From Chitinophaga ginsengisegetis (GTDB taxonomy: Bacteria; Bacteroidota; Bacteroidia; Chitinophagales; Chitinophagaceae), in assembly GCF_900168065.1 (NCBI RefSeq), contig NZ_FUZZ01000001.1, forward strand, positions 1,302,001 through 1,366,000: 64,000 bases of DNA, in the 5' to 3' direction. Shown one piece after another: positions 1 through 64,000 of this stretch (position 1 is the stretch's first letter; each line of letters opens with the position of its first letter). Below the pieces are notes generated by a model that saw only the letters and a program-made list of their open reading frames with translations, made no database searches and had not been told where the DNA came from. A program made the translations under genes and the position numbers.

Positions 1-1
1 A

Positions 2-913
2 ATTGCCAAAGCGCGCAAGGATAAAAATATGTCCCAGGCGCAACTTGCCCAGCTTCTGTTTATCAGCCCGCAGGCTGTGGGGAAATGGGAGCGCGGGGAA
101 TCAATTCCGGACATCATCACTATTAACCGGCTTGCGGAAATCCTGGGTGTCGACCTTAATTATTTTTCAGAGAACTTCCAATCTGCGGACGATAGCACAT
201 TTTTAAAGACCATTGAGAATAGTAACGACACGGGCCAAACGGAGGTTCCCATCCTTCCCTCCCCGCCGGAGGAGCGGCAGCTACTAACAAACTTCAGCGG
301 CGGCAACCTTTCAGAAAGCGACTTCACCGGCGTTACCGCGCATAAAAGAAAATTTAACGGGAGTGCATTAAAAGGTTCCGACTTTGCCGGTGCGGACCTG
401 ACCGGCAGTTCGTTTACCGGTAGCGATATACATGCTGCCAATTTTGATGGGACAAACCTGACAGACTGCACCCTGTCATCCAACAACCTTACAGGCGCAA
501 GCTTCAACAAAACTATTCTCGTACGCACCGTATTCAGTACCTCGGGACTGGCGGGGGCGAAATTCATTGATGCAGAACTGACCGATGTAAAGCTGACCAA
601 GACCGACCTTAGAAAAACCGTCTTTGAAAACTGCGTCTTCAAAGGCGTGGACTTTAAGTATTCCGATATGCGGGGACTACGCCTCGACGGGCAGACTTTT
701 ATCGGCGTCAGGTTCGACAAAACGGCGTTAAACGAAGCTACGTTCAATGGTGCGACACTCAGGAATGTATCTTTTCGTCCAACGTATGCCTTAACCAATA
801 AATACTACCGTGCCATTAAAACCATCTGCTTTGATGGTGCAATGATGGATAAGCTGACCTATGCCGAACTCAAAGGCATGGGGGCCGATCTGTCGAAGGT
901 TACATTTATATAA
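2..913 (+). CDS. XRE-family regulator fused to pentapeptide repeats (5' truncated by window edge)
   Basis: The reading frame is open from the first bases (IAKARKDKN precedes the first visible Met at 29), as in the first helix of XRE regulators, so the true start lies outside the window. Visible residues 1-55 form a helix-turn-helix with the recognition segment SPQAVGKWERGESIP. After a linker, roughly residues 95-265 are pentapeptide repeats (A/S-x-L/F-x-G runs such as SDFAGADLTGSSFTGSD), which normally fold into a right-handed beta helix. The gene ends 12 nt before an ABC exporter ATPase, so it probably regulates or is co-transcribed with that exporter. The domains are clear; the regulatory target is inferred from position. 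Confidence 0.85.
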   Translation: MAKARKDKNMSQAQLAQLLFISPQAVGKWERGESIPDIITINRLAEILGVDLNYFSENFQSADDSTFLKTIENSNDTGQTEVPILPSPPEERQLLTNFSGGNLSESDFTGVTAHKRKFNGSALKGSDFAGADLTGSSFTGSDIHAANFDGTNLTDCTLSSNNLTGASFNKTILVRTVFSTSGLAGAKFIDAELTDVKLTKTDLRKTVFENCVFKGVDFKYSDMRGLRLDGQTFIGVRFDKTALNEATFNGATLRNVSFRPTYALTNKYYRAIKTICFDGAMMDKLTYAELKGMGADLSKVTFI

Positions 914-925
914 AGAGCGAAGTAT

Positions 926-1681
926 ATGCAAAACTCAATTCAAGTGAAAGGACTCCAAAAGTCCTATAAGCAGCTTCATGTCCTGAAGGGCGTAGATTTC
1001 GAGGTCGAAAAAGGTAGCATTTTTGCCCTGCTCGGCTCCAACGGTACGGGCAAAACAACCATCGTCAGAATCCTCAGCACGCTACTCAAACAGGACAGTG
1101 GAAATGTGACTGTGAATGGATTCGATGTCCTTTTAAAGCCCGAAAGCGTGCGGCAGTCGATCAGCCTGACCGGGCAATTTGCGGCCATAGACGAGGTTTT
1201 AACCGGGCGGGAAAATATTACGATGATTGCCAGGTTGCGGCATCTCAGCAATCCGCGCCAGGTAGCCGCTGATCTCCTGGAACGCATCGGCTTAACCGAT
1301 GCTGCCGACCGCCGCGCCTCCACTTATTCAGGAGGGATGCGTCGCAGGCTCGACATCGCCATGAGCCTGGTGGGAAACCCGCCGCTTATTTTCCTCGACG
1401 AGCCAACCACCGGGCTTGACCCTGAAGCCCGGATTGAGTTCTGGAAGATTGTTAAGGAACTTTCCGGTAACGGCACAACCGTATTCCTGACCACCCAGTA
1501 TTTAGAAGAAGCAGAACAGCTCGCCGATAAAATTGCCATTCTTCATGAGGGCAGGATCATCGTGAGCGGCACTTTCGCGGAACTCAAACAGCTGTTCCCG
1601 CCCACACAGGTAGAATATATTGAAAAACAACCAACCCTGGAAGAGATCTTTCTTGCAATTGTTGGAAAAAAAGAAAAATAA
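926..1681 (+). CDS. ABC transporter ATP-binding protein, DrrA-like
   Basis: This 251-aa protein is a single ABC nucleotide-binding domain that powers the permease encoded next to it. Walker A is GSNGTGKTT (37-45), the Q-loop Gln is near 84, the signature is YSGGMRRRLD (from 134) and Walker B is LIFLDEP (154-160). The usual H-loop His is Gln in TTQYLEEAEQLAD, which is typical of the daunorubicin-resistance (DrrA) subfamily. The stop codon is 1 nt before the permease start, so the two genes are translationally coupled. Export of a drug or other hydrophobic compound is the family expectation; the substrate cannot be read from the sequence. Confidence 0.93.
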   Translation: MQNSIQVKGLQKSYKQLHVLKGVDFEVEKGSIFALLGSNGTGKTTIVRILSTLLKQDSGNVTVNGFDVLLKPESVRQSISLTGQFAAIDEVLTGRENITMIARLRHLSNPRQVAADLLERIGLTDAADRRASTYSGGMRRRLDIAMSLVGNPPLIFLDEPTTGLDPEARIEFWKIVKELSGNGTTVFLTTQYLEEAEQLADKIAILHEGRIIVSGTFAELKQLFPPTQVEYIEKQPTLEEIFLAIVGKKEK

Positions 1682-1682
1682 C

Positions 1683-2450
1683 ATGGAGACAATAAAAAAC
1701 TATTTTTTTGCAGATATGAGCGTTATGCTTGGACGTTCCATGCGCCATGTTCTCCGCAGCATGGATACCATCATCACCGTCACTATCATGCCAATTGCCA
1801 TGATGCTGTTATTTGTCTACGTACTCGGCGGCGCCATTCAGTCCGGTACAGATAACTATGTGGATTACCTGTTGCCCGGTATACTGTTAATTGCTATTGC
1901 AAACAGTGTCGGCTATGTATCTTACCGGCTCTTTAACGATGTACAACGGGGAATATTTGAGCGCTTCAACTCCATGCCAATTGCCCGTTCCGCTGCAATA
2001 TGGGGGCATATCATGACCTCATTGGTATCTAACCTGATTTCACTCACCGTTATTATTATCGTAGCATTAATAATGGGCTTCCGCTCGCCGGCCGGTATAT
2101 TGGCGTGGCTGGCCGTGGCTGGCATACTCGCATTGTTTACACTTGCACTGGCCTGGATTGCAGCGATTGCCGGATTGTCTGCCAAATCGGTGGATGGCGC
2201 CACTGCAATTGCCTATCCGATTCACTTCCTGCCGTTAATCAGCTCAGCGTTTGTACCAACAGCTACGATGCCGGGGCCGGTTCGCGCCTTTGCCGAAAAT
2301 CAACCGGTAACCTCCATAGTGGAAACCATTCGCGCGTTACTTTCAAACCAGCCGGTCGGCAATGAAATATGGGTAGCGCTTGCCTGGTGTATCGGGATTA
2401 TGCTCGTAGCTTATATCATTGCGATGCGCGTGTATAAAAAACAGGCGTAA
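1683..2450 (+). CDS. ABC-2 type permease, DrrB-like
   Basis: This 255-aa integral membrane protein has about six hydrophobic segments, for example around ITVTIMPIAMMLLFVYVLGG and ISLTVIIIVALIMGF, and ends in WCIGIMLVAYIIAMRVYKK. It belongs to the ABC-2 permease family and pairs with the upstream DrrA-like ATPase as a homodimeric exporter. I chose the ATG at 1683 (METIKNYFF) because the longer frame, from 1620, lies inside the ATPase gene and the ATPase stop ends at 1681. It is the last gene of the operon; a long inverted repeat follows 18 nt downstream. Confidence 0.9.
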   Translation: METIKNYFFADMSVMLGRSMRHVLRSMDTIITVTIMPIAMMLLFVYVLGGAIQSGTDNYVDYLLPGILLIAIANSVGYVSYRLFNDVQRGIFERFNSMPIARSAAIWGHIMTSLVSNLISLTVIIIVALIMGFRSPAGILAWLAVAGILALFTLALAWIAAIAGLSAKSVDGATAIAYPIHFLPLISSAFVPTATMPGPVRAFAENQPVTSIVETIRALLSNQPVGNEIWVALAWCIGIMLVAYIIAMRVYKKQA

Positions 2451-2468
2451 AGGTTTGCTTGTCCGGGC

Positions 2469-2517
2469 GTCTCCCATTGATAATGCCTGGCAATGCCAGG
2501 CATTATCAATGGGAGAC
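2469..2517. repeat. Perfect 49-bp inverted repeat (24-bp arms, 1-nt centre)
   Basis: The left arm 2469-2492 is exactly complementary to the right arm 2494-2517 around a single A at 2493. It lies between the convergent ends of the ABC exporter operon (+) and the redoxin gene (-). The stem could terminate transcription both ways, but no T-run follows on either strand and the arms are longer than a usual intrinsic terminator. A small palindromic mobile repeat is an alternative. Confidence 0.75.
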
Positions 2518-2572
2518 AGGGATCAGGTTAATGTCATTCCGCCATCCATCAGGATTTCGGACAGCGCAACGA

Positions 2573-3700
2573 CTAGATACCTTTCATTTTCTTATAGTTT
2601 TCTAATGTTTTTTCGTACTCCACCACCGTGTAATCCATTATAGTACCAACCATTTCGCCATTCTTCAACGCTTTACGTGCGCCTTCCACTGCCTTTTCTT
2701 CATTCGCTATGGCACTGGCGTAGTCCCCGGCTTTAGCATAACAGCTGGCCACCGCGTCTAATGCTACCGGATTAGTGAGGTTTGGATTTGCCTCCTCGAA
2801 AGTTTTGGCTGCCCATAAGTAAGTGCTCTTATCGAAGCCATTTTTGTTATAAACCGCACTAAGTGCTATTCCTGGTACTGATTTATTCGTTTTCTGCAAT
2901 TCTCTGGCAAATTCAATAGCCTGTTGCTGATTCACATAGTTTAATAATACCCCGAATCTCATTTGATCAACCATAAACTTATACTGTGGACTATCTGCTA
3001 CCAGTTTGTCCATTAAACTCAGTGACGACTTGTAATCTTTGTTTGTAATAGCATCCTGTATGGGTTTAAGCGCCGCCTGCATGGTAGCCATTTCGCCTCT
3101 TCTGGCCTCAGCTTTGCGATCAAATGAAGCCTTAAATGCTGCCATATCATACGTTCCGTTTAAGATACCTGGCAACGTGCTATCTAACGAACCCGGGTGA
3201 CCAATCCAGATAATCTGGTTATTTTTTACGATAAAGGTAGATGGAATACCATTCTCACCGGCCGCTTTTAACCAGTTGTTCCCCATGAATTGCTCATTAT
3301 TATCAGCCACCACCGAATAGCCCATATTGGCGTCATTTCCCTTTACAAACTTCTCCAACATTGGCAATGAAGATTCATAAGGTTTACCCTCCTCAACTTT
3401 TTCCCAAACCCCTACTCCGATGAAGGTGGCCTTCCCCTTATACTCTTTCTGAAGTTCGGTAAGATGTGGCATAGCAGCTTTACATGGGCCACACCAGGTT
3501 GCCCAGAATTCTAACACATAAAGATGATCGCCTTCAAAGGATTTAACCGGCTTTCCTTTAATCCACTTTGAATATTTTAGCGGTGGCGCCTGATCACCGA
3601 TGGAAAGCTTGTTTTTACTTTGCCCGGTTGCCGTTCCTGCATAGGAAAATACAAACGCTGATACCAGCAGCATCCATGCTGCTAAATTCATCTTCTTCAT
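2573..3700 (-). CDS. TlpA-like thioredoxin-fold protein with C-terminal helical repeat region
   Basis: This 375-aa exported protein has a signal peptide (MKKMNLAAWMLLVSAFVFSY, cleavage near AGTATGQ). A redoxin domain at about 35-185 carries the active-site FWATWCGPC (Cys70/Cys73) and the cis-Pro segment NGIPSTFIV. Residues 190-375 are alpha-helical and resemble TPR-type repeats. It should act as a periplasmic thiol-disulfide oxidoreductase. It is the last gene of sigma/FecR/SusC/SusD locus 1 and begins 27 nt after the SusD stop, which suggests a role in redox handling of what the SusCD pair imports, or in folding those proteins. The substrate is unknown. Confidence 0.85.
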   Translation of the reverse strand: MKKMNLAAWMLLVSAFVFSYAGTATGQSKNKLSIGDQAPPLKYSKWIKGKPVKSFEGDHLYVLEFWATWCGPCKAAMPHLTELQKEYKGKATFIGVGVWEKVEEGKPYESSLPMLEKFVKGNDANMGYSVVADNNEQFMGNNWLKAAGENGIPSTFIVKNNQIIWIGHPGSLDSTLPGILNGTYDMAAFKASFDRKAEARRGEMATMQAALKPIQDAITNKDYKSSLSLMDKLVADSPQYKFMVDQMRFGVLLNYVNQQQAIEFARELQKTNKSVPGIALSAVYNKNGFDKSTYLWAAKTFEEANPNLTNPVALDAVASCYAKAGDYASAIANEEKAVEGARKALKNGEMVGTIMDYTVVEYEKTLENYKKMKGI

Positions 3701-3727
3701 ATTAATTTAATTAATTTTCAATGATCC

Positions 3728-5137
3728 TTAATAATTCTGTGTCAACGTGCTGTTAAACTGTGTAGCACTCCGGGGGAAAGGAAATATCCATAAAGGTGAG
3801 TCAGGCCGTAATATGTATTTAACCCCGTTGATAGTCCTTTCAATCGTTACAGCATATTTACCTTCCCTGTTCCATCTTTTTAAGTTGATGAAGTTTCGCC
3901 AGGTGAATAGAAATTCTATCCGGGATGTCCTTTGCAAACAGACCATAGCCTGCGCTTCGTTTGCTGCTATAAGCTGCGTATACGGTACTATCCGGCGGAT
4001 TCTGATTTTGTTCACTTCTTCCATTCCTTCCGCAATTTTATTTGTACGGATCAGGCATTCCGCTTTCATCAAAACAAGGTCTGAGGTTGTCATACCAGCC
4101 TGGTTCGACTCATAAGATGGTGCAATCCAGACAGGGATACCCGGCAAGCCAATGTACAGGTACCCATAATCATAGTTGTAAACGGCGGAAGAATCCCTGA
4201 TGATGTTACCTGGCTCGTACCAATCATGCAGGATTTCATAAGTAGGTGTAAAGGTGGTTGGTAAAAAGCCGGAATTAACGGCATAGAACAAATTATCAGC
4301 TGCGCTTAAGCCATTGCGAACCGGTACCCTGGAAGCCTTTGGCAATGACAGCAGCGATCTGTGATCTTCCAGTACGCTGTTATATTTCAATGCTTCTTCC
4401 GTGGCGGCAAGAGCAGCTGTATAATTGCGCATAGACATCAATACTTTTGCTTTCACCGCCAATGCAAATGCTTTGCCTATCCTCATAGCATTTTTAGGTT
4501 GGTCAGGCAGTGCATCGGAAGCAAGTGCTGCATCGATGTCGGTAAGTATATTGTCGTAAACTTCTTTAACTGTATTTTTTGTGTTAACAGCTTCAAAGTC
4601 GATATCTTTTACATAGGATATCCCGCCATCCTTATCTGCTGTTGCCGGATCATATGCTTTGGCATAAATATTAACCAGCAGGTAATGTAAATAGGCACGC
4701 TGGATATACGCTTCAGCTTTCAACTGCTTTAACAATACGGGATCTCCGCTGGCTTTATCAGCATTGGTTAATACAATATTTGCTACTGTTGAAATGATCC
4801 GGTAAAGGCCTTCATAGGGTCCATCCGTAAGCGTCAACGCTGCCCTGTCTGCAGATTCATCATAGGTAATGAGGATTTTGTTCATGGTTTGCACATTGGA
4901 CGAAATAGTATTTGGTACATTATACGCATGCAAATACATGTCATTATCCAATATTGCCTGCTTTACACAGGTGAAGGCCGTACCGGAATAGTCAACATTC
5001 ATCAGTAAGTCCAGATCACTTGCTCTTTTCAGCAAGTTCTGTCCTTTAGGAGTTATGTCAGTATATTTTTTACATCCGGAAGCGATAACCATTGAAATGG
5101 TGATTACCCAAAAGTAAATATGTCTTCTCATGTTCAT
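3728..5137 (-). CDS. SusD/RagB-like outer-membrane lipoprotein (locus 1)
   Basis: This protein of about 469 aa starts with a lipoprotein signal (MNMRRHIYFWVITISMVIASGC) followed by KKYTDITPKGQ, typical of SusD proteins. The helical TPR-like body contains the usual AEAYIQRAYLHYLLVN segment, and the C-terminal part has DLVLMKAECLIRTNKIAEGMEEVNKIR and RIEFLFTWRNFINLKRW. SusD proteins cap their SusC partner and bind ligand at the cell surface. I chose the start at 5137, 4 nt after the SusC stop; Met at 5131 is equally possible, and a longer frame from 5194 would run into susC. The ligand class is not predictable. Confidence 0.9.
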   Translation of the reverse strand: MNMRRHIYFWVITISMVIASGCKKYTDITPKGQNLLKRASDLDLLMNVDYSGTAFTCVKQAILDNDMYLHAYNVPNTISSNVQTMNKILITYDESADRAALTLTDGPYEGLYRIISTVANIVLTNADKASGDPVLLKQLKAEAYIQRAYLHYLLVNIYAKAYDPATADKDGGISYVKDIDFEAVNTKNTVKEVYDNILTDIDAALASDALPDQPKNAMRIGKAFALAVKAKVLMSMRNYTAALAATEEALKYNSVLEDHRSLLSLPKASRVPVRNGLSAADNLFYAVNSGFLPTTFTPTYEILHDWYEPGNIIRDSSAVYNYDYGYLYIGLPGIPVWIAPSYESNQAGMTTSDLVLMKAECLIRTNKIAEGMEEVNKIRIRRIVPYTQLIAANEAQAMVCLQRTSRIEFLFTWRNFINLKRWNREGKYAVTIERTINGVKYILRPDSPLWIFPFPRSATQFNSTLTQNY

Positions 5138-5141
5138 TGAA

Positions 5142-8100
5142 TTAAAAATTAGCATTGATACCAAAAACAAAAGAGGCAGGGATTGGCGCAGCACCGGTTT
5201 CAGGGTCTACATGTACATCTTTTTGCTTTATCCAGATGGATTTGGGATTATTTACCTGTACTCTTACTTTAAGATTGGTTGCCCTGATCTTTGACGAAAC
5301 GGTTTGTGGTATTGAATATCCCAATACGATATTCCTGATCTTTATAAAGTCGGCCGGCCTCACCAGGTTGTTTGAGTAGTAATACTGGTTGTTAATTGGA
5401 ATCTGATAATATTGCCCGCTTCCCGGAATATCGGTATCCGTATTTGTTGGCGTCCAGCTGTTTAACAAATAAGAAGGCAATGGTCCGTAATTAGCATACG
5501 GATAAGGCACCGGTACAGGGCGGGCCCTGTAATAATGACCTCCGTAATAAACCGCAAATACGCTCAGGCTGATTCCCTTAAATGAAAAATCATTGTTCAA
5601 TCCAAAATTGATGACAGGATCCGCATTTCCGGAAAACTCCAATGCATCCGCATCATTTGCTCCCAATGTTGCTTTAGTAGCAACTCCTTTGGTATCGTAC
5701 CACTTTGGCACTCCGGTATCGTCAAGTCCGGCAAAGCGGAATGAAAACAATGAATGCACAGGATATCCAACCCTGTAGGATTCTCCGGCGGCCAATGTCA
5801 ACGGATCTCTTGTTAATTCATCTACATCCGTTACTTTATTTTTATTCCATGCGCCCGTTAAAACAGATGACCACCTGAATCCATTTGCGGAGGAGGATCT
5901 TATCCAATCGTAACCAAGATTGACTTCAAGTCCGTGGTTGATCATACTGGCATTGTTTATCACCATAGAAGTAAATCCTTCTGATGGATCTAAACGCTTC
6001 TGCGCAAACAGATCAGTTCCTTTCCGTTTATACCAATCGAATGAACCTCTCAGGCGGTTTTGGAACCAGCTGAAATCAGCGCCAATATTTATAGTAGCTG
6101 TTTTCTCCCATCTCAGTCGTGGGTTAGGTGGATTTGTAACCGTTGCATTAGGCAGTTGAGTTACCTGATTTAGCCCTGTGGTTGCCGCAAGAACCGCGGT
6201 AACATTCCTGATGTTGCCGGTAAGGCCATAGGTTGCCCTCAATTTAAGATAATCGAGTGCTGCAACGTCTTTTAAGAAAGATTCGTTAGACGCTGCCCAC
6301 GAAGCGCCAACTGACCATAAGGGGCGGCCACGGTATTTTTCATCTCCTCCAAAAAGGTCTGCGTAATCTTTCCTTAATGATCCAAAGATATTATACCTTC
6401 TATCGTAGGTATAAGTGACGTTGGCATATCCTGAGGCAAACCGGTGCATTTCGTCACGAACCAAACTCATATCCGCGATGTCATTAAAATGATACTGTCT
6501 GACAGGATAATTAGGGTTCCAGAAAGTACCGCTGTTAATGTTGTACAGGTTGCCGAAGTTAACACTTTGTGTAGACTGGGTCTGTAATTGGTCATCATAG
6601 CCTAACAACATTCCATTTACACCATAATTGCGTGTTTGCCTGAATTCTGCACCAGCAATAGCAATGATACCGTGACTTCCAAATTCATGATCATAGTTGG
6701 CCTGCAGGCGTGCCGTATAATTGGGACTTTTCAGTTCGGAAGTGGCCAGCTTTCCTCCTTGGGGCAACAAATTCGTATACTTGTAATTACCTGCTGTGCC
6801 GGTGCGGGTGGTATATACATCCTGTAACCATCTCATTGTATAGCTTTCTGCCTCTGAATATGCAGAAACAGTTCTGCGCAAATCTTCATACTGAACCATC
6901 GGATGAATAGAAAGTCCATTAGCCAGCTTAAAGCTCATATTAAGGTAATACCTGGTGTTCAGTGTAGAGGTATTTGCAAAATCCCGTTCCAGTTCATCAA
7001 GGTGGTTAAATTTGGAAGAATACAGTCCCGGCGTTGTTTCTGTTACTGTATTATAGATATTGAACCGGTTGGTGGAATACTGTGCTCTTGTTCCGTCGGC
7101 GTTGAATAAGCTGTAGTAGGATGGTACTGAATACGGCGTTGTAGCAAATTCATTGTTGTGAGTCCTGATTTTTCCAATAATACTATTCACGCCATAGTCA
7201 ATATCCAGCCACTTTGCAAAACTGTACCCACCTTTATAAAAGAGGTTTATTTGCCTGTTGTACCCATTAATGATCCCTGTATTGTCTGTTGTATAATTTA
7301 CCACCAGGCTGTTCTGGGATTTGCCATTGTTCATGCGTATAGCAACGTTATACTGCTGAAGAACCTGGTTCAATAAGGCATTATCTTTATACTGGGTAAC
7401 AAAATCATTCTTCCGGTATTCACCCAGCAGGTTATCCAATTGATTTTGATCTATTTTACCAGTTTTAAACTGATAATAAGCATATTGGACGGGAGATGCA
7501 GCATTTCCTAAAACAAGATTATTCTCGAAAGTCCCTATGGGGTTGGAAACGGTTCCGTCTCCGCCATTAAACCACCAGCTATAGTAATCTCTTTCCCAAT
7601 CCACCTGCTGGGCAGGGGTCATGTAATTCTGGTAACTATAATCCGGTTTGTTGGTAATCGTGATATTACCTGAAAACTCCACCGCAATTTTATTCTTTTC
7701 CTTTGCCTTCTTCGTAGTAACAACGATTACGCCATTAGAAGCTCTCGCACCATAAATGGCAGATGCCGCCGCGTCTTTTAATACACTAACGTTATCTATA
7801 TCATATGGATTTACATCCGCAATGGAGCCTTCAATTGGCAGCCCATCCACAACTACCAGGATGTTTGTATTGGCCTGTAAGGTACTGACTCCGCGAATGG
7901 TGGCATTGCCCCTGTACTGAACAAGCCCGGGAACAATACCTTCTAAGTTCTGTAATACATTTTGCGCGTTTCGCTTTTCTAATTCCTGGCTTCCAACCGT
8001 TACCACGGAACCGGTGAGATTGGTGCGGTTTATTTTCTGATAGCCGGTATTTACTACCGCAATTTCTCTCAGTTCATTCATGGCTGGATCAAGGCGGATA

Positions 8101-8744
8101 GCAAAACCATCCGGGCTCGCAATATGCAGGTTTGTTATCGTTAACTCTTTTGTTTCGTATCCCAGAAATCTTATCACCAATATATCTCCCGGTGAAACAT
8201 CCAAAGTAAACCCTCCGTTTTCCCCGGTCATTGTCTTACCTGGCTTATTTCTCAAACTGATAGAAGCGCCGGCTAAAGGTTTACCGGTTGAATCTATAAT
8301 GTAGCCCTTCACAGGTTCATCCCTGATATACTCTTTTGCCGGGGTATCAGAAGGAGTGTCCGGGATTTTTTTGGAGATGAAAACCGTTTTCCCTTTGATG
8401 ACATATTGGAGTGATTGATCTTTAACTACACGGTCTAACACTTCAGTTAACGGCATATTGACAACGTTTAATGAAATTTTTGAGCTTTCATTATAAATAT
8501 TCCTGTTAACGAGAACCGCGTACCCGGTTTGTTTCTGGATAGATTTAACGATGGATTGCAATGTTAAATTCCTCCCCGAAATTGAAACGGTCTGCCCGAA
8601 ACTTCTGGCGAAACATGCAAGTGAAATCGCTATTAGCAAAAAGGTAAATTTCATTCCTGGAAAAATCCTGACGCCGGCCCGAAAACGGCCGTTTTTGAAA
8701 CATCCGGACACAGGACGCCCGGACCTGAAAATAATTCTTGGCAT
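5142..8744 (-). CDS. SusC/RagA TonB-dependent receptor with STN domain (locus 1)
   Basis: This 1200-aa outer-membrane receptor begins with an extension before its signal peptide (MKFTFLLIAISLACFARSFG), a common layout in Chitinophagaceae. The STN domain (about 50-115, QSIVKSIQKQTGYAVLVNRN) should signal to the FecR encoded just upstream. A carboxypeptidase-regulatory-like domain follows (VKGYIIDSTGKPLAGASISL). The plug has the SusC hallmarks NVLQNLEGIVPGL and DNVSVLKDAAASAIYGARAS, and a 22-strand-type barrel ends in FVFGINANF. It imports a ligand across the outer membrane with SusD, using TonB energy. Gene order sigma-fecR-susC-susD supports cell-surface signalling. Confidence 0.95.
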   Translation of the reverse strand: MPRIIFRSGRPVSGCFKNGRFRAGVRIFPGMKFTFLLIAISLACFARSFGQTVSISGRNLTLQSIVKSIQKQTGYAVLVNRNIYNESSKISLNVVNMPLTEVLDRVVKDQSLQYVIKGKTVFISKKIPDTPSDTPAKEYIRDEPVKGYIIDSTGKPLAGASISLRNKPGKTMTGENGGFTLDVSPGDILVIRFLGYETKELTITNLHIASPDGFAIRLDPAMNELREIAVVNTGYQKINRTNLTGSVVTVGSQELEKRNAQNVLQNLEGIVPGLVQYRGNATIRGVSTLQANTNILVVVDGLPIEGSIADVNPYDIDNVSVLKDAAASAIYGARASNGVIVVTTKKAKEKNKIAVEFSGNITITNKPDYSYQNYMTPAQQVDWERDYYSWWFNGGDGTVSNPIGTFENNLVLGNAASPVQYAYYQFKTGKIDQNQLDNLLGEYRKNDFVTQYKDNALLNQVLQQYNVAIRMNNGKSQNSLVVNYTTDNTGIINGYNRQINLFYKGGYSFAKWLDIDYGVNSIIGKIRTHNNEFATTPYSVPSYYSLFNADGTRAQYSTNRFNIYNTVTETTPGLYSSKFNHLDELERDFANTSTLNTRYYLNMSFKLANGLSIHPMVQYEDLRRTVSAYSEAESYTMRWLQDVYTTRTGTAGNYKYTNLLPQGGKLATSELKSPNYTARLQANYDHEFGSHGIIAIAGAEFRQTRNYGVNGMLLGYDDQLQTQSTQSVNFGNLYNINSGTFWNPNYPVRQYHFNDIADMSLVRDEMHRFASGYANVTYTYDRRYNIFGSLRKDYADLFGGDEKYRGRPLWSVGASWAASNESFLKDVAALDYLKLRATYGLTGNIRNVTAVLAATTGLNQVTQLPNATVTNPPNPRLRWEKTATINIGADFSWFQNRLRGSFDWYKRKGTDLFAQKRLDPSEGFTSMVINNASMINHGLEVNLGYDWIRSSSANGFRWSSVLTGAWNKNKVTDVDELTRDPLTLAAGESYRVGYPVHSLFSFRFAGLDDTGVPKWYDTKGVATKATLGANDADALEFSGNADPVINFGLNNDFSFKGISLSVFAVYYGGHYYRARPVPVPYPYANYGPLPSYLLNSWTPTNTDTDIPGSGQYYQIPINNQYYYSNNLVRPADFIKIRNIVLGYSIPQTVSSKIRATNLKVRVQVNNPKSIWIKQKDVHVDPETGAAPIPASFVFGINANF

Positions 8745-8861
8745 ACTTCTAGGTAGTTTGGTTGATAATTGATTAGCACTTCGTTTTTTGCGATAGAGGG
8801 AATCCTGCTGAAATGACCCTAATAACCTCCGGCAACAATACTCTCTTTATATATTAGCATG

Positions 8862-10037
8862 CTATGGTTGTTTACTGATAATTAATTTTCTTCCTTCCAG
8901 TCTTGAATGAACACCAAGTTTTTCCAGCCCTTCCATAAGATCATTCAGCGTCACGTCCCGTGTCATATTTCCTGTTAATTCTACTTTTGGAATTCCATTT
9001 TCATAAATCACCTGGATATCGTACCAACGCTCTAACTGACGCATGATCTCAACAAATGACGAGTTATCAAAATCAAAGTATCCGTTCTTCCATGCCACCA
9101 CATTTTCTATTTCCTCCTGATCAAGACTTCTGATTTCGATGTTGTTTTGAGCTCTCGCAATATTGTCATGGTTCATCTGAGCTTGCTGGCCAGGTCTGAT
9201 CTTTAAAAACCGGCCTCCCTGCCATCCGACTTTTACGCTTCCTTCCAGTAAAGTTGTTTTGGTGTATTGCTCGTCAGGATAAGCGTTGACATTAAAATAA
9301 GTTCCCAAAACTTCCACTTCAGTCATATCATTTACGCTCACGATAAATGGGGCATTTTGCTCTTTGGCAACCTCGAAGTAGACTTCGCCGGTCATGGCTA
9401 CTTTACGCGCCGATGAAGGAAATGCAGTAGGGAAATGAATTGAGCTGGCTGCATTCAACCAAACCATTGATCCATCCGGCAATCTTACTTTCATTTGGCG
9501 CCCTTTAGGAGTGGTAATGGTATTGTATACTACCTGATCAGTAGCGCCTTCATATACCAGGGCGCCATTTACCAATTTAGCTGTAACCCCGCCCTGAAGT
9601 GCAATGACGCCGCTTTTTATTGTGTCCAACGATATCTTCGACCCATCGGCCAAGGTAAGTATAGCCCCTTCCGTGCCCGCCTTTATCTCACTGTGGGTTA
9701 TTGTTTTAGGAGTAACCCCATTTCTGTTGCTGAACAATACGTAACCGCCAACTGCCGCCAATAATAGTAACGAAGCAGCTGCCATCCATTTAATTACATT
9801 GGTTCTAAGACGCGCTACCGGCGTTGTACGCTTTTCCCGGAGTTCATTCCATGCCTTATTACTATCGAATTGCATTAAAATCTGCAATTCTTTTTTGAGT
9901 AAGTCTTCGTTATTCAATTCCTGGAACAATCTTTCATGCGCTTCGGAGGAAACACGCCATTGCTGCAGGTAAGCTGCCTCCTGCTCTGTTACATGACCAC
10001 CATTTATGTACTTAATAATTATATCATCAATTTGCAT
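8862..10037 (-). CDS. FecR-family anti-sigma factor (locus 1)
   Basis: A protein of about 391 aa with a cytoplasmic N-terminal sigma-binding region (MQIDDIIIKYINGG), one membrane segment (WMAAASLLLLAAVGGYVLF), a periplasmic FecR domain (PDGSMVWLNAASSIHFPTAF; GEVYFEVAKE) and a C-terminal DUF4974 domain (NGYFDFDNSSFVEIMRQLER). FecR proteins hold the partner ECF sigma factor and release it when the STN domain of the partner TonB receptor reports ligand. I chose Met at 10037; an upstream Met at 10064 adds nine unlikely residues. It lies between its sigma gene (79 nt) and susC (117 nt). Confidence 0.92.
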   Translation of the reverse strand: MQIDDIIIKYINGGHVTEQEAAYLQQWRVSSEAHERLFQELNNEDLLKKELQILMQFDSNKAWNELREKRTTPVARLRTNVIKWMAAASLLLLAAVGGYVLFSNRNGVTPKTITHSEIKAGTEGAILTLADGSKISLDTIKSGVIALQGGVTAKLVNGALVYEGATDQVVYNTITTPKGRQMKVRLPDGSMVWLNAASSIHFPTAFPSSARKVAMTGEVYFEVAKEQNAPFIVSVNDMTEVEVLGTYFNVNAYPDEQYTKTTLLEGSVKVGWQGGRFLKIRPGQQAQMNHDNIARAQNNIEIRSLDQEEIENVVAWKNGYFDFDNSSFVEIMRQLERWYDIQVIYENGIPKVELTGNMTRDVTLNDLMEGLEKLGVHSRLEGRKLIISKQP

Positions 10038-10115
10038 AATACAAGATCGGTTTTCTTCCCCCACAATATATATAGGAGGAAGTCACCCAAATTCCCATGA
10101 ATTTTCTAAAAAAAA

Positions 10116-10706
10116 TTATAATTCCCCAAAAAAGACCACGAATAGAGCGAGAAGGCCTTTCTTTAAGAGTGCCGCTTTAAGCAGTTTTGCGGCAGTTTGC
10201 TTTTGGTTTAATACAGTTTTGGTGCTGATCTCTAATTGTTCTGCTACTTCGGTGATACTTTTTCCTTCAAAATATATTAGTCTGAAAACCTCGGCACAGC
10301 CTTTTGGAAGTGCGTTCAGTTGTTCATATACGGCTGAAACCACGCTGGCGCGGACTCGTTCTACATCCGATTCCCAGTCCGCTTCGTCTGCAAGATTATG
10401 CAGTTCATCAAAGGTGAACTGTTCTCTCTTTTGTTGCCCCAGAAAATGCAGACAAGCGTGGCGCGTAGCTAAAAAAAGGTAATTTTTAAGGTGGCTCAGA
10501 CTCTTGAATTGTTTGGGCCGTGCAATTATCTGCACAAGAATATCAGAGGCGATATCCTTTGATTCTTCAGGATTGTCAATAATTTTGAAGGCATAGTAGC
10601 TAAGTTGCCCAAAATAGTCCTTGTACACCAGCTCAAAAGCTCTCCTGTTACCCTTTTCAATAAGAGATAACAACTCCGTCTCCTCAATTGACTTAATTCC
10701 TGACAA
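10116..10706 (-). CDS. ECF RNA polymerase sigma-70 factor (locus 1)
   Basis: This 196-aa protein has a sigma-70 region 2 (RAFELVYKDYFGQLSYYAFKI, about 17-85) and a region 4 helix-turn-helix (LPKGCAEVFRLIYFEGKSIT and VAEQLEISTKTVLNQKQTAA, about 125-180). The short hydrophobic C-terminal tail (LLALFVVFFGEL) is usual in this Bacteroidota family. It is the first gene of the sigma-fecR-susC-susD-redoxin series and is expected to activate that series when released by FecR. It starts Met-Ser-Gly-Ile at 10706, just below a candidate promoter. Confidence 0.93.
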   Translation of the reverse strand: MSGIKSIEETELLSLIEKGNRRAFELVYKDYFGQLSYYAFKIIDNPEESKDIASDILVQIIARPKQFKSLSHLKNYLFLATRHACLHFLGQQKREQFTFDELHNLADEADWESDVERVRASVVSAVYEQLNALPKGCAEVFRLIYFEGKSITEVAEQLEISTKTVLNQKQTAAKLLKAALLKKGLLALFVVFFGEL

Positions 10707-10729
10707 TTATATGTTTTTTTCCAAAGCTG

Positions 10730-10738
10730 CAAACTATA
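10730..10738 (-). promoter_or_regulatory. Candidate -7 element upstream of the locus 1 sigma gene
   Basis: Read on the minus strand this is TATAGTTTG, a variant of the Bacteroidota TAnnTTTG element with altered spacing inside the motif, about 25 nt before the sigma start codon. I see no clear -33 TTTG. Confidence 0.35.
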
Positions 10739-10837
10739 ATAAAAATCCCAAAATAAATAATACCGGGACCGGATTAATGCTGAGCGCCTGGTTGATGGAT
10801 AAAGGCCGCCGGTGGTACAGGTCTGACTTTGCCAATC

Positions 10838-12241
10838 TCATTCCTCTATGTATCGCCATGCAAATGCTACCCAGTCCTCTACAGAACTGTCGAGATAGAT
10901 ATCCGGCTGGATGCCGATATTGTCCACCGGGTAGTCCGGCAGGCGCATTGCGCGATAGGTAGGCATGAATACCTGGTAACCCGGGCATCCGAAATCTACC
11001 AGGTAGGCATTGCCGTAATCCAATGCACCATAACTGGGTACGCCCAATACCTTGACCTTCCTGCTCTGCTTTGCGATGAACAAAAAGTACTCGGCCGAAC
11101 TTCCTGTTCCCTTATCTGCAAGAATAACAACCTGCCGGGGACTTTTAGCGGCCGGCTCAACGTTTTCGATATACACAGGTTTACCTGCATCGCTAAAGTT
11201 CACGAAATGACCCAGGTTCTTTTTTAACTGATCTATTTGTTTGTCAATTTCATCTGTTGGGGTATTCTTATCCAGGCTCTTTTTGTATGCCTCGAGATTT
11301 CCGATATAAGTTTGCGTAGCCAGGAACTCCGCCCCGGTGTTGCGTATTGATTTTCCGGAGATGTACGGAAGAAGTTTCTGATAAGCATCTGTTGTTCCCC
11401 CGGGATTGCCACGAAGGTCGATGATCAGGTTCTCGCTACCTTCAATTTGCGTTCTGTTCTGCGAGATCAGCTCATCAATTTTTTCCAGGTACCGGTATTC
11501 AAAACTTGGCAATTTAAGGATCGATGTCCTGGGAGATAGTTTCCTGAAATAAAAACCCGCAAGCTCCTTTAGTTTTTCTTCCAGTTGGGTTGCACTTGCC
11601 GTTGGTGCCGGAAGTTCCCTGACCAGCGCCATACCAACAGCGTCCAAAAACAGGATACCCTCCTTATGCATGGTATAACGTCCCTTTTTCTTCGACCGGT
11701 CAAGCATTGAATACTCGAAAGAACCGTCCGGAAACAACCTGAACTTTATATCTCCTGCTTTCCAGGATGCAGATTCTGCCCCGACAATAAACCCGGTATA
11801 TTCATTTCCACTCATTTTTTTGATCCCAATCCTGTAGCCTTCTGTAGACCATACCCCTTCCAGCGGATCCTTTGTGAGCTTAATTTTATCCTGAAAACCC
11901 CTGATATCAAAAGATATGGATTCTGCAGGGCCACTGTTACCGGAAGAAAAAGGAGATCCGTTTGAACCCACCCATAAATGGGGATCTTTGAAGAAATCGG
12001 TATACCTCTTCAGGATTTTTTCACAGCCAGGCTTATCTGCTGTTTTAGCCTCCCTGGTCAGATGCTGTTTTAGTTCTTCATAGGGCAATCCTTCCTTCGT
12101 TTTGTCCGCAAAACCCGGATATTCGGTCTCCACTTTCTTTACCAGTTTTTCCAATGTCACCGCGCAGTTGCAGCCTGATTGCTGCGCATATATCGAAAAT
12201 GAAAACATATTAAAAGCGAGACAAAGCAGCCATTTCTTCAT
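10838..12241 (-). CDS. S41-family (C-terminal-processing-type) peptidase, secreted
   Basis: This 467-aa protein has a signal peptide (MKKWLLCLAFNMFSFSIYAQ). The N-terminal half has no recognised fold (about 20-220). The C-terminal half is an S41 peptidase core with LIIDLRGNPGG and VVILADKGTGSSAEYF; the nucleophile Ser lies in GTGSSAE near residue 380, and VLGVPSYGALDYGNA follows. S41 enzymes are Ser/Lys-type peptidases of the periplasm or cell surface. Its own promoter lies just upstream, so it is probably a single-gene unit and not part of Sus locus 1, although it is on the same strand. Confidence 0.82.
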   Translation of the reverse strand: MKKWLLCLAFNMFSFSIYAQQSGCNCAVTLEKLVKKVETEYPGFADKTKEGLPYEELKQHLTREAKTADKPGCEKILKRYTDFFKDPHLWVGSNGSPFSSGNSGPAESISFDIRGFQDKIKLTKDPLEGVWSTEGYRIGIKKMSGNEYTGFIVGAESASWKAGDIKFRLFPDGSFEYSMLDRSKKKGRYTMHKEGILFLDAVGMALVRELPAPTASATQLEEKLKELAGFYFRKLSPRTSILKLPSFEYRYLEKIDELISQNRTQIEGSENLIIDLRGNPGGTTDAYQKLLPYISGKSIRNTGAEFLATQTYIGNLEAYKKSLDKNTPTDEIDKQIDQLKKNLGHFVNFSDAGKPVYIENVEPAAKSPRQVVILADKGTGSSAEYFLFIAKQSRKVKVLGVPSYGALDYGNAYLVDFGCPGYQVFMPTYRAMRLPDYPVDNIGIQPDIYLDSSVEDWVAFAWRYIEE

Positions 12242-12264
12242 ATTAATATCTATTGATCGAGCCG

Positions 12265-12272
12265 CAAATATA
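12265..12272 (-). promoter_or_regulatory. Predicted -7 element (TATATTTG) for the S41 peptidase gene
   Basis: An exact match to TAnnTTTG on the minus strand, 24 nt before the start codon. A weak TTTTAG about 17 nt further upstream could be the -33 element. Confidence 0.55.
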
Positions 12273-12311
12273 GCTCCGTCACTATGGCTAAAATTGTAAA
12301 AATGTAAACTG

Positions 12312-13118
12312 CTAGATAAACAGCCAGATGGAGGCGCTGTCTGTATCCACTTTCTTAAAGAAAGTATAGGGGTTAACGTTGGTAAGTTGTTTAAAGTCCT
12401 TTATCAGGTGTGATTGATCATAAAAAAGGCTCTCATAAGACAGTTCCGTAAGGTTCCTGACATCTCTCTGTTTTGCTATCGCCTTTCTAAACCGGTGGAT
12501 CCTGTAGAATTCTGAGGGCGATTTACCGATGTTCCTGGTAAAAAGCCTGTTGAGATATTGTCTCGAAAAGTTATTGTTACGGGCAATCTCCTCTATCTTC
12601 AAACCAGATTCGATATCAGATATAATTCTCTCCATCAATCCGGGTTCCCGTGGATTGAGTTTTGAAATCCAGTAGTCTTCCAGGCTTTCCCGCTGAAGGT
12701 TCCTGTCATCTTCAAGCAGGATCTGCTTCATCGCCGGTATAAAATCGGCAAAGGGATTAAAATCCACCGCATTTTCCTGTTCAAAAAGCTCGTGGGCATT
12801 ATCCAGGAAATAATTGATGGCCAATGGCTTGAAATAAATCGTAATCTCGTTTATCCCGCCCTCAATTATAACTTCGATCGGAGCGATATACCGCGATACA
12901 AAGTTGGCTACAATGTTCTCCTGCCGGGAAGGTCTGACGGTGATTTTGTTACTCCCTGCTTCAATCTCAATATCCCGGCTCACTGATACGATAAAGTAGT
13001 TGTTCGGAAATGTCCAGTAATGTAGCTGTTCGGAATTTTTACCGGGGGAAATAAAATAATAACCTTCTATATATCTTTGTAAGATCTCATTTACCGGCCT
13101 GTAAAATTCCATTTTCAT
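12312..13118 (-). CDS. AraC-family transcriptional regulator
   Basis: This 268-aa protein has an N-terminal ligand-binding-type domain (about 1-150, with YWTFPNNYFIVSVS and GINEITIYFKPLAINYF) and a C-terminal AraC double helix-turn-helix (about 165-260: IEEIARNNNFSRQYLNRLF, then LTELSYESLFYDQSHLIKDF). The N-terminal half resembles the DUF6597-type sensor region of Bacteroidota AraC proteins. It likely controls nearby or distant genes; no target is evident. It is transcribed from its own promoter at 13192-13199. Confidence 0.88.
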   Translation of the reverse strand: MKMEFYRPVNEILQRYIEGYYFISPGKNSEQLHYWTFPNNYFIVSVSRDIEIEAGSNKITVRPSRQENIVANFVSRYIAPIEVIIEGGINEITIYFKPLAINYFLDNAHELFEQENAVDFNPFADFIPAMKQILLEDDRNLQRESLEDYWISKLNPREPGLMERIISDIESGLKIEEIARNNNFSRQYLNRLFTRNIGKSPSEFYRIHRFRKAIAKQRDVRNLTELSYESLFYDQSHLIKDFKQLTNVNPYTFFKKVDTDSASIWLFI

Positions 13119-13191
13119 CTTCCAGTTAAATTTTTATTCCTGTCCCGCATCATGAGCGCAGGACCCGCGTGTATGTTTTTTTAAGGAGATG

Positions 13192-13199
13192 CAAATATA
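13192..13199 (-). promoter_or_regulatory. Predicted -7 element (TATATTTG) for the AraC regulator
   Basis: An exact TAnnTTTG match on the minus strand, 74 nt before the AraC start codon, giving a leader of about 60 nt. Confidence 0.5.
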
Positions 13200-13246
13200 A
13201 CATTTAGCAGGAAGAAACGGTCTGCCAGACGAAGCAGCACAGTTTG

Positions 13247-14323
13247 CTACTTTGTATTTTGTTTAAACGATAAATGCTTTGAAAAGAATTGCAGCATATT
13301 TTCTTCAATTCTGTTTGCAATGCGGTTGATATGGTCACCTTCATAAATTTCGAAGAAATGTTCGATCCTGTATTTGCTTAGTTCTTCATCCAGCGTTTTA
13401 ATACTCTCTGCTATGGCCCTATCCTTATCGCCCGCATCAAAACCGATAGACTTTAATTTTCTGATGTTATAGATATACTGATCCAAATTGTTTAATGGAC
13501 GGTTCGCGTCCCACTTTTGTAATATTTGCGGTTGCAAATTTCCATTCTTTACCGGAAGATCAAGATAAAATGGTGGATTTCCCGGATTAGGCGACCAGGC
13601 CGCCGCAGACGCAAAGAGCGCTTTAGTGAAAAAATCTGATTTCTGAAATTCTTCTATCGTCTTAATGCTGTCTGCCCGGAGAAGTTGTAGCAGCAAGGTT
13701 TCCGATGACATTGCAGGAGAGTTCAGGCAACAGGGGCTCAGCAGGTATACCGTTGAAAATACACCAGGATTCTTCTCCCCGATCCGTAATGCGCCGTAGC
13801 CGCCCATTGAGTGACCGCATAAGCCCCTGCTCTCTTTCTGTGCGAGGGTGCGGTAGTGACTATCAATATAACCTACCAGTTCGCTGGCTACAAAGTCTTC
13901 CCAATTTCCGGTTGTTACTGAATTGGAATACATACTTCCCTGGAAAAGTGTATAGGCATCGGGGGTAACCACAATCATTTCATGACCCGGGCTTTGGGAA
14001 AACGCGGTATCCAATATGGGGGGCAGCGTCATCCAATGCTTTTGAAATCCATAAAATTTTGCATCATTGTCCGTGTAGCCATGCAGGAAGTAAACCACCG
14101 GATAGCGTTTCTTAGTACCGGAACTATAGCCGGCAGGCAGGTAAACAGACACATAGCGGTCGGCACTGTCGCCACTGAGATTACCTTCCAGCAACTTGCT
14201 GTGAACTTTTATCCGCTGTACTGTACCCTTTGCAATTCCCGGCTGCTGCGCCAGGCTTTGTACGGAACAAGACAATAATATAAAGACGAAAGCAATAGAA
14301 AGAGAGGCCAGGCATTTTATCAT
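13247..14323 (-). CDS. Secreted esterase, alpha/beta hydrolase (esterase D / Fes-like family)
   Basis: This 358-aa protein has a signal peptide (MIKCLASLSIAFVFILLSC, then SVQSLAQQ). The fold signature includes YLPAGYSSGTKKRYPVVYFL, HGYTDND (oxyanion-hole region) and the nucleophile elbow GHSMGGYGAL (Ser near 172). The likely catalytic His is in YEGDHINRI near the C-terminus. The Cys before QSLAQ could make it a lipoprotein, but LLSCSVQSLAQQ fits ordinary cleavage after AQ as well. The substrate is probably an acyl or feruloyl-type ester; it cannot be assigned further. Confidence 0.85.
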   Translation of the reverse strand: MIKCLASLSIAFVFILLSCSVQSLAQQPGIAKGTVQRIKVHSKLLEGNLSGDSADRYVSVYLPAGYSSGTKKRYPVVYFLHGYTDNDAKFYGFQKHWMTLPPILDTAFSQSPGHEMIVVTPDAYTLFQGSMYSNSVTTGNWEDFVASELVGYIDSHYRTLAQKESRGLCGHSMGGYGALRIGEKNPGVFSTVYLLSPCCLNSPAMSSETLLLQLLRADSIKTIEEFQKSDFFTKALFASAAAWSPNPGNPPFYLDLPVKNGNLQPQILQKWDANRPLNNLDQYIYNIRKLKSIGFDAGDKDRAIAESIKTLDEELSKYRIEHFFEIYEGDHINRIANRIEENMLQFFSKHLSFKQNTK

Positions 14324-14399
14324 AAGACTACAATTGGGTTATAATTAGCGGAGGTAATATACAAATTTGGACACCAAAATGTAGCATGAGGTGGCCCAC

Positions 14400-14446
14400 A
14401 AAAAAACAAAAAAAGCTAAGCGCCGGTAAATATTCCTATTTACGGG
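14400..14446 (-). terminator. Intrinsic terminator downstream of the DUF4242 gene
   Basis: GTAAATA (14426-14432) pairs with TATTTAC (14437-14443) around TTCC. On the minus strand the hairpin is followed by a long U-rich tract (plus-strand A-rich 14400-14414). Confidence 0.55.
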
Positions 14447-14494
14447 TGATTCCCCTTTGAGACGCAGGGGCGTTTTAAAGGATATAGTTATGTT

Positions 14495-14767
14495 TTACTC
14501 TGCAGTTGCAGGATCAATAATGGCAGCCACCTCACTGATAGTGTTGGCTGGAAATCCGCCCTGTTTGGCGTGTTCGCGGATCATTTCTTCATTAGGGGCA
14601 ATATAAACACAATAGATCTTATCGGTTGTCACATAACTATGCACCCATTGGATTTGTGGGCCCATATTACTTAGTACACCGCAGGAAGCTTGTGAAATTG
14701 CTTTTAATTGTTCTCCTGATAATTTACCGGCACCAGGGATTTCGCGTTCAATAACATACTTAGGCAT
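14495..14767 (-). CDS. DUF4242 family protein
   Basis: This 90-aa protein starts MPKYVIEREIPGAGKLSGEQ and has the DUF4242 pattern: MGPQIQWVHSYVTTDKIYCV, then APNEEMIREHAKQGGFPAN. Members are small ferredoxin-like-fold cytoplasmic proteins, some annotated as nickel-binding; their role is not established. The gene stands alone between divergent and unrelated neighbours and has its own terminator. Confidence 0.82.
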   Translation of the reverse strand: MPKYVIEREIPGAGKLSGEQLKAISQASCGVLSNMGPQIQWVHSYVTTDKIYCVYIAPNEEMIREHAKQGGFPANTISEVAAIIDPATAE

Positions 14768-15023
14768 AATTTTAGTTTTAATGCTGATCCTATGACAGTT
14801 AAATCTTGCTCGTTGTAGGGACTTTTACAGGTTTGGCATTTTAGGAATAGCCAATGGAGTAACATATCCTAAATGTAAGCAATTATTTTAAGATCCGCCG
14901 GATTTCCCTGATGGTCATGCCTGTATATATGCTAACTCTGCCGATGGGCCAACATATGATTGTTTTAATGAGTAACTTTTTTTAATAATATCGTAACCTA
15001 CATTACAAGAAGCGGGGAAATTT

Positions 15024-15764
15024 ATGACGCAAAATGTGAAAGTGATTTTTTTTGTTTTATTAATGTTCTGCAGCTTCCTGGCTGGTGCCCAAACCACGAA
15101 GGATACAGCTAAAAAGGAACAAAAGACGGTATATTTTTTTAGTGGTATCGGGGCAGATTCAAGTATCTTCATGAACCTGAAACTTCCGGGCTACCATAAA
15201 GTTTACGTCTCCTGGATCCCTGCGTTGCCGGATGAATCAATAACGGAGTATGCCGGCAGGATAAAGAGCCAGATCACCGTTGAAAATCCGTATATAATCG
15301 GTCTTTCTTTTGGAGGCATCGTGGCGGTAGAAGTATCCAAACAGATAAGGGTAAAGAAAATGGTATTGATCTCTTCGGTCAGAACAAAAAAAGAGTTGAA
15401 CAAAGTGCAGTTTTTTTTCATAAAACTGGGACTATACCGGATCATTCCCGCGTCATTAATAAACCGTACCAATTTTCTTACCTATCGCTACTTTGGCGCC
15501 CAGTCACAGAATGACAAAAAAGCGCTGACGAAATTATTGAAAGATACAGATGTCACCTTTTTCCGCTGGGCACTGAAAAGCATTGGTCATTGGAATAATA
15601 AAGAAGCGCCTGAAAAAACTATTCAAATTCATGGAACGGCCGACAGGGTAATAGCCAGCAGACTTGTGCATCCCGATTATCGCATTAAGGGCGGAGGACA
15701 TCTCATGGTTTTTAATAAAGCGGATCCCATTAGTAAAATCATCATGAATTACTTTCGTGAATAA
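15024..15764 (+). CDS. Small alpha/beta hydrolase with signal peptide
   Basis: This 246-aa protein has a signal sequence (VIFFVLLMFCSFLAGAQ). Its core has VYFFSGIGADSSIF, the nucleophile elbow IGLSFGGIVAVEV (Ser near 95), VKKMVLISSV, IQIHGTADRVI (likely catalytic Asp) and KGGGHLMVF (likely catalytic His), so the triad looks complete. The family includes esterases and lipases; the substrate is unknown. The gene faces a convergent redoxin gene, separated by 110 bp with a hairpin. Confidence 0.8.
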   Translation: MTQNVKVIFFVLLMFCSFLAGAQTTKDTAKKEQKTVYFFSGIGADSSIFMNLKLPGYHKVYVSWIPALPDESITEYAGRIKSQITVENPYIIGLSFGGIVAVEVSKQIRVKKMVLISSVRTKKELNKVQFFFIKLGLYRIIPASLINRTNFLTYRYFGAQSQNDKKALTKLLKDTDVTFFRWALKSIGHWNNKEAPEKTIQIHGTADRVIASRLVHPDYRIKGGGHLMVFNKADPISKIIMNYFRE

Positions 15765-15819
15765 TATTTGACCTGCCGGAAGGTAAATGCGTGTTTGGAA
15801 CAACTCTTTCCTGAAAAGC

Positions 15820-15845
15820 AACAGCCAGGCAAGTGCCCGGCTGTT
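15820..15845 (-). terminator. Candidate terminator at the end of the locus 2 redoxin array
   Basis: An 11-bp stem (15820-15830 with 15835-15845, one A/C mismatch on the plus strand that becomes a U-G pair on the minus strand) is followed on the minus strand by GCTTTTC. It lies between convergent genes. Confidence 0.45.
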
Positions 15846-15874
15846 ACTGTTGCCTATCACGATAGCAGTATTTT

Positions 15875-17011
15875 TTATTTGAGCATTTTTTCAAGCGTTT
15901 TCTCCAGCTGCTTACCCCGGAGATTTGTAGCAATGATGATACCATTGGGGTCTACCAAAACATTGTCAGGGATACCCGTAACCGCGTACGCCGTTGCCGT
16001 TGAATTGTTCCCTTTTAAATCCAATACCTGCGTCCAGGGAAGCTTATCTTCTTTCACTGCTTTTATCCACTCCTCTTTTTTAGCATCTACCGAAATACTC
16101 AATACTTCAAAGTTCCTGCTTTTGAATTGATTGTAGGCACGTAATACGTTGGGGTTTTCGGCTCTGCATGGTCCACACCAGCTGGCCCAGAAATCAACCA
16201 ATACATATTTGCCCTTGTAGGATGCCAAAGATACGGGTGTTCCCTCTGCGGTATTTAGTGTAAAATTTTTTGCAGCATTACCGATTTTCTTCATGGAGAA
16301 CCCTGCAGACATTGACTTCAAACCAGCATATACGGAAGTTTTACGCATACGCTCACTTAATAGGTCCAGCATCCGGTTAAAGGTGGGTACATCTCCATTA
16401 CTTTGCTCCCCGGTTAAATTAAGACTGAAGTAGCTATCCGGATGCTGCTCTACAAAACGCAATTTCAAATCACTTATCTGTTTCAACAACTGTTTTTCAG
16501 CTGCTGAGGGCTCTCTCTCCACAGTCTCTTCTGCGTTCTCATCGTCCTCATCGTTACTTTCATTTCCTCTTTCCATTCCTCTTATCGAATCCAAAGAACG
16601 TTTGAGCGCATCCTCCCTGGCTCTGAATCCCTCATAAACAGCTTGTTTGCCACCCTCCACCACTACATCATTTATTGTTTCGCCTTTAATGGTTACGTCA
16701 CCCTCCAGGAAAAAACTCCTGCCGCCCATTAAATGCATATTGGGCTTTACCCATGACCAAAATGCAGTATCCTGCATGGTCAGGGTAGGATGGTGAGGGA
16801 TGACTTTAAGCAAGGCATCCGCCGGGTGACCGGAACCTTTGAATTCAAAAGTGCCATCATTTGAAACCTGTTTCAGTACTTTCCCGCTATATTCGAGGCT
16901 GATATCTGCAGGTATATTAAGTCCGGATAATTTTCCCTTAACCGTAAAATTCTGGCTATTGGCAGTAAGCATTGCTGTTAACGCGTAAACTAATATTAGC
17001 AACTTTTTCAT
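15875..17011 (-). CDS. TlpA-family redoxin with N-terminal DUF4369 domain
   Basis: This 378-aa protein has a signal peptide (MKKLLILVYALTAMLTANSQ), a DUF4369 domain (about 22-130, FTVKGKLSGLNIPADISLEY), an acidic helical linker with ESNDEDDENAEETVERE, and a TlpA redoxin domain (about 245-378) with FWASWCGPCRAENP and the cis-Pro motif TGIPDNVLVDPNG. It should be a periplasmic thiol reductase or oxidase. It is the last gene of locus 2 and shares its end segment (WIKAVKEDKLPWTQVLDLK) with the preceding redoxin, so the two are tandem paralogues. Confidence 0.9.
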   Translation of the reverse strand: MKKLLILVYALTAMLTANSQNFTVKGKLSGLNIPADISLEYSGKVLKQVSNDGTFEFKGSGHPADALLKVIPHHPTLTMQDTAFWSWVKPNMHLMGGRSFFLEGDVTIKGETINDVVVEGGKQAVYEGFRAREDALKRSLDSIRGMERGNESNDEDDENAEETVEREPSAAEKQLLKQISDLKLRFVEQHPDSYFSLNLTGEQSNGDVPTFNRMLDLLSERMRKTSVYAGLKSMSAGFSMKKIGNAAKNFTLNTAEGTPVSLASYKGKYVLVDFWASWCGPCRAENPNVLRAYNQFKSRNFEVLSISVDAKKEEWIKAVKEDKLPWTQVLDLKGNNSTATAYAVTGIPDNVLVDPNGIIIATNLRGKQLEKTLEKMLK

Positions 17012-17088
17012 AATATTTTTTTTGCCTGATTGCTACTGAAGGTCGCAATCTGATGATAGTAAATGGTATATTAAACGTGTATTGATCC

Positions 17089-18105
17089 TTATTTAAGCAA
17101 CTGTGAGAGTTTGGCGTCCAAAGCCTCTCCTTTCAGATTTCTGCTTACAATTTTTCCGTTGGGGTCAATCAAAAAACTCTGCGGAATTTGTGTAATCCCA
17201 TACATTTTTGCCACCTGATTAGAAGCAGTCTTCAAATCGATGACCTGCGTCCAGGGCAGTTGATCCTCTTTGATTGCTTTCAGCCAGAGATTTTTTTGTG
17301 TATCGAGCGAAACAGCCAGGACCTGAAAATTTTTATCCTTGTACTTATCGTAAGTATTTTTCAGCTCAGGATGAGTTGCTCTGCATGGACCGCACCAGCT
17401 TGCCCAAAAATCAAGCAATACATACCGTCCTTTGAAAGAAGCCAGTGATATCGGTTTACCTTCCGTATCGGGAAGTGTAAAATCTATCGAAGGTTGGCCT
17501 ACATCAAACTTAAGGGCTATTTCCAGTTCCTTTTTAAAAGCGATACCATCTTTTGTCTGCTGCATTCTTTTGCTTAAGCCGCCAAACAATTGTTGAGCCC
17601 TCGTGGGTTGCATCTTTACGGAATTATATGTCAGCTTATCCAAGCCAACATAACTGTCGGGATACTGCTTAATCAATTTGGCGATATCCTGTTCAGTATC
17701 CATACCGAAATTTTTGGGGTCCTGTTCCCGGGCGCTATACTCCCGGAAAATCTTCTGCTCTTTACCTGTGCTTATGATCTTTGCGGTACCACTTTTATCA
17801 AAATCGACCGTGATAGCATTTGGGTCCATATAAAAGAATGCAGCGTATTCTTCTTCTCCGGATGAACCAGGAGTCATCAAATCTATCACTACCAGCTCAG
17901 GTCTCCGGGTATTTCCCTTAAATCCAAAGACTCCATTCTTAATGTTAACGGTATCACTTTTAGCATCGCCTCCATATGTTAATACTGCACGGGTAGCAGA
18001 TATATTGGGAGCAACTTTCCCCTTAATATTAAAACTCATCTGTGCAAACACGGATGTAGTCATAAAAGAGGCTACTGTCAGAAAAAATAATCTATTCATA
18101 TGCAT
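17089..18105 (-). CDS. TlpA-family redoxin with N-terminal DUF4369 domain
   Basis: This 338-aa protein has a signal peptide (MNRLFFLTVASFMTTSVFAQ; the start could be 18099 instead of 18105), a DUF4369-like N-terminal domain (MSFNIKGKVAPNISATRAVL), a helical middle part and a TlpA domain (about 205-338) with FWASWCGPCRATHP, then QVLAVSLDTQKNLW and GITQIPQSFLIDPNGK. It is a tandem paralogue of the redoxin 77 nt downstream, but lacks the acidic linker. It is probably a thiol-disulfide oxidoreductase linked to the Sus locus 2 proteins. Confidence 0.9.
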   Translation of the reverse strand: MHMNRLFFLTVASFMTTSVFAQMSFNIKGKVAPNISATRAVLTYGGDAKSDTVNIKNGVFGFKGNTRRPELVVIDLMTPGSSGEEEYAAFFYMDPNAITVDFDKSGTAKIISTGKEQKIFREYSAREQDPKNFGMDTEQDIAKLIKQYPDSYVGLDKLTYNSVKMQPTRAQQLFGGLSKRMQQTKDGIAFKKELEIALKFDVGQPSIDFTLPDTEGKPISLASFKGRYVLLDFWASWCGPCRATHPELKNTYDKYKDKNFQVLAVSLDTQKNLWLKAIKEDQLPWTQVIDLKTASNQVAKMYGITQIPQSFLIDPNGKIVSRNLKGEALDAKLSQLLK

Positions 18106-18135
18106 GTTTTATCTCTCATTGATTTTTGATTATCC

Positions 18136-18210
18136 TTATTTGAGCACAGCACGAATTGCATCCATATCGTGTCCGGGACCGGCAGCCGGGATTTTCCATG
18201 GTTTTCGTTT
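18136..18210 (-). pseudogene. Possible relic of a redoxin C-terminus
   Basis: The minus strand has a short frame with no start, ending PAAGPGHDMDAIRAVLK then a stop. The tail resembles the C-terminal helix of neighbouring redoxins, for example SGNGHDVTDEMLHDLFEKYG of the redoxin at 18979. It lies in the gap between the DUF4369 gene and the next redoxin. At about 24 codons the match could be chance. Confidence 0.3.
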
Positions 18211-18223
18211 TTAGCGCTTTCAA

Positions 18224-18937
18224 TTAAAACTTATCAGTCAGCATTTTTCCGGGAAAGGATTTGCGCGCTGATGGACTAAGCTTCTCCATTGCTGCTTTAT
18301 ACCTCTTATCCTCGTCCTGCCTGGCCAGATAAGTGTAAATCACATAAGCATTGATGTCCGAAGCGGGATTTTCTTCCAGCCACCGCCAGGCTATTTCCAG
18401 GGTTTTATCACGGGCTTCCTGATCCACTTTGGTTTCCCTCTCCAGGAAAGCTTTATCTTTAAAAAGACCTTCATAAGAACCTGTGCTGGCCATCAGCGCC
18501 ATAGCGGTATCGTAAATCGCTTTCTTTCTGCCGAACACCTCCTGACTTTCCATTATCTCCGTGAACCGGGTATAATCTTTCATATACCCATCATTACCTG
18601 AAACGACAGCCGTTTTAAGTTCGCCACGTTTCCCCGTTAGCCGCACTATTCCTGCATCCAGGTACAATGTCCGGTGTTCAGGATTTTGTCCGATTAACCC
18701 TACCCGAAGCACATAGATACCTGCGCCGGGAAGTTTGGTTTTAAACCTGAAAGCATCATTGCTTACAACCGCAGTATCATGAAATCTCTTTCCTTTCAGA
18801 TCAGAACGGGGCCGGAGGTCGGTTAAGATTACTTTTGTACCAGGTTGCAGGTCTTTCAACTCCCCGGTAAATTCCAATTCCTGTGCATTCGTAGTGATGG
18901 CTGTTAAAACCAATATAAACAATGGGATAATTTTCAT
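18224..18937 (-). CDS. DUF4369-type protein without a redoxin domain
   Basis: A protein of about 237 aa with a signal peptide (MKIIPLFILVLTAITTNAQ) followed by a DUF4369-like beta domain (ELEFTGELKDLQPGTKVILT) and a helical region ending LSPSARKSFPGKMLTDKF. The usual C-terminal thioredoxin domain is absent: there is no CxxC anywhere. The gene starts 41 nt after the redoxin at 18979-19497, so the two domains that are normally fused are here separate and in the reverse order. I chose Met at 18937; the longer frame from 18973 lacks a signal peptide at its start. Confidence 0.75.
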   Translation of the reverse strand: MKIIPLFILVLTAITTNAQELEFTGELKDLQPGTKVILTDLRPRSDLKGKRFHDTAVVSNDAFRFKTKLPGAGIYVLRVGLIGQNPEHRTLYLDAGIVRLTGKRGELKTAVVSGNDGYMKDYTRFTEIMESQEVFGRKKAIYDTAMALMASTGSYEGLFKDKAFLERETKVDQEARDKTLEIAWRWLEENPASDINAYVIYTYLARQDEDKRYKAAMEKLSPSARKSFPGKMLTDKF

Positions 18938-18978
18938 TTTGCAATGCTTTAAAAGATAAATTCTTTGAGCCACGTTTT

Positions 18979-19497
18979 TTACCTGCCGTATTTTTCAAAC
19001 AGATCATGCAGCATTTCATCTGTAACATCATGACCGTTTCCGGAAAAGCGAACAATACCCTTAGGATCGACTATGATCATATGGGGTATTCCTACGATCT
19101 TATAATCGTCGTTCCACGCTTTGGCCTTTTGCATCATACTGTAAAATTCAATGGGAGCTTTTTCAAAAACATATACGTCCTCCGGCGCTTCATTTGTAGT
19201 TGAGGCAATGAATGCTATCTTATCTTTGTATTTGCGATGTAGTTCATTAACATGAGCAAACCCGGAAATGCAGGGTCCGCAATGGGTTCCCCAGAAATCC
19301 AGCGCCACAAATTTCCCTTTCATATCCGGTATCTCAGAAAGCCACTCTTCCACTTTCAATGCCGGCGCTTTCGTACCAACAGGCAGTCCTCCTATCATTT
19401 TTGACACCTTTTTTTTCCCGGCTTCACTTTTCGATTGAGCATGAGAACAGGTAACTGCTCCAAGAAGGAGCAATGCCAATACTATTGTTGTTTTCAT
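18979..19497 (-). CDS. Single-domain TlpA-like redoxin
   Basis: This 172-aa protein has a signal peptide (MKTTIVLALLLLGAVTCSHAQ) and one redoxin domain: VGTKAPALKVEEWLSEIPDM, FVALDFWGTHCGPCISGFAH (active-site CGPC), and the cis-Pro motif VGIPHMIIVDPKGIV. The His before CGPC (THCGPC instead of TWCGPC) is unusual and may change the redox potential. It follows susD of locus 2 by 58 nt. Confidence 0.88.
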   Translation of the reverse strand: MKTTIVLALLLLGAVTCSHAQSKSEAGKKKVSKMIGGLPVGTKAPALKVEEWLSEIPDMKGKFVALDFWGTHCGPCISGFAHVNELHRKYKDKIAFIASTTNEAPEDVYVFEKAPIEFYSMMQKAKAWNDDYKIVGIPHMIIVDPKGIVRFSGNGHDVTDEMLHDLFEKYGR

Positions 19498-19555
19498 TTG
19501 TATATTTTTTTAGTGTTCTGCTATTGCCGGATCATTTTTCCAAACAGTCTTTTAA

Positions 19556-21004
19556 TTAAGGGTTCTCAATAAGTAACGGATGCTGAGAGGTAAGTTTTCT
19601 TCCAAACTTCAACACCAGCCGCTCCGGAGTGAGGGTATAAGATTCCACTACATCGCCGGTAACTGAATACAGTTTATGGGTATAATTAATTGTATTGCTA
19701 TAAACCGGATCTGTAGATAAACGACGTACATCGTACCATCTCATACCTTTTAAGGCAAATTCCCTGATCCGTTCTTCCAGGATAAAGCGGACCAACTGCT
19801 GCTGATTAGCCGCAATGCCGGCCGGAACAGCAGCCGCCGCAGCAGGCATCCGGTTGGCCCTTAGTAATTCCACATCAGCTTTTGCACCTGCCAAATCATT
19901 TGCACGTGCTTTCAGTTCAGCACGCATTAAATACATATCCGGCAAACAAATTCCTACTTCTGCACTAAATCTTGGATAGCGTCTCATTCCATTGGGAAAA
20001 ATAACCGTTCCAAAAAGTTCAGTATTCGAATAGATCTGTAACCTGAAATCAGAGGGATCATAAAGGGCTGCAACTTCCGGTCTGCATACAAATGCATTGG
20101 CCGAGCCAATATAAAAAGTGCTTAAACTCATATTCAATATACTTTCCTGATCTTCTCCCAAAAAAGAATTTGGCATTAATGCAGGTCCAAAATATGCAGG
20201 ATCAGCTGGTTGCCAGGTTCCATCCGGACTAAGCGTAACATTATAATCGTATAAACCGACAGGTTTTGTTGCTCCTGTTAAGGCACTGAAAGCCTTATCC
20301 AGGTGCTCACGGGATGCGGTATAATTATGCATGTAGAGATAAACTCTTGCAAGAATTCCTTCGGCAGCAGGCTTTGATATTTTAAGTGAATGGGAGAAAG
20401 GTTTCGATAAATTTGGTAATGCCTCCGTGATATCATTGATGATGAACTCATAAACTTCCTTTACAGTAGCCCTTTTATAATCAGTTTTGGTTACATCAGC
20501 AGCGGTAATAATCGGTACGCCCCAATCAGTAGCTGCTGTTGCCTCATTGTAAGGTTTGCCAAAATCATTTAAAAAGAGCAAATGGCAAACCGCCCTGCCT
20601 ACCTTAGCTTCCGCCATGATCTGGGCCTTTTGTTGTTCAGTGCCGCCAGTGGAAGCATCTATCTCTTCAATGATCTTATTAAAAGCATAGTTCGATTTAA
20701 GATACCCCATTTCCGGCAGGTCGTCCGGCAGCAAGGCATCGCCGATATATTTGAACAGGCGCTGCCTGTATACAGATGCACCACCAAAATAGCTCTGCTG
20801 TGCAGCCACCTCGTCTCCCAGAAACCCTGCGGCTGTTGAAGGGTCTACTTTAGTGGTGTTCAGCAATGCTTCATAATCCTGGGTGGCCTTTGCAATAAGC
20901 GCCCCTTTAGGTTCTACTTCCAGGTATCCTTTTTTACAGGAGACCGTAACTACAATCACTGCTGTGAGAAAGAGTAAAATATATCGTCTGTTTGGAATAC
21001 GCAT
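19556..21004 (-). CDS. SusD/RagB-like outer-membrane lipoprotein (locus 2)
   Basis: This 482-aa protein has a lipoprotein signal (MRIPNRRYILLFLTAVIVVT, VSC lipobox) followed by KKGYLEVEPKG, characteristic of SusD. Its body has AKVGRAVCHLLFLNDFGKPY and AAEGILARVYLYMHNYTASR, and its C-terminal part has LPDMYLMRAELKARANDLAG and RIREFALKGMRWYDVRRL. It is the surface ligand-capture partner of the adjacent SusC, whose stop is 20 nt upstream. The ligand is unknown. Confidence 0.92.
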   Translation of the reverse strand: MRIPNRRYILLFLTAVIVVTVSCKKGYLEVEPKGALIAKATQDYEALLNTTKVDPSTAAGFLGDEVAAQQSYFGGASVYRQRLFKYIGDALLPDDLPEMGYLKSNYAFNKIIEEIDASTGGTEQQKAQIMAEAKVGRAVCHLLFLNDFGKPYNEATAATDWGVPIITAADVTKTDYKRATVKEVYEFIINDITEALPNLSKPFSHSLKISKPAAEGILARVYLYMHNYTASREHLDKAFSALTGATKPVGLYDYNVTLSPDGTWQPADPAYFGPALMPNSFLGEDQESILNMSLSTFYIGSANAFVCRPEVAALYDPSDFRLQIYSNTELFGTVIFPNGMRRYPRFSAEVGICLPDMYLMRAELKARANDLAGAKADVELLRANRMPAAAAAVPAGIAANQQQLVRFILEERIREFALKGMRWYDVRRLSTDPVYSNTINYTHKLYSVTGDVVESYTLTPERLVLKFGRKLTSQHPLLIENP

Positions 21005-21024
21005 AATTTGAATGTTTATCAGGC

Positions 21025-24000
21025 CTAAAATGAAACATGTGCACCCAGGGTAAGGCTACCCTGACCAGTACGTAAGGTTCTACCGGATCCATAGAGTCCG
21101 GAATTCTGGAATTCCGGGTCAATTCCCAGTTTATTTGCTTTCCACAGCATCAGGTTTGACACCTGTGCCCTAAAGGTTATTGCCCGGACCTTCAGCTGGT
21201 TGATTAATTTTTCCGGAAGATTGTAAGCCAGTGTTATATCTCTCACTTTAACAAATGAGGCATTGAACACATTAATGTTGGCAGCAGTATAGTAAGTGGT
21301 ATTTCTATCGCTGTTCTCAGCTTTATTGCCTATGTAGCGGGGAATATTTGTTTTGTTCTCATCTCCGCGGACTTTCCACCTGTCGGCAAATTCTGCATGA
21401 ACGTTGTCATACATTGGTTCGCTCCAAAACGTATTAACATCACGGAACATCACATGACCCAGGTTGTACACCAGGTTAATGTTTAAAGAGAAATCCCTGT
21501 AACTAAAGCCATTTGATAATCCACCAGCCCAAAGCGGTTGCGTGGTTCCCATAAATTTTACATCTGTTGCCTTTGAAGCAACAGGATCAGTGGTGATGGT
21601 TCCATCTGCGAGCCTGATTTGCGGATCCCCGTTGTTGTTCAGTCCTGCATAATCAAATGCGAACAATGAAAAAGCAGGATAGCCTGCCACATAACGCTGA
21701 CTGATCATTTCCGTTCCGGTGGCAATTGTACCCAGGGATTCTATCCGGATAACCTTGTTTTTATTATAGCCCAGGGTGAAATTAGTACTCCAGAAAAAAT
21801 TCTTACCAACCACATTAATCGAGTTCAAACCAATTTCAAACCCCTTATTTTGTATGGATCCCAGGTTCCCTACCACATTCTGATAGCCTGAAAAAGGACT
21901 CACCGGCAGGTTACCCAACAGATCTGTTGTATTTTTGATATAAGCATCTATGGATCCGCCTAATCTTCCTCCGAGTAAACCAAAATCTACCCCGGCGTTT
22001 TTAATGACGGTACTCTCCCAGGTTAGTTTATCGTTACCCGGCGTGCCGATAATCAGCCCCATGCCTGTTACATAATACGGGCCTGCATCCGCTTTTAAAA
22101 TATCGTAAGATGCAGCTGTACCCGGTTGCGGCGCATTTCCTGCAACGCCATAAGTAGCCCTCAGATCAAGTCTGTTTAACCAGTCATTACCCGGCATAAA
22201 TGACTCTTCACCAAGTCTCCATTTTCCGCCTATACTCCACACCGGTCTGTTTTGTGCAGATTTATCCCTGCCAAACAAATTGCTCTGATCATTTCTCCAG
22301 CTACCATTCAGTGTATATTTACCCATGTAGCTGTAACTCAGGTTTGAATAATAAGAGCTGGTTCTGACTACAGGTGATTCTCCCCCGGTAAAATTCTGAT
22401 CTAAAAATGTAGCGGCATTGGTTATTGTACCATCCACTCCGGCGTTTAATGTTTTGTAATCTATCGGCTGTCCAATCTGCAGTTTATCGTCCCAGCCTCT
22501 TACAATGATCTGTGTTGCTCTTCCATACTGTGAAGTGGCCTCTTGTCCGGCGAGCACGGTTAACTGATGTTTTTGCCAGTTCTGATCAAAAACAAGCTGG
22601 TTCCTGATGGAGTAATTTTTCAGGTAGGAGTTATTCTCTGTTAGTCTGCCGCCACTGTTTGGCAGATAATAAACAGGGGCTTCTCCGGGCACCGCCACGG
22701 TAAAGTCCAGCAATTCCCTACGCACGGTATAACTGTTGGCGTCCAAAAACCCTGTTGCGTTGGCCGACAAAATATTGTACCCATAGTTTCCTTCAAAACG
22801 CAGGTTTTTCAGAATCTTAACGGTACCTCCTCCTACTATCCTGCTGTATAGCTGGTCACTTTTATTATAGCCGAGGTTACGCTCATTGAGCGGGTTATAT
22901 TCAAGGTTAATCCCGCTCCGGTTCTGATAATCCAGTCTTCTTGCGTCGCTGAAATCCCCCATATGATTAATGGTTAAGGGATTACCGGCAGCATCTTTGA
23001 ATAACTGATAAGGAACAAAGTTTGGACTTAACGATATATCAATGGGAGATGAAGTTTGGCTATTGCTGATATCGGTAATCAGGAAAAGCGAGATGCTTTT
23101 GTTGAGAACAAGATCCTGGCGAAAGTTGATTTTATAAAGATCATCCTTTTGACCGGGTTGATTTGATCTGGTTCCGGTATAGCTGACGGATCCATAAAAT
23201 GCATACGCCTTTCCCCCGCCGGATACAGAAATGGTTTGGTTGGTCAGTGTGGCATTCCGGTAAAAAAGGTCTGCAATTTCACCTGTGTTGTTTATGGCAG
23301 CCAGGCTATCCAGGCTTTTGGTTTCCTGCGCAGCGGAAATCAGCCCGGCCTCCCTGTTGTACTGGATAACCTGATGAGGGCGTAACGCTGCTAACTGTGA
23401 TGCCAAACCAAAGGGATAACTGGCTTTACTCTGCTGAAATACCTCTCCGGAGGCGGTAATGAAATCCCTGCTGTTCAGTCTTTGGATATAGTTCAGGTCC
23501 GGCTTTCCCTGAAAATTTACAAATCCATCATATTCAATACTCAGCTTATTACCGGCTTTCCCTTTTTTTGTGGTAACCACGATAACGCCATTAGCGGCCC
23601 TTGTACCCCATATAGAAGCGGCCGTTGCATCTTTTAGCACCGTAATATCTTCCACATCCTGTGTATTGATAGCGGATATATTATCCTGGGGAACACCGTC
23701 GACCACAATCAACGGGCTTCTGCTGGCGCCGCCTGGTACGGCGTTGCCAAACTCATCATATAGGCCAATTGTTGCCAGTCCCCGTACTAAAAAAGGGTTC
23801 TGACTGGCACTGGGCGCGTTATTCACAACCAATCCGGGTACAAGTCCATCTAATCTCGAAAGGATATTTGCACTACCGGAACGGTTCTTCATAATATCCA
23901 AATTAGGTTTGGAAAAAGAACCTGCACTTCGTTCCCTTGAAATTTTCTGGTACCCGGTAGAAACTATTTCCGCAGCTTCCAATACTGTTTCAACTGCATT

Positions 24001-24633
24001 GAGTGTAATCTTTATGGCTTCCTCGCCGGTGATTTTTACTTCTTTCTCTTCGAAGCCAATGTAGCTTACTACAATAACTGCCCCCGGTTCAACAGCTATC
24101 TGAAAGTTCCCGTGCTCATCGCTGACGGCGCTTACCTTTTGCCCTTTTACCCGGATTGTTGCGCCTATCAATGGTTGTTTGTCGTCGCCCAAAACAGTAC
24201 CGGAAAGTTTTATGGGAACGACAAAATCCGATGCCTTCACCGGCTTCTCCCGGTATTTGATTAAAATATTTCCTTTAGAAATTTCGTAACTCAGCTGCTC
24301 CTGTTTCAGAACAGTTTTTAAAAAATCTTCTACAGGCATATTACGTGCCTCTAAGGTAACGGAACCGGCGTTTTTGATTTGTTCACTATTGTAAAAAACG
24401 CTTAAACCGGTTTGCTTCTCAATAATTTTAAAAACGTTTGATAAAGGCATTTTCTTTGCGCTCAAAGTGACTGATTGAGCTATGGCTGATGCCTGCACCT
24501 GAAAAAAAGCGACAGTTAGAAAAACGATTGTTAGTTTCATAGCTAACAGTATTTTGGTTGATAGCCCCGGCCCCGTGCATTCATTCGGAGATACACCGGC
24601 TCCTGACGGCTGGTTTAAAGCAGAAAATTGCAT
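21025..24633 (-). CDS. SusC/RagA TonB-dependent receptor with STN domain (locus 2)
   Basis: This 1202-aa receptor has a 31-residue extension before its signal peptide (MKLTIVFLTVAFFQVQASA), an STN domain (SNVFKIIEKQTGLSVFYNSE), a carboxypeptidase-regulatory-like domain (GDDKQPLIGATIRVKGQKVS) and a plug with ILSRLDGLVPGLVV, then VEDITVLKDATAASIWGTRA. The barrel ends TLGAHVSF. It pairs with SusD for TonB-driven import and, through STN, should signal to the upstream FecR. It is a full-length paralogue of the locus 1 receptor. Confidence 0.95.
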   Translation of the reverse strand: MQFSALNQPSGAGVSPNECTGPGLSTKILLAMKLTIVFLTVAFFQVQASAIAQSVTLSAKKMPLSNVFKIIEKQTGLSVFYNSEQIKNAGSVTLEARNMPVEDFLKTVLKQEQLSYEISKGNILIKYREKPVKASDFVVPIKLSGTVLGDDKQPLIGATIRVKGQKVSAVSDEHGNFQIAVEPGAVIVVSYIGFEEKEVKITGEEAIKITLNAVETVLEAAEIVSTGYQKISRERSAGSFSKPNLDIMKNRSGSANILSRLDGLVPGLVVNNAPSASQNPFLVRGLATIGLYDEFGNAVPGGASRSPLIVVDGVPQDNISAINTQDVEDITVLKDATAASIWGTRAANGVIVVTTKKGKAGNKLSIEYDGFVNFQGKPDLNYIQRLNSRDFITASGEVFQQSKASYPFGLASQLAALRPHQVIQYNREAGLISAAQETKSLDSLAAINNTGEIADLFYRNATLTNQTISVSGGGKAYAFYGSVSYTGTRSNQPGQKDDLYKINFRQDLVLNKSISLFLITDISNSQTSSPIDISLSPNFVPYQLFKDAAGNPLTINHMGDFSDARRLDYQNRSGINLEYNPLNERNLGYNKSDQLYSRIVGGGTVKILKNLRFEGNYGYNILSANATGFLDANSYTVRRELLDFTVAVPGEAPVYYLPNSGGRLTENNSYLKNYSIRNQLVFDQNWQKHQLTVLAGQEATSQYGRATQIIVRGWDDKLQIGQPIDYKTLNAGVDGTITNAATFLDQNFTGGESPVVRTSSYYSNLSYSYMGKYTLNGSWRNDQSNLFGRDKSAQNRPVWSIGGKWRLGEESFMPGNDWLNRLDLRATYGVAGNAPQPGTAASYDILKADAGPYYVTGMGLIIGTPGNDKLTWESTVIKNAGVDFGLLGGRLGGSIDAYIKNTTDLLGNLPVSPFSGYQNVVGNLGSIQNKGFEIGLNSINVVGKNFFWSTNFTLGYNKNKVIRIESLGTIATGTEMISQRYVAGYPAFSLFAFDYAGLNNNGDPQIRLADGTITTDPVASKATDVKFMGTTQPLWAGGLSNGFSYRDFSLNINLVYNLGHVMFRDVNTFWSEPMYDNVHAEFADRWKVRGDENKTNIPRYIGNKAENSDRNTTYYTAANINVFNASFVKVRDITLAYNLPEKLINQLKVRAITFRAQVSNLMLWKANKLGIDPEFQNSGLYGSGRTLRTGQGSLTLGAHVSF

Positions 24634-24817
24634 AACTTTGTCCTGGTTTGGTTGATAAATAAGCAGTTCTTCTTCGAGTGAAAATTGTTTTTATTGGTTG
24701 ACCAAATAATCCTACCGGAGATGTTACCAGCATCTTCGGTTTTTTATTTGATCCCCCTGGTTTACTTACTATGAAATTGTAATGGTTGTTATGGCACAGG
24801 AATTAATATCTCTGAAA

Positions 24818-26008
24818 TCAGTTATTCAATATAACCAGCCTGTTGTTAGCTTCCAGCCTGTAACGCAGGCCCACTCCTTCAAGGAAATGCAGCACCTCAG
24901 ACAAAGGTAAATTCCTTTTAAAAGTACCTCCAAACTGAATTTCACGAACAGGCCGTTCATACACAACCTGTATATCATACCATCTTGCCAGTTGCCGCAT
25001 GGCTTCTTCAAACGGCTTATTATCAAAATTAAATACTCCATTTTTCCAGGCCAGGTCCTGTTCAAGATCGGCAGCCATCACTTTACCGGAGCGGTAGGCT
25101 TGTCCCGGTTTCAATACCGTGGATCCAATTTTCACGCTTCCTTCCAGCAACGATATTTTATCTGCAACCTCATCAGCATAGGCATTTACGTTGAAACTGG
25201 TGCCAAGCACCTGGATGGTGGTTCCCCTGGTTTTTACGAAGAAGGGTCTGTTGTGATCAGGCGCTACTTCCAGGTAAGATTCGCCGGAAATCTCTATTGT
25301 TCTGTGCCCGGTGAATGCAGTAGGGAATCGCACACTCGATGCGGCGTTTAGCCATACTTTGGTGCCATCGGGTAAGATCAGTTGATATTGCCCCCCTTTT
25401 GGCGTACTGACTTTATTATACAATTGCTCTCCACCGGTGTTCCGGCCTTCATATGCAAGCATGCCTGCATCCCGCTTAATGATCTTTAAACCTCCCTGGC
25501 TGGCGAGGGATCCGTTGGCTGCGCTGTCGAGAACAATAGTGCTGCCATCAGACAACGTCAGCGTAGCCTTATTGCCCCCCGGAAGAATATCCGGCTGCAC
25601 CTTTGAAGGGGCGAGGGCCATTTCTTTTTTGGGCGGCTGGTGCCTCAAATATAATACGGTTGCGGCTCCGGCCAATAGTAGAATCATGGCTGCATAACGG
25701 AGCCAGGTGCTTCGGAGCGGGAAAGGAGAACGATGATTAACCGCAGACTCAGTGTCTGCGGTTAGAGGCAACAAACCAGTGGTTGGTTCTGATTTCAATA
25801 TTGCTGATAGTATTTCTGCAGTTCTTTCTTCCGGGATTTTTTTCAGACCCACGGGGTCCATTTCTAATTTATCTAATATCTCTACAGATAACCACTCATG
25901 ATAGCTGCGATTCTGCAACATGAGCGCAAACTCACGCTCCTCTTCCGGAAGAAGGGTGCCTTCTACATATTTATCCAGTAGTTCAAGAAAATAATGCCGT
26001 GTATCCAT
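24818..26008 (-). CDS. FecR-family anti-sigma factor (locus 2)
   Basis: This 396-aa protein has a cytoplasmic N-terminus (ELLDKYVEGTLLPEEEREFA), one membrane segment (YAAMILLLAGAATVLYL, about 95-112), a FecR domain (LPDGTKVWLNAASSVRFPTA; ISGESYLEVAPDHNRPFFVK) and a C-terminal DUF4974 domain (NGVFNFDNKPFEEAMRQLAR). It is expected to restrain the sigma factor encoded 71 nt upstream and to receive the STN signal of the following SusC. The linker before the membrane segment is encoded by an inverted repeat at 25738-25764. Confidence 0.93.
   Translation of the reverse strand: MDTRHYFLELLDKYVEGTLLPEEEREFALMLQNRSYHEWLSVEILDKLEMDPVGLKKIPEERTAEILSAILKSEPTTGLLPLTADTESAVNHRSPFPLRSTWLRYAAMILLLAGAATVLYLRHQPPKKEMALAPSKVQPDILPGGNKATLTLSDGSTIVLDSAANGSLASQGGLKIIKRDAGMLAYEGRNTGGEQLYNKVSTPKGGQYQLILPDGTKVWLNAASSVRFPTAFTGHRTIEISGESYLEVAPDHNRPFFVKTRGTTIQVLGTSFNVNAYADEVADKISLLEGSVKIGSTVLKPGQAYRSGKVMAADLEQDLAWKNGVFNFDNKPFEEAMRQLARWYDIQVVYERPVREIQFGGTFKRNLPLSEVLHFLEGVGLRYRLEANNRLVILNN
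25738..25764. repeat. 11-bp perfect inverted repeat inside fecR (locus 2)
   Basis: The arms 25738-25748 and 25754-25764 are exact complements around five bases. They encode part of the linker between the sigma-binding region and the membrane segment. A stable hairpin in the mRNA is likely; function is unknown. Confidence 0.6.
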
Positions 26009-26079
26009 CCGGAAGTTCCCCTTTTAATACTAAAGACCGGCAGGTGTCATAAATGGAGTACAGGGAGCGCAAAAATTTT

Positions 26080-26670
26080 TTAATAATTCATTAAAATAAA
26101 TAAAATTATAAAAAGGTCGCCCCGCTGTTTAAGATAAGACCGGATACCCTGCCGGGCCCTTTGCATATGAGTCTTTACAGTTAAAACCGAAATGCCGAGA
26201 CGGTCTGCAATAGCCTCGTAGCTTAACTTTTCCTGTTTGGCCAGGGAGAATACCATCCTTTGCTGCTGCGGAAGAGAAAGGAGCGCTTCATTCAGCACCA
26301 GGAGCAGCTGCTCCTGGTGCTGCGCTATTTCAGTTATAGGCTGGGTTGGACCGGCCTGGCTGCCCCAGGCATGTTCCAGCGCTTTGTTATTTGCCCATTT
26401 TTCCAGGTATTTGATCACCTGGTTCCGGCTGAGAATAAATAACCAGGACCTGAAATCGTCCAGTTCCTCCAGTGACTCCCTTTTTTTCCAGACAGTCAGA
26501 AATACTTCCTGAACAATTTCCTCTGCAATCGTATCGTCCTTTGAATAAAGTCCGGCAACGTGATAAACCCTGTCCTTATATTCCAAAAATAATTGTTCAA
26601 ATGCCTGGTGAGAACCAGCGGCCACCTGCCGGAGCAGTTCTTTTTCGCTATCTTTCTGTAAGTACACCAA
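26080..26670 (-). CDS. ECF RNA polymerase sigma-70 factor (locus 2)
   Basis: This 196-aa protein has region 2 (HQAFEQLFLEYKDRVYHVAG and IVQEVFLTVWKKRESLEELD) and a region 4 helix-turn-helix (LPQQQRMVFSLAKQEKLSYE and IADRLGISVLTVKTHMQRAR), with the short hydrophobic tail LFIILFILMNY typical of the family. It heads the locus 2 series sigma-fecR-susC-susD-redoxins. The linker between regions 2 and 4 is encoded by a perfect 30-bp palindrome. Confidence 0.94.
   Translation of the reverse strand: MVYLQKDSEKELLRQVAAGSHQAFEQLFLEYKDRVYHVAGLYSKDDTIAEEIVQEVFLTVWKKRESLEELDDFRSWLFILSRNQVIKYLEKWANNKALEHAWGSQAGPTQPITEIAQHQEQLLLVLNEALLSLPQQQRMVFSLAKQEKLSYEAIADRLGISVLTVKTHMQRARQGIRSYLKQRGDLFIILFILMNY
26293..26322. 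repeat. Perfect 30-bp palindrome inside the locus 2 sigma gene
   Basis: Bases 26293-26307 are the exact reverse complement of 26308-26322 with no spacer. On the coding strand this encodes HQEQLLLVLN-like linker residues between sigma regions 2 and 4. Confidence 0.8.
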
Positions 26671-26764
26671 ATGCAGTGTTTATTGGTTGGAGGGTAAAGT
26701 TATAGGAAAATAGACACATGTCAGGTGGTTTTACATAAGAAGGTATAAAACAAACCGCTCAGCA

Positions 26765-27325
26765 CTACATAAACTCCGCCTGCATACTTAACAATATTAA
26801 TACCACCACTAACTTATCTGCCACAAATTTCTCGCGCAGTACCTGGTTTGCCAGGCTCAGGTGTTTCTCGATTGCTTTTACACTCACCTTTAGCTGGTCG
26901 GCAATTTCCTGGTGCGTGTAACCATGTTGCTGTTTGAGGAGGAATATCTTACGGCGCTTCTCCGGTAAGGTGTTAATCACTTCATGAAAACTACGCCATC
27001 CATCTTTAAACAGGAGGTCTTCTTCAAAAGATACAGAAAGCGGTTGCTTTTCATTAAAGGCGGCATCGCGTAACAAACGTCTTGCTTCTTTCTGATTATG
27101 ATTCACTACAATACGGTAAACATAGGTGCGTAACAAGGGATAGATCATAGCATCGTCTTTCAGCGAAGGCAGGTTATCCCATACCTTAATGAAACACTCC
27201 TGCACAAGGTCTTCCACTATAAGGGGATCTTTAGTATATCGCTTTACAAAATGATAAAGGCGGTCCTTATTCTCCAGGTAGATCCGCTTAAACCTTTCCT
27301 CCAGGTGAAGTGATTGCGTGTCCAT
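26765..27325 (-). CDS. ECF RNA polymerase sigma-70 factor (locus 3)
   Basis: This 186-aa protein has region 2 (LENKDRLYHFVKRYTKDPLI and VEDLVQECFIKVWDNLPSLK) and region 4 (LPEKRRKIFLLKQQHGYTHQ and EIADQLKVSVKAIEKHLSLA). It is divergent from the FecR gene at 27513, an arrangement that makes that FecR its probable anti-sigma partner. It is 94 nt upstream of, and on the same strand as, the locus 2 sigma gene, so read-through into locus 2 is possible. Confidence 0.93.
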   Translation of the reverse strand: MDTQSLHLEERFKRIYLENKDRLYHFVKRYTKDPLIVEDLVQECFIKVWDNLPSLKDDAMIYPLLRTYVYRIVVNHNQKEARRLLRDAAFNEKQPLSVSFEEDLLFKDGWRSFHEVINTLPEKRRKIFLLKQQHGYTHQEIADQLKVSVKAIEKHLSLANQVLREKFVADKLVVVLILLSMQAEFM

Positions 27326-27501
27326 ATTGCTGATGCTTCCCGTTATCCGGGAGCTACAAAGTTGGAAAAGATTTATCTTTTGTTGCTGCTCCGGTAAAAG
27401 ATAATGATTAATTCATACACCATCTCCCCCAATGTTATCCTAATGTTAACTCCACTTTTCGCGGTAGGGTTTTGCTGTGCCCGTGCTGTGTTATTATAAG
27501 C

Positions 27502-27507
27502 GGAGGT
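27502..27507 (+). promoter_or_regulatory. Strong Shine-Dalgarno site of the locus 3 fecR
   Basis: GGAGGT lies 5 nt before the ATG at 27513 and favours that start over the ATG at 27522. Such sites are uncommon in Bacteroidota. Confidence 0.6.
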
Positions 27508-27512
27508 TTTAA

Positions 27513-28532
27513 ATGCACTTCATGAAGATAGATAAAGCATTGCTTGGTAAATATTTTGACGGGACATGCACACCACAGGAGGAAGAGCGGGTGCTCAGTT
27601 ACCTGGCAGGACAGGATCACCAGGAATTTATTGCTCTCATGGAGCAATCGTGGGAAGAAGTGCCTACCGATAACATCGGCGAAGACATTACCCGGCGGAT
27701 GCTGTTGCAGCTGGAAATGAAAACGTATGGCAGAAAGGGAATTATTCCTATTGAACACGCTTCCCGGGGATGGAAGAAAAACTGGCTGCGTGTGGCAGCT
27801 GCATTGGTGTTCATTCTAACAGGCGCCACATACGGGTTGATTACGCACAGGAAGCACACCGCACCCATTACCTGGACCACCATTTACAACCACCATAACA
27901 ACCCCGAACTGGCCGTATTACCTGACAATAGTAAGGTGTGGCTGGCTCCGGGCAGTAAATTATCCTATACCCCGTTTACCGGTAAAGCCGAACGTAGTAT
28001 AAAACTGGATGGAGAAGCATTCTTTAATGTAGCGCAAAATGCTACCCGGCCATTTGTAGTGTATACCGGCGAGCTGGCTACCCGTGTGTTGGGTACCACC
28101 TTTAATATTGAAGCCTACCCGCATGAAGCAGCAGTACGGGTATCTCTGGTAACCGGGATGGTGGCAGTAGCGCCGGCAGACAGCATTGATCAGGTGGTGG
28201 CACAGCTTCACCCCGGCGATGTAATGGATTACGAAAAAAGCAGCCGCACCTTTAAACGGCAACAGATCAGGATCAGCGATCCGGAAGAATGGATGAAAGG
28301 CTCACTCGTATTCAATGACCTGCTGCTTACCGATGCGTTGCAAAGAGTGGCCACACGCTATCACCTGGTTATACACTACGCAAAAGGAACACAATCAGCA
28401 TTGTCAGATAAAAAGATAACCGCCATCTTCCGGAAAGAAAGCAGTAGTGAGATCTTAAATAATATACTCTTCATTTCCAGCTGCTATATGCAGCAACGCG
28501 GCCAGGACATTACCGTTTACAATATGCCTTAA
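27513..28532 (+). CDS. FecR-family anti-sigma factor (locus 3)
   Basis: This 339-aa protein has an N-terminal sigma-binding region (ALLGKYFDGTCTPQEEERVL), a membrane segment (LRVAAALVFILTGATYGLI, about 92-110), a FecR domain (VLPDNSKVWLAPGSKLSYTP; KLDGEAFFNVAQNATRPFVV) and a C-terminal DUF4974/STN-like domain (GSLVFNDLLLTDALQRVATR). It is shorter than the other two FecR proteins because its FecR domain lacks the long insertion before LPDNS. It is followed by its TonB receptor, 60 nt downstream. Confidence 0.92.
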   Translation: MHFMKIDKALLGKYFDGTCTPQEEERVLSYLAGQDHQEFIALMEQSWEEVPTDNIGEDITRRMLLQLEMKTYGRKGIIPIEHASRGWKKNWLRVAAALVFILTGATYGLITHRKHTAPITWTTIYNHHNNPELAVLPDNSKVWLAPGSKLSYTPFTGKAERSIKLDGEAFFNVAQNATRPFVVYTGELATRVLGTTFNIEAYPHEAAVRVSLVTGMVAVAPADSIDQVVAQLHPGDVMDYEKSSRTFKRQQIRISDPEEWMKGSLVFNDLLLTDALQRVATRYHLVIHYAKGTQSALSDKKITAIFRKESSSEILNNILFISSCYMQQRGQDITVYNMP

Positions 28533-28592
28533 ACCAATACCAGTAGCAGGACAACATGCCTGCTATCATCTATTCTTAAAATAAATTAATGT

Positions 28593-31500
28593 ATGCTTTT
28601 TATGCACTATAAGGCAAAAGGAATTCCTTTGCCGTTTAAATTCCTTCCTATACAAATAAAGCGATGGTGTTTGAGCCTGCTGATGTGTTGTACTATTTTC
28701 AGTTTACAGGCACAAGAAAAATTCACGGGGCTTACCACTAAAGTTGACTACTCGGCTGCCGCTGTCAGCGCACCGGCGTTACTGGAATCCTTACAAAAAC
28801 AAACGGACTATACTTTTTCTATTGACAGGGCCGTATTAAACAGCATCACCGTCCGCGATGTACACTTCACCAAAATAAGCCTGGGGAAGGTATTACAATA
28901 CCTGGAAGAACATTATGGTCTTGCATTTGCCGTAGCCGGAAAAAATATTGCCGTACGAAAAGTGGCTGCTTCTCCCCAAAAACCTGCATCCACAGAAGGA
29001 ATGCTAAAAGGGAGAATTGTTGATTTTGAAAATGCACAGCCCCTGCCCGGTGCAACGGTACGACTGGAAGGAACCAGCAAAGTTACCATCAGCGACGACA
29101 AAGGCTATTATAACCTCAATAGTATACAGGCCGGCAAATACACCCTTACGGTTACCTATACCGGCTATGCTACTACCCACCAGATGATCCGGGTGGAAAC
29201 AGGAAATAATACGGTAGATGTAAAGCTACAGGTGAAATCCACCACCGCCAATACAGTTGTAGTAACTGCCATTAAACGGAAACGGGTGGCCAACACCACA
29301 GATGCACAACTGATCCGGGAGTTATACAACGCCAAATCAGTAGTATCCGGTATTTCAAGCGAACAAATAGCCAGAACGCTGGACCGTGATGCGGCTGAAG
29401 TGGTAAAAAGAGTACCGGGTGTAAATATCTCGGAAGATAATTTTGTCATTGTCCGGGGATTAAACAAGCGATATAACCTTACCTATCTCAACGATGCAAT
29501 TGCTCCTGCCAATGATGCCGACAGCCGCTCATTTTCCTATGATGTGATCAGCAGTAATGCCATTGATCGTATGATGGTGTATAAATCGCCCTCCCCTGAC
29601 CTGCCCGGCGAGTTTTCAGGCGGACTTGTAAAAATATATACCAAGAAAAGCCAGATGACCCGGCAGGTGGATCTTCAGCTTTCTACTCAATACCGTTCCG
29701 GTTCTACATTCGATAACGTATGGTCTTATGCAGGCGGTAAATATGATTTCCTGGGTTTTGATGATGGTACGCGCAAACTCCCCTCAGGTATACCAAGAGC
29801 TGCGAATTTCAATCACCTTACCCCTGCAGAAAATGCCGGGTATTCAAAACAGTTCAAAAACATTTATGTACTGGATAAAACCTATAAGGCGCTGCCGGAC
29901 CTGCGGTTGAATCTCAATTATTATGATGCCTGGAAAACAGGACGGAAATACCTGAAAAACCTTAGCTCCGTTTCTTACTCCAATACACATGAACAAAGGC
30001 TTTCAGAACAACGTTCGTTATATAAGTTTTATGATGGCCAGCTTACGCAGGGTATTCATGCCGCCAGGATTTCTGTTATACAGGATAATGAGATGCAGGT
30101 GAGCGACCGGCTAACACTGGCGCTTCATAATTTTTTCAATGTCAATAATCAACGTATTGCTGTAGAAGATTACCGGAAGCTGGATGATTACCCGGGCCAG
30201 GAATTTCGCCATACCAATCTTTATTATGTACAAAATACCCTGTACTCCGGCCAGCTTGCAGGAACCTACAATTTTGGAAAAAACAAAAGAAATGAACTGA
30301 AAGCAAATGCAGGCTATTCCACCATCCACAAGCAGGAGCCGGATAACCGCGACTATACCTTAAACAGGCAGCTATCCGATGCAGGAGGAAACCCGTGGGC
30401 CCTCAGCACGGAACTCATCTCCTTTTATACCCTGTCCCGCTCTTTCAACGACATTACCGAAAAAAGCTACCAGGGCAACATCGACCTGAACTACCGGATC
30501 ACGGATGTATGGGGATTCAAAGCCGGTGGCTATTACCAGTCGAGAATGAGGGATTTCAATAACCGTATCTTTATTATCGTAAACGGTGTAAACCTCTACG
30601 ATCCCAACCTGGCCATACGGGGTTCAAAATATGACGGCGACAACGGCGAGGTAATAGGAAATGGCCACGTCATTGAAGAAAAATACCTGCAGCATTATTT
30701 TGATCCCTCCATGTTCCGAGCAGATGGAACCGGGTACCGGTGGCTGGAAAAAACAACCCCCAATAATCAATACTACGCCGATAATACACTGAAAGCAGGT
30801 TACATCAGTTCCGACATCAACCTGTTACAGGACCGCCTTAATATATTCGGCGGCGTTAGAATTGAAGACAACCACTTCCGCATCCTGGGTTCCTACGAAA
30901 ACGGGCTGGCTGCCTACCCGCTTATCGTAGACCAGCCACTCACCAGCGTGCTGCCCTCCGTTAATGCGTCCTTCAAGGCCGACAGTTCGCTGATTATCCG
31001 TATCGGTTATGGCAAAACGCTGAACCGGCCAGAATTCAGAGAGGCCGCCCCCATGCAATATATTAACTACCTGGACCAGGAAACCTACAACGGGAACCCC
31101 AATCTGAAAACAGTCAATATCCACAATACAGAATTACGCCTGGAATGGTATCCCCATGGCGCCCGTAGCAATGAACTGATAAATGTAGGCTTCTTTTATA
31201 AGCAACTCGACCGGCCCATTGAACGTTTCAGGATGATCTTCAGTGAAGGCTTCGACCAGTTTGTATACGTGAATACCGGGAAAGCGCAGGTATATGGCAT
31301 AGAAGCGGAATTGAGGAAAAACCTGGATTTTATCTCCGGCAATTTCTTCCGCAGTTTATCCGTAGTACTAAACGGGTCATGGTTCAAAAGCAATGTGGAC
31401 GTACCTTCCATGCCACAGTACATTGGTTATGAAGGCACCAGGTCCAGACCCATGCAGGGGCAGTCACCCTACCTGATCAATGCCGCGCTCAATTACGAAA

Positions 31501-31862
31501 ACCCCGGTCTCGGCACAAAAATTTCCGCTACCTACAACCGCGCCGCCGACTACATCTATGCGGTAGGCGCCAACAAAGGGAAAAGAGCGGATACCGACAT
31601 CATGATGAAAGCCCGGAATCAACTGGATCTTACCTGGCGGCAACGCATCAATAAAACCTGGAGCATCAGCGCCGGTGTACAGAATATTCTGAATACTCCC
31701 GTAATGCTTTACCAGGACTGGAAACACAACTATCACTATGATCAGTTAAAAGGTGCATCCCCCAAACCCGGCGAGGTATTGCCTTTTGAAGAGGCAGACA
31801 TTATCTACCGCAGGTATTACCAGCATCCTTACTATTCATTTGCGTTAAACATTATTCTCTGA
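28593..31862 (+). CDS. TonB-dependent receptor with STN domain, not paired with SusD (locus 3)
   Basis: This 1089-aa receptor has a signal segment (RWCLSLLMCCTIFSLQAQ), an STN domain (LESLQKQTDYTFSIDRAVLN), a carboxypeptidase-regulatory-like domain (LKGRIVDFENAQPLPGATVR) and a plug of the CirA/Oar-like type: AEVVKRVPGVNISEDNFVIV, then RGLNKRYNLTYLND and SPSPDLPGEFSGGLVKIYTK. The barrel ends HPYYSFALNIIL. The plug lacks the SusC-type VLKDA motif and no SusD follows, so it is not a classical SusCD importer. Three lipoprotein genes follow directly. The start may be 28602 instead. Confidence 0.92.
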   Translation: MLFMHYKAKGIPLPFKFLPIQIKRWCLSLLMCCTIFSLQAQEKFTGLTTKVDYSAAAVSAPALLESLQKQTDYTFSIDRAVLNSITVRDVHFTKISLGKVLQYLEEHYGLAFAVAGKNIAVRKVAASPQKPASTEGMLKGRIVDFENAQPLPGATVRLEGTSKVTISDDKGYYNLNSIQAGKYTLTVTYTGYATTHQMIRVETGNNTVDVKLQVKSTTANTVVVTAIKRKRVANTTDAQLIRELYNAKSVVSGISSEQIARTLDRDAAEVVKRVPGVNISEDNFVIVRGLNKRYNLTYLNDAIAPANDADSRSFSYDVISSNAIDRMMVYKSPSPDLPGEFSGGLVKIYTKKSQMTRQVDLQLSTQYRSGSTFDNVWSYAGGKYDFLGFDDGTRKLPSGIPRAANFNHLTPAENAGYSKQFKNIYVLDKTYKALPDLRLNLNYYDAWKTGRKYLKNLSSVSYSNTHEQRLSEQRSLYKFYDGQLTQGIHAARISVIQDNEMQVSDRLTLALHNFFNVNNQRIAVEDYRKLDDYPGQEFRHTNLYYVQNTLYSGQLAGTYNFGKNKRNELKANAGYSTIHKQEPDNRDYTLNRQLSDAGGNPWALSTELISFYTLSRSFNDITEKSYQGNIDLNYRITDVWGFKAGGYYQSRMRDFNNRIFIIVNGVNLYDPNLAIRGSKYDGDNGEVIGNGHVIEEKYLQHYFDPSMFRADGTGYRWLEKTTPNNQYYADNTLKAGYISSDINLLQDRLNIFGGVRIEDNHFRILGSYENGLAAYPLIVDQPLTSVLPSVNASFKADSSLIIRIGYGKTLNRPEFREAAPMQYINYLDQETYNGNPNLKTVNIHNTELRLEWYPHGARSNELINVGFFYKQLDRPIERFRMIFSEGFDQFVYVNTGKAQVYGIEAELRKNLDFISGNFFRSLSVVLNGSWFKSNVDVPSMPQYIGYEGTRSRPMQGQSPYLINAALNYENPGLGTKISATYNRAADYIYAVGANKGKRADTDIMMKARNQLDLTWRQRINKTWSISAGVQNILNTPVMLYQDWKHNYHYDQLKGASPKPGEVLPFEEADIIYRRYYQHPYYSFALNIIL

Positions 31863-31882
31863 TTGTCATGATATCTACTCAT

Positions 31883-33583
31883 ATGCAAACAAAATACCTC
31901 CTTCTCCTTCTGCTCCTTTTATGCTGCTGCAATAAATTCAGGGAAAAGCTGGACGCTCAAAATAGTGAGTCCGGCATTATTAAAGTAGTGAAAGCCGGGG
32001 TGAATATTACAGAAGCACAGATCGATGAAACGATTACGGTATATGCGAAAATCGGTGATCCTTCTGCAACTGTTAAAATATTCGTTTCAGATGTAGAAAC
32101 CCAGGTGCTTACCCACGGTAAAGGCATCAACACATTTTTAACATCTATCGGGGAACACATCCAGGTACCTATGGATACTTTTAATATCATCGTTCCAAAG
32201 GCCGCCCATATTGGTCCGGGTAATATTTACTTTTCGGTGAACGGACTTACAAAACCCGCGCTCCCCTTTGTAGTAAAGCGACCCAATATCCTTATTCCAA
32301 ACCAGGTAACCGTTATACCTTACCTCTTCTCCTATTCCGATAGCGTAAAAAGGGACGACGGAACTTATCAGTACTTCTTCCCTGTTGAATTGAAAGACGG
32401 TCCTTCCAAACAGGCAGTAGTGAACGTAGTAAAACAGCTGACCTACGACCGCAACACCCAGACCTTTTACTTTGTCGATTTTCAGGAAAGCGATCACTCC
32501 TTACGCATCCGCATGATCAAAAACGGAATGGTCACCACCATTGCAGGCGGTGGGAATGACTATTTTGCCACCACTGCCGGTAAGCTCAAACTGAGTGCAG
32601 ATGATTATAGCGTTGCCGGGGGCAATACCGTGGACATGAAACCCGGACCCGACGGCAAATTATATTTCAGGAACCAGTTCAGAATAACACCTGCATCCCC
32701 CAACGAAAAACCAGCCGACTACACACTGCTCCAGAGTCTGGACCCCGCTACCGGTAAAGTAGCCACCATTGCCGGTAATAACAAACGCAGCGTAGATGTG
32801 TATTATTCCAATGAAATTATGAACTACCGCGGATTGGAGGATGGCCCGGCAGATTCAGCGATGATTACTTCACCCACCGGACTCACTTTTGATAAAAAAG
32901 GGGATCTCTACTTCCTGGATCAGGGCACATTACTCCGGGTGCTTAAGCCAGATGGAAGCATACAAACGGTGATGGGAAAAGTTAGCAGGGAAGCGTATGA
33001 TTTTGAAGATGCAGATGGCATTACCTATCATACTGTATTTTATACCGATCTCGTAGAACATAGTGATGGATTTGGTGATGAAGTACGTTTTTATAACGCC
33101 ACCAACATGGTGATGGCAGGCAATGGCAAACTCTATATTCTTAGTAACGGCGCCGGCTGGGGCACCAATATCGCAGAAGTAAACCTGGATACCCGTGAAG
33201 TATCCACCATTGTGGGGTTACCGGACACACAGCGTAGTGATTACGAAACCGGTACTTTCAAAGAGGTGAGTTTACCTTACACGATCACCACTTATGATAC
33301 CGATTTCGACGGGAACATTGTTTTTGGGTTCACCACTATTTACAAAATGGATCTCAGGTCAGAAACCATTGCGGTGATTGCCGGAGGGCCTATGCAAAAT
33401 CCAATTCCCCCGGAATATAAATCCCAGAGGGACTTTATGCAGGTGGCGCATCCGGGCAATAACTGTATACTCGGAAGGCCCAACAGGGTCGTATTTGATC
33501 AATTTGGCGATCTGTATGTAGGTTATGACTATTTGTGCTGTGGCGCAGATGTGAGGATCGTAAAAATAGCCATTGGAAAATAA
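31883..33583 (+). CDS. Surface lipoprotein with IPT-like N-terminus and NHL-type beta-propeller
   Basis: A protein of about 566 aa with a lipoprotein signal (MQTKYLLLLLLLLCCC, then NKFREK); an upstream ATG at 31868 is also possible. An N-terminal beta domain resembles IPT/TIG folds (VNITEAQIDETITVYAKIGD). The remainder carries repeats typical of NHL propellers: VTTIAGGGNDYFATT, KVATIAGNNKRS, MITSPTGLTFDKKGDLYFLD, RVLKPDGSIQTVMG and VVFDQFGDLYVGYDY. It starts 20 nt after the TonB receptor stop and may take the surface-binding role that SusD has elsewhere; this is inference. Confidence 0.78.
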   Translation: MQTKYLLLLLLLLCCCNKFREKLDAQNSESGIIKVVKAGVNITEAQIDETITVYAKIGDPSATVKIFVSDVETQVLTHGKGINTFLTSIGEHIQVPMDTFNIIVPKAAHIGPGNIYFSVNGLTKPALPFVVKRPNILIPNQVTVIPYLFSYSDSVKRDDGTYQYFFPVELKDGPSKQAVVNVVKQLTYDRNTQTFYFVDFQESDHSLRIRMIKNGMVTTIAGGGNDYFATTAGKLKLSADDYSVAGGNTVDMKPGPDGKLYFRNQFRITPASPNEKPADYTLLQSLDPATGKVATIAGNNKRSVDVYYSNEIMNYRGLEDGPADSAMITSPTGLTFDKKGDLYFLDQGTLLRVLKPDGSIQTVMGKVSREAYDFEDADGITYHTVFYTDLVEHSDGFGDEVRFYNATNMVMAGNGKLYILSNGAGWGTNIAEVNLDTREVSTIVGLPDTQRSDYETGTFKEVSLPYTITTYDTDFDGNIVFGFTTIYKMDLRSETIAVIAGGPMQNPIPPEYKSQRDFMQVAHPGNNCILGRPNRVVFDQFGDLYVGYDYLCCGADVRIVKIAIGK

Positions 33584-33602
33584 TCTAAAGTCAAAAATAA
33601 CT

Positions 33603-34340
33603 ATGAAAAAATATCTTCTCCTGGTTTTTACAGCAGGATGGTTACTGATATCATGCAAGAAGGATAGTGAATTACCAACCGCTCCTCCCCTTGCCTACCT
33701 GATGGTATATAATGGGGTGCCGGATTTTTATGGCGCCAACAGTATGGTGCTGGTGAATAACGCGCCTTATGGCCCCCGTAGCTATAATGATAATGGTAAT
33801 GGGCTGGTAGGCGCCTTTAACTTCTCCAAATATACTTACACTGATACCGGCATTTTTAAAATCGGGTTTACCGATACAACAAATCTGCCCCTCAATGCCC
33901 ATAAAATTTCGGAGACCCTGCTAAAATTTGAAGACCAGCAACATTATACGCTCTATCTGCTGGATAGCCTGGGATTTTATGAAATACTTTATACCCGGGA
34001 TGATGTAAAGCCAGATCCGGATCATGCAAAAATAAGACTGGTACATCTAAGCCCGGATATGGGCGCCGTATATGTGAAGGTAGATACCACAGCCATTAAC
34101 ACTATCAGCCACCTTGCCTTCCGCGGTGTAAGCGATTATGCCACCGTTTCCCCGGGTCCAAAGCCAGCTATCCGGATCATGTACCGGGATGATATTACGG
34201 GTGAAGAAAAAACGCTGGTCCGCAAATCGGTTCCGCTGGAGGCAGGCAAATGCTACACCGTGATCCTCCGGGGCTACCGGCAGCCTATAGATGGCAATGT
34301 GAATAAAACCATCAACCTGTCTACCATCACCAATTTCTGA
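33603..34340 (+). CDS. DUF4397-type lipoprotein
   Basis: A 245-aa protein starting MKKYLLLVFTAGWLLISC (lipobox LLISC), followed by KKDSELP; an acidic run soon after the lipidated Cys is compatible with export to the cell surface in Bacteroidota. The body has two repeats of the DUF4397 type: AYLMVYNGVPDFYGANSMVL and KIRLVHLSPDMGAVYVKVDT, then AGKCYTVILRGYRQ. The function of the family is unknown. I chose Met at 33603, after the upstream stop at 33583; the longer frame from 33573 has no signal peptide at its start. Confidence 0.82.
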   Translation: MKKYLLLVFTAGWLLISCKKDSELPTAPPLAYLMVYNGVPDFYGANSMVLVNNAPYGPRSYNDNGNGLVGAFNFSKYTYTDTGIFKIGFTDTTNLPLNAHKISETLLKFEDQQHYTLYLLDSLGFYEILYTRDDVKPDPDHAKIRLVHLSPDMGAVYVKVDTTAINTISHLAFRGVSDYATVSPGPKPAIRIMYRDDITGEEKTLVRKSVPLEAGKCYTVILRGYRQPIDGNVNKTINLSTITNF

Positions 34341-34356
34341 CCTTACAACCGCAATC

Positions 34357-35532
34357 ATGAAAACAATTTTCTTCTTTAAATATATACCCGGCATTTTACT
34401 ATTGTGTTTGCTTTTTGCCTGTAAGAAAGATTCGCCTTCGGCAGATGGCCCTGTTATACAAACACCGCTGATCAGCAAACTAAGCAGAACGTTTGTACAG
34501 GCGGGCGACCGCCTCACCATTTATGGGCATGCGCTTATACAGGACGGCCTGCTTACGGAAGTATTTATCGGCGGGCGTCCCGGCGAAATAGTGGGGCAGT
34601 CCGCAGACAGTCTTGCCATTATCATTCCGCCTAAAGTACTGAACGGCCGGATCCTGGTAACGATTAGCCGCAACCAGCAATTTAAAAGCGCCAATGGTCC
34701 TGAAATAGCGGTAAAGCCTACTCCGCTGATAAAAAGCTACTGGCCCAGCTATGCGTATGCAGGCGATACCATTGCTTTATATACGGAGAATTTCAGTGAA
34801 CAGAATAACGATAATTTTTTCTATATCGGAAACGATGCACTACAGCTTGTTTCAAAAAAAGACAGGGATACCTTCTTTGTTAAACTGCCAGCAAATACGA
34901 ATACCGGGCTTTTATCCTGGCATACATACGATGGCCCTTCAGATACTTTTCCTGTCCCTTTCCCTATCAGGCATGCCAGCTATGCAGTCAATACCGTAAA
35001 GGATTGGCTGCACCTGGACCCTGCATTTTCTTATATGGATACGTTGGTGCGCGGTTATCCTGTACTGGCCGGTGGGAACTATCCGGATGTTCACAAAAGG
35101 ATCTACGATTCTGTGTTGCTGTATATAGCAAATACCAACCGGTCCTACACGATCTTTCTCCCGGCAAGCGACAGTTACCGGCGGAATAATATCAGCCAGG
35201 AAACCTTTCTGAATAAAATAATGGCTAGGCCTTATAATTATAACACTTTACTGATTACCGCAATTGTTCCCGGGCGACAGCTTCAGCTGCAAACCCTGCA
35301 GGCGGGGGATGCGTTCCCTACCGCCTACACCATGAGAATGGTATATGGAAATGATTACGATGACGCATCCGGGAATACTGTTTCAATTATAGAACAGCAA
35401 GGCGAAAAATATGCACAACTGACAGGCATTTACGGGGAAACAAATCCACCTGTTAAAATATTAAGAAGTCACCAGGTGGGTAATGCTACCATCTTTGAAA
35501 CAGATGGGGAACTGGGCATTATTTATTTCTAA
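34357..35532 (+). CDS. Lipoprotein with IPT/TIG domains and a fasciclin-like C-terminal region
   Basis: This 391-aa lipoprotein (MKTIFFFKYIPGILLLCLLF, lipobox LFAC, then KKDSPS) has two beta domains like IPT/TIG folds: PLISKLSRTFVQAGDRLTIY, where FIGGRPGEIVGQSADSLAII follows, and PLIKSYWPSYAYAGDTIALY. The C-terminal part (about 210-390) has SYTIFLPASDSYRRN and NTLLITAIVPGRQLQL, which resemble the H1 and H2 segments of fasciclin (FAS1) adhesion domains, though divergent. It is the last gene of the TonB receptor operon; a terminator follows. A role in surface binding is likely but the ligand is unknown. Confidence 0.72.
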   Translation: MKTIFFFKYIPGILLLCLLFACKKDSPSADGPVIQTPLISKLSRTFVQAGDRLTIYGHALIQDGLLTEVFIGGRPGEIVGQSADSLAIIIPPKVLNGRILVTISRNQQFKSANGPEIAVKPTPLIKSYWPSYAYAGDTIALYTENFSEQNNDNFFYIGNDALQLVSKKDRDTFFVKLPANTNTGLLSWHTYDGPSDTFPVPFPIRHASYAVNTVKDWLHLDPAFSYMDTLVRGYPVLAGGNYPDVHKRIYDSVLLYIANTNRSYTIFLPASDSYRRNNISQETFLNKIMARPYNYNTLLITAIVPGRQLQLQTLQAGDAFPTAYTMRMVYGNDYDDASGNTVSIIEQQGEKYAQLTGIYGETNPPVKILRSHQVGNATIFETDGELGIIYF

Positions 35533-35549
35533 AAGAAGATTATAAAAAG

Positions 35550-35585
35550 AAGCCGGCGCCTCACTGACAGATGAGACGCCGGCTT
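35550..35585. terminator. Hairpin terminator between convergent genes
   Basis: A 14-bp stem with one mismatch (35550-35563 with 35572-35585) lies 18 nt after the lipoprotein stop. On the minus strand it is followed by a U-rich tract (CTTCTTTTTATA), so it best fits termination of the small minus-strand gene at 35797, but it may work in both directions. I see nothing else in 35586-35796. Confidence 0.7.
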
Positions 35586-35796
35586 CACCCAGCCATAGTT
35601 ACCAGGTAAATTATATCGAATTACTTATTTAATGTAACGCTATCATCAATAAAAGATCTTCCGGTAGGAAACGGATACTACATCACTCCTGATTCAGGCG
35701 TATACTACAACTCGTATCCAATAAAACGTCGACCCTCAAACATTTGTAGCTGATATATAGAAATTCAGGGACCAGAGCTTCACGATATTCAAACCC

Positions 35797-36009
35797 TCAC
35801 GGCTTTCGCTGCCTGTTCAATTTCTTCTTCAGCAAATGCCCTTTCCACATCCAGATACCGCTTAACGCCACTACCGGCAAAAACACCCAGCGTACTGCAT
35901 TGGCCGCGGGTGGATTGGCCGCTACCGGCCCATAAATATACCCCAGGATGGGGATGCTGAGTATGATGTGTAACCAGCGGATTATTTTACGTTCTGTGGC
36001 TGCTTTCAT
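35797..36009 (-). CDS. Small membrane protein, 70 aa
   Basis: A small protein (MKAATERKIIRWLHIILSIP, then ILGYIYGPVAANPP) with two hydrophobic segments, at about 12-28 and 40-56, and a basic C-terminus (KGHLLKKKLNRQRKP). Short proteins of this type are common in Bacteroidota but have no assigned function. The downstream terminator and a perfect -7 element 17 nt upstream support it as a real, separately transcribed gene. Confidence 0.75.
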   Translation of the reverse strand: MKAATERKIIRWLHIILSIPILGYIYGPVAANPPAANAVRWVFLPVVALSGIWMWKGHLLKKKLNRQRKP

Positions 36010-36025
36010 AAAAATGTTTGTACCA

Positions 36026-36033
36026 CAAAACTA
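36026..36033 (-). promoter_or_regulatory. Predicted -7 element (TAGTTTTG) of the small membrane protein gene
   Basis: An exact TAnnTTTG match on the minus strand, 17 nt before the start codon. There is no TGAT-N4-ATCA box at the 57-nt position, unlike the promoters further right. Confidence 0.55.
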
Positions 36034-36206
36034 GTCCGCTATGTTTAGCTATTTTCAGGGAGTAGACATGCCGGGAAAATGTGCCGATAAAACGGGGCAT
36101 TGATGGCAATGGCTTAACAACCGGACTATACAGGAACACATGATCGCAACGGCGATCACAAAAAAGCGCGCCACCGGGTTTCCGGATCTCTCCGGGGAAA
36201 GGAATC

Positions 36207-36659
36207 CTAAAAATCGTTAGTCATCAGCGCTAAGAGCGCGCTTTTTAACTGCGCCGGCAATTGTGCTATAATATCAGACATCTCTCCTGCCGAAACATGC
36301 GCCATTAATACCCTTAGCACCGCTGCAACCGCTATGGCGGCACTTTCTCTGTCTTCAAAATCACTGCCTGCCGGTGCCCCGTCTGCATCAAATAAATCCA
36401 GCAAAAATTCATCCCAGGTTTTTATGCGCTCCTTGTGACTTACCTTCCAGCCATCAACATACACGCCTTTGATAATTAAAGGCAACTGTGATATAAAGTG
36501 AAGTGATTCTTCTATACTTAAACAACGCCGCAATGTATGCAGTGTGCATCGTAACACCCTCGCAGCGCGTGGTATATTATCACGCTCCCCGAGTTCTGCT
36601 GCCAGCTCACTTAACAGGTGATTTCCTTTAGCTGAATAATGATCAAAATAACCTGACAT
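36207..36659 (-). CDS. DUF2267 domain protein
   Basis: A protein of about 150 aa with the DUF2267 pattern: IPRAARVLRCTLHTLRRCLS near the start, LHFISQLPLIIKGVYVDGW, and a second copy-like half ESAAIAVAAVLRVLMAHVSA, then EMSDIIAQLPAQLKSAL. The family is helical and of unknown function but is often found in stress clusters with universal stress proteins, as here. I chose Met at 36659 (MSGYFDHYS), because the predicted promoter at 36678-36742 would start transcription below the alternative Met at 36716. Confidence 0.82.
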   Translation of the reverse strand: MSGYFDHYSAKGNHLLSELAAELGERDNIPRAARVLRCTLHTLRRCLSIEESLHFISQLPLIIKGVYVDGWKVSHKERIKTWDEFLLDLFDADGAPAGSDFEDRESAAIAVAAVLRVLMAHVSAGEMSDIIAQLPAQLKSALLALMTNDF

Positions 36660-36677
36660 AACCTCTGATTTAGGGTA

Positions 36678-36742
36678 CCAAATTATTGCCTGCAGCGGTT
36701 GAAATAAATGACCCATCTCATACCGGCAGGTGATTATAATCA
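36678..36742 (-). promoter_or_regulatory. Promoter with FNR-like box for the DUF2267 gene
   Basis: The box TGATTATAATCA (36731-36742) is a perfect palindrome. Read leftwards, a -7-like TAATTTGG (36685-36678) starts exactly 57 nt from the first base of the box. The same box serves the divergent promoter. Confidence 0.65.
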
Positions 36743-36795
36743 GATAAGTACCTAATACCGGTCATTTAACGGCCCCGAATCAAATCCTAATTTTA
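36731..36795 (+). promoter_or_regulatory. Promoter with FNR-like box for the ATP-cone nuclease/PolX operon
   Basis: From the box TGATTATAATCA (36731-36742) to the -7-like TAATTTTA (36788-36795) is exactly 57 nt, first base to first base. The start codon is at 36818. Confidence 0.7.
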
Positions 36796-36817
36796 GTATT
36801 ATCAAACATAGATCCAT

Positions 36818-37687
36818 ATGGGAACAAAACAACCATCAATACTGGTCACCAAAGCCTCCGGAGTTACAGTACCTTTTTCTGCAGAAAAGATCAGGCAATC
36901 CCTGAAAAGGTCCGGCGCCCGGCCAGAAGTGATTGATACGGTTCTGGATGAGTTATATCAGCAGGTATATCCCAATATGCCGACCCGTATGATATACAAG
37001 ACTGCATATGGGTTGCTGAAGAAACTGTCGAAACCTTCAGCCGGAAGATACCAGTTGAAACAGGCCATATTTGAACTTGGGCCATCAGGATTTCCCTTTG
37101 AACAATACGTAGCCGAGCTATTCCGGCAGGAAGGTTTCACGGCAACAACCAACCAGATACTGGAAGGACATTGTGTTAAACATGAGGTAGATATACTGGC
37201 GGTTAAAAACAATATCACCAATATCATGGAATGCAAATATCATCAGCAGCGGGGAACTTTCTGTGATGTAAAGATCCCGCTTTATGTTGAATCGAGATTC
37301 AGGGATATAGAACGGCAATGGAAAAGCACGCATGAAAAAAAACAACAACACTGCGAGGCATGGCTGATTACCAATACCCGCTTCTCAACGGACGCCGTGC
37401 AATACGCACAATGTATGGGATTACATCTCATGTCATGGGACTTTCCCGCAGGGAAAAGCCTGAAGGATATCATTGACAAGGCAGGTTTATATCCGGTTAC
37501 CTGTCTTACTACACTCAGCCGGAGCGAAAAATGCAGGTTACTGGAGAGAGGAATTATACTGTGCAAAACTTTAGCGGAACATGCATCATACCTGGAAGAA
37601 GCAGGGATAGCCGCGCCCAGGAGAGATCTGGCGATAGCTGAAGCCCAGCATCTCTGCCAAGAACTTACAAAACCGGAAATGGCTTAA
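36818..37687 (+). CDS. ATP-cone domain fused to Mrr-like restriction endonuclease domain
   Basis: This 289-aa protein has an ATP-cone domain (about 5-90: TKASGVTVPFSAEKIRQSLK and MPTRMIYKTAYGLLKKLSK), a nucleotide-sensing module known from ribonucleotide reductase and NrdR. A PD-(D/E)xK nuclease domain follows (about 95-210) with FPFEQYVAELFRQEGF, HEVDILAVKNN and IMECKYH, the D-(x)n-E-x-K active site of Mrr-type enzymes. The C-terminal 80 residues are helical. It precedes polX by 37 nt. A nucleotide-gated DNA nuclease for repair or degradation is plausible; no methylase accompanies it, so ordinary restriction-modification is unlikely. Confidence 0.85.
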   Translation: MGTKQPSILVTKASGVTVPFSAEKIRQSLKRSGARPEVIDTVLDELYQQVYPNMPTRMIYKTAYGLLKKLSKPSAGRYQLKQAIFELGPSGFPFEQYVAELFRQEGFTATTNQILEGHCVKHEVDILAVKNNITNIMECKYHQQRGTFCDVKIPLYVESRFRDIERQWKSTHEKKQQHCEAWLITNTRFSTDAVQYAQCMGLHLMSWDFPAGKSLKDIIDKAGLYPVTCLTTLSRSEKCRLLERGIILCKTLAEHASYLEEAGIAAPRRDLAIAEAQHLCQELTKPEMA

Positions 37688-37724
37688 ACAGTCACCGGAA
37701 CAGATAACTATTAAAACTACCAAT

Positions 37725-39227
37725 ATGAAAAACATGGTAAAAAAAATCCCCGAAGCGCTGTCTGAACTGCTGGAGATTAAAGGGATCAGTACCACCAATG
37801 TTATGGCTATACATGAACAACTGGGCATAAATAACATCAATGAATGTAACACCGCTGTCGCATCAGGACAGCTGGCCAACATAAAAGGATTAACTGCAGG
37901 AAAGGTAGAAAATATCAGGCGGGCCCTGAAACTCGCCAAAGATACCCGCGTTCAGTTATGGGACGCGCTGCTGGCTGCTGAAGAAATACTGAGAGCCGTA
38001 AAGCAATTCCCTGAAGTAGAAAAGGCTGCACTCACCGGCAGCCTGAGAAGAAAAAAAGACACCATCGGCGATATCGATATGGTGCTACAGGTAAAAGCGC
38101 CGCTCAGGAAACATTTAATATACAAAATCAGCAGGCTTCCTTCTGTAACAAGGATCATTGCAGCTGGCAGGGAAAGGGTGAGCATCCTTTTACAGAATCA
38201 TATGCAGGTGGATATCCGGCTGGCTGACCAGAAAAATTATGCCGCCGCTCTTTTATACTATACCGGGCCGGTATGGCATAATAAATGGCTTGAAAACCAG
38301 GCCAGGGAAAAAGGCTTCCTGTTTAGTCCCAATGGGTTGTCGGACCTGCAAACAGGAAAACTTATAGCCGTGGACACCGAAGAAGATATTTACGGACAAC
38401 TGCAAATGACATGTCCGGATCCTGAATTAAGAGAAGACGAAACAAATATTACTACAGCGGCAAAACATTCCCTGTTTTCCCTGGTCACATTCGGCCAGAT
38501 AAAAGGGGATATGCAGATCCACAGCAACTGGAGCGATGGCGAAGAGAGCTTTGAACGCATTGCCCATTATGTATTGCATGTTTTTCCACACTACCAGTAC
38601 ATCGTAGTTACAGACCACGCATCTGATGAAAAAACAATAGGTTCACTGCAACCGGAAAATTTCGCCGGGCAATCCGCTGAAATAGACCGGGTTAATCAAT
38701 ACCTGGGCTTTAACTTTATAAAGAAAGGTATAGAAACAGATATCCTGGAAGATGGCCGTTTAAGTCTCACAGATGAGCAGCTTAAGCAGTTCGACTGGGT
38801 AATTGCCTCCATCCATAGCGGCTTCTCTCACGACAACACAGACAGGATCATAAAAGCCTGCGAAAACCCGTATGTGCATTGTATAGGGCATCCCAGCGGC
38901 CGGTTGATTGGCGCCCGGAAACCCTCACCGGTTAACTGGAACCTCATTTTTGAACGGGCCGCTGCCACCGGTACAGCTATGGAAATCAATGCACGCCCAA
39001 ACCGCCTGGATCTCAATGATGAACTGGTTAAAACGGCGATAAAAAATAATGTAAAACTGGTGATTGATACAGATGCACATACCCTGCCTCACTTCGATTT
39101 TATGCAACTGGGAGTATGGGTGGCAAGAAGAGCTGCCTGTGGTAAGCATGATATCCTGAACACCGGAAGCTGGGAAGAAATTGAGAAATTCAAAAAGAAT
39201 AAAGTACAACTCCTGAAAAAAGGCTGA
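37725..39227 (+). CDS. polX: DNA polymerase X family protein with PHP domain
   Basis: This 500-aa protein has a helix-hairpin-helix pair (LLEIKGISTTNVMAIHEQLG; NIKGLTAGKVENIRRAL), a nucleotidyltransferase palm with GSLRRKKDTIGDIDM (catalytic Asp pair) and HMQVDIRLAD, and a C-terminal PHP phosphoesterase domain (about 255-495) with VVTDHASD, GIETDILEDG, IASIHSGF, CIGHPSGR and VIDTDAH. Family members are gap-filling repair polymerases with 3'-5' exonuclease. It is about 70 residues shorter than usual at the N-terminus, so the 8-kDa lyase region is reduced. PHP motif I reads MQIHSNWSDG: Gln replaces the first His of the usual HxH. Confidence 0.88.
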   Translation: MKNMVKKIPEALSELLEIKGISTTNVMAIHEQLGINNINECNTAVASGQLANIKGLTAGKVENIRRALKLAKDTRVQLWDALLAAEEILRAVKQFPEVEKAALTGSLRRKKDTIGDIDMVLQVKAPLRKHLIYKISRLPSVTRIIAAGRERVSILLQNHMQVDIRLADQKNYAAALLYYTGPVWHNKWLENQAREKGFLFSPNGLSDLQTGKLIAVDTEEDIYGQLQMTCPDPELREDETNITTAAKHSLFSLVTFGQIKGDMQIHSNWSDGEESFERIAHYVLHVFPHYQYIVVTDHASDEKTIGSLQPENFAGQSAEIDRVNQYLGFNFIKKGIETDILEDGRLSLTDEQLKQFDWVIASIHSGFSHDNTDRIIKACENPYVHCIGHPSGRLIGARKPSPVNWNLIFERAAATGTAMEINARPNRLDLNDELVKTAIKNNVKLVIDTDAHTLPHFDFMQLGVWVARRAACGKHDILNTGSWEEIEKFKKNKVQLLKKG

Positions 39228-40721
39228 TCAGTACCTGTTATAAACATCTTCATAAAACCTGATCTCGCCCATATTATCCGGCCAGGCTGTATTGTACAAT
39301 ACAAAAACCAGCGCAGGTATTTTCACCGGCAGCACAACTGGTTTCTGATCCGCCTGCGGCCCGCTTTTAATAAGATTATCCATTGTTTGAGCATTGGCCT
39401 CATCCAGTAATAAACGTGCCAGCGAAGCCGCTTCTTCTACCCTGATGCAGCCATGACTGAAAAACCGCTGCTTCAGCATAAACAGGTTTTTGCCAGGCGT
39501 ATCATGCAGGTACACCGTAAACGGACTATAAAAATTCAGCTTTACAATGCCCAGGGAGTTATCGCAACCGGTATTCTGACGGATAACATAAGGAAAATTG
39601 CCGGCACTGAGAGATTGCCAGTTAATATCAGCGGCATTTACTATCCTGCCCTTCTTGTCCAGTATTTCAAACTGGTTGTCTTCAAGATAGCTGCGATCCA
39701 GTTTTATCCGGGGGAGTAATTCCCTGGTGGCAATTCTGTGAGGAACCATCCAATAGGGATATAATACCACCTCAGTAATACGGCTTGCCAATGTAGGCGT
39801 TGGTGTGCTCTTCTTTCCGGTAATAACCCTGGAATATAATACTGGTTTATTATCCTGGAACAATTGCAGCCCGGTGGATGGGATATTGACCACCACGCTT
39901 GTATATGGCCGGTAGCTGTACAACCAACGGATATGATTCAATGCAACTTTCAATTCCCTGATGCGGGAAACAAACGGAACATTCAGTGCACGCAAAAAAC
40001 CGCTGCGCAATACCCCGTCACTCAATACATTGAACTTTCCCTGCGCTTTTATGATGCTCTCCTGCAGCCGGCCGGCCTCTATACTGTCCCCGAATCCTAA
40101 CTGCCCTAACCTTTTAATCAGGGCAATATTGGTGGTATCTGCTTTCAGCGATACCACAGGCGTCTCTGCAAAACCACTATCTGAAAGTGCAGTATAAAAA
40201 TAAGTGAGGGTCTTCTTAACCGCCGCATAAGCGGCGGCCTCCGGTTCAATATGTTGAAGGAAAAAAGAAAAACTGTCGGTCAGCAAACAATCCGCCAGCA
40301 AACGGGCCATCTCAGGCCGTTTGTCCGGCAATCCGGCCAAACCATTATATCTTACTGCCGCGCTATTCACCGGTCCGTAGGCAACATCACAAAAGAAACG
40401 GATAGCTTGTGCCGTAATACGCCGGTCGGCTGCAACGGCATCGGTATCGGGTAAAGTACGCAGAGTATCCTCCGCCATCGAATATATAAACTGCGACTGA
40501 TAATCATTCTCTTCTAATCCCAGGAAAGGAGCCTGCTTAAAAAAAACCATCAGCTGCTGTAAAACGGGTTTCCTGCCGGGCGACAACCACACCACCTGTT
40601 GTTGCATTCTGCCGTAAAATACAGTCACAGCAGCAGAATCATCCGTCAAATGCAGCGCGCTGGCAGTTGTGAAAAGAGAAAACAACAGCAGCGTTATGAG
40701 TGAAATAATATACTTCATCAC
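39228..40721 (-). CDS. L,D-transpeptidase, YcbB-like (YkuD catalytic domain)
   Basis: This 497-aa exported protein has a signal peptide (MMKYIISLITLLLFSLFTTA), a helical scaffold (about 40-250) and a YkuD domain (about 255-470): VVNIPSTGLQLFQDNKPVLY, VITGKKSTPTP and the catalytic SHGCIRV (Cys425). YcbB-type enzymes make 3-3 cross-links in peptidoglycan and help cells survive envelope stress. Its start overlaps the flavodoxin stop by 4 nt, placing it last in the hsp20 operon. Its end abuts the convergent polX stop with no gap. Confidence 0.9.
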   Translation of the reverse strand: MMKYIISLITLLLFSLFTTASALHLTDDSAAVTVFYGRMQQQVVWLSPGRKPVLQQLMVFFKQAPFLGLEENDYQSQFIYSMAEDTLRTLPDTDAVAADRRITAQAIRFFCDVAYGPVNSAAVRYNGLAGLPDKRPEMARLLADCLLTDSFSFFLQHIEPEAAAYAAVKKTLTYFYTALSDSGFAETPVVSLKADTTNIALIKRLGQLGFGDSIEAGRLQESIIKAQGKFNVLSDGVLRSGFLRALNVPFVSRIRELKVALNHIRWLYSYRPYTSVVVNIPSTGLQLFQDNKPVLYSRVITGKKSTPTPTLASRITEVVLYPYWMVPHRIATRELLPRIKLDRSYLEDNQFEILDKKGRIVNAADINWQSLSAGNFPYVIRQNTGCDNSLGIVKLNFYSPFTVYLHDTPGKNLFMLKQRFFSHGCIRVEEAASLARLLLDEANAQTMDNLIKSGPQADQKPVVLPVKIPALVFVLYNTAWPDNMGEIRFYEDVYNRY

Positions 40722-41233
40722 GCGGCCACCTCACTCAGCTTCCTGACAGCATTGATAATGGCTTCCAGGTGTTCTTTTTTAACGTCATTATAATCTTCCA
40801 TGGAGATGTCATCCGTTTTATCGCTGGCCAGTTTGGAACCAATGGTCAGTAGCAGCTTGTCTATCCATGAAAGCTTATTAAATTCCAGTTTTCCAGGCAG
40901 GAAGAAAGGCACACACCTGCTCCTCAGGGATTCCGATATATTTGTGGTCAGGTAGCCCTCCAGCTTTTCTTTATCTGAAGAAGGCGTTCCTGACACCAGG
41001 AAAAGAAACAGGCGTTTACTGATAATTATATCCCCATGCTCTTTCAGCCATTTACGCAGCTGTAGTTTACCAATGTAAATACTGGAACCGAGGATAATGC
41101 AATCTGCATCTGCCAGTTGCTGCGCGGTTTCCGAACCAGCCGGAATAACCGGCCATCCCAACATACTTCCCAGCCACAGCGCATACTGACGGGTAGCGCC
41201 ATATTTGCCTTTGTAAATAATAAGACCTTTCAT
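40718..41233 (-). CDS. Flavodoxin-domain protein (HemG-like)
   Basis: This 171-aa protein starts MKGLIIYKGKYGATRQYALW, a phosphate-binding loop of the flavodoxin type in which the usual T/S-x-T-G-x-T pattern becomes YKGKYGATRQYA. It continues ADCIILGSSIYIGKLQLRKW and LFLFLVSGTPSSD. The family includes menaquinone-dependent protoporphyrinogen oxidase; here, in a stress operon, it may be a general FMN electron carrier. It lies 12 nt after a universal stress protein gene and overlaps the L,D-transpeptidase start. Confidence 0.82.
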   Translation of the reverse strand: MKGLIIYKGKYGATRQYALWLGSMLGWPVIPAGSETAQQLADADCIILGSSIYIGKLQLRKWLKEHGDIIISKRLFLFLVSGTPSSDKEKLEGYLTTNISESLRSRCVPFFLPGKLEFNKLSWIDKLLLTIGSKLASDKTDDISMEDYNDVKKEHLEAIINAVRKLSEVAA

Positions 41234-41245
41234 GATCGGCTCATT

Positions 41246-42082
41246 TTAAGGATGAGTAATGAATACAGGTATATTCACTGTACGCAGAATGTTATCAGCA
41301 TCGCTGCGATGAAAAAAACGGGAAACACCACTCCTGCCGTACGCGCCGTAAGTAACAATACAGTCTTTCCGGTGAATCAGTAATGCCAGGAACTCCGTTG
41401 CCGGCTCACCATTCAGGATAATGTACTCCACTGTGTCATAATGCATATCCAGGTATTCCCGGAGTTGGGGTTCCCAGGGCATTACCTTGTTATTATTCTC
41501 CGCTACATACACCACTTTCACCGGCATATCAGCATATCCCGGGAAAAGCTCGGTGAACTGCCTGATGGCATACATGGAAGAAAAAGTGCCATTATAGGAA
41601 AATATAATCTCTTTAACCGGCGACATCACTTCCGGCAAAACCATCACCGGGCACTCTGCTTCTGCCAGCAAATCTTTTACAAACCGGGGAGGGTCTGTAT
41701 CGTATAATGTAGCAAATGACGTGCTGTTACCAATCAGTAAAAGATCAGCAAACCTGCTTTCTTCCACTACTTTCTCTGCCGGTACTCCTGCAGTTTCCCG
41801 GACCTTAATATCCACATTACTGCCATCACAGATTTCATGTAGTTGTTTCAGGTTTTTATCCCGCTGGAATTCCAACGCGGCCCTGCTCTCAGCAGTAATC
41901 TGTTCATAATTGTAGGCATAACCTCCCGGGTACATGGTGCCCATTGGTGTCAGCTCACTTACAATATCATCCAGGCATACCACCGTTAAAGGACTTTCTG
42001 CCTCTCTGGCTATATACTTAAACGCTTCTACCTGTTCGTCTGAAAAGTGAAGCGCATCTATTGCAGCAATAATCTTTTTCAT
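41246..42082 (-). CDS. Universal stress protein, tandem USP domains
   Basis: A protein of about 278 aa with two USP halves. The first starts MKKIIAAIDALHFSDEQVEA and contains ESRFADLLLIGNSTSF; the second starts VKEIIFSYNGTFSSMYAIRQ and ends IVTYGAYGRSGVSRFFHRSD, in the region of the ATP-binding loop. USP proteins bind ATP or act in redox and energy stress. It is the third gene of the hsp20 operon. I chose Met at 42082, 21 nt after the preceding USP stop; seven residues upstream are less likely. Confidence 0.9.
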   Translation of the reverse strand: MKKIIAAIDALHFSDEQVEAFKYIAREAESPLTVVCLDDIVSELTPMGTMYPGGYAYNYEQITAESRAALEFQRDKNLKQLHEICDGSNVDIKVRETAGVPAEKVVEESRFADLLLIGNSTSFATLYDTDPPRFVKDLLAEAECPVMVLPEVMSPVKEIIFSYNGTFSSMYAIRQFTELFPGYADMPVKVVYVAENNNKVMPWEPQLREYLDMHYDTVEYIILNGEPATEFLALLIHRKDCIVTYGAYGRSGVSRFFHRSDADNILRTVNIPVFITHP

Positions 42083-42103
42083 AGTGATTATAGTTTTAAA
42101 CAA

Positions 42104-42937
42104 TTAATAATGAGTGATAAAAACAGGCTGCGTCACCAGTTTTACTACCAGCGTAGCCGGGTTAGGAACAAATGCGGTGGACAAAACACTCCGTCCGTAA
42201 GCTCCCATTACAATAAATACTTTTTCTTTGCTGAACATAAATTCCAATAAACGGGTGCTAACGCTTTCATCTTCCACCACCTGGATCTCCGTGTTATTGT
42301 AGTGCGTATCCAGCCATTCCCGCAGCCTTGCTTCGTCGCCTTTAATGGGTTTACCGGTTTCTGTTACACTCAGCACGGTTGCCTTACATGTTCCAAGCTG
42401 AGGGAACAGGTTCGTGAACTGTTTCATCGCAAATACTGATGAGCAGCTACCGTTGTAAGTGAAGATAATTTCGTCAACTCCGTCAAAATCTTCCGGCGCT
42501 ATCACCACCGGGCATTCCGATTTCTCCAGTACCTCCTTTACAAATGTTGTTGGAATGCTTTCCGGTCTCCATGAAAATGACGTAGCAGCATCCAATACTA
42601 TCAGGTCGGCATAACGGCTTTCCTTTACCACTTCCGTAACCGGCATACCTGCATCCAGGTGTACCAGGCAGTTCACGCCATTCGACTCACAGATATTTTT
42701 GAACCGGTCTATATTTTTATCTCTGAAGAGATTTTTCTGATCTTCCAATTCAATTCCCGGAACTGGTTTTCCGACCGCAATTTCCCGGATATCCTCCGCC
42801 GATCTCAATTCCAATACCTGGTTTTCAAGAAACACACCTGTAAGTTTTGAATGCGTGAGATTACAGAGATAACAGGCAAATTCAAGGCTAGGTCCGTTAA
42901 AGCTTACCGCATCTGTTACAAATAATATTTTTTTCAT
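42104..42937 (-). CDS. Universal stress protein, tandem USP domains
   Basis: This 277-aa protein has two USP halves: MKKILFVTDAVSFNGPSLEF with ESRYADLIVLDAATSF, then VDEIIFTYNGSCSSVFAMKQ with VFIVMGAYGRSVLSTAF. It resembles the USP divergent from hsp20 (43646) most closely among the four paralogues. It is the second gene of the hsp20 operon, separated from hsp20 by 64 nt containing a hairpin that may reduce read-through. Confidence 0.92.
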   Translation of the reverse strand: MKKILFVTDAVSFNGPSLEFACYLCNLTHSKLTGVFLENQVLELRSAEDIREIAVGKPVPGIELEDQKNLFRDKNIDRFKNICESNGVNCLVHLDAGMPVTEVVKESRYADLIVLDAATSFSWRPESIPTTFVKEVLEKSECPVVIAPEDFDGVDEIIFTYNGSCSSVFAMKQFTNLFPQLGTCKATVLSVTETGKPIKGDEARLREWLDTHYNNTEIQVVEDESVSTRLLEFMFSKEKVFIVMGAYGRSVLSTAFVPNPATLVVKLVTQPVFITHY

Positions 42938-42955
42938 AACACTATTTTTTCAGGA

Positions 42956-42985
42956 TTTAAAACCCGGTCAGATGGGCTGGCCGGG
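42956..42985 (-). terminator. Hairpin with U-run between hsp20 and the USP gene (partial terminator)
   Basis: CCCGG (42963-42967) pairs with CCGGG (42981-42985), extended by CAG/CTG across one mismatch. On the minus strand it is followed by TTTTAAAT. It would lower expression of the downstream genes relative to hsp20. Confidence 0.45.
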
Positions 42986-43001
42986 CCTTGCAGATCAGCA
43001 T

Positions 43002-43454
43002 CTATTTAACAGCTATCTGGACGCTTTTACCATTCTTTTTTGCATCCTCATTTTTGGGAAGCTTCAATTTTAACACCCCTTCTTCATAATGTGCTTCAAT
43101 TTTCTCTTTACTGATACTTTCAGGGAGATTAAAGCTGCGGGAAAAACTGCTGTAATTATATTCCCGTCTGCTGTATTTCTCATTCTTTTCTTCCTTTTCA
43201 TTTTCTGTTTCCGCGCTTACAGTAAGCACATTGCCCTCCAGGTTAATCCTGAAATCTTCCTTTTTCATACCGGGAGCAGCAACGGACAGATTGTAACTCT
43301 CTTTGTCTTCACTCACGTTCACTGCCGGAACAGTTAGCTCCGCTAAAGACCGGCCACCATTAAAATCAGTAGTCCATTCCCGCCACGGTTTAAAGAAATC
43401 ATCAAATAATGATGGGAAAAGTGTGCTGCGTTTGGTTAGTGCTTGAGATGACAT
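43002..43454 (-). CDS. Small heat-shock protein, Hsp20/alpha-crystallin family
   Basis: This 150-aa protein has an N-terminal arm (TLFPSLFDDFFKPWREWTTD) and an alpha-crystallin domain (about 40-140): VPAVNVSEDKESYNLSVAAP, GMKKEDFRINLEGNVLTVSA, FSRSFNLPESISKEKIEAHY and the closing GVLKLKLPK. It is an ATP-independent holdase. It heads a five-gene minus-strand operon with two USPs, a flavodoxin and an L,D-transpeptidase. It has an unusually strong Shine-Dalgarno sequence and its own FNR-like-box promoter. Confidence 0.95.
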   Translation of the reverse strand: MSSQALTKRSTLFPSLFDDFFKPWREWTTDFNGGRSLAELTVPAVNVSEDKESYNLSVAAPGMKKEDFRINLEGNVLTVSAETENEKEEKNEKYSRREYNYSSFSRSFNLPESISKEKIEAHYEEGVLKLKLPKNEDAKKNGKSVQIAVK

Positions 43455-43459
43455 AAAAT

Positions 43460-43467
43460 ACCTCCTT
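43460..43467 (-). promoter_or_regulatory. Perfect Shine-Dalgarno site of hsp20
   Basis: AAGGAGGT on the minus strand, 5 nt before the ATG. Most genes of Bacteroidota, including the neighbours here, lack such a site. Confidence 0.8.
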
Positions 43468-43489
43468 GTTTTTGGTTAATAATTTTATG

Positions 43490-43554
43490 CTAAACTATCG
43501 CGTACCGGGGCATGAAAAAATGATCAATCTCAATAGAGATCCTGATTGTAATCA
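43490..43554 (-). promoter_or_regulatory. Promoter with FNR-like box for the hsp20 operon
   Basis: The box TGATTGTAATCA (43543-43554), or TGATTACAATCA on this strand, lies exactly 57 nt before a -7-like TAGTTTAG (43497-43490). The hsp20 ATG is at 43454. Confidence 0.65.
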
Positions 43555-43568
43555 TACCTGCCCCGTTG

Positions 43569-43633
43569 TGTCCATAATCATACTACAGGCTGACCGCAAT
43601 CATAGTTGCCGGGAGTCTTCCGGGTTAACTTTA
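43569..43633 (+). promoter_or_regulatory. Promoter with degenerate FNR-like box for the divergent USP gene
   Basis: TGTCCATAATCA (43569-43580) matches six of eight fixed positions, with an intact proximal ATCA half. The -7-like TAACTTTA (43626-43633) is exactly 57 nt on. The start codon is at 43646. Confidence 0.55.
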
Positions 43634-43645
43634 AGAAAAAAAACT

Positions 43646-44482
43646 ATGGAAAAAATACTATTGGTGGTATGCGGCGCTACTCCTACCCTCAGCGCAATAA
43701 ACTTCGCCTGTTACCTGTCCGACATTACGCGGTCAAGGCTCACCGGGCTCTTTTTTGAAAAAGATACATACGCAGATAAACCGGAAATAAAAAAAGTTTA
43801 CGGAATGCCCTATGTGGAAAGTATTACATCCCGTGATCTCCCGGAATACGGCAGAAAAACCAGAAAAGCAGAGGACCATATCCGGCTGTTCGAAGAAACA
43901 TGTGATGAAAAGGGAATAGCGGCGTATTCGAAATATATTAATGGACCGGCACTGGAAGACATTATAGAAGAAAGCAGGTTTGCAGACCTGATCATCGCAG
44001 ATGCAGCAGTTTCCGATATTTCAAAAATCCAGGAAGCGCCCTCTCCCTTTCTCCAGAAACTTCTTATTTCCGCTCAGTGTCCGGTAATTATCGCCCCGTC
44101 CTCCTTTACACCAATAGAAGAAATTGTATTTTGTTACGATGGCAGCCCATCCGCGGTATTTGCCATGAAGCAATTAACTTATACTTTACCTGAACTTGGT
44201 GAAGCCAGGGCCACTGTAGTGCAAATTAAAGAAGAAGAAATTAAGGGTGATGAAAAGAAAAGGATAACCAACTGGCTCAGCAAACACTTTGAGTATGCAG
44301 ATATCACTACCATAAAAGGCGGCTCAGAAAAAGCGCTGTTCGACTACCTGCTCAGGAAACAACATGCACTGGTAGTAATGGGCGCCTATGGCAGAAATAT
44401 GGTATCAAGATTATTCAGACACAGTCATGCAGATCTTCTCATTAAAACGCTGGCATATCCCGTTTTCATCACCCATTATTAA
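43646..44482 (+). CDS. Universal stress protein, tandem USP domains
   Basis: A 278-aa protein with two USP halves: MEKILLVVCGATPTLSAINF with ESRFADLIIADAAV, then IEEIVFCYDGSPSAVFAMKQ with ALVVMGAYGRNMVSRLFRHS. I chose Met at 43646, because the frame extended back to 43466 crosses the predicted divergent promoters and adds 60 residues unlike any USP. It is divergent from hsp20 and is followed after 20 nt by a 57-aa membrane protein gene. Confidence 0.92.
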   Translation: MEKILLVVCGATPTLSAINFACYLSDITRSRLTGLFFEKDTYADKPEIKKVYGMPYVESITSRDLPEYGRKTRKAEDHIRLFEETCDEKGIAAYSKYINGPALEDIIEESRFADLIIADAAVSDISKIQEAPSPFLQKLLISAQCPVIIAPSSFTPIEEIVFCYDGSPSAVFAMKQLTYTLPELGEARATVVQIKEEEIKGDEKKRITNWLSKHFEYADITTIKGGSEKALFDYLLRKQHALVVMGAYGRNMVSRLFRHSHADLLIKTLAYPVFITHY

Positions 44483-44502
44483 AATCATTAAAAAGTAGAT
44501 TT

Positions 44503-44676
44503 ATGCAACGCGTACTTCACCTTCCGTCAATACATCATGTATCTGCCTATGTGGAAAAGATACTGTCCTGGGCGGTAGCCCTGCTGCTTCCTGTTGCAAC
44601 ATACACTTTGCTTATCAGGCTGGCCGTTTATTTTATGGAACTGCTGTATGAAATATTCATCCGGTATCAATACTAA
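44503..44676 (+). CDS. Small single-span membrane protein, 57 aa
   Basis: An ATG at 44503 opens 57 codons, starting MQRVLHLPSIHHVSAYVEKI, with one long hydrophobic stretch (LSWAVALLLPVATYTLLIRL, about 21-40) and an aromatic C-terminus (ELLYEIFIRYQY). It follows the USP stop by 20 nt on the same strand and its stop lies at the edge of a hairpin. I recognise no family. Position in the stress island and the membrane segment support a real gene; alternatively it is an unused frame. Confidence 0.55.
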   Translation: MQRVLHLPSIHHVSAYVEKILSWAVALLLPVATYTLLIRLAVYFMELLYEIFIRYQY

Positions 44677-44703
44677 GGCAGGCGCTGTCAGGCCCTGCCC
44701 TTA
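44675..44703. terminator. Weak hairpin between the small membrane gene and htrA
   Basis: AAGGCAGG (44675-44682) can pair with CCTGCCCTT (44693-44701) with one bulge. It lies between convergent genes that end at 44676 and 44701. There is no T-run. Confidence 0.35.
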
Positions 44704-45855
44704 CATTTCCATTACTCCCTGCGTGCCACCCAGTATTACTTCGCAGCTAACCAGTTTCCCCTTCCGTATCACTTTCAGGTGTATTTTATCACCAGGGTGA
44801 TGCAGTACCAATGTTTGCTGGATATCTCCAACACTTCGTATCTCTCCGTTGTCAATTTCTTTAATGATATCCTCTACCTGGATACCTCCTTTTGCAGCGG
44901 CGCCCTTGTCCACCAGTTTATACACCAACACACCCGGCATACCAGGTGTGTTGGAAATATATACACCCAGCGAAGCGCGTATAGCCCGTCCGTTGCGCAA
45001 TAAATCATTGCATACTTTTTTTACCACTTCCACCGGTATGGCAAAAGAATAACCTGCAAAATTTCCTGTTGGCGTAAGTATACCGACATTTATACCGATA
45101 AGCCTGCCATTGATGTCTACCAATGCACCACCGCTATTGCCGCTGTTCATTACTGCATCTGTTTGTATAAAAGAAGACAACTGGCCCTGCTCCTCCTGGC
45201 TGGTAAAAATCCTTGATTTGGCGCTCACTATTCCGGCAGTAACGGTGGAATTCATGCCCATCGGGCTTCCGATAGCCAGTACCCAATCTCCCACTGCCAC
45301 AGAATCCATATTGCCAAAGCGTATAAAAGGCAATGACTGCTCACTGATTTTCAGCAGCGCTATATCTGTAAGAGAATCCATTCCTATTATACGCGCTTTG
45401 AAAGAGCGCCTGTTTGCCAACACCACTTCCAGGCTTTCTGCCCGATTGGCAACGTGGTAATTGGTTACCACATAGCCGTCGGGTGTTATAATCACGCCTG
45501 AAGCGCTTCCTGTTACAGGTCCCTGTTCAAGAACAGCCGGAGACATACCGGGATGATCCTCCCTGGCCCGGAAACCGTATTCTTCCAGTCCTTTAAAACC
45601 TGGTTCATAGGTGGCAATAATATGTACCACTCCAGGTATAGCCCTGGCGGCAGCATACCGGAAACTGGTATTGATACCGGTTGGTTTTGGCAAATTGAAG
45701 TCAACCTGTTCATTTTGTATCAGCTGCCTTTCTTCCAGCGAAACAAATGGCATCCCCGGAGAAGTAATGATCATTGGTTTCTCCTGGGCCATACAATTGG
45801 CGGCATAAAAATAACAGCATAAAAACCAGGCGAATAACAGGGGGGACTTTTTCAT
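44701..45855 (-). CDS. HtrA/DegP-like serine protease with one PDZ domain
   Basis: A protein of about 384 aa with a signal peptide (MKKSPLLFAWFLCCYFYAAN, cleavage near CMAQ). The S1C protease domain has the catalytic triad in NYHVANRAE (His), DSLTDIALLK (Asp) and GNSGGALVD (Ser). A single C-terminal PDZ domain (about 295-380: SLGVYISNTPGMPGVLVYKL, then KGGIQVEDIIKEIDNG) follows; DegP has two. It is a periplasmic quality-control protease. I chose Met at 45855, since the predicted transcript starts downstream of the alternative Met at 45891. It is divergent from the glycogen operon. Confidence 0.92.
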   Translation of the reverse strand: MKKSPLLFAWFLCCYFYAANCMAQEKPMIITSPGMPFVSLEERQLIQNEQVDFNLPKPTGINTSFRYAAARAIPGVVHIIATYEPGFKGLEEYGFRAREDHPGMSPAVLEQGPVTGSASGVIITPDGYVVTNYHVANRAESLEVVLANRRSFKARIIGMDSLTDIALLKISEQSLPFIRFGNMDSVAVGDWVLAIGSPMGMNSTVTAGIVSAKSRIFTSQEEQGQLSSFIQTDAVMNSGNSGGALVDINGRLIGINVGILTPTGNFAGYSFAIPVEVVKKVCNDLLRNGRAIRASLGVYISNTPGMPGVLVYKLVDKGAAAKGGIQVEDIIKEIDNGEIRSVGDIQQTLVLHHPGDKIHLKVIRKGKLVSCEVILGGTQGVMEM

Positions 45856-45873
45856 ACTTCTTTTTTTAAGCGT

Positions 45874-45938
45874 TAAAAGTAATGTACCCATTCAGCCCTG
45901 GTAATGACATTCGTCACCCTTCCTGATGATGCTGATCA
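45874..45938 (-). promoter_or_regulatory. Promoter with FNR-like box for htrA
   Basis: The box TGATGCTGATCA (45927-45938) lies exactly 57 nt before a -7-like TACTTTTA (45881-45874), both read leftwards. Confidence 0.68.
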
Positions 45939-45953
45939 AAGTAACCGGAAGAT

Positions 45954-46018
45954 TGATAATAATCATATACCCGGCTAATCATAGTCATGAATAAACATAC
46001 GCCACCTTAATACATTTG
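45954..46018 (+). promoter_or_regulatory. Promoter with FNR-like box for the glycogen operon
   Basis: The box TGATAATAATCA (45954-45965, preceded by T as in the FNR consensus) lies exactly 57 nt before TACATTTG (46011-46018), a perfect TAnnTTTG -7 element. The start codon is at 46044. Confidence 0.75.
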
Positions 46019-46043
46019 GGATATATCTGAATTTATTTCACTC

Positions 46044-48002
46044 ATGCAAATCACTGAAAAAAAACAACCGCTGTTTAACAAACTGGTGTTGGATCATACA
46101 GGACAACCCGACTGCCGGGAGTTGCTGCTGGTCAGTGATAACGGTACATATGCAGCAACCACTTTGTGCGGGTATAACAGCAGAAAGTATCACGGAATGC
46201 TTGTAACGCCGCAGCCACAGCTGGGTGAAGACAACCACGTGTTGTTATCCTCCCTGGACGAGTCGGTGCTAAAAGATGGTCAAACCTGGCAGTTAAATAC
46301 ACATTGCTACCCGGATACATATTATCCTGACGGATTCCGTCATATTCATACATTCGGTAACAACATTATTCCAACCTGGACCTACAGATTTGGTAACATG
46401 GTGCTGGTGAAAGAATGGCTGTTTCTTACAATGGACAATACCTTATATGTTAAGTATACATTGCAGGAGGCCGATTCAGCTATCACGCTCCAGCTGATGC
46501 CTTTACTGGCATTCAGGAATATGCATGCCCTCACGCATCACAATAACCAGGTAAACGGTACTATTACCCCGGTTACAAACGGATGCTCTATCCAATTATA
46601 TCCTGGTTACACACCGCTTTACCTGCAAACTTCAGTCAATGGAAAATTCATTCCAGCGGCCAACTGGTACTATAACTTTACTTACCCGGAAGAACAAAAA
46701 AGAGGATATGAATACCTGGAAGATCTGTATACACCAGGCTATTTTGAACTGAAACTGGAAGCCGGTCAATCCGTTTTCTTTGCTGCAGGGGTAAAAGCAG
46801 CCAATATGGAAAGGATACCAATACGGGTCACCAACTTGCTGAGAGAACAAAAAACACCGGTAACCATATGTGATTATCTGAGGAACAGTGCCCACCGGTT
46901 TATCATCAGAAAAGATAAACGAACTATTATCAAAGCCGGGTATTACTGGTTTGGCTCCTGGGGAAGGGACACCTGTATATCACTTCCCGGGCTAACCTTA
47001 CTGACCGGAGATGTATACTACTTCAGGAAAATAGCGGACACTTTGCTGGAAGACATGAAAGACGGCGTAATCCCTAACACCGGCAGTGGTACCCATGCCA
47101 CTTACAATACGGCTGATGCTTCCCTCTGGCTGGTTTGGGCCATGCAGCAATTTGTGCGGTACTATATAAACGGAGAAAAACTCTGGGAGATCTATGGATC
47201 TTCTCTCACCAGTATACTGGAACACTACAGGCAAGGTACCCTGTTTGGCATCAGGATGGAGGAAGATGGATTAATACATGCCGGAGAAGAAGGATATGCC
47301 CTCACCTGGATGGACGCAATAGTAGATAATCAACCGGTTACCCCCCGCAGCGGAAAAGCGGTAGAAATAAATGCCCTCTGGTACAACGCCGTTTGTTTCT
47401 GTCTGCAGGTTGCCACAGAAGCCGGTGATAAAAACTTTGTAAAAGAGTGGGCCGCTTATCCCGAAAAAATCAGGACCTCTTTTGTAAACTGTTTCTGGAA
47501 TCCCGAAAAAAAATACCTGGCCGATTGCGTCAATGGTTCATACCTGGATTGGTCCGTACGTCCCAATCAATTATTTGCGGTTTCACTTCCTTTCTCTCCG
47601 CTGACGGAAGAACAGCAAAAGGCGGTGATGGATAAAGTAAAAGAAGAACTCCTCACGCCAAGAGGGCTGCGAACCTTATCCCCGCATGATACGTGTTATC
47701 TGGGGCATTATGGCGGTGATCAATCCACCCGCGACAGGGCCTATCACCAGGGCACTGTTTGGCCGTGGATGCTGGGTCATTTTGCGGAAGGATACCTGAA
47801 GGTATACGGGCAGGAAGGACGCTGGCTGCTGGAAGAAATATACGAGGGCCTGGCGCCGGCCCTTGCCGAAAGCTGCCTTTATACAATGGCAGAAGTATTT
47901 GACGGCGACTTCCCTCACCGGGCTGGCGGCGCCGTTTCCCAGGCATGGAGTGTAGCAGAACTTTTACGGTTCAGGAATATATTAAATAATCATAAACAGT
48001 AA
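46044..48002 (+). CDS. Glycogen debranching enzyme (amylo-alpha-1,6-glucosidase type)
   Basis: This 652-aa cytoplasmic enzyme has the bacterial GDE N-terminal domain (about 10-260: RELLLVSDNGTYAATTLCGY, NSRKYHGMLV) and an alpha/alpha-barrel catalytic domain (about 285-650) with YYWFGSWGRDTCISLPGL, THATYNTADASLWLVWAMQQ and WMDAIVDNQPVTPRSGKAVE, all conserved in GH133-type enzymes. It removes alpha-1,6 branches during glycogen breakdown. It is the first gene of a plus-strand operon with GT4, GH57 and GT3-GT35 enzymes; the next gene starts 11 nt after its stop. Confidence 0.93.
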   Translation: MQITEKKQPLFNKLVLDHTGQPDCRELLLVSDNGTYAATTLCGYNSRKYHGMLVTPQPQLGEDNHVLLSSLDESVLKDGQTWQLNTHCYPDTYYPDGFRHIHTFGNNIIPTWTYRFGNMVLVKEWLFLTMDNTLYVKYTLQEADSAITLQLMPLLAFRNMHALTHHNNQVNGTITPVTNGCSIQLYPGYTPLYLQTSVNGKFIPAANWYYNFTYPEEQKRGYEYLEDLYTPGYFELKLEAGQSVFFAAGVKAANMERIPIRVTNLLREQKTPVTICDYLRNSAHRFIIRKDKRTIIKAGYYWFGSWGRDTCISLPGLTLLTGDVYYFRKIADTLLEDMKDGVIPNTGSGTHATYNTADASLWLVWAMQQFVRYYINGEKLWEIYGSSLTSILEHYRQGTLFGIRMEEDGLIHAGEEGYALTWMDAIVDNQPVTPRSGKAVEINALWYNAVCFCLQVATEAGDKNFVKEWAAYPEKIRTSFVNCFWNPEKKYLADCVNGSYLDWSVRPNQLFAVSLPFSPLTEEQQKAVMDKVKEELLTPRGLRTLSPHDTCYLGHYGGDQSTRDRAYHQGTVWPWMLGHFAEGYLKVYGQEGRWLLEEIYEGLAPALAESCLYTMAEVFDGDFPHRAGGAVSQAWSVAELLRFRNILNNHKQ

Positions 48003-48013
48003 ATATATTTTAT

Positions 48014-49300
48014 ATGCAGGTGCTAATGTTTGGCTGGGAATTTCCACCACATATTTCCGGAGGATTAGGTACGGCATGTCTTGGTATAGCAACCGGACTG
48101 TCAGCTAATAACGTGAAGGTACTGTTTGTGGTACCCAAAAAACATGGCAATGAAGATGCCGGGGAAATTAAAGTAGTTGGCGCCGGCGATGTAGAAATTC
48201 CATTGCCTTATGCACATACAGAAAAATTACAGGAAACATTCTCCTACTTTGAAGTGAATAGCCCGGTGGTGCCCTATCACAGCCCGGAAACATTTGCTGT
48301 ATCGGCCCAAACATCCACTGTTGAAAGTAAGCAAACCAGTCATGGGCCAATAATGCGATACCCTTTTACAGGAGGCTATGGAAAAAACCTGATGAAAGAA
48401 GTATGGCAATACGCTTTAACAGCTGCTGCTATTGCCACCCAACATAATTTTGATGTGATCCATGTGCACGACTGGCTCGCCTTCCCCGCCGGTATCATGG
48501 CCAGCGCAGCAAGTGGAAAACCATTGGTGGTACATGTTCACGCCACTGAATTTGACCGCTCAGGAAGCAATATCAATATGCAGGTGTATGAAACCGAACG
48601 CCTGGGGATGCTGAAAGCCGACAAAGTTATCGCGGTAAGTGAACTGACAAGAAAGGTTATCATCGATCGCTACTCCATTCCTCCTGAAAAAGTGGTGACT
48701 ATTCATAACGCAGTGTTACCGGTCGCTGAAAAACATAAGAGCCTACCGTCAAAACCCTTCAATGAAAAGGTCATCACCTTTGCTGGCAGAATTACCTATC
48801 AGAAAGGACCGGCTTATTTCATTGAGGCCGCAGCTAAGATATTGAGAGTAGATAAGTCGTTCCGCTTCGTGATGGCCGGAAGCGGAGATATGTTAAAAGC
48901 GATGATTTCATATGCAGCCCAGCTGCGTATTTCACGCTACTTTCATTTTCCCGGTTTCCTCAAAGGCGCAGAACTGGAAAAATTACTGGCTATCAGTGAC
49001 GTATTTGTAATGCCTTCGGTTTCAGAACCATTCGGCATTATCCCGCTGGAAGCCATCAGGGCCGGCGTGCCCGTTATTATTTCGAGGCAATCAGGTGTCC
49101 AGGAAGTATTACAGTATGCATTGAAAATAGATAGCCCGGATACTTCCGATATGGCCAATTGTATACATGCACTGGCCAGCTACAAGGGTATACATCGCTT
49201 ACTGAAACGTGAAAGTACACAGGAACTGAACGCTCTTAACTGGGAAAAACAAGCGTACCATATTAAAAAAGTATATGAACATCTCACTTCTACTTATTAA
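48014..49300 (+). CDS. GT4-family glycosyltransferase (glycogen-synthase-like)
   Basis: This 428-aa protein is a GT-B glycosyltransferase. The N-terminal half starts MQVLMFGWEFPPHISGGLGT, the acceptor-side loop of starch-synthase-like enzymes, and contains VIHVHDWLAFPAG. The C-terminal half has ITFAGRITYQKGPAYFIEAA and the E-x7-E motif SEPFGIIPLEA. In Bacteroidota this family sits with GH57 and debranching enzymes, so it probably builds or extends an alpha-glucan; the donor nucleotide sugar is not known. The gap to the GH57 gene is 17 nt. Confidence 0.88.
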   Translation: MQVLMFGWEFPPHISGGLGTACLGIATGLSANNVKVLFVVPKKHGNEDAGEIKVVGAGDVEIPLPYAHTEKLQETFSYFEVNSPVVPYHSPETFAVSAQTSTVESKQTSHGPIMRYPFTGGYGKNLMKEVWQYALTAAAIATQHNFDVIHVHDWLAFPAGIMASAASGKPLVVHVHATEFDRSGSNINMQVYETERLGMLKADKVIAVSELTRKVIIDRYSIPPEKVVTIHNAVLPVAEKHKSLPSKPFNEKVITFAGRITYQKGPAYFIEAAAKILRVDKSFRFVMAGSGDMLKAMISYAAQLRISRYFHFPGFLKGAELEKLLAISDVFVMPSVSEPFGIIPLEAIRAGVPVIISRQSGVQEVLQYALKIDSPDTSDMANCIHALASYKGIHRLLKRESTQELNALNWEKQAYHIKKVYEHLTSTY

Positions 49301-49317
49301 TTTAATCATTATTCTCT

Positions 49318-50364
49318 ATGAAAAATATCTGTCTTTATTTCCAGGTACACCAGCCCTTCCGGCTAAACAGGTTTTCATTTATGGATATAGGCAACGGAGT
49401 GCCCTATTACGATGAAATGTTAAACAGTGAAATACTCAGGCAGGTATCACTGCAATCCTATTTACCGGCCAACCGCGCATTGATGAAACTAATAAAGGCA
49501 GGTAACCGGCAGCTTCATGTAAACTTTTCCATTTCAGGTACAGCATTGGATCAATTTGAAAGGTATATGCCCGAACTGATTGAAAGCTTCCGGGCGCTCG
49601 CGGATACAGGCTGCGTGGAATTTATGTCCGACACTTACAGCCATTCACTTGCTGCATTAAAAAGCAGTGAGGAATTTAATCTCCAGGTAAAAAAACATAC
49701 CGCCAGAGTAGCTGCTTTATTTGGAAAAACACCCCGGGTATTTCGTAACACAGAACAGATCTACAATAACAAAATCGCTGATATGGCAGCAGCGATGGGT
49801 TTTGTTGCCACACTCACCAATGGTGCTTCCCTGGAAAATAAAATTATCAACCTGTTCATAGATTACCAGACCTTTGGCAAATTTCATGAACATGCAGACG
49901 TGATAAGCACTTTTGCCCAATACTTACCCAATGAAATATTGCTGCAAAACAATCATCTGCTGCGACCGGAAGGTGTAACAAAACTATTGCCGGCAGTAGC
50001 TTCCCTTATGAGGCCGCAAATCACCATCCCGCAGGAAGAAAATTATGATCTGCGTCCCTGGCTGAACAATGATATGCAACAGGATGCCTTCGATACCTTG
50101 TACGCACTCGGAAAAAAAGTGCGCGCCACTGACGATGACCAGCTGAAGCAGGACTGGTCATACCTCCAAAGCGCTGATCATTTCTATTATATGGGCATCC
50201 AGGATCCCGGGAATTCCCTGAGTCCTTTTGATAGTCCTTTTGATGCCTTCATTAATTACATGAATGTGCTGACAGATTTCTCCCTGCGCACAGACAACTC
50301 TCTGGAAAAGAAAAAAATCACTCCTCATGGGCGATATACGCTGGAAGCCGGATTATATATTTGA
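49318..50364 (+). CDS. GH57-family alpha-amylase/glucanotransferase
   Basis: This 348-aa protein starts MKNICLYFQVHQPFRLNRFS, the GH57 motif 1 (His in HQP). The likely nucleophile is Glu146 in VFRNTEQIYNNKIADMAAAM, and VEFMSDTYSHSLAAL precedes it. Members hydrolyse or transfer alpha-1,4 glucans. It is somewhat shorter than many GH57 enzymes, which carry longer C-terminal domains. Its last 12 codons overlap the start of the synthase-phosphorylase gene by 38 nt, which suggests coupled translation. Confidence 0.9.
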   Translation: MKNICLYFQVHQPFRLNRFSFMDIGNGVPYYDEMLNSEILRQVSLQSYLPANRALMKLIKAGNRQLHVNFSISGTALDQFERYMPELIESFRALADTGCVEFMSDTYSHSLAALKSSEEFNLQVKKHTARVAALFGKTPRVFRNTEQIYNNKIADMAAAMGFVATLTNGASLENKIINLFIDYQTFGKFHEHADVISTFAQYLPNEILLQNNHLLRPEGVTKLLPAVASLMRPQITIPQEENYDLRPWLNNDMQQDAFDTLYALGKKVRATDDDQLKQDWSYLQSADHFYYMGIQDPGNSLSPFDSPFDAFINYMNVLTDFSLRTDNSLEKKKITPHGRYTLEAGLYI

Positions 50365-53300
50365 GGTAAGCTGGGAAGTATGCAATAAAGTGGGTGGTAT
50401 ACACACCGTATTGGCAACCAAGGCGCGCTTACTGGAGGAGCAATGGGGCAACCGGCTGATTATGATCGGCCCCGACCTGCCTGCCGGGATTACCGGCAAC
50501 CCGGAATTTACAGAAGACAAAAACCTGTTTCCTACCTGGAAAAAACATATGCAAAAAACCGGGATGAGAGTACGAACAGGCAGGTGGAATATTGCCGGGA
50601 ATCCATTGGTTATCCTTGTAGACTTTACTCCTTTTTTCCAGCAGAAGAATGAGATTTTTACACATTTCTGGACAAAGTACCGTTTAGATTCCCTGTCCGG
50701 TCAATGGGACTATATAGAACCCGCCATGTTTGGATACGCAGCGGGTAAGATTATAGAAGGATTTTACTACTGCCATCTCAACGCTACAGATCATATTATT
50801 GCCCAGTTCCATGAATGGATGACGGGTACAGGAATTTTATACCTCGAAGAAAACATTCCCCAGATAGCCACTGTATTTACCACACATGCCACTGTATGCG
50901 GCCGGGCAATAGCCGGCAGCGGCATGCCCTTTTATACCGGCTTTGAGAGCTTTAATGCAGAACAGTCTGCCAGGGACTTCCATATCATCTCCAAACATTC
51001 CCTGGAAAAAATTGCAGCCCATACGGCCGATTGCTTCACATGCGTAAGCAGCTTCACGGCAAAAGAATGCGAAAAATTTCTTGGTAAATATCCCGACTTT
51101 ATTACGCCAAACGGGTTTGATGCGGATATAGTGCCCGGTCCTCTATTGTATAACACAAGGCGCGCCAAAGCAAGAAGTATTTTATTAAATGTGGCCACTG
51201 CTCTTTTCGGTCAGCAACAACCGGAAGATACGCTGCTGGTTATCAAAAGCGGCAGATATGAATACAGGAATAAAGGGATTAACACTTTTATTGACGCCAT
51301 TTCACTCGTAAATAAATCAAAAGAAATAAAACGGAACATCCTGGCATTTATTTTTGTTCCTGCCAATCATACCGGTCCCCGTAAAATATTGCAGGATAAC
51401 TTATTACTGCAAACGCCGCCTGTTTCCCGGACCGGGGAAATACTGACGCATAATTTGCTGGGAGCCGACACAGACCCTATATTAAATCATATCCGGCAAC
51501 AGCAACTGGACAATGCACCGGCCAATCATGTAAAGATTATTTATGCACCTGTTTACCTCAACGGGGCAGATGGAATATTTAACCTCAGCTACTATGATAC
51601 GCTTATCGGCTTCGACCTGGCGATATTCCCCTCCTATTATGAGCCCTGGGGTTATACTCCGCTGGAAAGCGCCGCATTTCATATTCCGGCTGTTTCTACC
51701 AACATTTCAGGATTTGGCAGTGCAGTGAGTAAATTGCCCGGGGTTAACGGCAAAGGGATATTTATAATAGAGAGAAATGATAATAATGAACGCGAAGCCG
51801 CAGCCGGCATCGCCGGAATTATCAGCAATTATGCCGCACACACAGCATCTTCTGTAGCTGCTGCCAGGGAGGACGCCGCTCATATAGCAGAACAGTTCCT
51901 TTGGGATCATCTTCTTATTTATTACTACCGGGCTTACGACCTTGCGCTGCAGAAAAGTACTCAGCGGGAACAACTCTTCTGCAATAAGCCCCAGGCGTCT
52001 CCGGCCGAAGTAACCGCTCAGGCCATGCCGGAATCAACACCTGTATGGAGAGAGATAAATGTGCAACCGGTATTACCAACTCCCCTGCAACCATTACAGG
52101 ACATCAGCCGAAACCTCTGGTGGTCGTGGAATCCGGAGGCACGCGCACTATACGCATACGCCGGTAATAACGAATGGGACCGGTGCAAACAAAATCCGCG
52201 CCTCTTACTGAAAACGATCAGCCCCGGCAATCTCCTCAGGCTTGAAAAAGACACTGCTTTCCTGGGAATGCAGCAAACAATATCAGATGCCTATCAAAAG
52301 TATATGCAGCCCTCTGATAAACAGTTGCCGCTAATAGCATATTTCTGTATGGAATATGGCCTGCATACGGATCTGAAATTTTATGCAGGAGGACTGGGGG
52401 TGCTGGCCGGCGATTATATCAAGGCTGCAAGCGATAACGGGTTGAACATGGTGGCAGCCGGACTCCTGTATAAGCGCGGGTACTTTAAACAAAAAATATC
52501 CCCCGCCGGCGGGCAACTGGCCATACCGGATATAACGGAAACGGAAAATCTGCCGGTTTTCCCTGCGCAAAATAATCAGGGTGAAGCGGTAAGTATTGAA
52601 CTGGCCTTCCCCGGCCGCATTATACATGCTGCCGTCTGGAAGGTAGATGTGGGACGTATCACCCTGTACCTGCTGGATACAGACCTGGCAGCCAATAATG
52701 AGGACGACCGGCTGATATCAGCGCAGCTATACAGCAGTGATCCTGAAATGAGATTGAAACAGGAGATCCTGCTTGGCATAGGTGGTGTGAAAATGCTGAA
52801 TGCGTTGGGCATTCAACCTGATCTGTATCACATCAACGAAGGCCACGCAGCATTTACTGTCCTGGAACGGATACGTAGCATCATGCAGCAATGTCATCTG
52901 AGCTTTGACGAAGCGATGGAGATTGTTAAATGCACCACCCAGTTCACTACACATACTGCCGTGGCGGCGGCAAAGGATGTTTTCGATGAAATATTACTCA
53001 GAACATATCTGTCTTACCTGGCGAAAGATTTTAACATCGACTGGAATATCCTGATGAAACTTGGCAGCGCGGAAGAAGAACACTCCTCCGGAGGATTTTC
53101 CATGTTACACTTCGCAGCCAATCTTTCACAGGAAATAAATGCAGTAAGCAAACAGCACCGCGGGATATCCTGCAACATACTGAATCCCCTGTGGAAGCAT
53201 TTCAAACCCGATGAACTGCATATCACCAGCATCACCAATGGCATACACCTGCCTACCTGGATGGCTCCTGCCTGGCAGCCTTATTATAAAGATATCATGG

Positions 53301-54520
53301 CTGACAAAACGTATCAGATCCCCGATAACACGATATGGAACATACGGAAAAAACTGAAGAGGGATATGTGGCAGGGCATTATCAACAGACAACCAACAGC
53401 TCCCGCGCTTTATGAAATTATTAAAAAAAATGATTTCCTGGGGGAAGATATAACCCGGGATACGTTGGTGATTGGCTTTGCAAGACGGTTCGCTTCCTAC
53501 AAAAGAGCCTGGTTGCTGTTTACCGATATAAAACGGTTGGCTGCCATCGTCAACAATACCCAATATCCGGTGTTAATTATTCTTGCCGGCAAAGCTCATC
53601 CCAATGACGCGGATGGCATTGCGCTGTTAAAAAAAGTGATAACGGCATCACAGATGCCGGCATTAAACGGGCGCATTTTGTTCCTGGAAGACTATGATAT
53701 GGAATTGGCGGCATTGCTGACACAAGGAGTGGATGTATGGCTAAACACACCGGAACATAACATGGAAGCTTCCGGTACCAGCGGTATGAAAGCCGTTTGC
53801 AACGGCGTTCTCCATTGCAGCCCGAAGGAAGGCTGGTGGGCAGAGGCAAACCGTGAAAATGCAGGATGGACATTGGAAATCAGCAGCCATCCGGAACAGG
53901 ATGCTTACCGCGATCAATGCGATGCAGCCGTAGTATACGATCTGCTGGAAAAGGAAATTATACCGCTTTTCTTTGAACGCAATACCGAAGGATTGCCTGA
54001 AAAATGGATTAATATGATTAGAAAAGGCTTATCCGGTATAACACCGCAATTTGACATGAATCGCGCCATCAATGAATATAACCGCAGTTACGGGCAATTA
54101 TACAACAGGAGTAAACTTTTACTGGCAGCAGACTGTAAAAACACCAGGGACCTGGTAGCCTGGAAAAAAAGAGTCCGCAGCACATGGCAGGAAATACATG
54201 TAATGACAATCGAAGAACCTCAGGGAAGTTATCACCTGCAATCCCCCGGGGAAACTTTCCGGGCAAGGATAAACCTTTCTATCGGAACTTTACATGCAGA
54301 TGAAATCGGTTTGGAAGTCGTTTTCTATACCAAAGAACAACCAGACAATTACATAACTGTACAGGAGTTAACGGTTGAAGCAGTCGACCATAACAGGATT
54401 ACTTATTCCTGCCAGATACAGCTGCCGTTTTCCGGTGCTGCTGTTTATGGCTTCAGAATTTTCCCCAGGCATCCGCTGCTGCCTAACCGGCAGGACTTTC
54501 CGTTGATGACCTGGATTTAA
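50327..54520 (+). CDS. GT3 glycogen synthase - GT35 alpha-glucan phosphorylase fusion
   Basis: One 1397-aa frame encodes two opposing enzymes. Residues about 8-550 are a GT3 (eukaryote-type) glycogen synthase: YIFEVSWEVCNKVGGIHTVL at the N-terminus and the E-x7-E motif in SYYEPWGYTPLES (Glu439, Glu447). After a linker of about 30 residues, 585-1395 is a GT35 phosphorylase of the short type with a DUF3417 start (DISRNLWWSWNPEARALYAY), HINEGHAAF, ITSITNGIHLPTW and the PLP-lysine segment EASGTSGMKAVCNG (Lys1155). Both active-site sets look complete. GT3 usually uses UDP-glucose; phosphorylase releases glucose 1-phosphate. It is the fourth gene of the operon. Confidence 0.93.
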   Translation: MGDIRWKPDYIFEVSWEVCNKVGGIHTVLATKARLLEEQWGNRLIMIGPDLPAGITGNPEFTEDKNLFPTWKKHMQKTGMRVRTGRWNIAGNPLVILVDFTPFFQQKNEIFTHFWTKYRLDSLSGQWDYIEPAMFGYAAGKIIEGFYYCHLNATDHIIAQFHEWMTGTGILYLEENIPQIATVFTTHATVCGRAIAGSGMPFYTGFESFNAEQSARDFHIISKHSLEKIAAHTADCFTCVSSFTAKECEKFLGKYPDFITPNGFDADIVPGPLLYNTRRAKARSILLNVATALFGQQQPEDTLLVIKSGRYEYRNKGINTFIDAISLVNKSKEIKRNILAFIFVPANHTGPRKILQDNLLLQTPPVSRTGEILTHNLLGADTDPILNHIRQQQLDNAPANHVKIIYAPVYLNGADGIFNLSYYDTLIGFDLAIFPSYYEPWGYTPLESAAFHIPAVSTNISGFGSAVSKLPGVNGKGIFIIERNDNNEREAAAGIAGIISNYAAHTASSVAAAREDAAHIAEQFLWDHLLIYYYRAYDLALQKSTQREQLFCNKPQASPAEVTAQAMPESTPVWREINVQPVLPTPLQPLQDISRNLWWSWNPEARALYAYAGNNEWDRCKQNPRLLLKTISPGNLLRLEKDTAFLGMQQTISDAYQKYMQPSDKQLPLIAYFCMEYGLHTDLKFYAGGLGVLAGDYIKAASDNGLNMVAAGLLYKRGYFKQKISPAGGQLAIPDITETENLPVFPAQNNQGEAVSIELAFPGRIIHAAVWKVDVGRITLYLLDTDLAANNEDDRLISAQLYSSDPEMRLKQEILLGIGGVKMLNALGIQPDLYHINEGHAAFTVLERIRSIMQQCHLSFDEAMEIVKCTTQFTTHTAVAAAKDVFDEILLRTYLSYLAKDFNIDWNILMKLGSAEEEHSSGGFSMLHFAANLSQEINAVSKQHRGISCNILNPLWKHFKPDELHITSITNGIHLPTWMAPAWQPYYKDIMADKTYQIPDNTIWNIRKKLKRDMWQGIINRQPTAPALYEIIKKNDFLGEDITRDTLVIGFARRFASYKRAWLLFTDIKRLAAIVNNTQYPVLIILAGKAHPNDADGIALLKKVITASQMPALNGRILFLEDYDMELAALLTQGVDVWLNTPEHNMEASGTSGMKAVCNGVLHCSPKEGWWAEANRENAGWTLEISSHPEQDAYRDQCDAAVVYDLLEKEIIPLFFERNTEGLPEKWINMIRKGLSGITPQFDMNRAINEYNRSYGQLYNRSKLLLAADCKNTRDLVAWKKRVRSTWQEIHVMTIEEPQGSYHLQSPGETFRARINLSIGTLHADEIGLEVVFYTKEQPDNYITVQELTVEAVDHNRITYSCQIQLPFSGAAVYGFRIFPRHPLLPNRQDFPLMTWI

Positions 54521-54539
54521 TCATTATAAAACAGACTTT

Positions 54540-54998
54540 ATGTTAGGCAAATTAAACTTAGATCAGATTGACCAGGTACTGGCCAAAAATGTAACAGGCC
54601 GCATCGGATGTACCGATGGGCAAAAAGTATATATAGTGCCTGTTAGTTATGCTTTCAATAATGCCTACCTGGTAATACACTCCAGGGAAGGGATGAAAAT
54701 TGATATGATGCGGCAGCACCCGCATGTTTGTTTTCAGGTGGATGAAATTACCGATATGGCAAACTGGCGCAGTGTTGTTTTATGGGGAGATTATGAAGAG
54801 ATAACAGATCCGAAGGAAAGATTTTACGCCATGAAGTTCCTTGTAAGCCGGCTGGCACATCTGCAGGTAAGCGAAACCGCAGGAGTATCCGACATGCATG
54901 AGGAAATAGCAACGGAAAGAATGCCTGAAAATATTATCCGGCCTATTGTTTACCGGATAAGGATTACTGAAAAAACCGGCAGGTTTGAAAGCATCTGA
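54540..54998 (+). CDS. Pyridoxamine 5'-phosphate oxidase-like FMN-binding protein
   Basis: This 152-aa protein has a split-barrel flavin-binding fold: IDQVLAKNVTGRIGCTDGQK, YIVPVSYAFNNAYLVIHSRE, MMRQHPHVCFQVDEITD and WRSVVLWGDYEEI. This is the NimA/PNPOx-related family common in stress regulons, with unknown substrates (F420-, FMN- or heme-binding in relatives). It follows the synthase-phosphorylase gene by 19 nt and ends the glycogen operon. Confidence 0.85.
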   Translation: MLGKLNLDQIDQVLAKNVTGRIGCTDGQKVYIVPVSYAFNNAYLVIHSREGMKIDMMRQHPHVCFQVDEITDMANWRSVVLWGDYEEITDPKERFYAMKFLVSRLAHLQVSETAGVSDMHEEIATERMPENIIRPIVYRIRITEKTGRFESI

Positions 54999-55011
54999 TC
55001 TGCCTGCCGGT
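54975..55011 (-). terminator. Intrinsic terminator of ppsA
   Basis: ACCGGCAGG (54975-54983) pairs exactly with CCTGCCGGT (55003-55011) across a 19-nt loop. On the minus strand a run of six T follows. It overlaps the end of the convergent PNPOx-like gene. Confidence 0.7.
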
Positions 55012-55019
55012 CAACTATT

Positions 55020-57434
55020 TTAAATTAAAACGGGTAACGCATTTTTGTTATTGATGCCATATTCATCTTCCGCTTTCCGGATATTGGCAATTCCTTTCAG
55101 TAAAGCATCGGGGTTAAAAGAAACACTGGTGATGCCCTGTGTCACGAGAAAAGCCGCAAAATCAGGGAGGTCACTAGGCGCCTGACCACAAAGTCCGATA
55201 CGCACGCCCGCTTTTTTTGCAGCAGTTATCATCATACTGATCATCATCCGCGCAGCAGCATCCTCTTCACTGAAAAGATCGGATACCAGCGCCGAATCCC
55301 TGTCTATTCCCAGGGTAAGTTGTGTGAGGTCATTTGAACCGATGGAGAATCCGTCAAATATATCAGCAAAGGCAGCGGCCTGCAATACATTGGAAGGTAT
55401 TTCCGCCATTACATAAACTTCCAGACCGTTTTCTCCCTGCCGTAAACCAAACGACTCCATTACATTCAGCACCTTCCTGCCCTCTTCCACTGTACGACAA
55501 AAAGGTATCATCACCTTCACATTTGTTAATCCCATCTCCTCTCTTACCATCTTTATAGCGGCACATTCCAGCCCGAATCCTTCTTTATACAAAGGATGAT
55601 AATACCGGGAAGCGCCCCGGAACCCAAGCATAGGGTTTTCTTCCAACGGCTCAAACTCTTTTCCTCCCAGCAGTTGCGCATACTCATTGGTTTTAAAATC
55701 ACTCATCCGCACAATTACATCTTTGGGGTAAAAGGCAGCAGCAATAGTGGCAATACCTTGCGAAAGCTTATCGACAAAGAACTTCTTCTTATCAGGATAA
55801 AGTAAAGTTTTTTCGGTTATCGCCGACCACGCGGCTTTATCCTTTAGTTCATCATATTTCACCAGGGCCATCGGATGAATACCTATTGCATGCGTAATAA
55901 TAAATTCCATTCTCAGCAAGCCTACTCCATCGTTGGGATAAAACGACAACTGGAAGGCCTTATCGGGGTCGCTGATAATCAAACATGCCTCTGTACTTTC
56001 CGGCAACGCTATATTTCCAGGATCCATTTCTATTACTTCAAATGGCAATGCTCCTTCATATACGTACCCTATTTTTCCCTCACTGCAGGATACCGTAATT
56101 GCAGCGCCGTCCCTGATCTTCTGCGTGGCATCCGTTGCACCAACAATAGCCGGTACTCCCAGCTCCCTGGCCACTATGGAGGCATGACTGGTTCTTCCGC
56201 CGGTATTGGTTACAATAGCAGCCACTTTTTTCAGTACAGGATCCCAGTCCGGACTGGTATTGTCAGTCACCACAATATCACCAGGCTGGAGTTCCCCGAT
56301 ATCGGCAGGCGATTGCAATACACGGGCTATGCCGGTAGCCATTTTTTCACCGATAGCTTCTCCTGTTACAAGACAATTTCCCTTCTCCCGCAACTTATAG
56401 ATTTTCAGCTGCTGCGGCTTCTTCGCTGTATGGATCGTTTCCGGGCGGGCCTGCAATATGAATAATTCCCCGGTAACAGCATCCCTGGCCCACTCTATGT
56501 CCATCGGGCAATTATAATGCTCTTCTATCTGCATCGCCCAGCGGGCCAGCTGCAATACTTCCGGATCAGATAACACGTAACGCTGCCGGTCTTCCAGCAG
56601 TGTCTCCGTATTCACCGTACTTTCTTCAGCATTGGGATCATCGGAAAAACAAAGCGTTTTAGCTTTATCCCCCAACTTCCTTTGTATGATAGCCTGTTTC
56701 CCCTCTAATAACGTTGGCTTGAAAACATAAAATTCATCCGGCGCCACGGTTCCCTGCACAATATTTTCTCCCAATCCCCAAATACCGGATATCAGGACTA
56801 CATCCCGGAAACCCGATTCCGGCTCCAGCGTAAATCCAACCCCCGAACAGGATCCATTGGTGCGCACCATCAGTTGTATCCCTACAGAAAGGGCTACTTT
56901 GCTGTGCTCGAAGCCGTTATCTTCCCGGTACTTAATGGCCCTGTCGGTATACAGAGAGGCGAAGCAGCGGCGTACTGCTTTTAATAGCGCCTGCTCTCCC
57001 CTGATATTCAGGTACGACTCATGCTGCCCCGCAAAACTGGCCTCTGGCATGTCTTCCGCTGTTGCGCTGCTCCGGACAGCCACTGCTACCGGAGCCCCTT
57101 TGCCAAGCACGTTGTAGGCTCTTAAAATCTCTCTTTCCACTTCCGCTGGTATCGTTCCTTCCAGTATGAGTTTACGGCAGGCAGCCCCTGTTTCTGCCAG
57201 ATTTGAAAATGTTTCCCGGTCCAGTTGCTGCATCAGCTGTAACAACGATTGCCGTATACCATTAATATCAAGGTACATCCAGAAGGCAGCAGCTGTTGTG
57301 GCAAATCCTTCCGGCACTTTAATTCCCTTTCCGGTAAGGGTAACGGTCATTTCACCGAGCGAAGCGTTCTTACCGCCTACAATCGCTGTATCAGTGATCC
57401 TGATAGCTGAGAAGTTCCTGATAATATCGTTCAT
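55020..57434 (-). CDS. ppsA: Phosphoenolpyruvate synthase
   Basis: This 804-aa enzyme converts pyruvate and ATP to PEP, AMP and phosphate. It has the ATP-grasp domain (AIVGGKNASLGEMTV; VAVRSSATAEDMPEASFAGQ; MDIEWARD), the phosphohistidine domain (GGRTSHASIVARELGVPAIV, His417) and the PEP-binding barrel (GLLRMEFIITHAIGIHPMAL; GSNDLTQLTLGIDRDS; GLCGQAPSDLPDFAAFL). The length matches the family (about 790-810). It lies 24 nt after a small conserved gene that has an FNR-like-box promoter. It links the glycogen operon to pyruvate, perhaps for gluconeogenesis when oxygen or carbon is limiting. Confidence 0.96.
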   Translation of the reverse strand: MNDIIRNFSAIRITDTAIVGGKNASLGEMTVTLTGKGIKVPEGFATTAAAFWMYLDINGIRQSLLQLMQQLDRETFSNLAETGAACRKLILEGTIPAEVEREILRAYNVLGKGAPVAVAVRSSATAEDMPEASFAGQHESYLNIRGEQALLKAVRRCFASLYTDRAIKYREDNGFEHSKVALSVGIQLMVRTNGSCSGVGFTLEPESGFRDVVLISGIWGLGENIVQGTVAPDEFYVFKPTLLEGKQAIIQRKLGDKAKTLCFSDDPNAEESTVNTETLLEDRQRYVLSDPEVLQLARWAMQIEEHYNCPMDIEWARDAVTGELFILQARPETIHTAKKPQQLKIYKLREKGNCLVTGEAIGEKMATGIARVLQSPADIGELQPGDIVVTDNTSPDWDPVLKKVAAIVTNTGGRTSHASIVARELGVPAIVGATDATQKIRDGAAITVSCSEGKIGYVYEGALPFEVIEMDPGNIALPESTEACLIISDPDKAFQLSFYPNDGVGLLRMEFIITHAIGIHPMALVKYDELKDKAAWSAITEKTLLYPDKKKFFVDKLSQGIATIAAAFYPKDVIVRMSDFKTNEYAQLLGGKEFEPLEENPMLGFRGASRYYHPLYKEGFGLECAAIKMVREEMGLTNVKVMIPFCRTVEEGRKVLNVMESFGLRQGENGLEVYVMAEIPSNVLQAAAFADIFDGFSIGSNDLTQLTLGIDRDSALVSDLFSEEDAAARMMISMMITAAKKAGVRIGLCGQAPSDLPDFAAFLVTQGITSVSFNPDALLKGIANIRKAEDEYGINNKNALPVLI

Positions 57435-57458
57435 AAGTTTGTTTTTAACCAGTAAATA

Positions 57459-57857
57459 CTATTCTTCTTCCATTTCATCCGGCAGCCGGAATCGCTGCCG
57501 TTCTACCGGCCGGCCGGCGATATTCAATTCTTCCAGTGTCCAGTTATCAGTGGTGGTGGTTTCCAGCCACAAGTCGCCACACCTGCGCAGGATCTGCGCA
57601 CTCAAACCAAACTCGTGGCTGAAGTCGTGTTCCACTGCTGCCGCCCGCCGGTAATAGCTAACGTCCAGCCATCCGGAATTATGTATCATCCTGATCTTAT
57701 CGATAGGCGTTTCAGGCGGCACCGCTTCCTCCTTAGGTGAGCATTCCCCCGTTCTGTGCGGGTTGCGGTAAAATGCCAGCCTGAGATAGGGGTAAAATTC
57801 CCTGAACCTCTTTTGTATATCCCCTACCACAGCTTCTTCACTAATATAGATATCCAT
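57459..57857 (-). CDS. Conserved hypothetical protein upstream of ppsA
   Basis: A 132-aa protein (MDIYISEEAVVGDIQKRFRE, then FYPYLRLAFYRNPHR) with no signal peptide or membrane segment. A C-terminal part with LSAQILRRCGDLWLETTTTD and WTLEELNIAGRPVERQRF looks well structured. I do not recognise a named family, though proteins of this shape recur next to ppsA-like genes of Bacteroidota in my recollection. It is the first gene of the ppsA transcript and starts 29 nt below a predicted -7 element. Confidence 0.7.
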   Translation of the reverse strand: MDIYISEEAVVGDIQKRFREFYPYLRLAFYRNPHRTGECSPKEEAVPPETPIDKIRMIHNSGWLDVSYYRRAAAVEHDFSHEFGLSAQILRRCGDLWLETTTTDNWTLEELNIAGRPVERQRFRLPDEMEEE

Positions 57858-57878
57858 GATAAAAAGTTTATGTTACTA

Positions 57879-57943
57879 CAATATTAGCCCACGGCTGGTT
57901 CTCCCAAAATGAGATCAGTCAGCCGGCCGTATGATAGCGGTCA
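57879..57943 (-). promoter_or_regulatory. Promoter with near-match FNR-like box for the ppsA operon
   Basis: Read leftwards, TGACCGCTATCA (57943-57932; seven of eight fixed positions) lies exactly 57 nt before TAATATTG (57886-57879). The start codon follows at 57857. Confidence 0.6.
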
Positions 57944-57992
57944 TATCCCCTTGTTTCGCCGCCCTGATCTTGATTCAAACAGATAAAATCCT

Positions 57993-58000
57993 TATCTTTC
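57993..58000 (+). promoter_or_regulatory. Candidate -7 element (TATCTTTC) of the kinase/regulator operon
   Basis: A one-mismatch TAnnTTTG element, 35 nt before the kinase start. No box lies at the 57-nt position, so the regulators may be expressed independently of the regulon. Confidence 0.4.
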
Positions 58001-58027
58001 CGCCGGTAACAACTACTATGTAAGCCT

Positions 58028-59623
58028 ATGAGCTTTTCTATCAGCGATCTGGACATCAATTTTCAACTGGGAATGTTTGCCGCTATCATGGAACGTATGC
58101 CGGGCCTTGTAGCTATAAGGGAACTGGAAAACGGTAAGCTGATTTATATCAATGACGCCGGCATGAAAATGCTGGGAACAGATGATTATGCTGAACTTGA
58201 ATTACTGATTGACCAGAATCAGCTGGGTAGAGGCAGTTTCAGTGCACAGGCAGCACAAGATAATCTTCTGACCAAAGAGCGCCAATGGCAAAACATCCGG
58301 GGAGAAACCTTTCAGGGGCTTTATGAAGAAATATTACTACGTAATAACAATAAAGAATATTGCTTTTTCCGCATCACGGATTCCCTTACAGACCGCAAAT
58401 TCAAGCAGCAGCTTAACAGGGAGCTGGAGCGCTTTGGCGCCCTGTTCGATTATGCCAGCATAGGTATCCTGGTAACTAATCAACAGGGGGAAATTATACT
58501 GATCAACGACTTCGCCCTTGACCAGTTTGGATACAGGCGGGAAGAACTGTTAGGTCATAAAGTGGAAGTGCTTATTCCCAGGCGCGTTCATGACAGGCAT
58601 GAAAAACACAGGAACCGCTACAACGCCCACCCCCAAAGCAGGCCTATGGGTATTGGCATGGACCTGTTTGCCGTTCGGAAAGACGGGTCAGAATTCCCGG
58701 TGGAAATCAGTCTTAGTCATTATGCCAACGAAGAAGGACACTTTGTAATCGCCTATCTCAATAATATTACAGAAAGAAAAAAGGCGGAAGAAAAGATAGA
58801 AAGACTGAACGATGAGCTGGAAGGCATGGTGGAAGAACGCACCCAGCAGCTCACAAAAGCGCTGGAGCAACTCAAAATATCAAAAGAAGAACTGACGGTA
58901 GCATTGAGTAAAGAAAAAGAACTGGGAGACCTGAAGTCACGTTTTGTATCTATGGCTTCCCATGAGTTCAGAACTCCCCTCAGCACCATCCTTTCTTCTG
59001 CATTCCTGGTAAAACATTATGCAGAAGAAAAAGACCAGCCAACCCGGAACAAACATATACAACGGATTGTTAACTCGGTGACTTTGCTGACCGATACCCT
59101 GAACGATTTCCTCTCCGTAGGTAAAATTGAGGAAGGGAAAGTACAGGTTCGTCTTGCTGATTTCGACATAGAAGACTATTTCAATAACATCATACAGGAG
59201 ATGCAGGAATTGGCCAAAGAAAAGCAGGTAATTGAATACCGCCACAGTGGGGAGCCAACAGTATTGCTGGACCCTTCGTTGCTTAAGCATATTACCATGA
59301 ACCTCGTGGGAAATGCTATCAAATTTTCAAAGTCCGATGGTGTGATAGAGATCTTTACGGTGAAAAGTAACCATGCTTTTTCGCTCACCGTAAAGGACAG
59401 CGGCATCGGTATGTCGCACGAAGATCAGCAACATCTCTTCGAAAGATTTTACCGGGGCACCAATGTAAGTAATATACAGGGAACAGGTCTTGGGTTACAT
59501 ATTGTAAATAAATACACCGAATTGATGAACGGCAGCATTTCCTGCGAAAGTGAACTCAATGCGGGTACTACCTTTACAATTAATTTTCAGTTAGATGCTA
59601 AAAACATCCCCTATCAGTCATGA
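58028..59623 (+). CDS. PAS-domain sensor histidine kinase
   Basis: This 531-aa cytoplasmic kinase has no membrane segment. It has a first PAS-like domain (about 12-125: MERMPGLVAIRELENGKLIY), a second PAS domain (about 135-255: DYASIGILVTNQQGEIILIN; SRPMGIGMDLFAVRKDGSEF), a coiled coil (about 258-300: EKIERLNDELEGMVEERTQQ), HisKA with MASHEFRTPLS (phospho-acceptor His312) and a HATPase_c domain (MNLVGNAIKFSKSDGVIEIF; GTGLGLHIVNKY). Its stop overlaps the next start by 4 nt, so the response regulator is surely its partner. The signal is unknown; the FixL-type heme residues are absent. Confidence 0.95.
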   Translation: MSFSISDLDINFQLGMFAAIMERMPGLVAIRELENGKLIYINDAGMKMLGTDDYAELELLIDQNQLGRGSFSAQAAQDNLLTKERQWQNIRGETFQGLYEEILLRNNNKEYCFFRITDSLTDRKFKQQLNRELERFGALFDYASIGILVTNQQGEIILINDFALDQFGYRREELLGHKVEVLIPRRVHDRHEKHRNRYNAHPQSRPMGIGMDLFAVRKDGSEFPVEISLSHYANEEGHFVIAYLNNITERKKAEEKIERLNDELEGMVEERTQQLTKALEQLKISKEELTVALSKEKELGDLKSRFVSMASHEFRTPLSTILSSAFLVKHYAEEKDQPTRNKHIQRIVNSVTLLTDTLNDFLSVGKIEEGKVQVRLADFDIEDYFNNIIQEMQELAKEKQVIEYRHSGEPTVLLDPSLLKHITMNLVGNAIKFSKSDGVIEIFTVKSNHAFSLTVKDSGIGMSHEDQQHLFERFYRGTNVSNIQGTGLGLHIVNKYTELMNGSISCESELNAGTTFTINFQLDAKNIPYQS

Positions 59624-60678
59624 AAACTATTTTATTAATTGAAGATAATGAGGAATTACGTGAAAATACAGTGGATATTCTTGCTATAGCGGGGTATAAT
59701 GTAATCACGGCAGAAAATGGTAAGATCGGAGTGGAAATGATCCTCAGCCACAAGCCCGACCTGGTGATATGTGATATTATGATGCCCGTGCTGGATGGCT
59801 TTGGCGTGTTGCACCTGATGCAACAGCACGAAGAAATGAAAGATATCCCGTTTATCTTCCTGACCGCCAAAACTGAACGAGGCGATTTTCGCAAAGGAAT
59901 GGGAATGGGAGCAGATGATTATATCACCAAACCATTCAGCGGAACTGAATTATGGGATGCCATAGAAAGACGGTTGAAAAAAGCAGCTATCAGAAAACAA
60001 CATTTTGCGCCTGATCTGCAGGGACTGAACAAGCTGATGTACGAGGCCACCGGTAAAGAGTCGCTGAAAGCGCTGGCAGAAGGAAGGAATATTGATAAAT
60101 TTAAAAAGAAGCAGGCTATTTACACGGAAGGCAATCACCCTACCCGCTTGTTCTATCTGCAACGTGGTAAAATAAAAACGATAAAAACCAATGATCTTGG
60201 TAAAGAGCTGGTCATAGATCTTTTCACCGCCGGCGACTTTATTGGCTACACCGCTTTACTGGAAGGCGGCCTTTACAAGGAAACAGCCATTGCAATGGAG
60301 GAAAGCGAAGTAGCCATGATTCCGCTCAACGACTTTGAAGAACTCATTCATAATAATCATGAAATAGCTGTTCAGCTTATCCGCATGCTGGCCAAAAATG
60401 TAGCCGCAAAAGAGCAGCAGCTGCTGGGGCTTGCCTACAATTCGCTTCGAAAAAAAGTGGCCGATGCGCTGATCAGTCTTCACAATAAATACAATCCTCA
60501 AAAAGAGCAACCTTTCATCATCAACGTGAGCCGCGAAAACCTGGCAACTATTGCAGGTACCGCTACAGAGTCGCTTATCCGCACACTGAGTGATTTCCGC
60601 GATGAAAAACTGATTGACATCAGGGATGGCGCCGTAGTGCTCCTGGATGAAAAGAAATTATCCAATATGCTTTGCTGA
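59620..60678 (+). CDS. Response regulator fused to a CRP/FNR-type DNA-binding module
   Basis: This 352-aa protein has a receiver domain (1-120: acidic pocket near Glu8/Asp9, phospho-acceptor Asp52 in VICDIMMPVLDG, Lys104 in YITKPFSG), a cyclic-nucleotide-binding-like beta-roll (about 150-265: NIDKFKKKQAIYTEGNHPTR; GKELVIDLFTAGDFIGYTAL) and a Crp-type winged helix-turn-helix (about 270-352: LRKKVADALISLHNKY; SRENLATIAGTATESLIRTL). FNR-type cluster cysteines are absent, so control is probably by phosphorylation. The recognition helix TATESLIRTLSDF keeps the Glu and Arg that read G-A in CRP/FNR half-sites. It is the likely activator of the TGAT-N4-ATCA promoters around it. Confidence 0.94.
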   Translation: MKTILLIEDNEELRENTVDILAIAGYNVITAENGKIGVEMILSHKPDLVICDIMMPVLDGFGVLHLMQQHEEMKDIPFIFLTAKTERGDFRKGMGMGADDYITKPFSGTELWDAIERRLKKAAIRKQHFAPDLQGLNKLMYEATGKESLKALAEGRNIDKFKKKQAIYTEGNHPTRLFYLQRGKIKTIKTNDLGKELVIDLFTAGDFIGYTALLEGGLYKETAIAMEESEVAMIPLNDFEELIHNNHEIAVQLIRMLAKNVAAKEQQLLGLAYNSLRKKVADALISLHNKYNPQKEQPFIINVSRENLATIAGTATESLIRTLSDFRDEKLIDIRDGAVVLLDEKKLSNMLC

Positions 60679-61086
60679 AATACCCGGAAACGCATCCGAC
60701 AAATAGTCCTGAAAGTCAGCCCTTAAAAGCTGAAAGCTTTCCCGGATGGAAAAGATGTTTTCCCTCAGGTTCTTATACCGGTTCAGGAACTCCTGCTCCA
60801 GGCTACCTGTCTGCTGTTTCAGCAAAATGGTATACTCCCGGATCTCATGCCGGAGTAAACCTATCCGGCTATCCATTTTCAGAAACCTGCTTTGGAAAAA
60901 CTCCAGGTGTGCCAATTGCACCTTGGGGAGATCTGTTGTCAGAATATCTGTCAATTTTGTTTTAAAGAAGATATTCTCATTTTCCAGTTGCTTTAATATT
61001 TCCTTCCAGGCTTCATTTTGATGCAGCATTTCACACAACTCATTTTTCATCGTCTGCTTTTTTATATATTCATGGTTATAGGACAT
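60658..61086 (-). CDS. Hypothetical coiled-coil protein
   Basis: This 142-aa helical protein (MSYNHEYIKKQTMKNELCEM) is rich in charged and leucine residues (LRHEIREYTILLKQQTGSLE; FLNRYKNLRENIFSIRESFQ), consistent with a coiled coil. I recognise no family. Its 3' end overlaps the response regulator 3' end by 21 nt in convergent orientation. Start 61086 fits the predicted promoter (-7 at 61123); Met at 61050 is the alternative. Its promoter places it in the same regulon as the USP gene opposite. Confidence 0.65.
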   Translation of the reverse strand: MSYNHEYIKKQTMKNELCEMLHQNEAWKEILKQLENENIFFKTKLTDILTTDLPKVQLAHLEFFQSRFLKMDSRIGLLRHEIREYTILLKQQTGSLEQEFLNRYKNLRENIFSIRESFQLLRADFQDYLSDAFPGISAKHIG

Positions 61087-61115
61087 CTGTTATTTTCCTG
61101 CCAACTTCCTATACC

Positions 61116-61181
61116 CGAATATACTCTCCTTTCTATCCTGTTTCAAATGACAGTTGTTAGTCCTTTCTCTGATCCTCATCA
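61116..61181 (-). promoter_or_regulatory. Promoter with FNR-like box for the coiled-coil gene
   Basis: Read leftwards, the box TGATGAGGATCA (61181-61170) is followed by TATATTCG (61123-61116), 58 nt on. This is one base longer than the other promoters and has a weaker -7. Confidence 0.5.
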
Positions 61182-61194
61182 TATTTTTCCCACC

Positions 61195-61259
61195 TGATTA
61201 AGATCAATACATGGGTTGCCGGAAATCATTTTTCCCCGAAACACAAGCGTGTACTTTTA
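61195..61259 (+). promoter_or_regulatory. Promoter with FNR-like box for the USP/M50 operon
   Basis: The box TGATTAAGATCA (61195-61206) lies exactly 57 nt before TACTTTTA (61252-61259). Transcription would start below the Met at 61260, which supports Met at 61275 as the start. Confidence 0.68.
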
Positions 61260-61274
61260 TTGCAAAACCGATGT

Positions 61275-62096
61275 ATGAAAAAGATATTACTGGCTTTTGA
61301 TGGCGCTCATTTCGCTAAAGGCGCCTTTGAATTCGCTTCCCGGCTCAATGAGATACAACCCATTCTTCTGACCGGCGCATTTTTACCCCGGGTAGATCTT
61401 TCTGCTTCCTGGAGTTATTCACCAGGAGGAGGCACTGCATTTATACCTACGCTGGAAGCATATACCGCAGAGCAGATAGCGCAAAACGTGAAAACATTTG
61501 AGCAGGAATGTATCAAACGGCACATTGAATACCGCGTTCACAAACACCCTTATGACGCCGCCATGTATGAGCTGAAGAAAGAAACCCGTTTCACAGACCT
61601 GCTGATACTGGACAGCGGCAAATTCTTTGAAGACATCAGCATGGAACTTCCCAATGAATATCTCAGGATGGCCGTACATGACGCAGAATGCCCTTCTTTG
61701 CTGATACCTGAAGAATCGGCTTTTCCTGAAAGTATTGTCCTTGCCTACGATGGCAGCGAAAATGCAGCTTTCGCCATTAAAAGCTTTTGTTACCTTTTCC
61801 CGGAGTTCTCCAATAAAAAAACTATCCTGGTATACGCAACATCAAAGAAAAAAGCAGCCATTCCGGACCTTTCATCTATAGAGGAACTGGTAACAAGGCA
61901 TTTCACAGATCTCACCATCCATACGCTGGAGGCTACGCCGGCAAAATATTTTGACACCTGGCTTACAGCCGTCGATGCTCCCTTGTTGGTTTGCGGATCT
62001 TTTGCCCGGTCTGAACTATCGCAGTTGTTTAAAAAGAGTTTTGTGGCCGGAATACTGAATGAACATAAGATACCGGTTTTCACGGCACACCGTTGA
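61275..62096 (+). CDS. Universal stress protein, tandem USP domains
   Basis: A 273-aa protein with two USP halves: MKKILLAFDGAHFAKGAFEF with ETRFTDLLILDSGKFFED, then PESIVLAYDGSENAAFAIKS with LLVCGSFARSELSQLFKKSF. The ATP-loop region reads CGSFARSELS, where the other three paralogues here have GAYGR, so nucleotide binding may differ. It is followed by an M50-CBS protease gene 55 nt downstream. Confidence 0.9.
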   Translation: MKKILLAFDGAHFAKGAFEFASRLNEIQPILLTGAFLPRVDLSASWSYSPGGGTAFIPTLEAYTAEQIAQNVKTFEQECIKRHIEYRVHKHPYDAAMYELKKETRFTDLLILDSGKFFEDISMELPNEYLRMAVHDAECPSLLIPEESAFPESIVLAYDGSENAAFAIKSFCYLFPEFSNKKTILVYATSKKKAAIPDLSSIEELVTRHFTDLTIHTLEATPAKYFDTWLTAVDAPLLVCGSFARSELSQLFKKSFVAGILNEHKIPVFTAHR

Positions 62097-62151
62097 TCGC
62101 TTCATCATTCGTAACTGTTGTCTGATTACCTGGTTAGTTAAATATTACGAA

Positions 62152-63282
62152 ATGAAAAACAGTTTAAAATTATTCACTGTCAAACATACCGGCATTTACC
62201 TGCATTGGTCTTTTGGGCTGTTTGTGGCGTTGATATTATTTATACAAAGTGCCACAGGAACAGCAAATAGCGAAATATTGTGGTCAGCAATGGCGATTAT
62301 TGCCGTATTCACATGCGTAGTACTTCACGAACTTGGCCATTCACTGGCAGCAGGAAGGTATGGTATTCACACCAAAAGTATTACGCTGCTGCCAATAGGA
62401 GGTATTGCCGCTATGGAAAAAATGCCCGACAAACCGGTACCCGAAATTATTGTGAGTGCGGCCGGCCCCATGGTAAACCTGTTGATCGCATTGATATTGC
62501 TCCCTTTCATCTCCGGATATCCACCATTCTGGAAAGCAGCGGAAGTAATCGAATCTGTAGACCGGGGCAATTTTCTCTATTACCTGTATGTTGTTAATAT
62601 CATGCTGGCTTTATTTAACCTGATCCCGGCCTTTCCTATGGATGGCGGACGAATACTGAAAGGAATATTGGAGCTGCGTATGGACACAACCCGCTCAACC
62701 GCCATAGCTGCCTTTACAGGCAGGGTAATAGCAGCCCTGTTTATCGTAGCCGGGCTGATTATTTTTGATATTATCCTGATGCTTATCGGTCTTTTTATTA
62801 TAGCCAGCGGAGCGGGCGAGGAAAAACTGATTTACCTGAAAACAGCAGCAAAAGGTTTGCATTTAAAGGATCTGGCGGCAACTTCTTATAGCTCCTTTCC
62901 TGCAGGCATGACCATTGGCGAGGCTGCTGAAAAAATGCTGCTGCACCAGGACAAATATTTCCTTGTAATGGATCAGGCAACTGTTGCGGGTATCATTGAG
63001 CGGAGTACTATCCTTCGCGCGCTATCAGGAGGAAAGCACGGAGAAACCATCAGGCAACTCATGACAGCCAATGTGCCAAAGCTTGATGCGGAAAGTCCGG
63101 TGACAGAAGTGATTGACAAGCTTTCGGGAAATAGAGCAGCGGCATTACCGGTAGTGTCTGAGGGCCGGATAACCGGGACCGTTAATATGCAAAATATTAT
63201 AGAATACCTGACAGTTCATGATACAAATCTGAAAGAACATAATCACAGTGGCGCCATGTATAAATTCCTGCAGACCGGCTAA
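62152..63282 (+). CDS. Site-2 (M50) zinc metalloprotease with C-terminal CBS domains
   Basis: A protein of about 376 aa with five to six membrane segments and the S2P active site: VVLHELGHSLAAGRYGI (HExxH) and LFNLIPAFPMDGGRILKGIL (second zinc ligand Asp). A CBS pair occupies about 250-365 (SFPAGMTIGEAAEKMLLHQD; LDAESPVTEVIDKLSGNRAA). CBS modules bind adenosyl nucleotides, so this intramembrane protease may respond to cellular energy charge. I chose Met at 62152 (MKNSLKLFTVKH), since the longer frame overlaps the USP gene. It is co-transcribed with that gene. Confidence 0.92.
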   Translation: MKNSLKLFTVKHTGIYLHWSFGLFVALILFIQSATGTANSEILWSAMAIIAVFTCVVLHELGHSLAAGRYGIHTKSITLLPIGGIAAMEKMPDKPVPEIIVSAAGPMVNLLIALILLPFISGYPPFWKAAEVIESVDRGNFLYYLYVVNIMLALFNLIPAFPMDGGRILKGILELRMDTTRSTAIAAFTGRVIAALFIVAGLIIFDIILMLIGLFIIASGAGEEKLIYLKTAAKGLHLKDLAATSYSSFPAGMTIGEAAEKMLLHQDKYFLVMDQATVAGIIERSTILRALSGGKHGETIRQLMTANVPKLDAESPVTEVIDKLSGNRAAALPVVSEGRITGTVNMQNIIEYLTVHDTNLKEHNHSGAMYKFLQTG

Positions 63283-63294
63283 TTTTTTTTACAA

Positions 63295-64000
63295 CTATGG
63301 CATTACCAATACAGCTGCACCTTTAATATTTCCGGCCCGCAGATTTTCCAGTGCCTCATTTGCCTGGTGCAGCGGGAAGAGCTGTGTAGATGTGGTGACA
63401 GGCACCAGTGGCGCTATCCCGAAAAAAAGCGTTGCATCTTCCCGTGTAAGGTTAGCTACGGATTTAATAACTCTTTCTTCCCAAAGCATACTATAAGGGA
63501 AACCCGGGATGCCGCTCATATGAATTCCTCCGCATACCACCGTTCCGCCCTTGTCCAGGTGAGATAATGCAATAGGCACCAGGCTGCCGTCCGGCGCAAA
63601 AATAATGGCAGCGTCCAGCTTTACAGGTGGCGCTTCCAGGGAACTGCCGGCCCATGTTGCACCCATTTCCAGGGCAAACTGCTGACCGGCGCCATCGCCC
63701 GGTTTTGTGAAAGCATATACCGACTTATACTGGAACGTTGCAATTTGAGTGAGAATGTGCGCGGCTGCGCCAAAACCATACATCCCAATATGCTGCGCAT
63801 GTTCATTCATCATCCGCCAGGAACGGAACCCAATCAATCCGGCACATAACATAGGCGCACCGGCTGCGTTATCATAAACAGCAGGCAATGTAAGACAGAA
63901 TGCTTCCCAGGCGACTGTATATTCCGCATAGCCGCCGTTCACGCTATATCCTGTAAAAAGTGCATTTTCACAAAGATTCTCCTGCCCCTGCATGCAATAT
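63295..64000 (-). CDS. Zinc-dependent alcohol dehydrogenase family protein (5' end outside window)
   Basis: The frame is open to the window edge. YCMQGQENLC, just inside the edge, carries the last Cys ligands of the structural zinc site, so about the first 100 residues are missing. Visible are ALFTGYSVNGGYAEYTVAWE, LPAVYDNAAGAPMLCAGLIG (usual Cys ligand of the catalytic zinc), MYGFGAAAHILTQIA (Rossmann GxGxxx), DKGGTVVCGGIHMSGIP and HQANEALENLRAGNIKGAAV. It is an NAD(P)-dependent medium-chain dehydrogenase, possibly for ethanol or another alcohol in fermentation. It is convergent with the M50 gene. Confidence 0.9.
   Translation of the reverse strand, partial: YCMQGQENLCENALFTGYSVNGGYAEYTVAWEAFCLTLPAVYDNAAGAPMLCAGLIGFRSWRMMNEHAQHIGMYGFGAAAHILTQIATFQYKSVYAFTKPGDGAGQQFALEMGATWAGSSLEAPPVKLDAAIIFAPDGSLVPIALSHLDKGGTVVCGGIHMSGIPGFPYSMLWEERVIKSVANLTREDATLFFGIAPLVPVTTSTQLFPLHQANEALENLRAGNIKGAAVLVMP

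What the first reader, a model, noticed from the sequence alone, without database searches (positions are those of the whole stretch)
36678..61259. An FNR-like operator, TGAT-N4-ATCA, at a fixed 57-nt distance from the -7 element defines a regulon of nine promoters
Seen directly: exact boxes at 36731, 43543, 45927, 45954, 61170 and 61195, a one-mismatch box at 57932 and a two-mismatch box at 43569. Each faces a TAnnTTTR-like element whose first base is 57 nt (58 in one case) from the first base of the box: 36788+, 36685-, 43497-, 43626+, 45881-, 46011+, 57886-, 61123-, 61252+. All lie in intergenic regions and the genes downstream begin 23-43 nt after each -7. Eight fixed bases are expected about once per 65 kb by chance, so six exact intergenic copies with one phase are not random. 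The geometry fits class I activation by a CRP/FNR-family protein. The regulon would contain hsp20, four USPs, htrA, the glycogen operon, ppsA, M50-CBS, ATP-cone nuclease, polX and DUF2267.
Basis: partly seen in the sequence, partly recalled or inferred. Interest (0 to 1): 0.93.

Follow-up and report, generated by a model that had tools for sequence, protein, structure and literature searches.

The report
Paired-box low-oxygen promoters in Bacteroidota
Nine promoters in this stretch of a bacterial genome share one rigid pair of DNA boxes, an arrangement that recurs in most of the related genomes sampled and is predicted to let a likely oxygen-sensing kinase and its partner regulator switch on genes for surviving low oxygen together.

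Summary
Each of the nine promoters has two boxes: TGAY-N4-RTCA, then starting exactly 22 bp later a looser second box ending RTCAT (CTCAT once), then 22 bp (23 once) to a TAnnTTTR-like element. The composite occurs 22 times in the genome (reversed control 1), 452 times in 148 genomes of the order (control 6) and 508 times in 197 of the class (control 9). Fifteen of the genome's 22 sites lie in a 39-kb island that also encodes a PAS kinase and a receiver-cNMP-HTH_Crp fusion. Sites follow this fusion or a CxxC FNR-like protein: in the order 13/13 genomes with both, 81/91 with the fusion only, 18/21 with the FNR-like only and 5/23 with neither have a site. The kinase's PAS is closest to FixL/DosP haem domains; the haem-ligand His position is His in 85 of 92 fusion-linked kinases (5 not alignable, 2 other). 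Recurrent targets: cbb3 oxidase, its ATPase, USPs, small unnamed proteins. Most likely a FixL-like kinase drives a FixJ/FixK-like fusion, two abutting dimers activating. Binding, transcript starts and oxygen sensing are untested.

The parts
36731..36742 (.). box 1 shared by two divergent promoters (ATP-cone nuclease/PolX-like to the right, DUF2267 to the left)
36753..36765 (+). box 2 (TAATACCGGTCAT) of the rightward promoter
36788..36795 (+). -7 element TAATTTTA
36708..36720 (-). box 2 (TGAGATGGGTCAT) of the leftward promoter
36678..36685 (-). -7 element TAATTTGG
43520..43554 (-). box 1 (43543-43554) and box 2 (43520-43532) of the hsp20-USP promoter
43490..43497 (-). -7 element TAGTTTAG of hsp20
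43569..43603 (+). box 1 (43569-43580) and box 2 (43591-43603) of the rightward USP promoter
43626..43633 (+). -7 element TAACTTTA
45904..45938 (-). box 1 (45927-45938) and box 2 (45904-45916) of the htrA promoter
45874..45881 (-). -7 element TACTTTTA of htrA
45954..45988 (+). box 1 (45954-45965) and box 2 (45976-45988) of the glycogen operon promoter
46011..46018 (+). -7 element TACATTTG of the glycogen operon
57909..57943 (-). box 1 (57932-57943) and box 2 (57909-57921, CTCAT) of the 132-aa protein/ppsA promoter
57879..57886 (-). -7 element TAATATTG
61147..61181 (-). box 1 (61170-61181) and box 2 (61147-61159) of the 142-aa protein promoter; -7 at 58 nt instead of 57
61116..61123 (-). -7 element TATATTCG
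61195..61229 (+). box 1 (61195-61206) and box 2 (61217-61229) of the USP/M50-CBS promoter
61252..61259 (+). -7 element TACTTTTA
58028..59623 (+). PAS-HisKA-HATPase_c kinase; PAS closest in the PDB to FixL/DosP haem PAS; H191 aligned with the haem-ligand His of FixL
59620..60678 (+). response regulator: receiver + cNMP_binding + HTH_Crp_2 fusion, predicted activator of the array
36207..36662 (-). DUF2267 protein, predicted target
36818..39227 (+). ATP-cone/Mrr nuclease and PolX-like protein, predicted targets
40718..43454 (-). hsp20, two USPs (41246-42103 with Pfam Usp; 42104-42937 USP-like by eye, no Pfam match) and a flavodoxin-domain protein; likely one operon
43646..44482 (+). USP-like protein (Pfam Usp 22.2 bits, just under the 24 cut-off), predicted target
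44701..45855 (-). HtrA-type protease, predicted target
46044..54998 (+). glycogen operon: debranching-type enzyme, glycosyltransferase, glycogen synthase-phosphorylase fusion by search; 49318-50364 and 54540-54998 not searched; predicted targets
55020..57857 (-). 132-aa protein without a family match, and phosphoenolpyruvate synthase; predicted targets
60658..61086 (-). 142-aa protein without a family match, predicted target
61275..63282 (+). USP and M50 peptidase with CBS domain, predicted targets

Best explanation
Nine promoters of the window carry a rigid array of two TGAY-N4-RTCA-type boxes 22 bp apart and a TAnnTTTR-like -7 element 22 bp (23 in one) further on, and this array is predicted to be bound by two abutting dimers of the receiver-CRP fusion protein encoded at 59620-60678, which its neighbouring kinase, a likely haem-based oxygen sensor, would phosphorylate when oxygen falls. 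Shown by sequence: the array, its fixed spacing, its recurrence across the class, its mostly intergenic place upstream of genes, its co-occurrence with the fusion or with a CxxC FNR-like protein, and its clustering beside the fusion gene. Inferred: that these proteins bind it, that they activate, and that the signal is low oxygen. If the T of the TA lies at -12 (usual for this promoter type, recalled), box 2 is centred at -41.5 and takes the place of the -33 element, and box 1 is centred at -63.5 on the same face of the helix. The system would work like FixL-FixJ-FixK of rhizobia, with the receiver of FixJ joined directly to a FixK-like activator, and would set cbb3 oxidase, stress proteins, glycogen and PEP metabolism together.
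For: Composite pattern: 22 own-genome sites vs 1 reversed control; 452 vs 6 in 148 genomes; 508 vs 9 in 197 genomes. In 80 named fusion loci: 72 sites with up to 1 mismatch vs 0 reversed; box spacer 18 gives 72, the 16 other spacers from 10 to 26 give 0-8; box2-to--7 gap 22 gives 72, the 16 other gaps from 14 to 30 give 0-6. Tandem tested from the other side: of 34 exact box 2 + -7 elements, 30 have box 1 within 3 mismatches 22 bp upstream, against 28 of 306 control offsets. Co-occurrence (genomes with a site; both / fusion only / FNR-like only / neither): order 13/13, 81/91, 18/21, 5/23; class 35/36, 46/62, 28/45, 11/54; one genome per family 14/14, 13/16, 7/13, 3/21. Linkage: 15 of 22 own sites within 39 kb around the fusion gene. 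Recurrent targets among 164 named sites. PAS best PDB hits FixL and DosP; His kept in 85 of 92 linked kinases, 5 not alignable there, 2 with another residue; two kinases (L177, L213) carry a FixL-type stretch with the distal Arg.
Against: No binding, transcript-start or expression data. With the fusion only, 10 of 91 order genomes and 16 of 62 class genomes have no site at 1 mismatch, and 5 of 23 and 11 of 54 with neither protein have one. The FNR-like protein alone is a weaker predictor class-wide (28/45; one per family 7/13, p = 0.02). The window's kinase has Met where FixL has its distal Arg. With the whole kinase as query, a blue-light-photoreceptor/FixL chimera (4gcz) also matched with its best stretch over the PAS (E 4.2e-11); it was not among the 15 hits of the PAS piece alone at E 0.01, where TodS was weakest (0.0093). 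This PAS type may occur without haem. 85 of 164 named sites have a next gene I could not class, and 5 none. The co-occurrence counts are not corrected for phylogeny beyond one genome per family.
Confidence: 0.72

Rival explanations
1. The CxxC FNR-like protein (beside the cbb3 locus in this genome), not the receiver-CRP fusion, is the main reader of the array, and the fusion only modulates it or reads other sites.
For: Its gene sits by two arrays at the cbb3 locus in this genome; 18 of 21 order genomes with it alone have sites; its recognition helix, read by eye, has the same E and R as the fusion (TATESAIR vs TATESLIR).
Against: 81 of 91 order genomes with the fusion alone have sites, one of them (G101) 23; sites cluster at the fusion gene, 72 in 80 loci and 15 of 22 in the own genome.
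Confidence: 0.15
2. The signal is not oxygen but redox, NO, or general energy or starvation stress; the PAS domain binds another ligand or none.
For: Window targets are mostly stress and reserve genes (USP, Hsp20, HtrA, glycogen, ppsA); the distal Arg of FixL is Met here; a blue-light PAS chimera also matched the whole kinase.
Against: cbb3 oxidase and its ATPase are the largest classed target group in named loci, 23 of 164; the PAS piece matches FixL and DosP best, and two linked kinases have a FixL-type PAS.
Confidence: 0.3
3. Only box 2 acts (ordinary class II activation); box 1 is an auxiliary or repressing site.
For: Box 2's half nearest the -7 element is the most constant part (TCA 88 of 88, in part by construction of the search pattern) and overlaps the -33 position.
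Against: Box 1 is the better palindrome; 30 of 34 exact box 2 + -7 elements, found without using box 1, have it within 3 mismatches.
Confidence: 0.15
4. Chance or repeat artefact: a motif in AT-rich intergenic DNA.
For: The eight fixed bases of box 1 occur by chance about 1.5 times per window.
Against: Reversed controls 1, 6, 9 against 22, 452, 508 sites; spacing specificity.
Confidence: 0.01

Closest known systems
FixL-FixJ-FixK2 cascade of Bradyrhizobium (PMC9104804, passages seen)
   Same: two-component oxygen system feeding a CRP/FNR-type activator; cbb3 oxidase operon (fixNOQP) as target
   Different: receiver and CRP-type activator are one protein here; box lacks the outer T/A of TTGA/C-N6-T/GCAA; two abutting boxes; Bacteroidota-type -7 element
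Alphaproteobacterial FNR/FixK core regulon (PMC2908626, passages seen)
   Same: regulators sharing one site; core targets cbb3 oxidase, heavy-metal P-type ATPase, USP; regulator gene beside its targets
   Different: single TTGAY-N4-RTCAA-type boxes in the table rows seen; other phylum; a receiver-CRP fusion takes FixK's place here
DosR dormancy regulon of mycobacteria (recalled, no call)
   Same: USPs, Hsp20, PfkB, cation P-type ATPase, nitroreductase, CBS protein; haem sensor kinases
   Different: DosR is a NarL/LuxR-type regulator with another operator; here a CRP-type domain
Tandem (class III) CRP/FNR promoters of E. coli (recalled)
   Same: one site near -41.5 plus an upstream site on the same face
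   Different: upstream sites there usually lie further off; here the second dimer would directly abut the first (22 bp) and the spacing hardly varies

Membership tests
CRP/FNR regulator family (fusion protein) | cNMP-binding fold plus HTH_Crp domain | tested here: met
   PF00027 1e-19 and PF13545 1e-12, above curated cut-offs
Two-component response regulator (fusion protein) | receiver domain with acceptor Asp and partner kinase | tested here: met
   PF00072 2e-26; Asp at DLVICDIMMP, position 52; kinase gene overlaps by 4 nt; phosphorylation untested
FNR (oxygen-sensing Fe-S regulator), for the L040 protein | curated Fnr model score and a full set of cluster cysteines | tested here: not met
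   99.6 bits vs cut-off 228; CxxC is usual among its relatives, but a four-Cys pattern (one loose regular expression) matched 1 of 50 rows, the own genome's protein itself
FNR/FixK operator | TTGAY-N4-RTCAA, outer T and A included | tested here: not met
   outer T in 6 of 88, outer A in 7 of 88 sites
FixL haem-PAS kinase | PAS homology to FixL and proximal haem His | tested here: met
   FixL 1d06 E 5e-12, His aligned (which His binds haem is recalled); His in 85 of 92 linked kinases
FixL haem-PAS kinase | distal Arg of the haem pocket | tested here: not met
   Met in the window's kinase; Arg in L177 and L213; role recalled
FixL haem-PAS kinase | haem and oxygen binding | not testable with these tools
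   needs protein
FixJ-FixK cascade | separate FixJ and FixK proteins | tested here: not met
   one fused protein
Class II/III activator-dependent promoter | site centred at -41.5 from the transcript start | not testable with these tools
   start not mapped; position inferred from the -7 element
DosR regulon | DosR operator and NarL-type regulator | not tested
   comparison of gene content recalled only

The most novel reading that the evidence does not exclude
Bacteroidota run a class-wide low-oxygen and dormancy regulon through a promoter type of its own: two abutting CRP-type dimers at -41.5 and -63.5 that replace the -33 element, read interchangeably by a receiver-CRP fusion driven by a FixL-like haem kinase and by a CxxC FNR-like protein, with (A/C)TGAY-N4-RTCA(G/T) in place of the FNR box.
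Probability: 0.55. Interest if true: 0.85.

Novelty: new variant of a known kind. Interest (0 to 1): 0.72.

Why it matters
The listings of nine searches of open-access papers aimed at it (one search showed 12 of 41 papers) named no work on an FNR/FixK-type low-oxygen regulon in Bacteroidota; subscription papers and preprints were not searched. If right, one rigid 65-bp pattern would predict much of the low-oxygen regulon of a large share of the class from sequence alone, link many unnamed USP, DUF2267 and small proteins to low oxygen, and give a test case for activation by two directly abutting dimers at a promoter without a normal -33 element.

Tried and rejected
Rejected: single class I box (second box in all nine; tandem test); chance; strict FNR box. 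Box 1 plus -7 alone with up to one mismatch gave 31 own-genome hits vs 3 controls, several without box 2, so I did not use it for counts. Own-genome site C7:1098541 (2 mismatches, PWM score 9.3) is taken as chance; C9:505510 (score 20.6, upstream of an alcohol dehydrogenase) as probable.

Choices behind the counts. In 'fusion' means any match at E at most 1e-40, weak and partial ones included, except G180 (C-terminal part only), dropped. For one search, ten order genomes whose FNR-like hit had another recognition helix (G106, G032, G134, G043, G003, G019, G085, G120, G145, G123) were not counted as FNR-like; four of them (G032, G043, G003, G019) therefore fall in 'neither', with 1 site between them, the other six in 'fusion only'. 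In one search a cruder rule was used for the FNR-like protein (E at most 1e-50, helix not checked). The place lists were cut by the tool; counts per genome were whole. The random points and control offsets come from the same loci as the sites.

No structure was predicted: the PAS match by sequence seemed enough, and haem cannot be modelled here. One search was made while checking this report: of the proteins I had called USPs by eye, 42104-42937 has no Pfam match and 43646-44482 is just under the cut-off; the other four scanned there pass.

Papers: passages of three papers seen (PMC4999443 is not relied on); for the others only search listings with the start of the abstract. One search was aimed at FixK2, not at Bacteroidota.
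Full report
One search finds nine exact TGATN4ATCA in the window (shuffled mean 1.49; 0 of 100 shuffles reach nine). Box 1 (12 bp) is followed after 18 bp by RTCAT, the half nearest the -7 element of a second, looser palindrome (about TRAY-N4-RTCAT) whose centre is 22 bp from the first, and 22 bp after that comes TAnnTTTR. All nine window promoters have it, eight with the 57-nt phase and one with 58; one (57886-) has CTCAT for RTCAT.

This composite is far from chance. Own genome, up to 2 mismatches: 22 sites vs 1 for the reversed pattern. Order, up to 1 mismatch: 452 sites in 117 of 148 genomes vs 6. Class: 508 sites in 120 of 197 genomes vs 9; six of these 197 are also in the order sample, and without them 114 of 191 genomes have 481 sites. 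In 80 named loci around relatives of the window's fusion protein (the closest, 81% identical, is a Chitinophaga, so the host is likely one too), 72 sites (up to 1 mismatch) vs 0. Box spacers of 17 and 19 instead of 18 leave 0 and 8 against 72; gaps of 21 and 23 instead of 22 leave 6 and 1. Starting from box 2 plus -7 alone, 30 of 34 exact elements have box 1 within 3 mismatches, against 28 of 306 at control offsets; starting from box 1 plus -7, 53 of 58 have box 2 within 3 mismatches against 10 of 348. So the tandem is close to obligatory in these loci. Sites avoid coding sequence: 3 of 22 (own) and 6 of 72 (named loci) have their centre in an ORF of at least 200 aa, against 70% and 77% of random points; an ATG-started ORF of at least 100 aa begins 5-65 nt after the TA in 16 of 22 and 45 of 72, against 13% and 15%.

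In 88 distinct sites the palindrome is (A/C)TGAY-N-A-N2-RTCA(G/T): the outer T and A of the FNR/FixK box are avoided (6 and 7 of 88). FNR reads that outer T through a Ser of its recognition helix (recalled); the fusion and the FNR-like protein have Ile there by my alignment by eye, which would fit.

Who reads it? The window encodes a PAS histidine kinase and, overlapping it by 4 nt, a receiver-cNMP_binding-HTH_Crp_2 protein. Fifteen of the 22 own-genome sites lie in C9:1338678-1377621 (39 kb of 7.93 Mb), with this pair inside. A second such pair with a site lies on C7. A CRP-type protein with an N-terminal CxxC lies by the cbb3 oxidase locus on C6, where two more sites stand. Across the order, sites are present in 13 of 13 genomes with both proteins, 81 of 91 with the fusion only, 18 of 21 with the FNR-like protein only and 5 of 23 (one site each) with neither. 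Across the class, with a cruder rule for the FNR-like protein, 35 of 36, 46 of 62, 28 of 45 and 11 of 54; with one genome per family 14 of 14, 13 of 16, 7 of 13 and 3 of 21. Either protein seems sufficient, and the fusion is the stronger predictor class-wide. Density agrees: 0.9 sites per fusion locus of at most 21.1 kb against 3.05 per whole genome in the order; the genome sets differ.

What is the signal? With the PAS piece alone, the closest solved structures are FixL and DosP haem domains, one multi-sensor kinase (10jx) whose ligand I do not know, and far behind TodS (15 hits); with the whole kinase a blue-light-photoreceptor/FixL chimera (4gcz) also matched over the PAS at a similar E-value. 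The haem-ligand His of FixL aligns with H191; among 92 kinases beside a fusion gene (of 110 loci examined, the own one included) it is His in 85, Y or E in 2, and cannot be aligned in 5. Two of these kinases (L177, L213) carry a FixL-like stretch with the distal Arg. The window's kinase has Met there. Haem is therefore likely but not shown.

Targets. In the window: DUF2267, ATP-cone/Mrr nuclease with a PolX-like protein, hsp20 with two USPs, a third USP, HtrA, the glycogen operon, a 132-aa protein with ppsA, a 142-aa protein, and a fourth USP with the M50-CBS peptidase; of the four USPs two pass Pfam's cut-off, one is just under it and one has no match. Beyond the window on the island: PfkB, a cation P-type ATPase, a zinc-ribbon protein with a USP, two small proteins resembling the window's by eye, and two more USPs. 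Elsewhere: a 185-aa protein before the CcoI-like ATPase, a cupin before CcoNO, a protein beside the second pair, an ORF before a nitroreductase, a 130-aa protein, and (probable) an alcohol dehydrogenase. Among 164 sites (up to 2 mismatches) in the named loci, the next gene resembles CcoNO in 12, the CcoI-like ATPase in 11, a USP in 13, the small proteins in 21, the kinase in 6, the fusion in 5, hsp20 in 2, PfkB in 2, the zinc-ribbon protein in 1 and ADH in 1; 85 are unclassed and 5 have no ORF.

Mechanism, inferred. With the TA at -12, box 2 is centred at -41.5 and covers the -33 element; box 1 is at -63.5, on the same face and directly abutting. Two dimers side by side would recruit polymerase to a promoter that lacks its own -33 element. 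The closest known system in logic is FixLJ-FixK (PMC9104804), and alphaproteobacterial FNR and FixK also share one site and a cbb3/P-ATPase/USP core (PMC2908626). The differences are the fused receiver, the box sequence, the abutting pair and the phylum. Hence: new variant of a known kind.

Noticed in passing
window 36708-36765: Three boxes in a row at 22-23 bp pitch: the middle box (36731) serves as box 1 for both divergent promoters.
   Followed up: partly
L041 83-2339 (own genome C7): A second PAS kinase and receiver-CRP fusion pair, its fusion 58% identical to the window's, with a composite site upstream of a neighbouring gene.
   Followed up: partly
window 57459-57857 and 60658-61086; L039 10816-11214 and 12140-12523: Two groups of small proteins that recur downstream of composite sites, 13 and 8 of 164 named sites; the three scanned have no Pfam match and the two window ones no NCBIfam match.
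   Followed up: partly
window 50327-54520: A 1397-aa ORF with a glycogen synthase domain and a carbohydrate phosphorylase domain.
   Followed up: partly
L177 and L213: Fusion-linked kinases whose PAS has the FixL-type stretch with the distal Arg, unlike the window's.
   Followed up: no
L192 12438- and L210 12425-; L167, L184, L210: Composite sites before genes that look like acetyl-CoA hydrolase/transferase (L192, L210), and before short ORFs that look like CcoS (L167, L184, L210); by eye only.
   Followed up: no
L039 16804-18918: A protein that reads like a beta-lactamase-fold/rhodanese enzyme and a further CRP-type regulator next to the island's end, both named by eye; the PWM scan lists no composite site there.
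   Followed up: no
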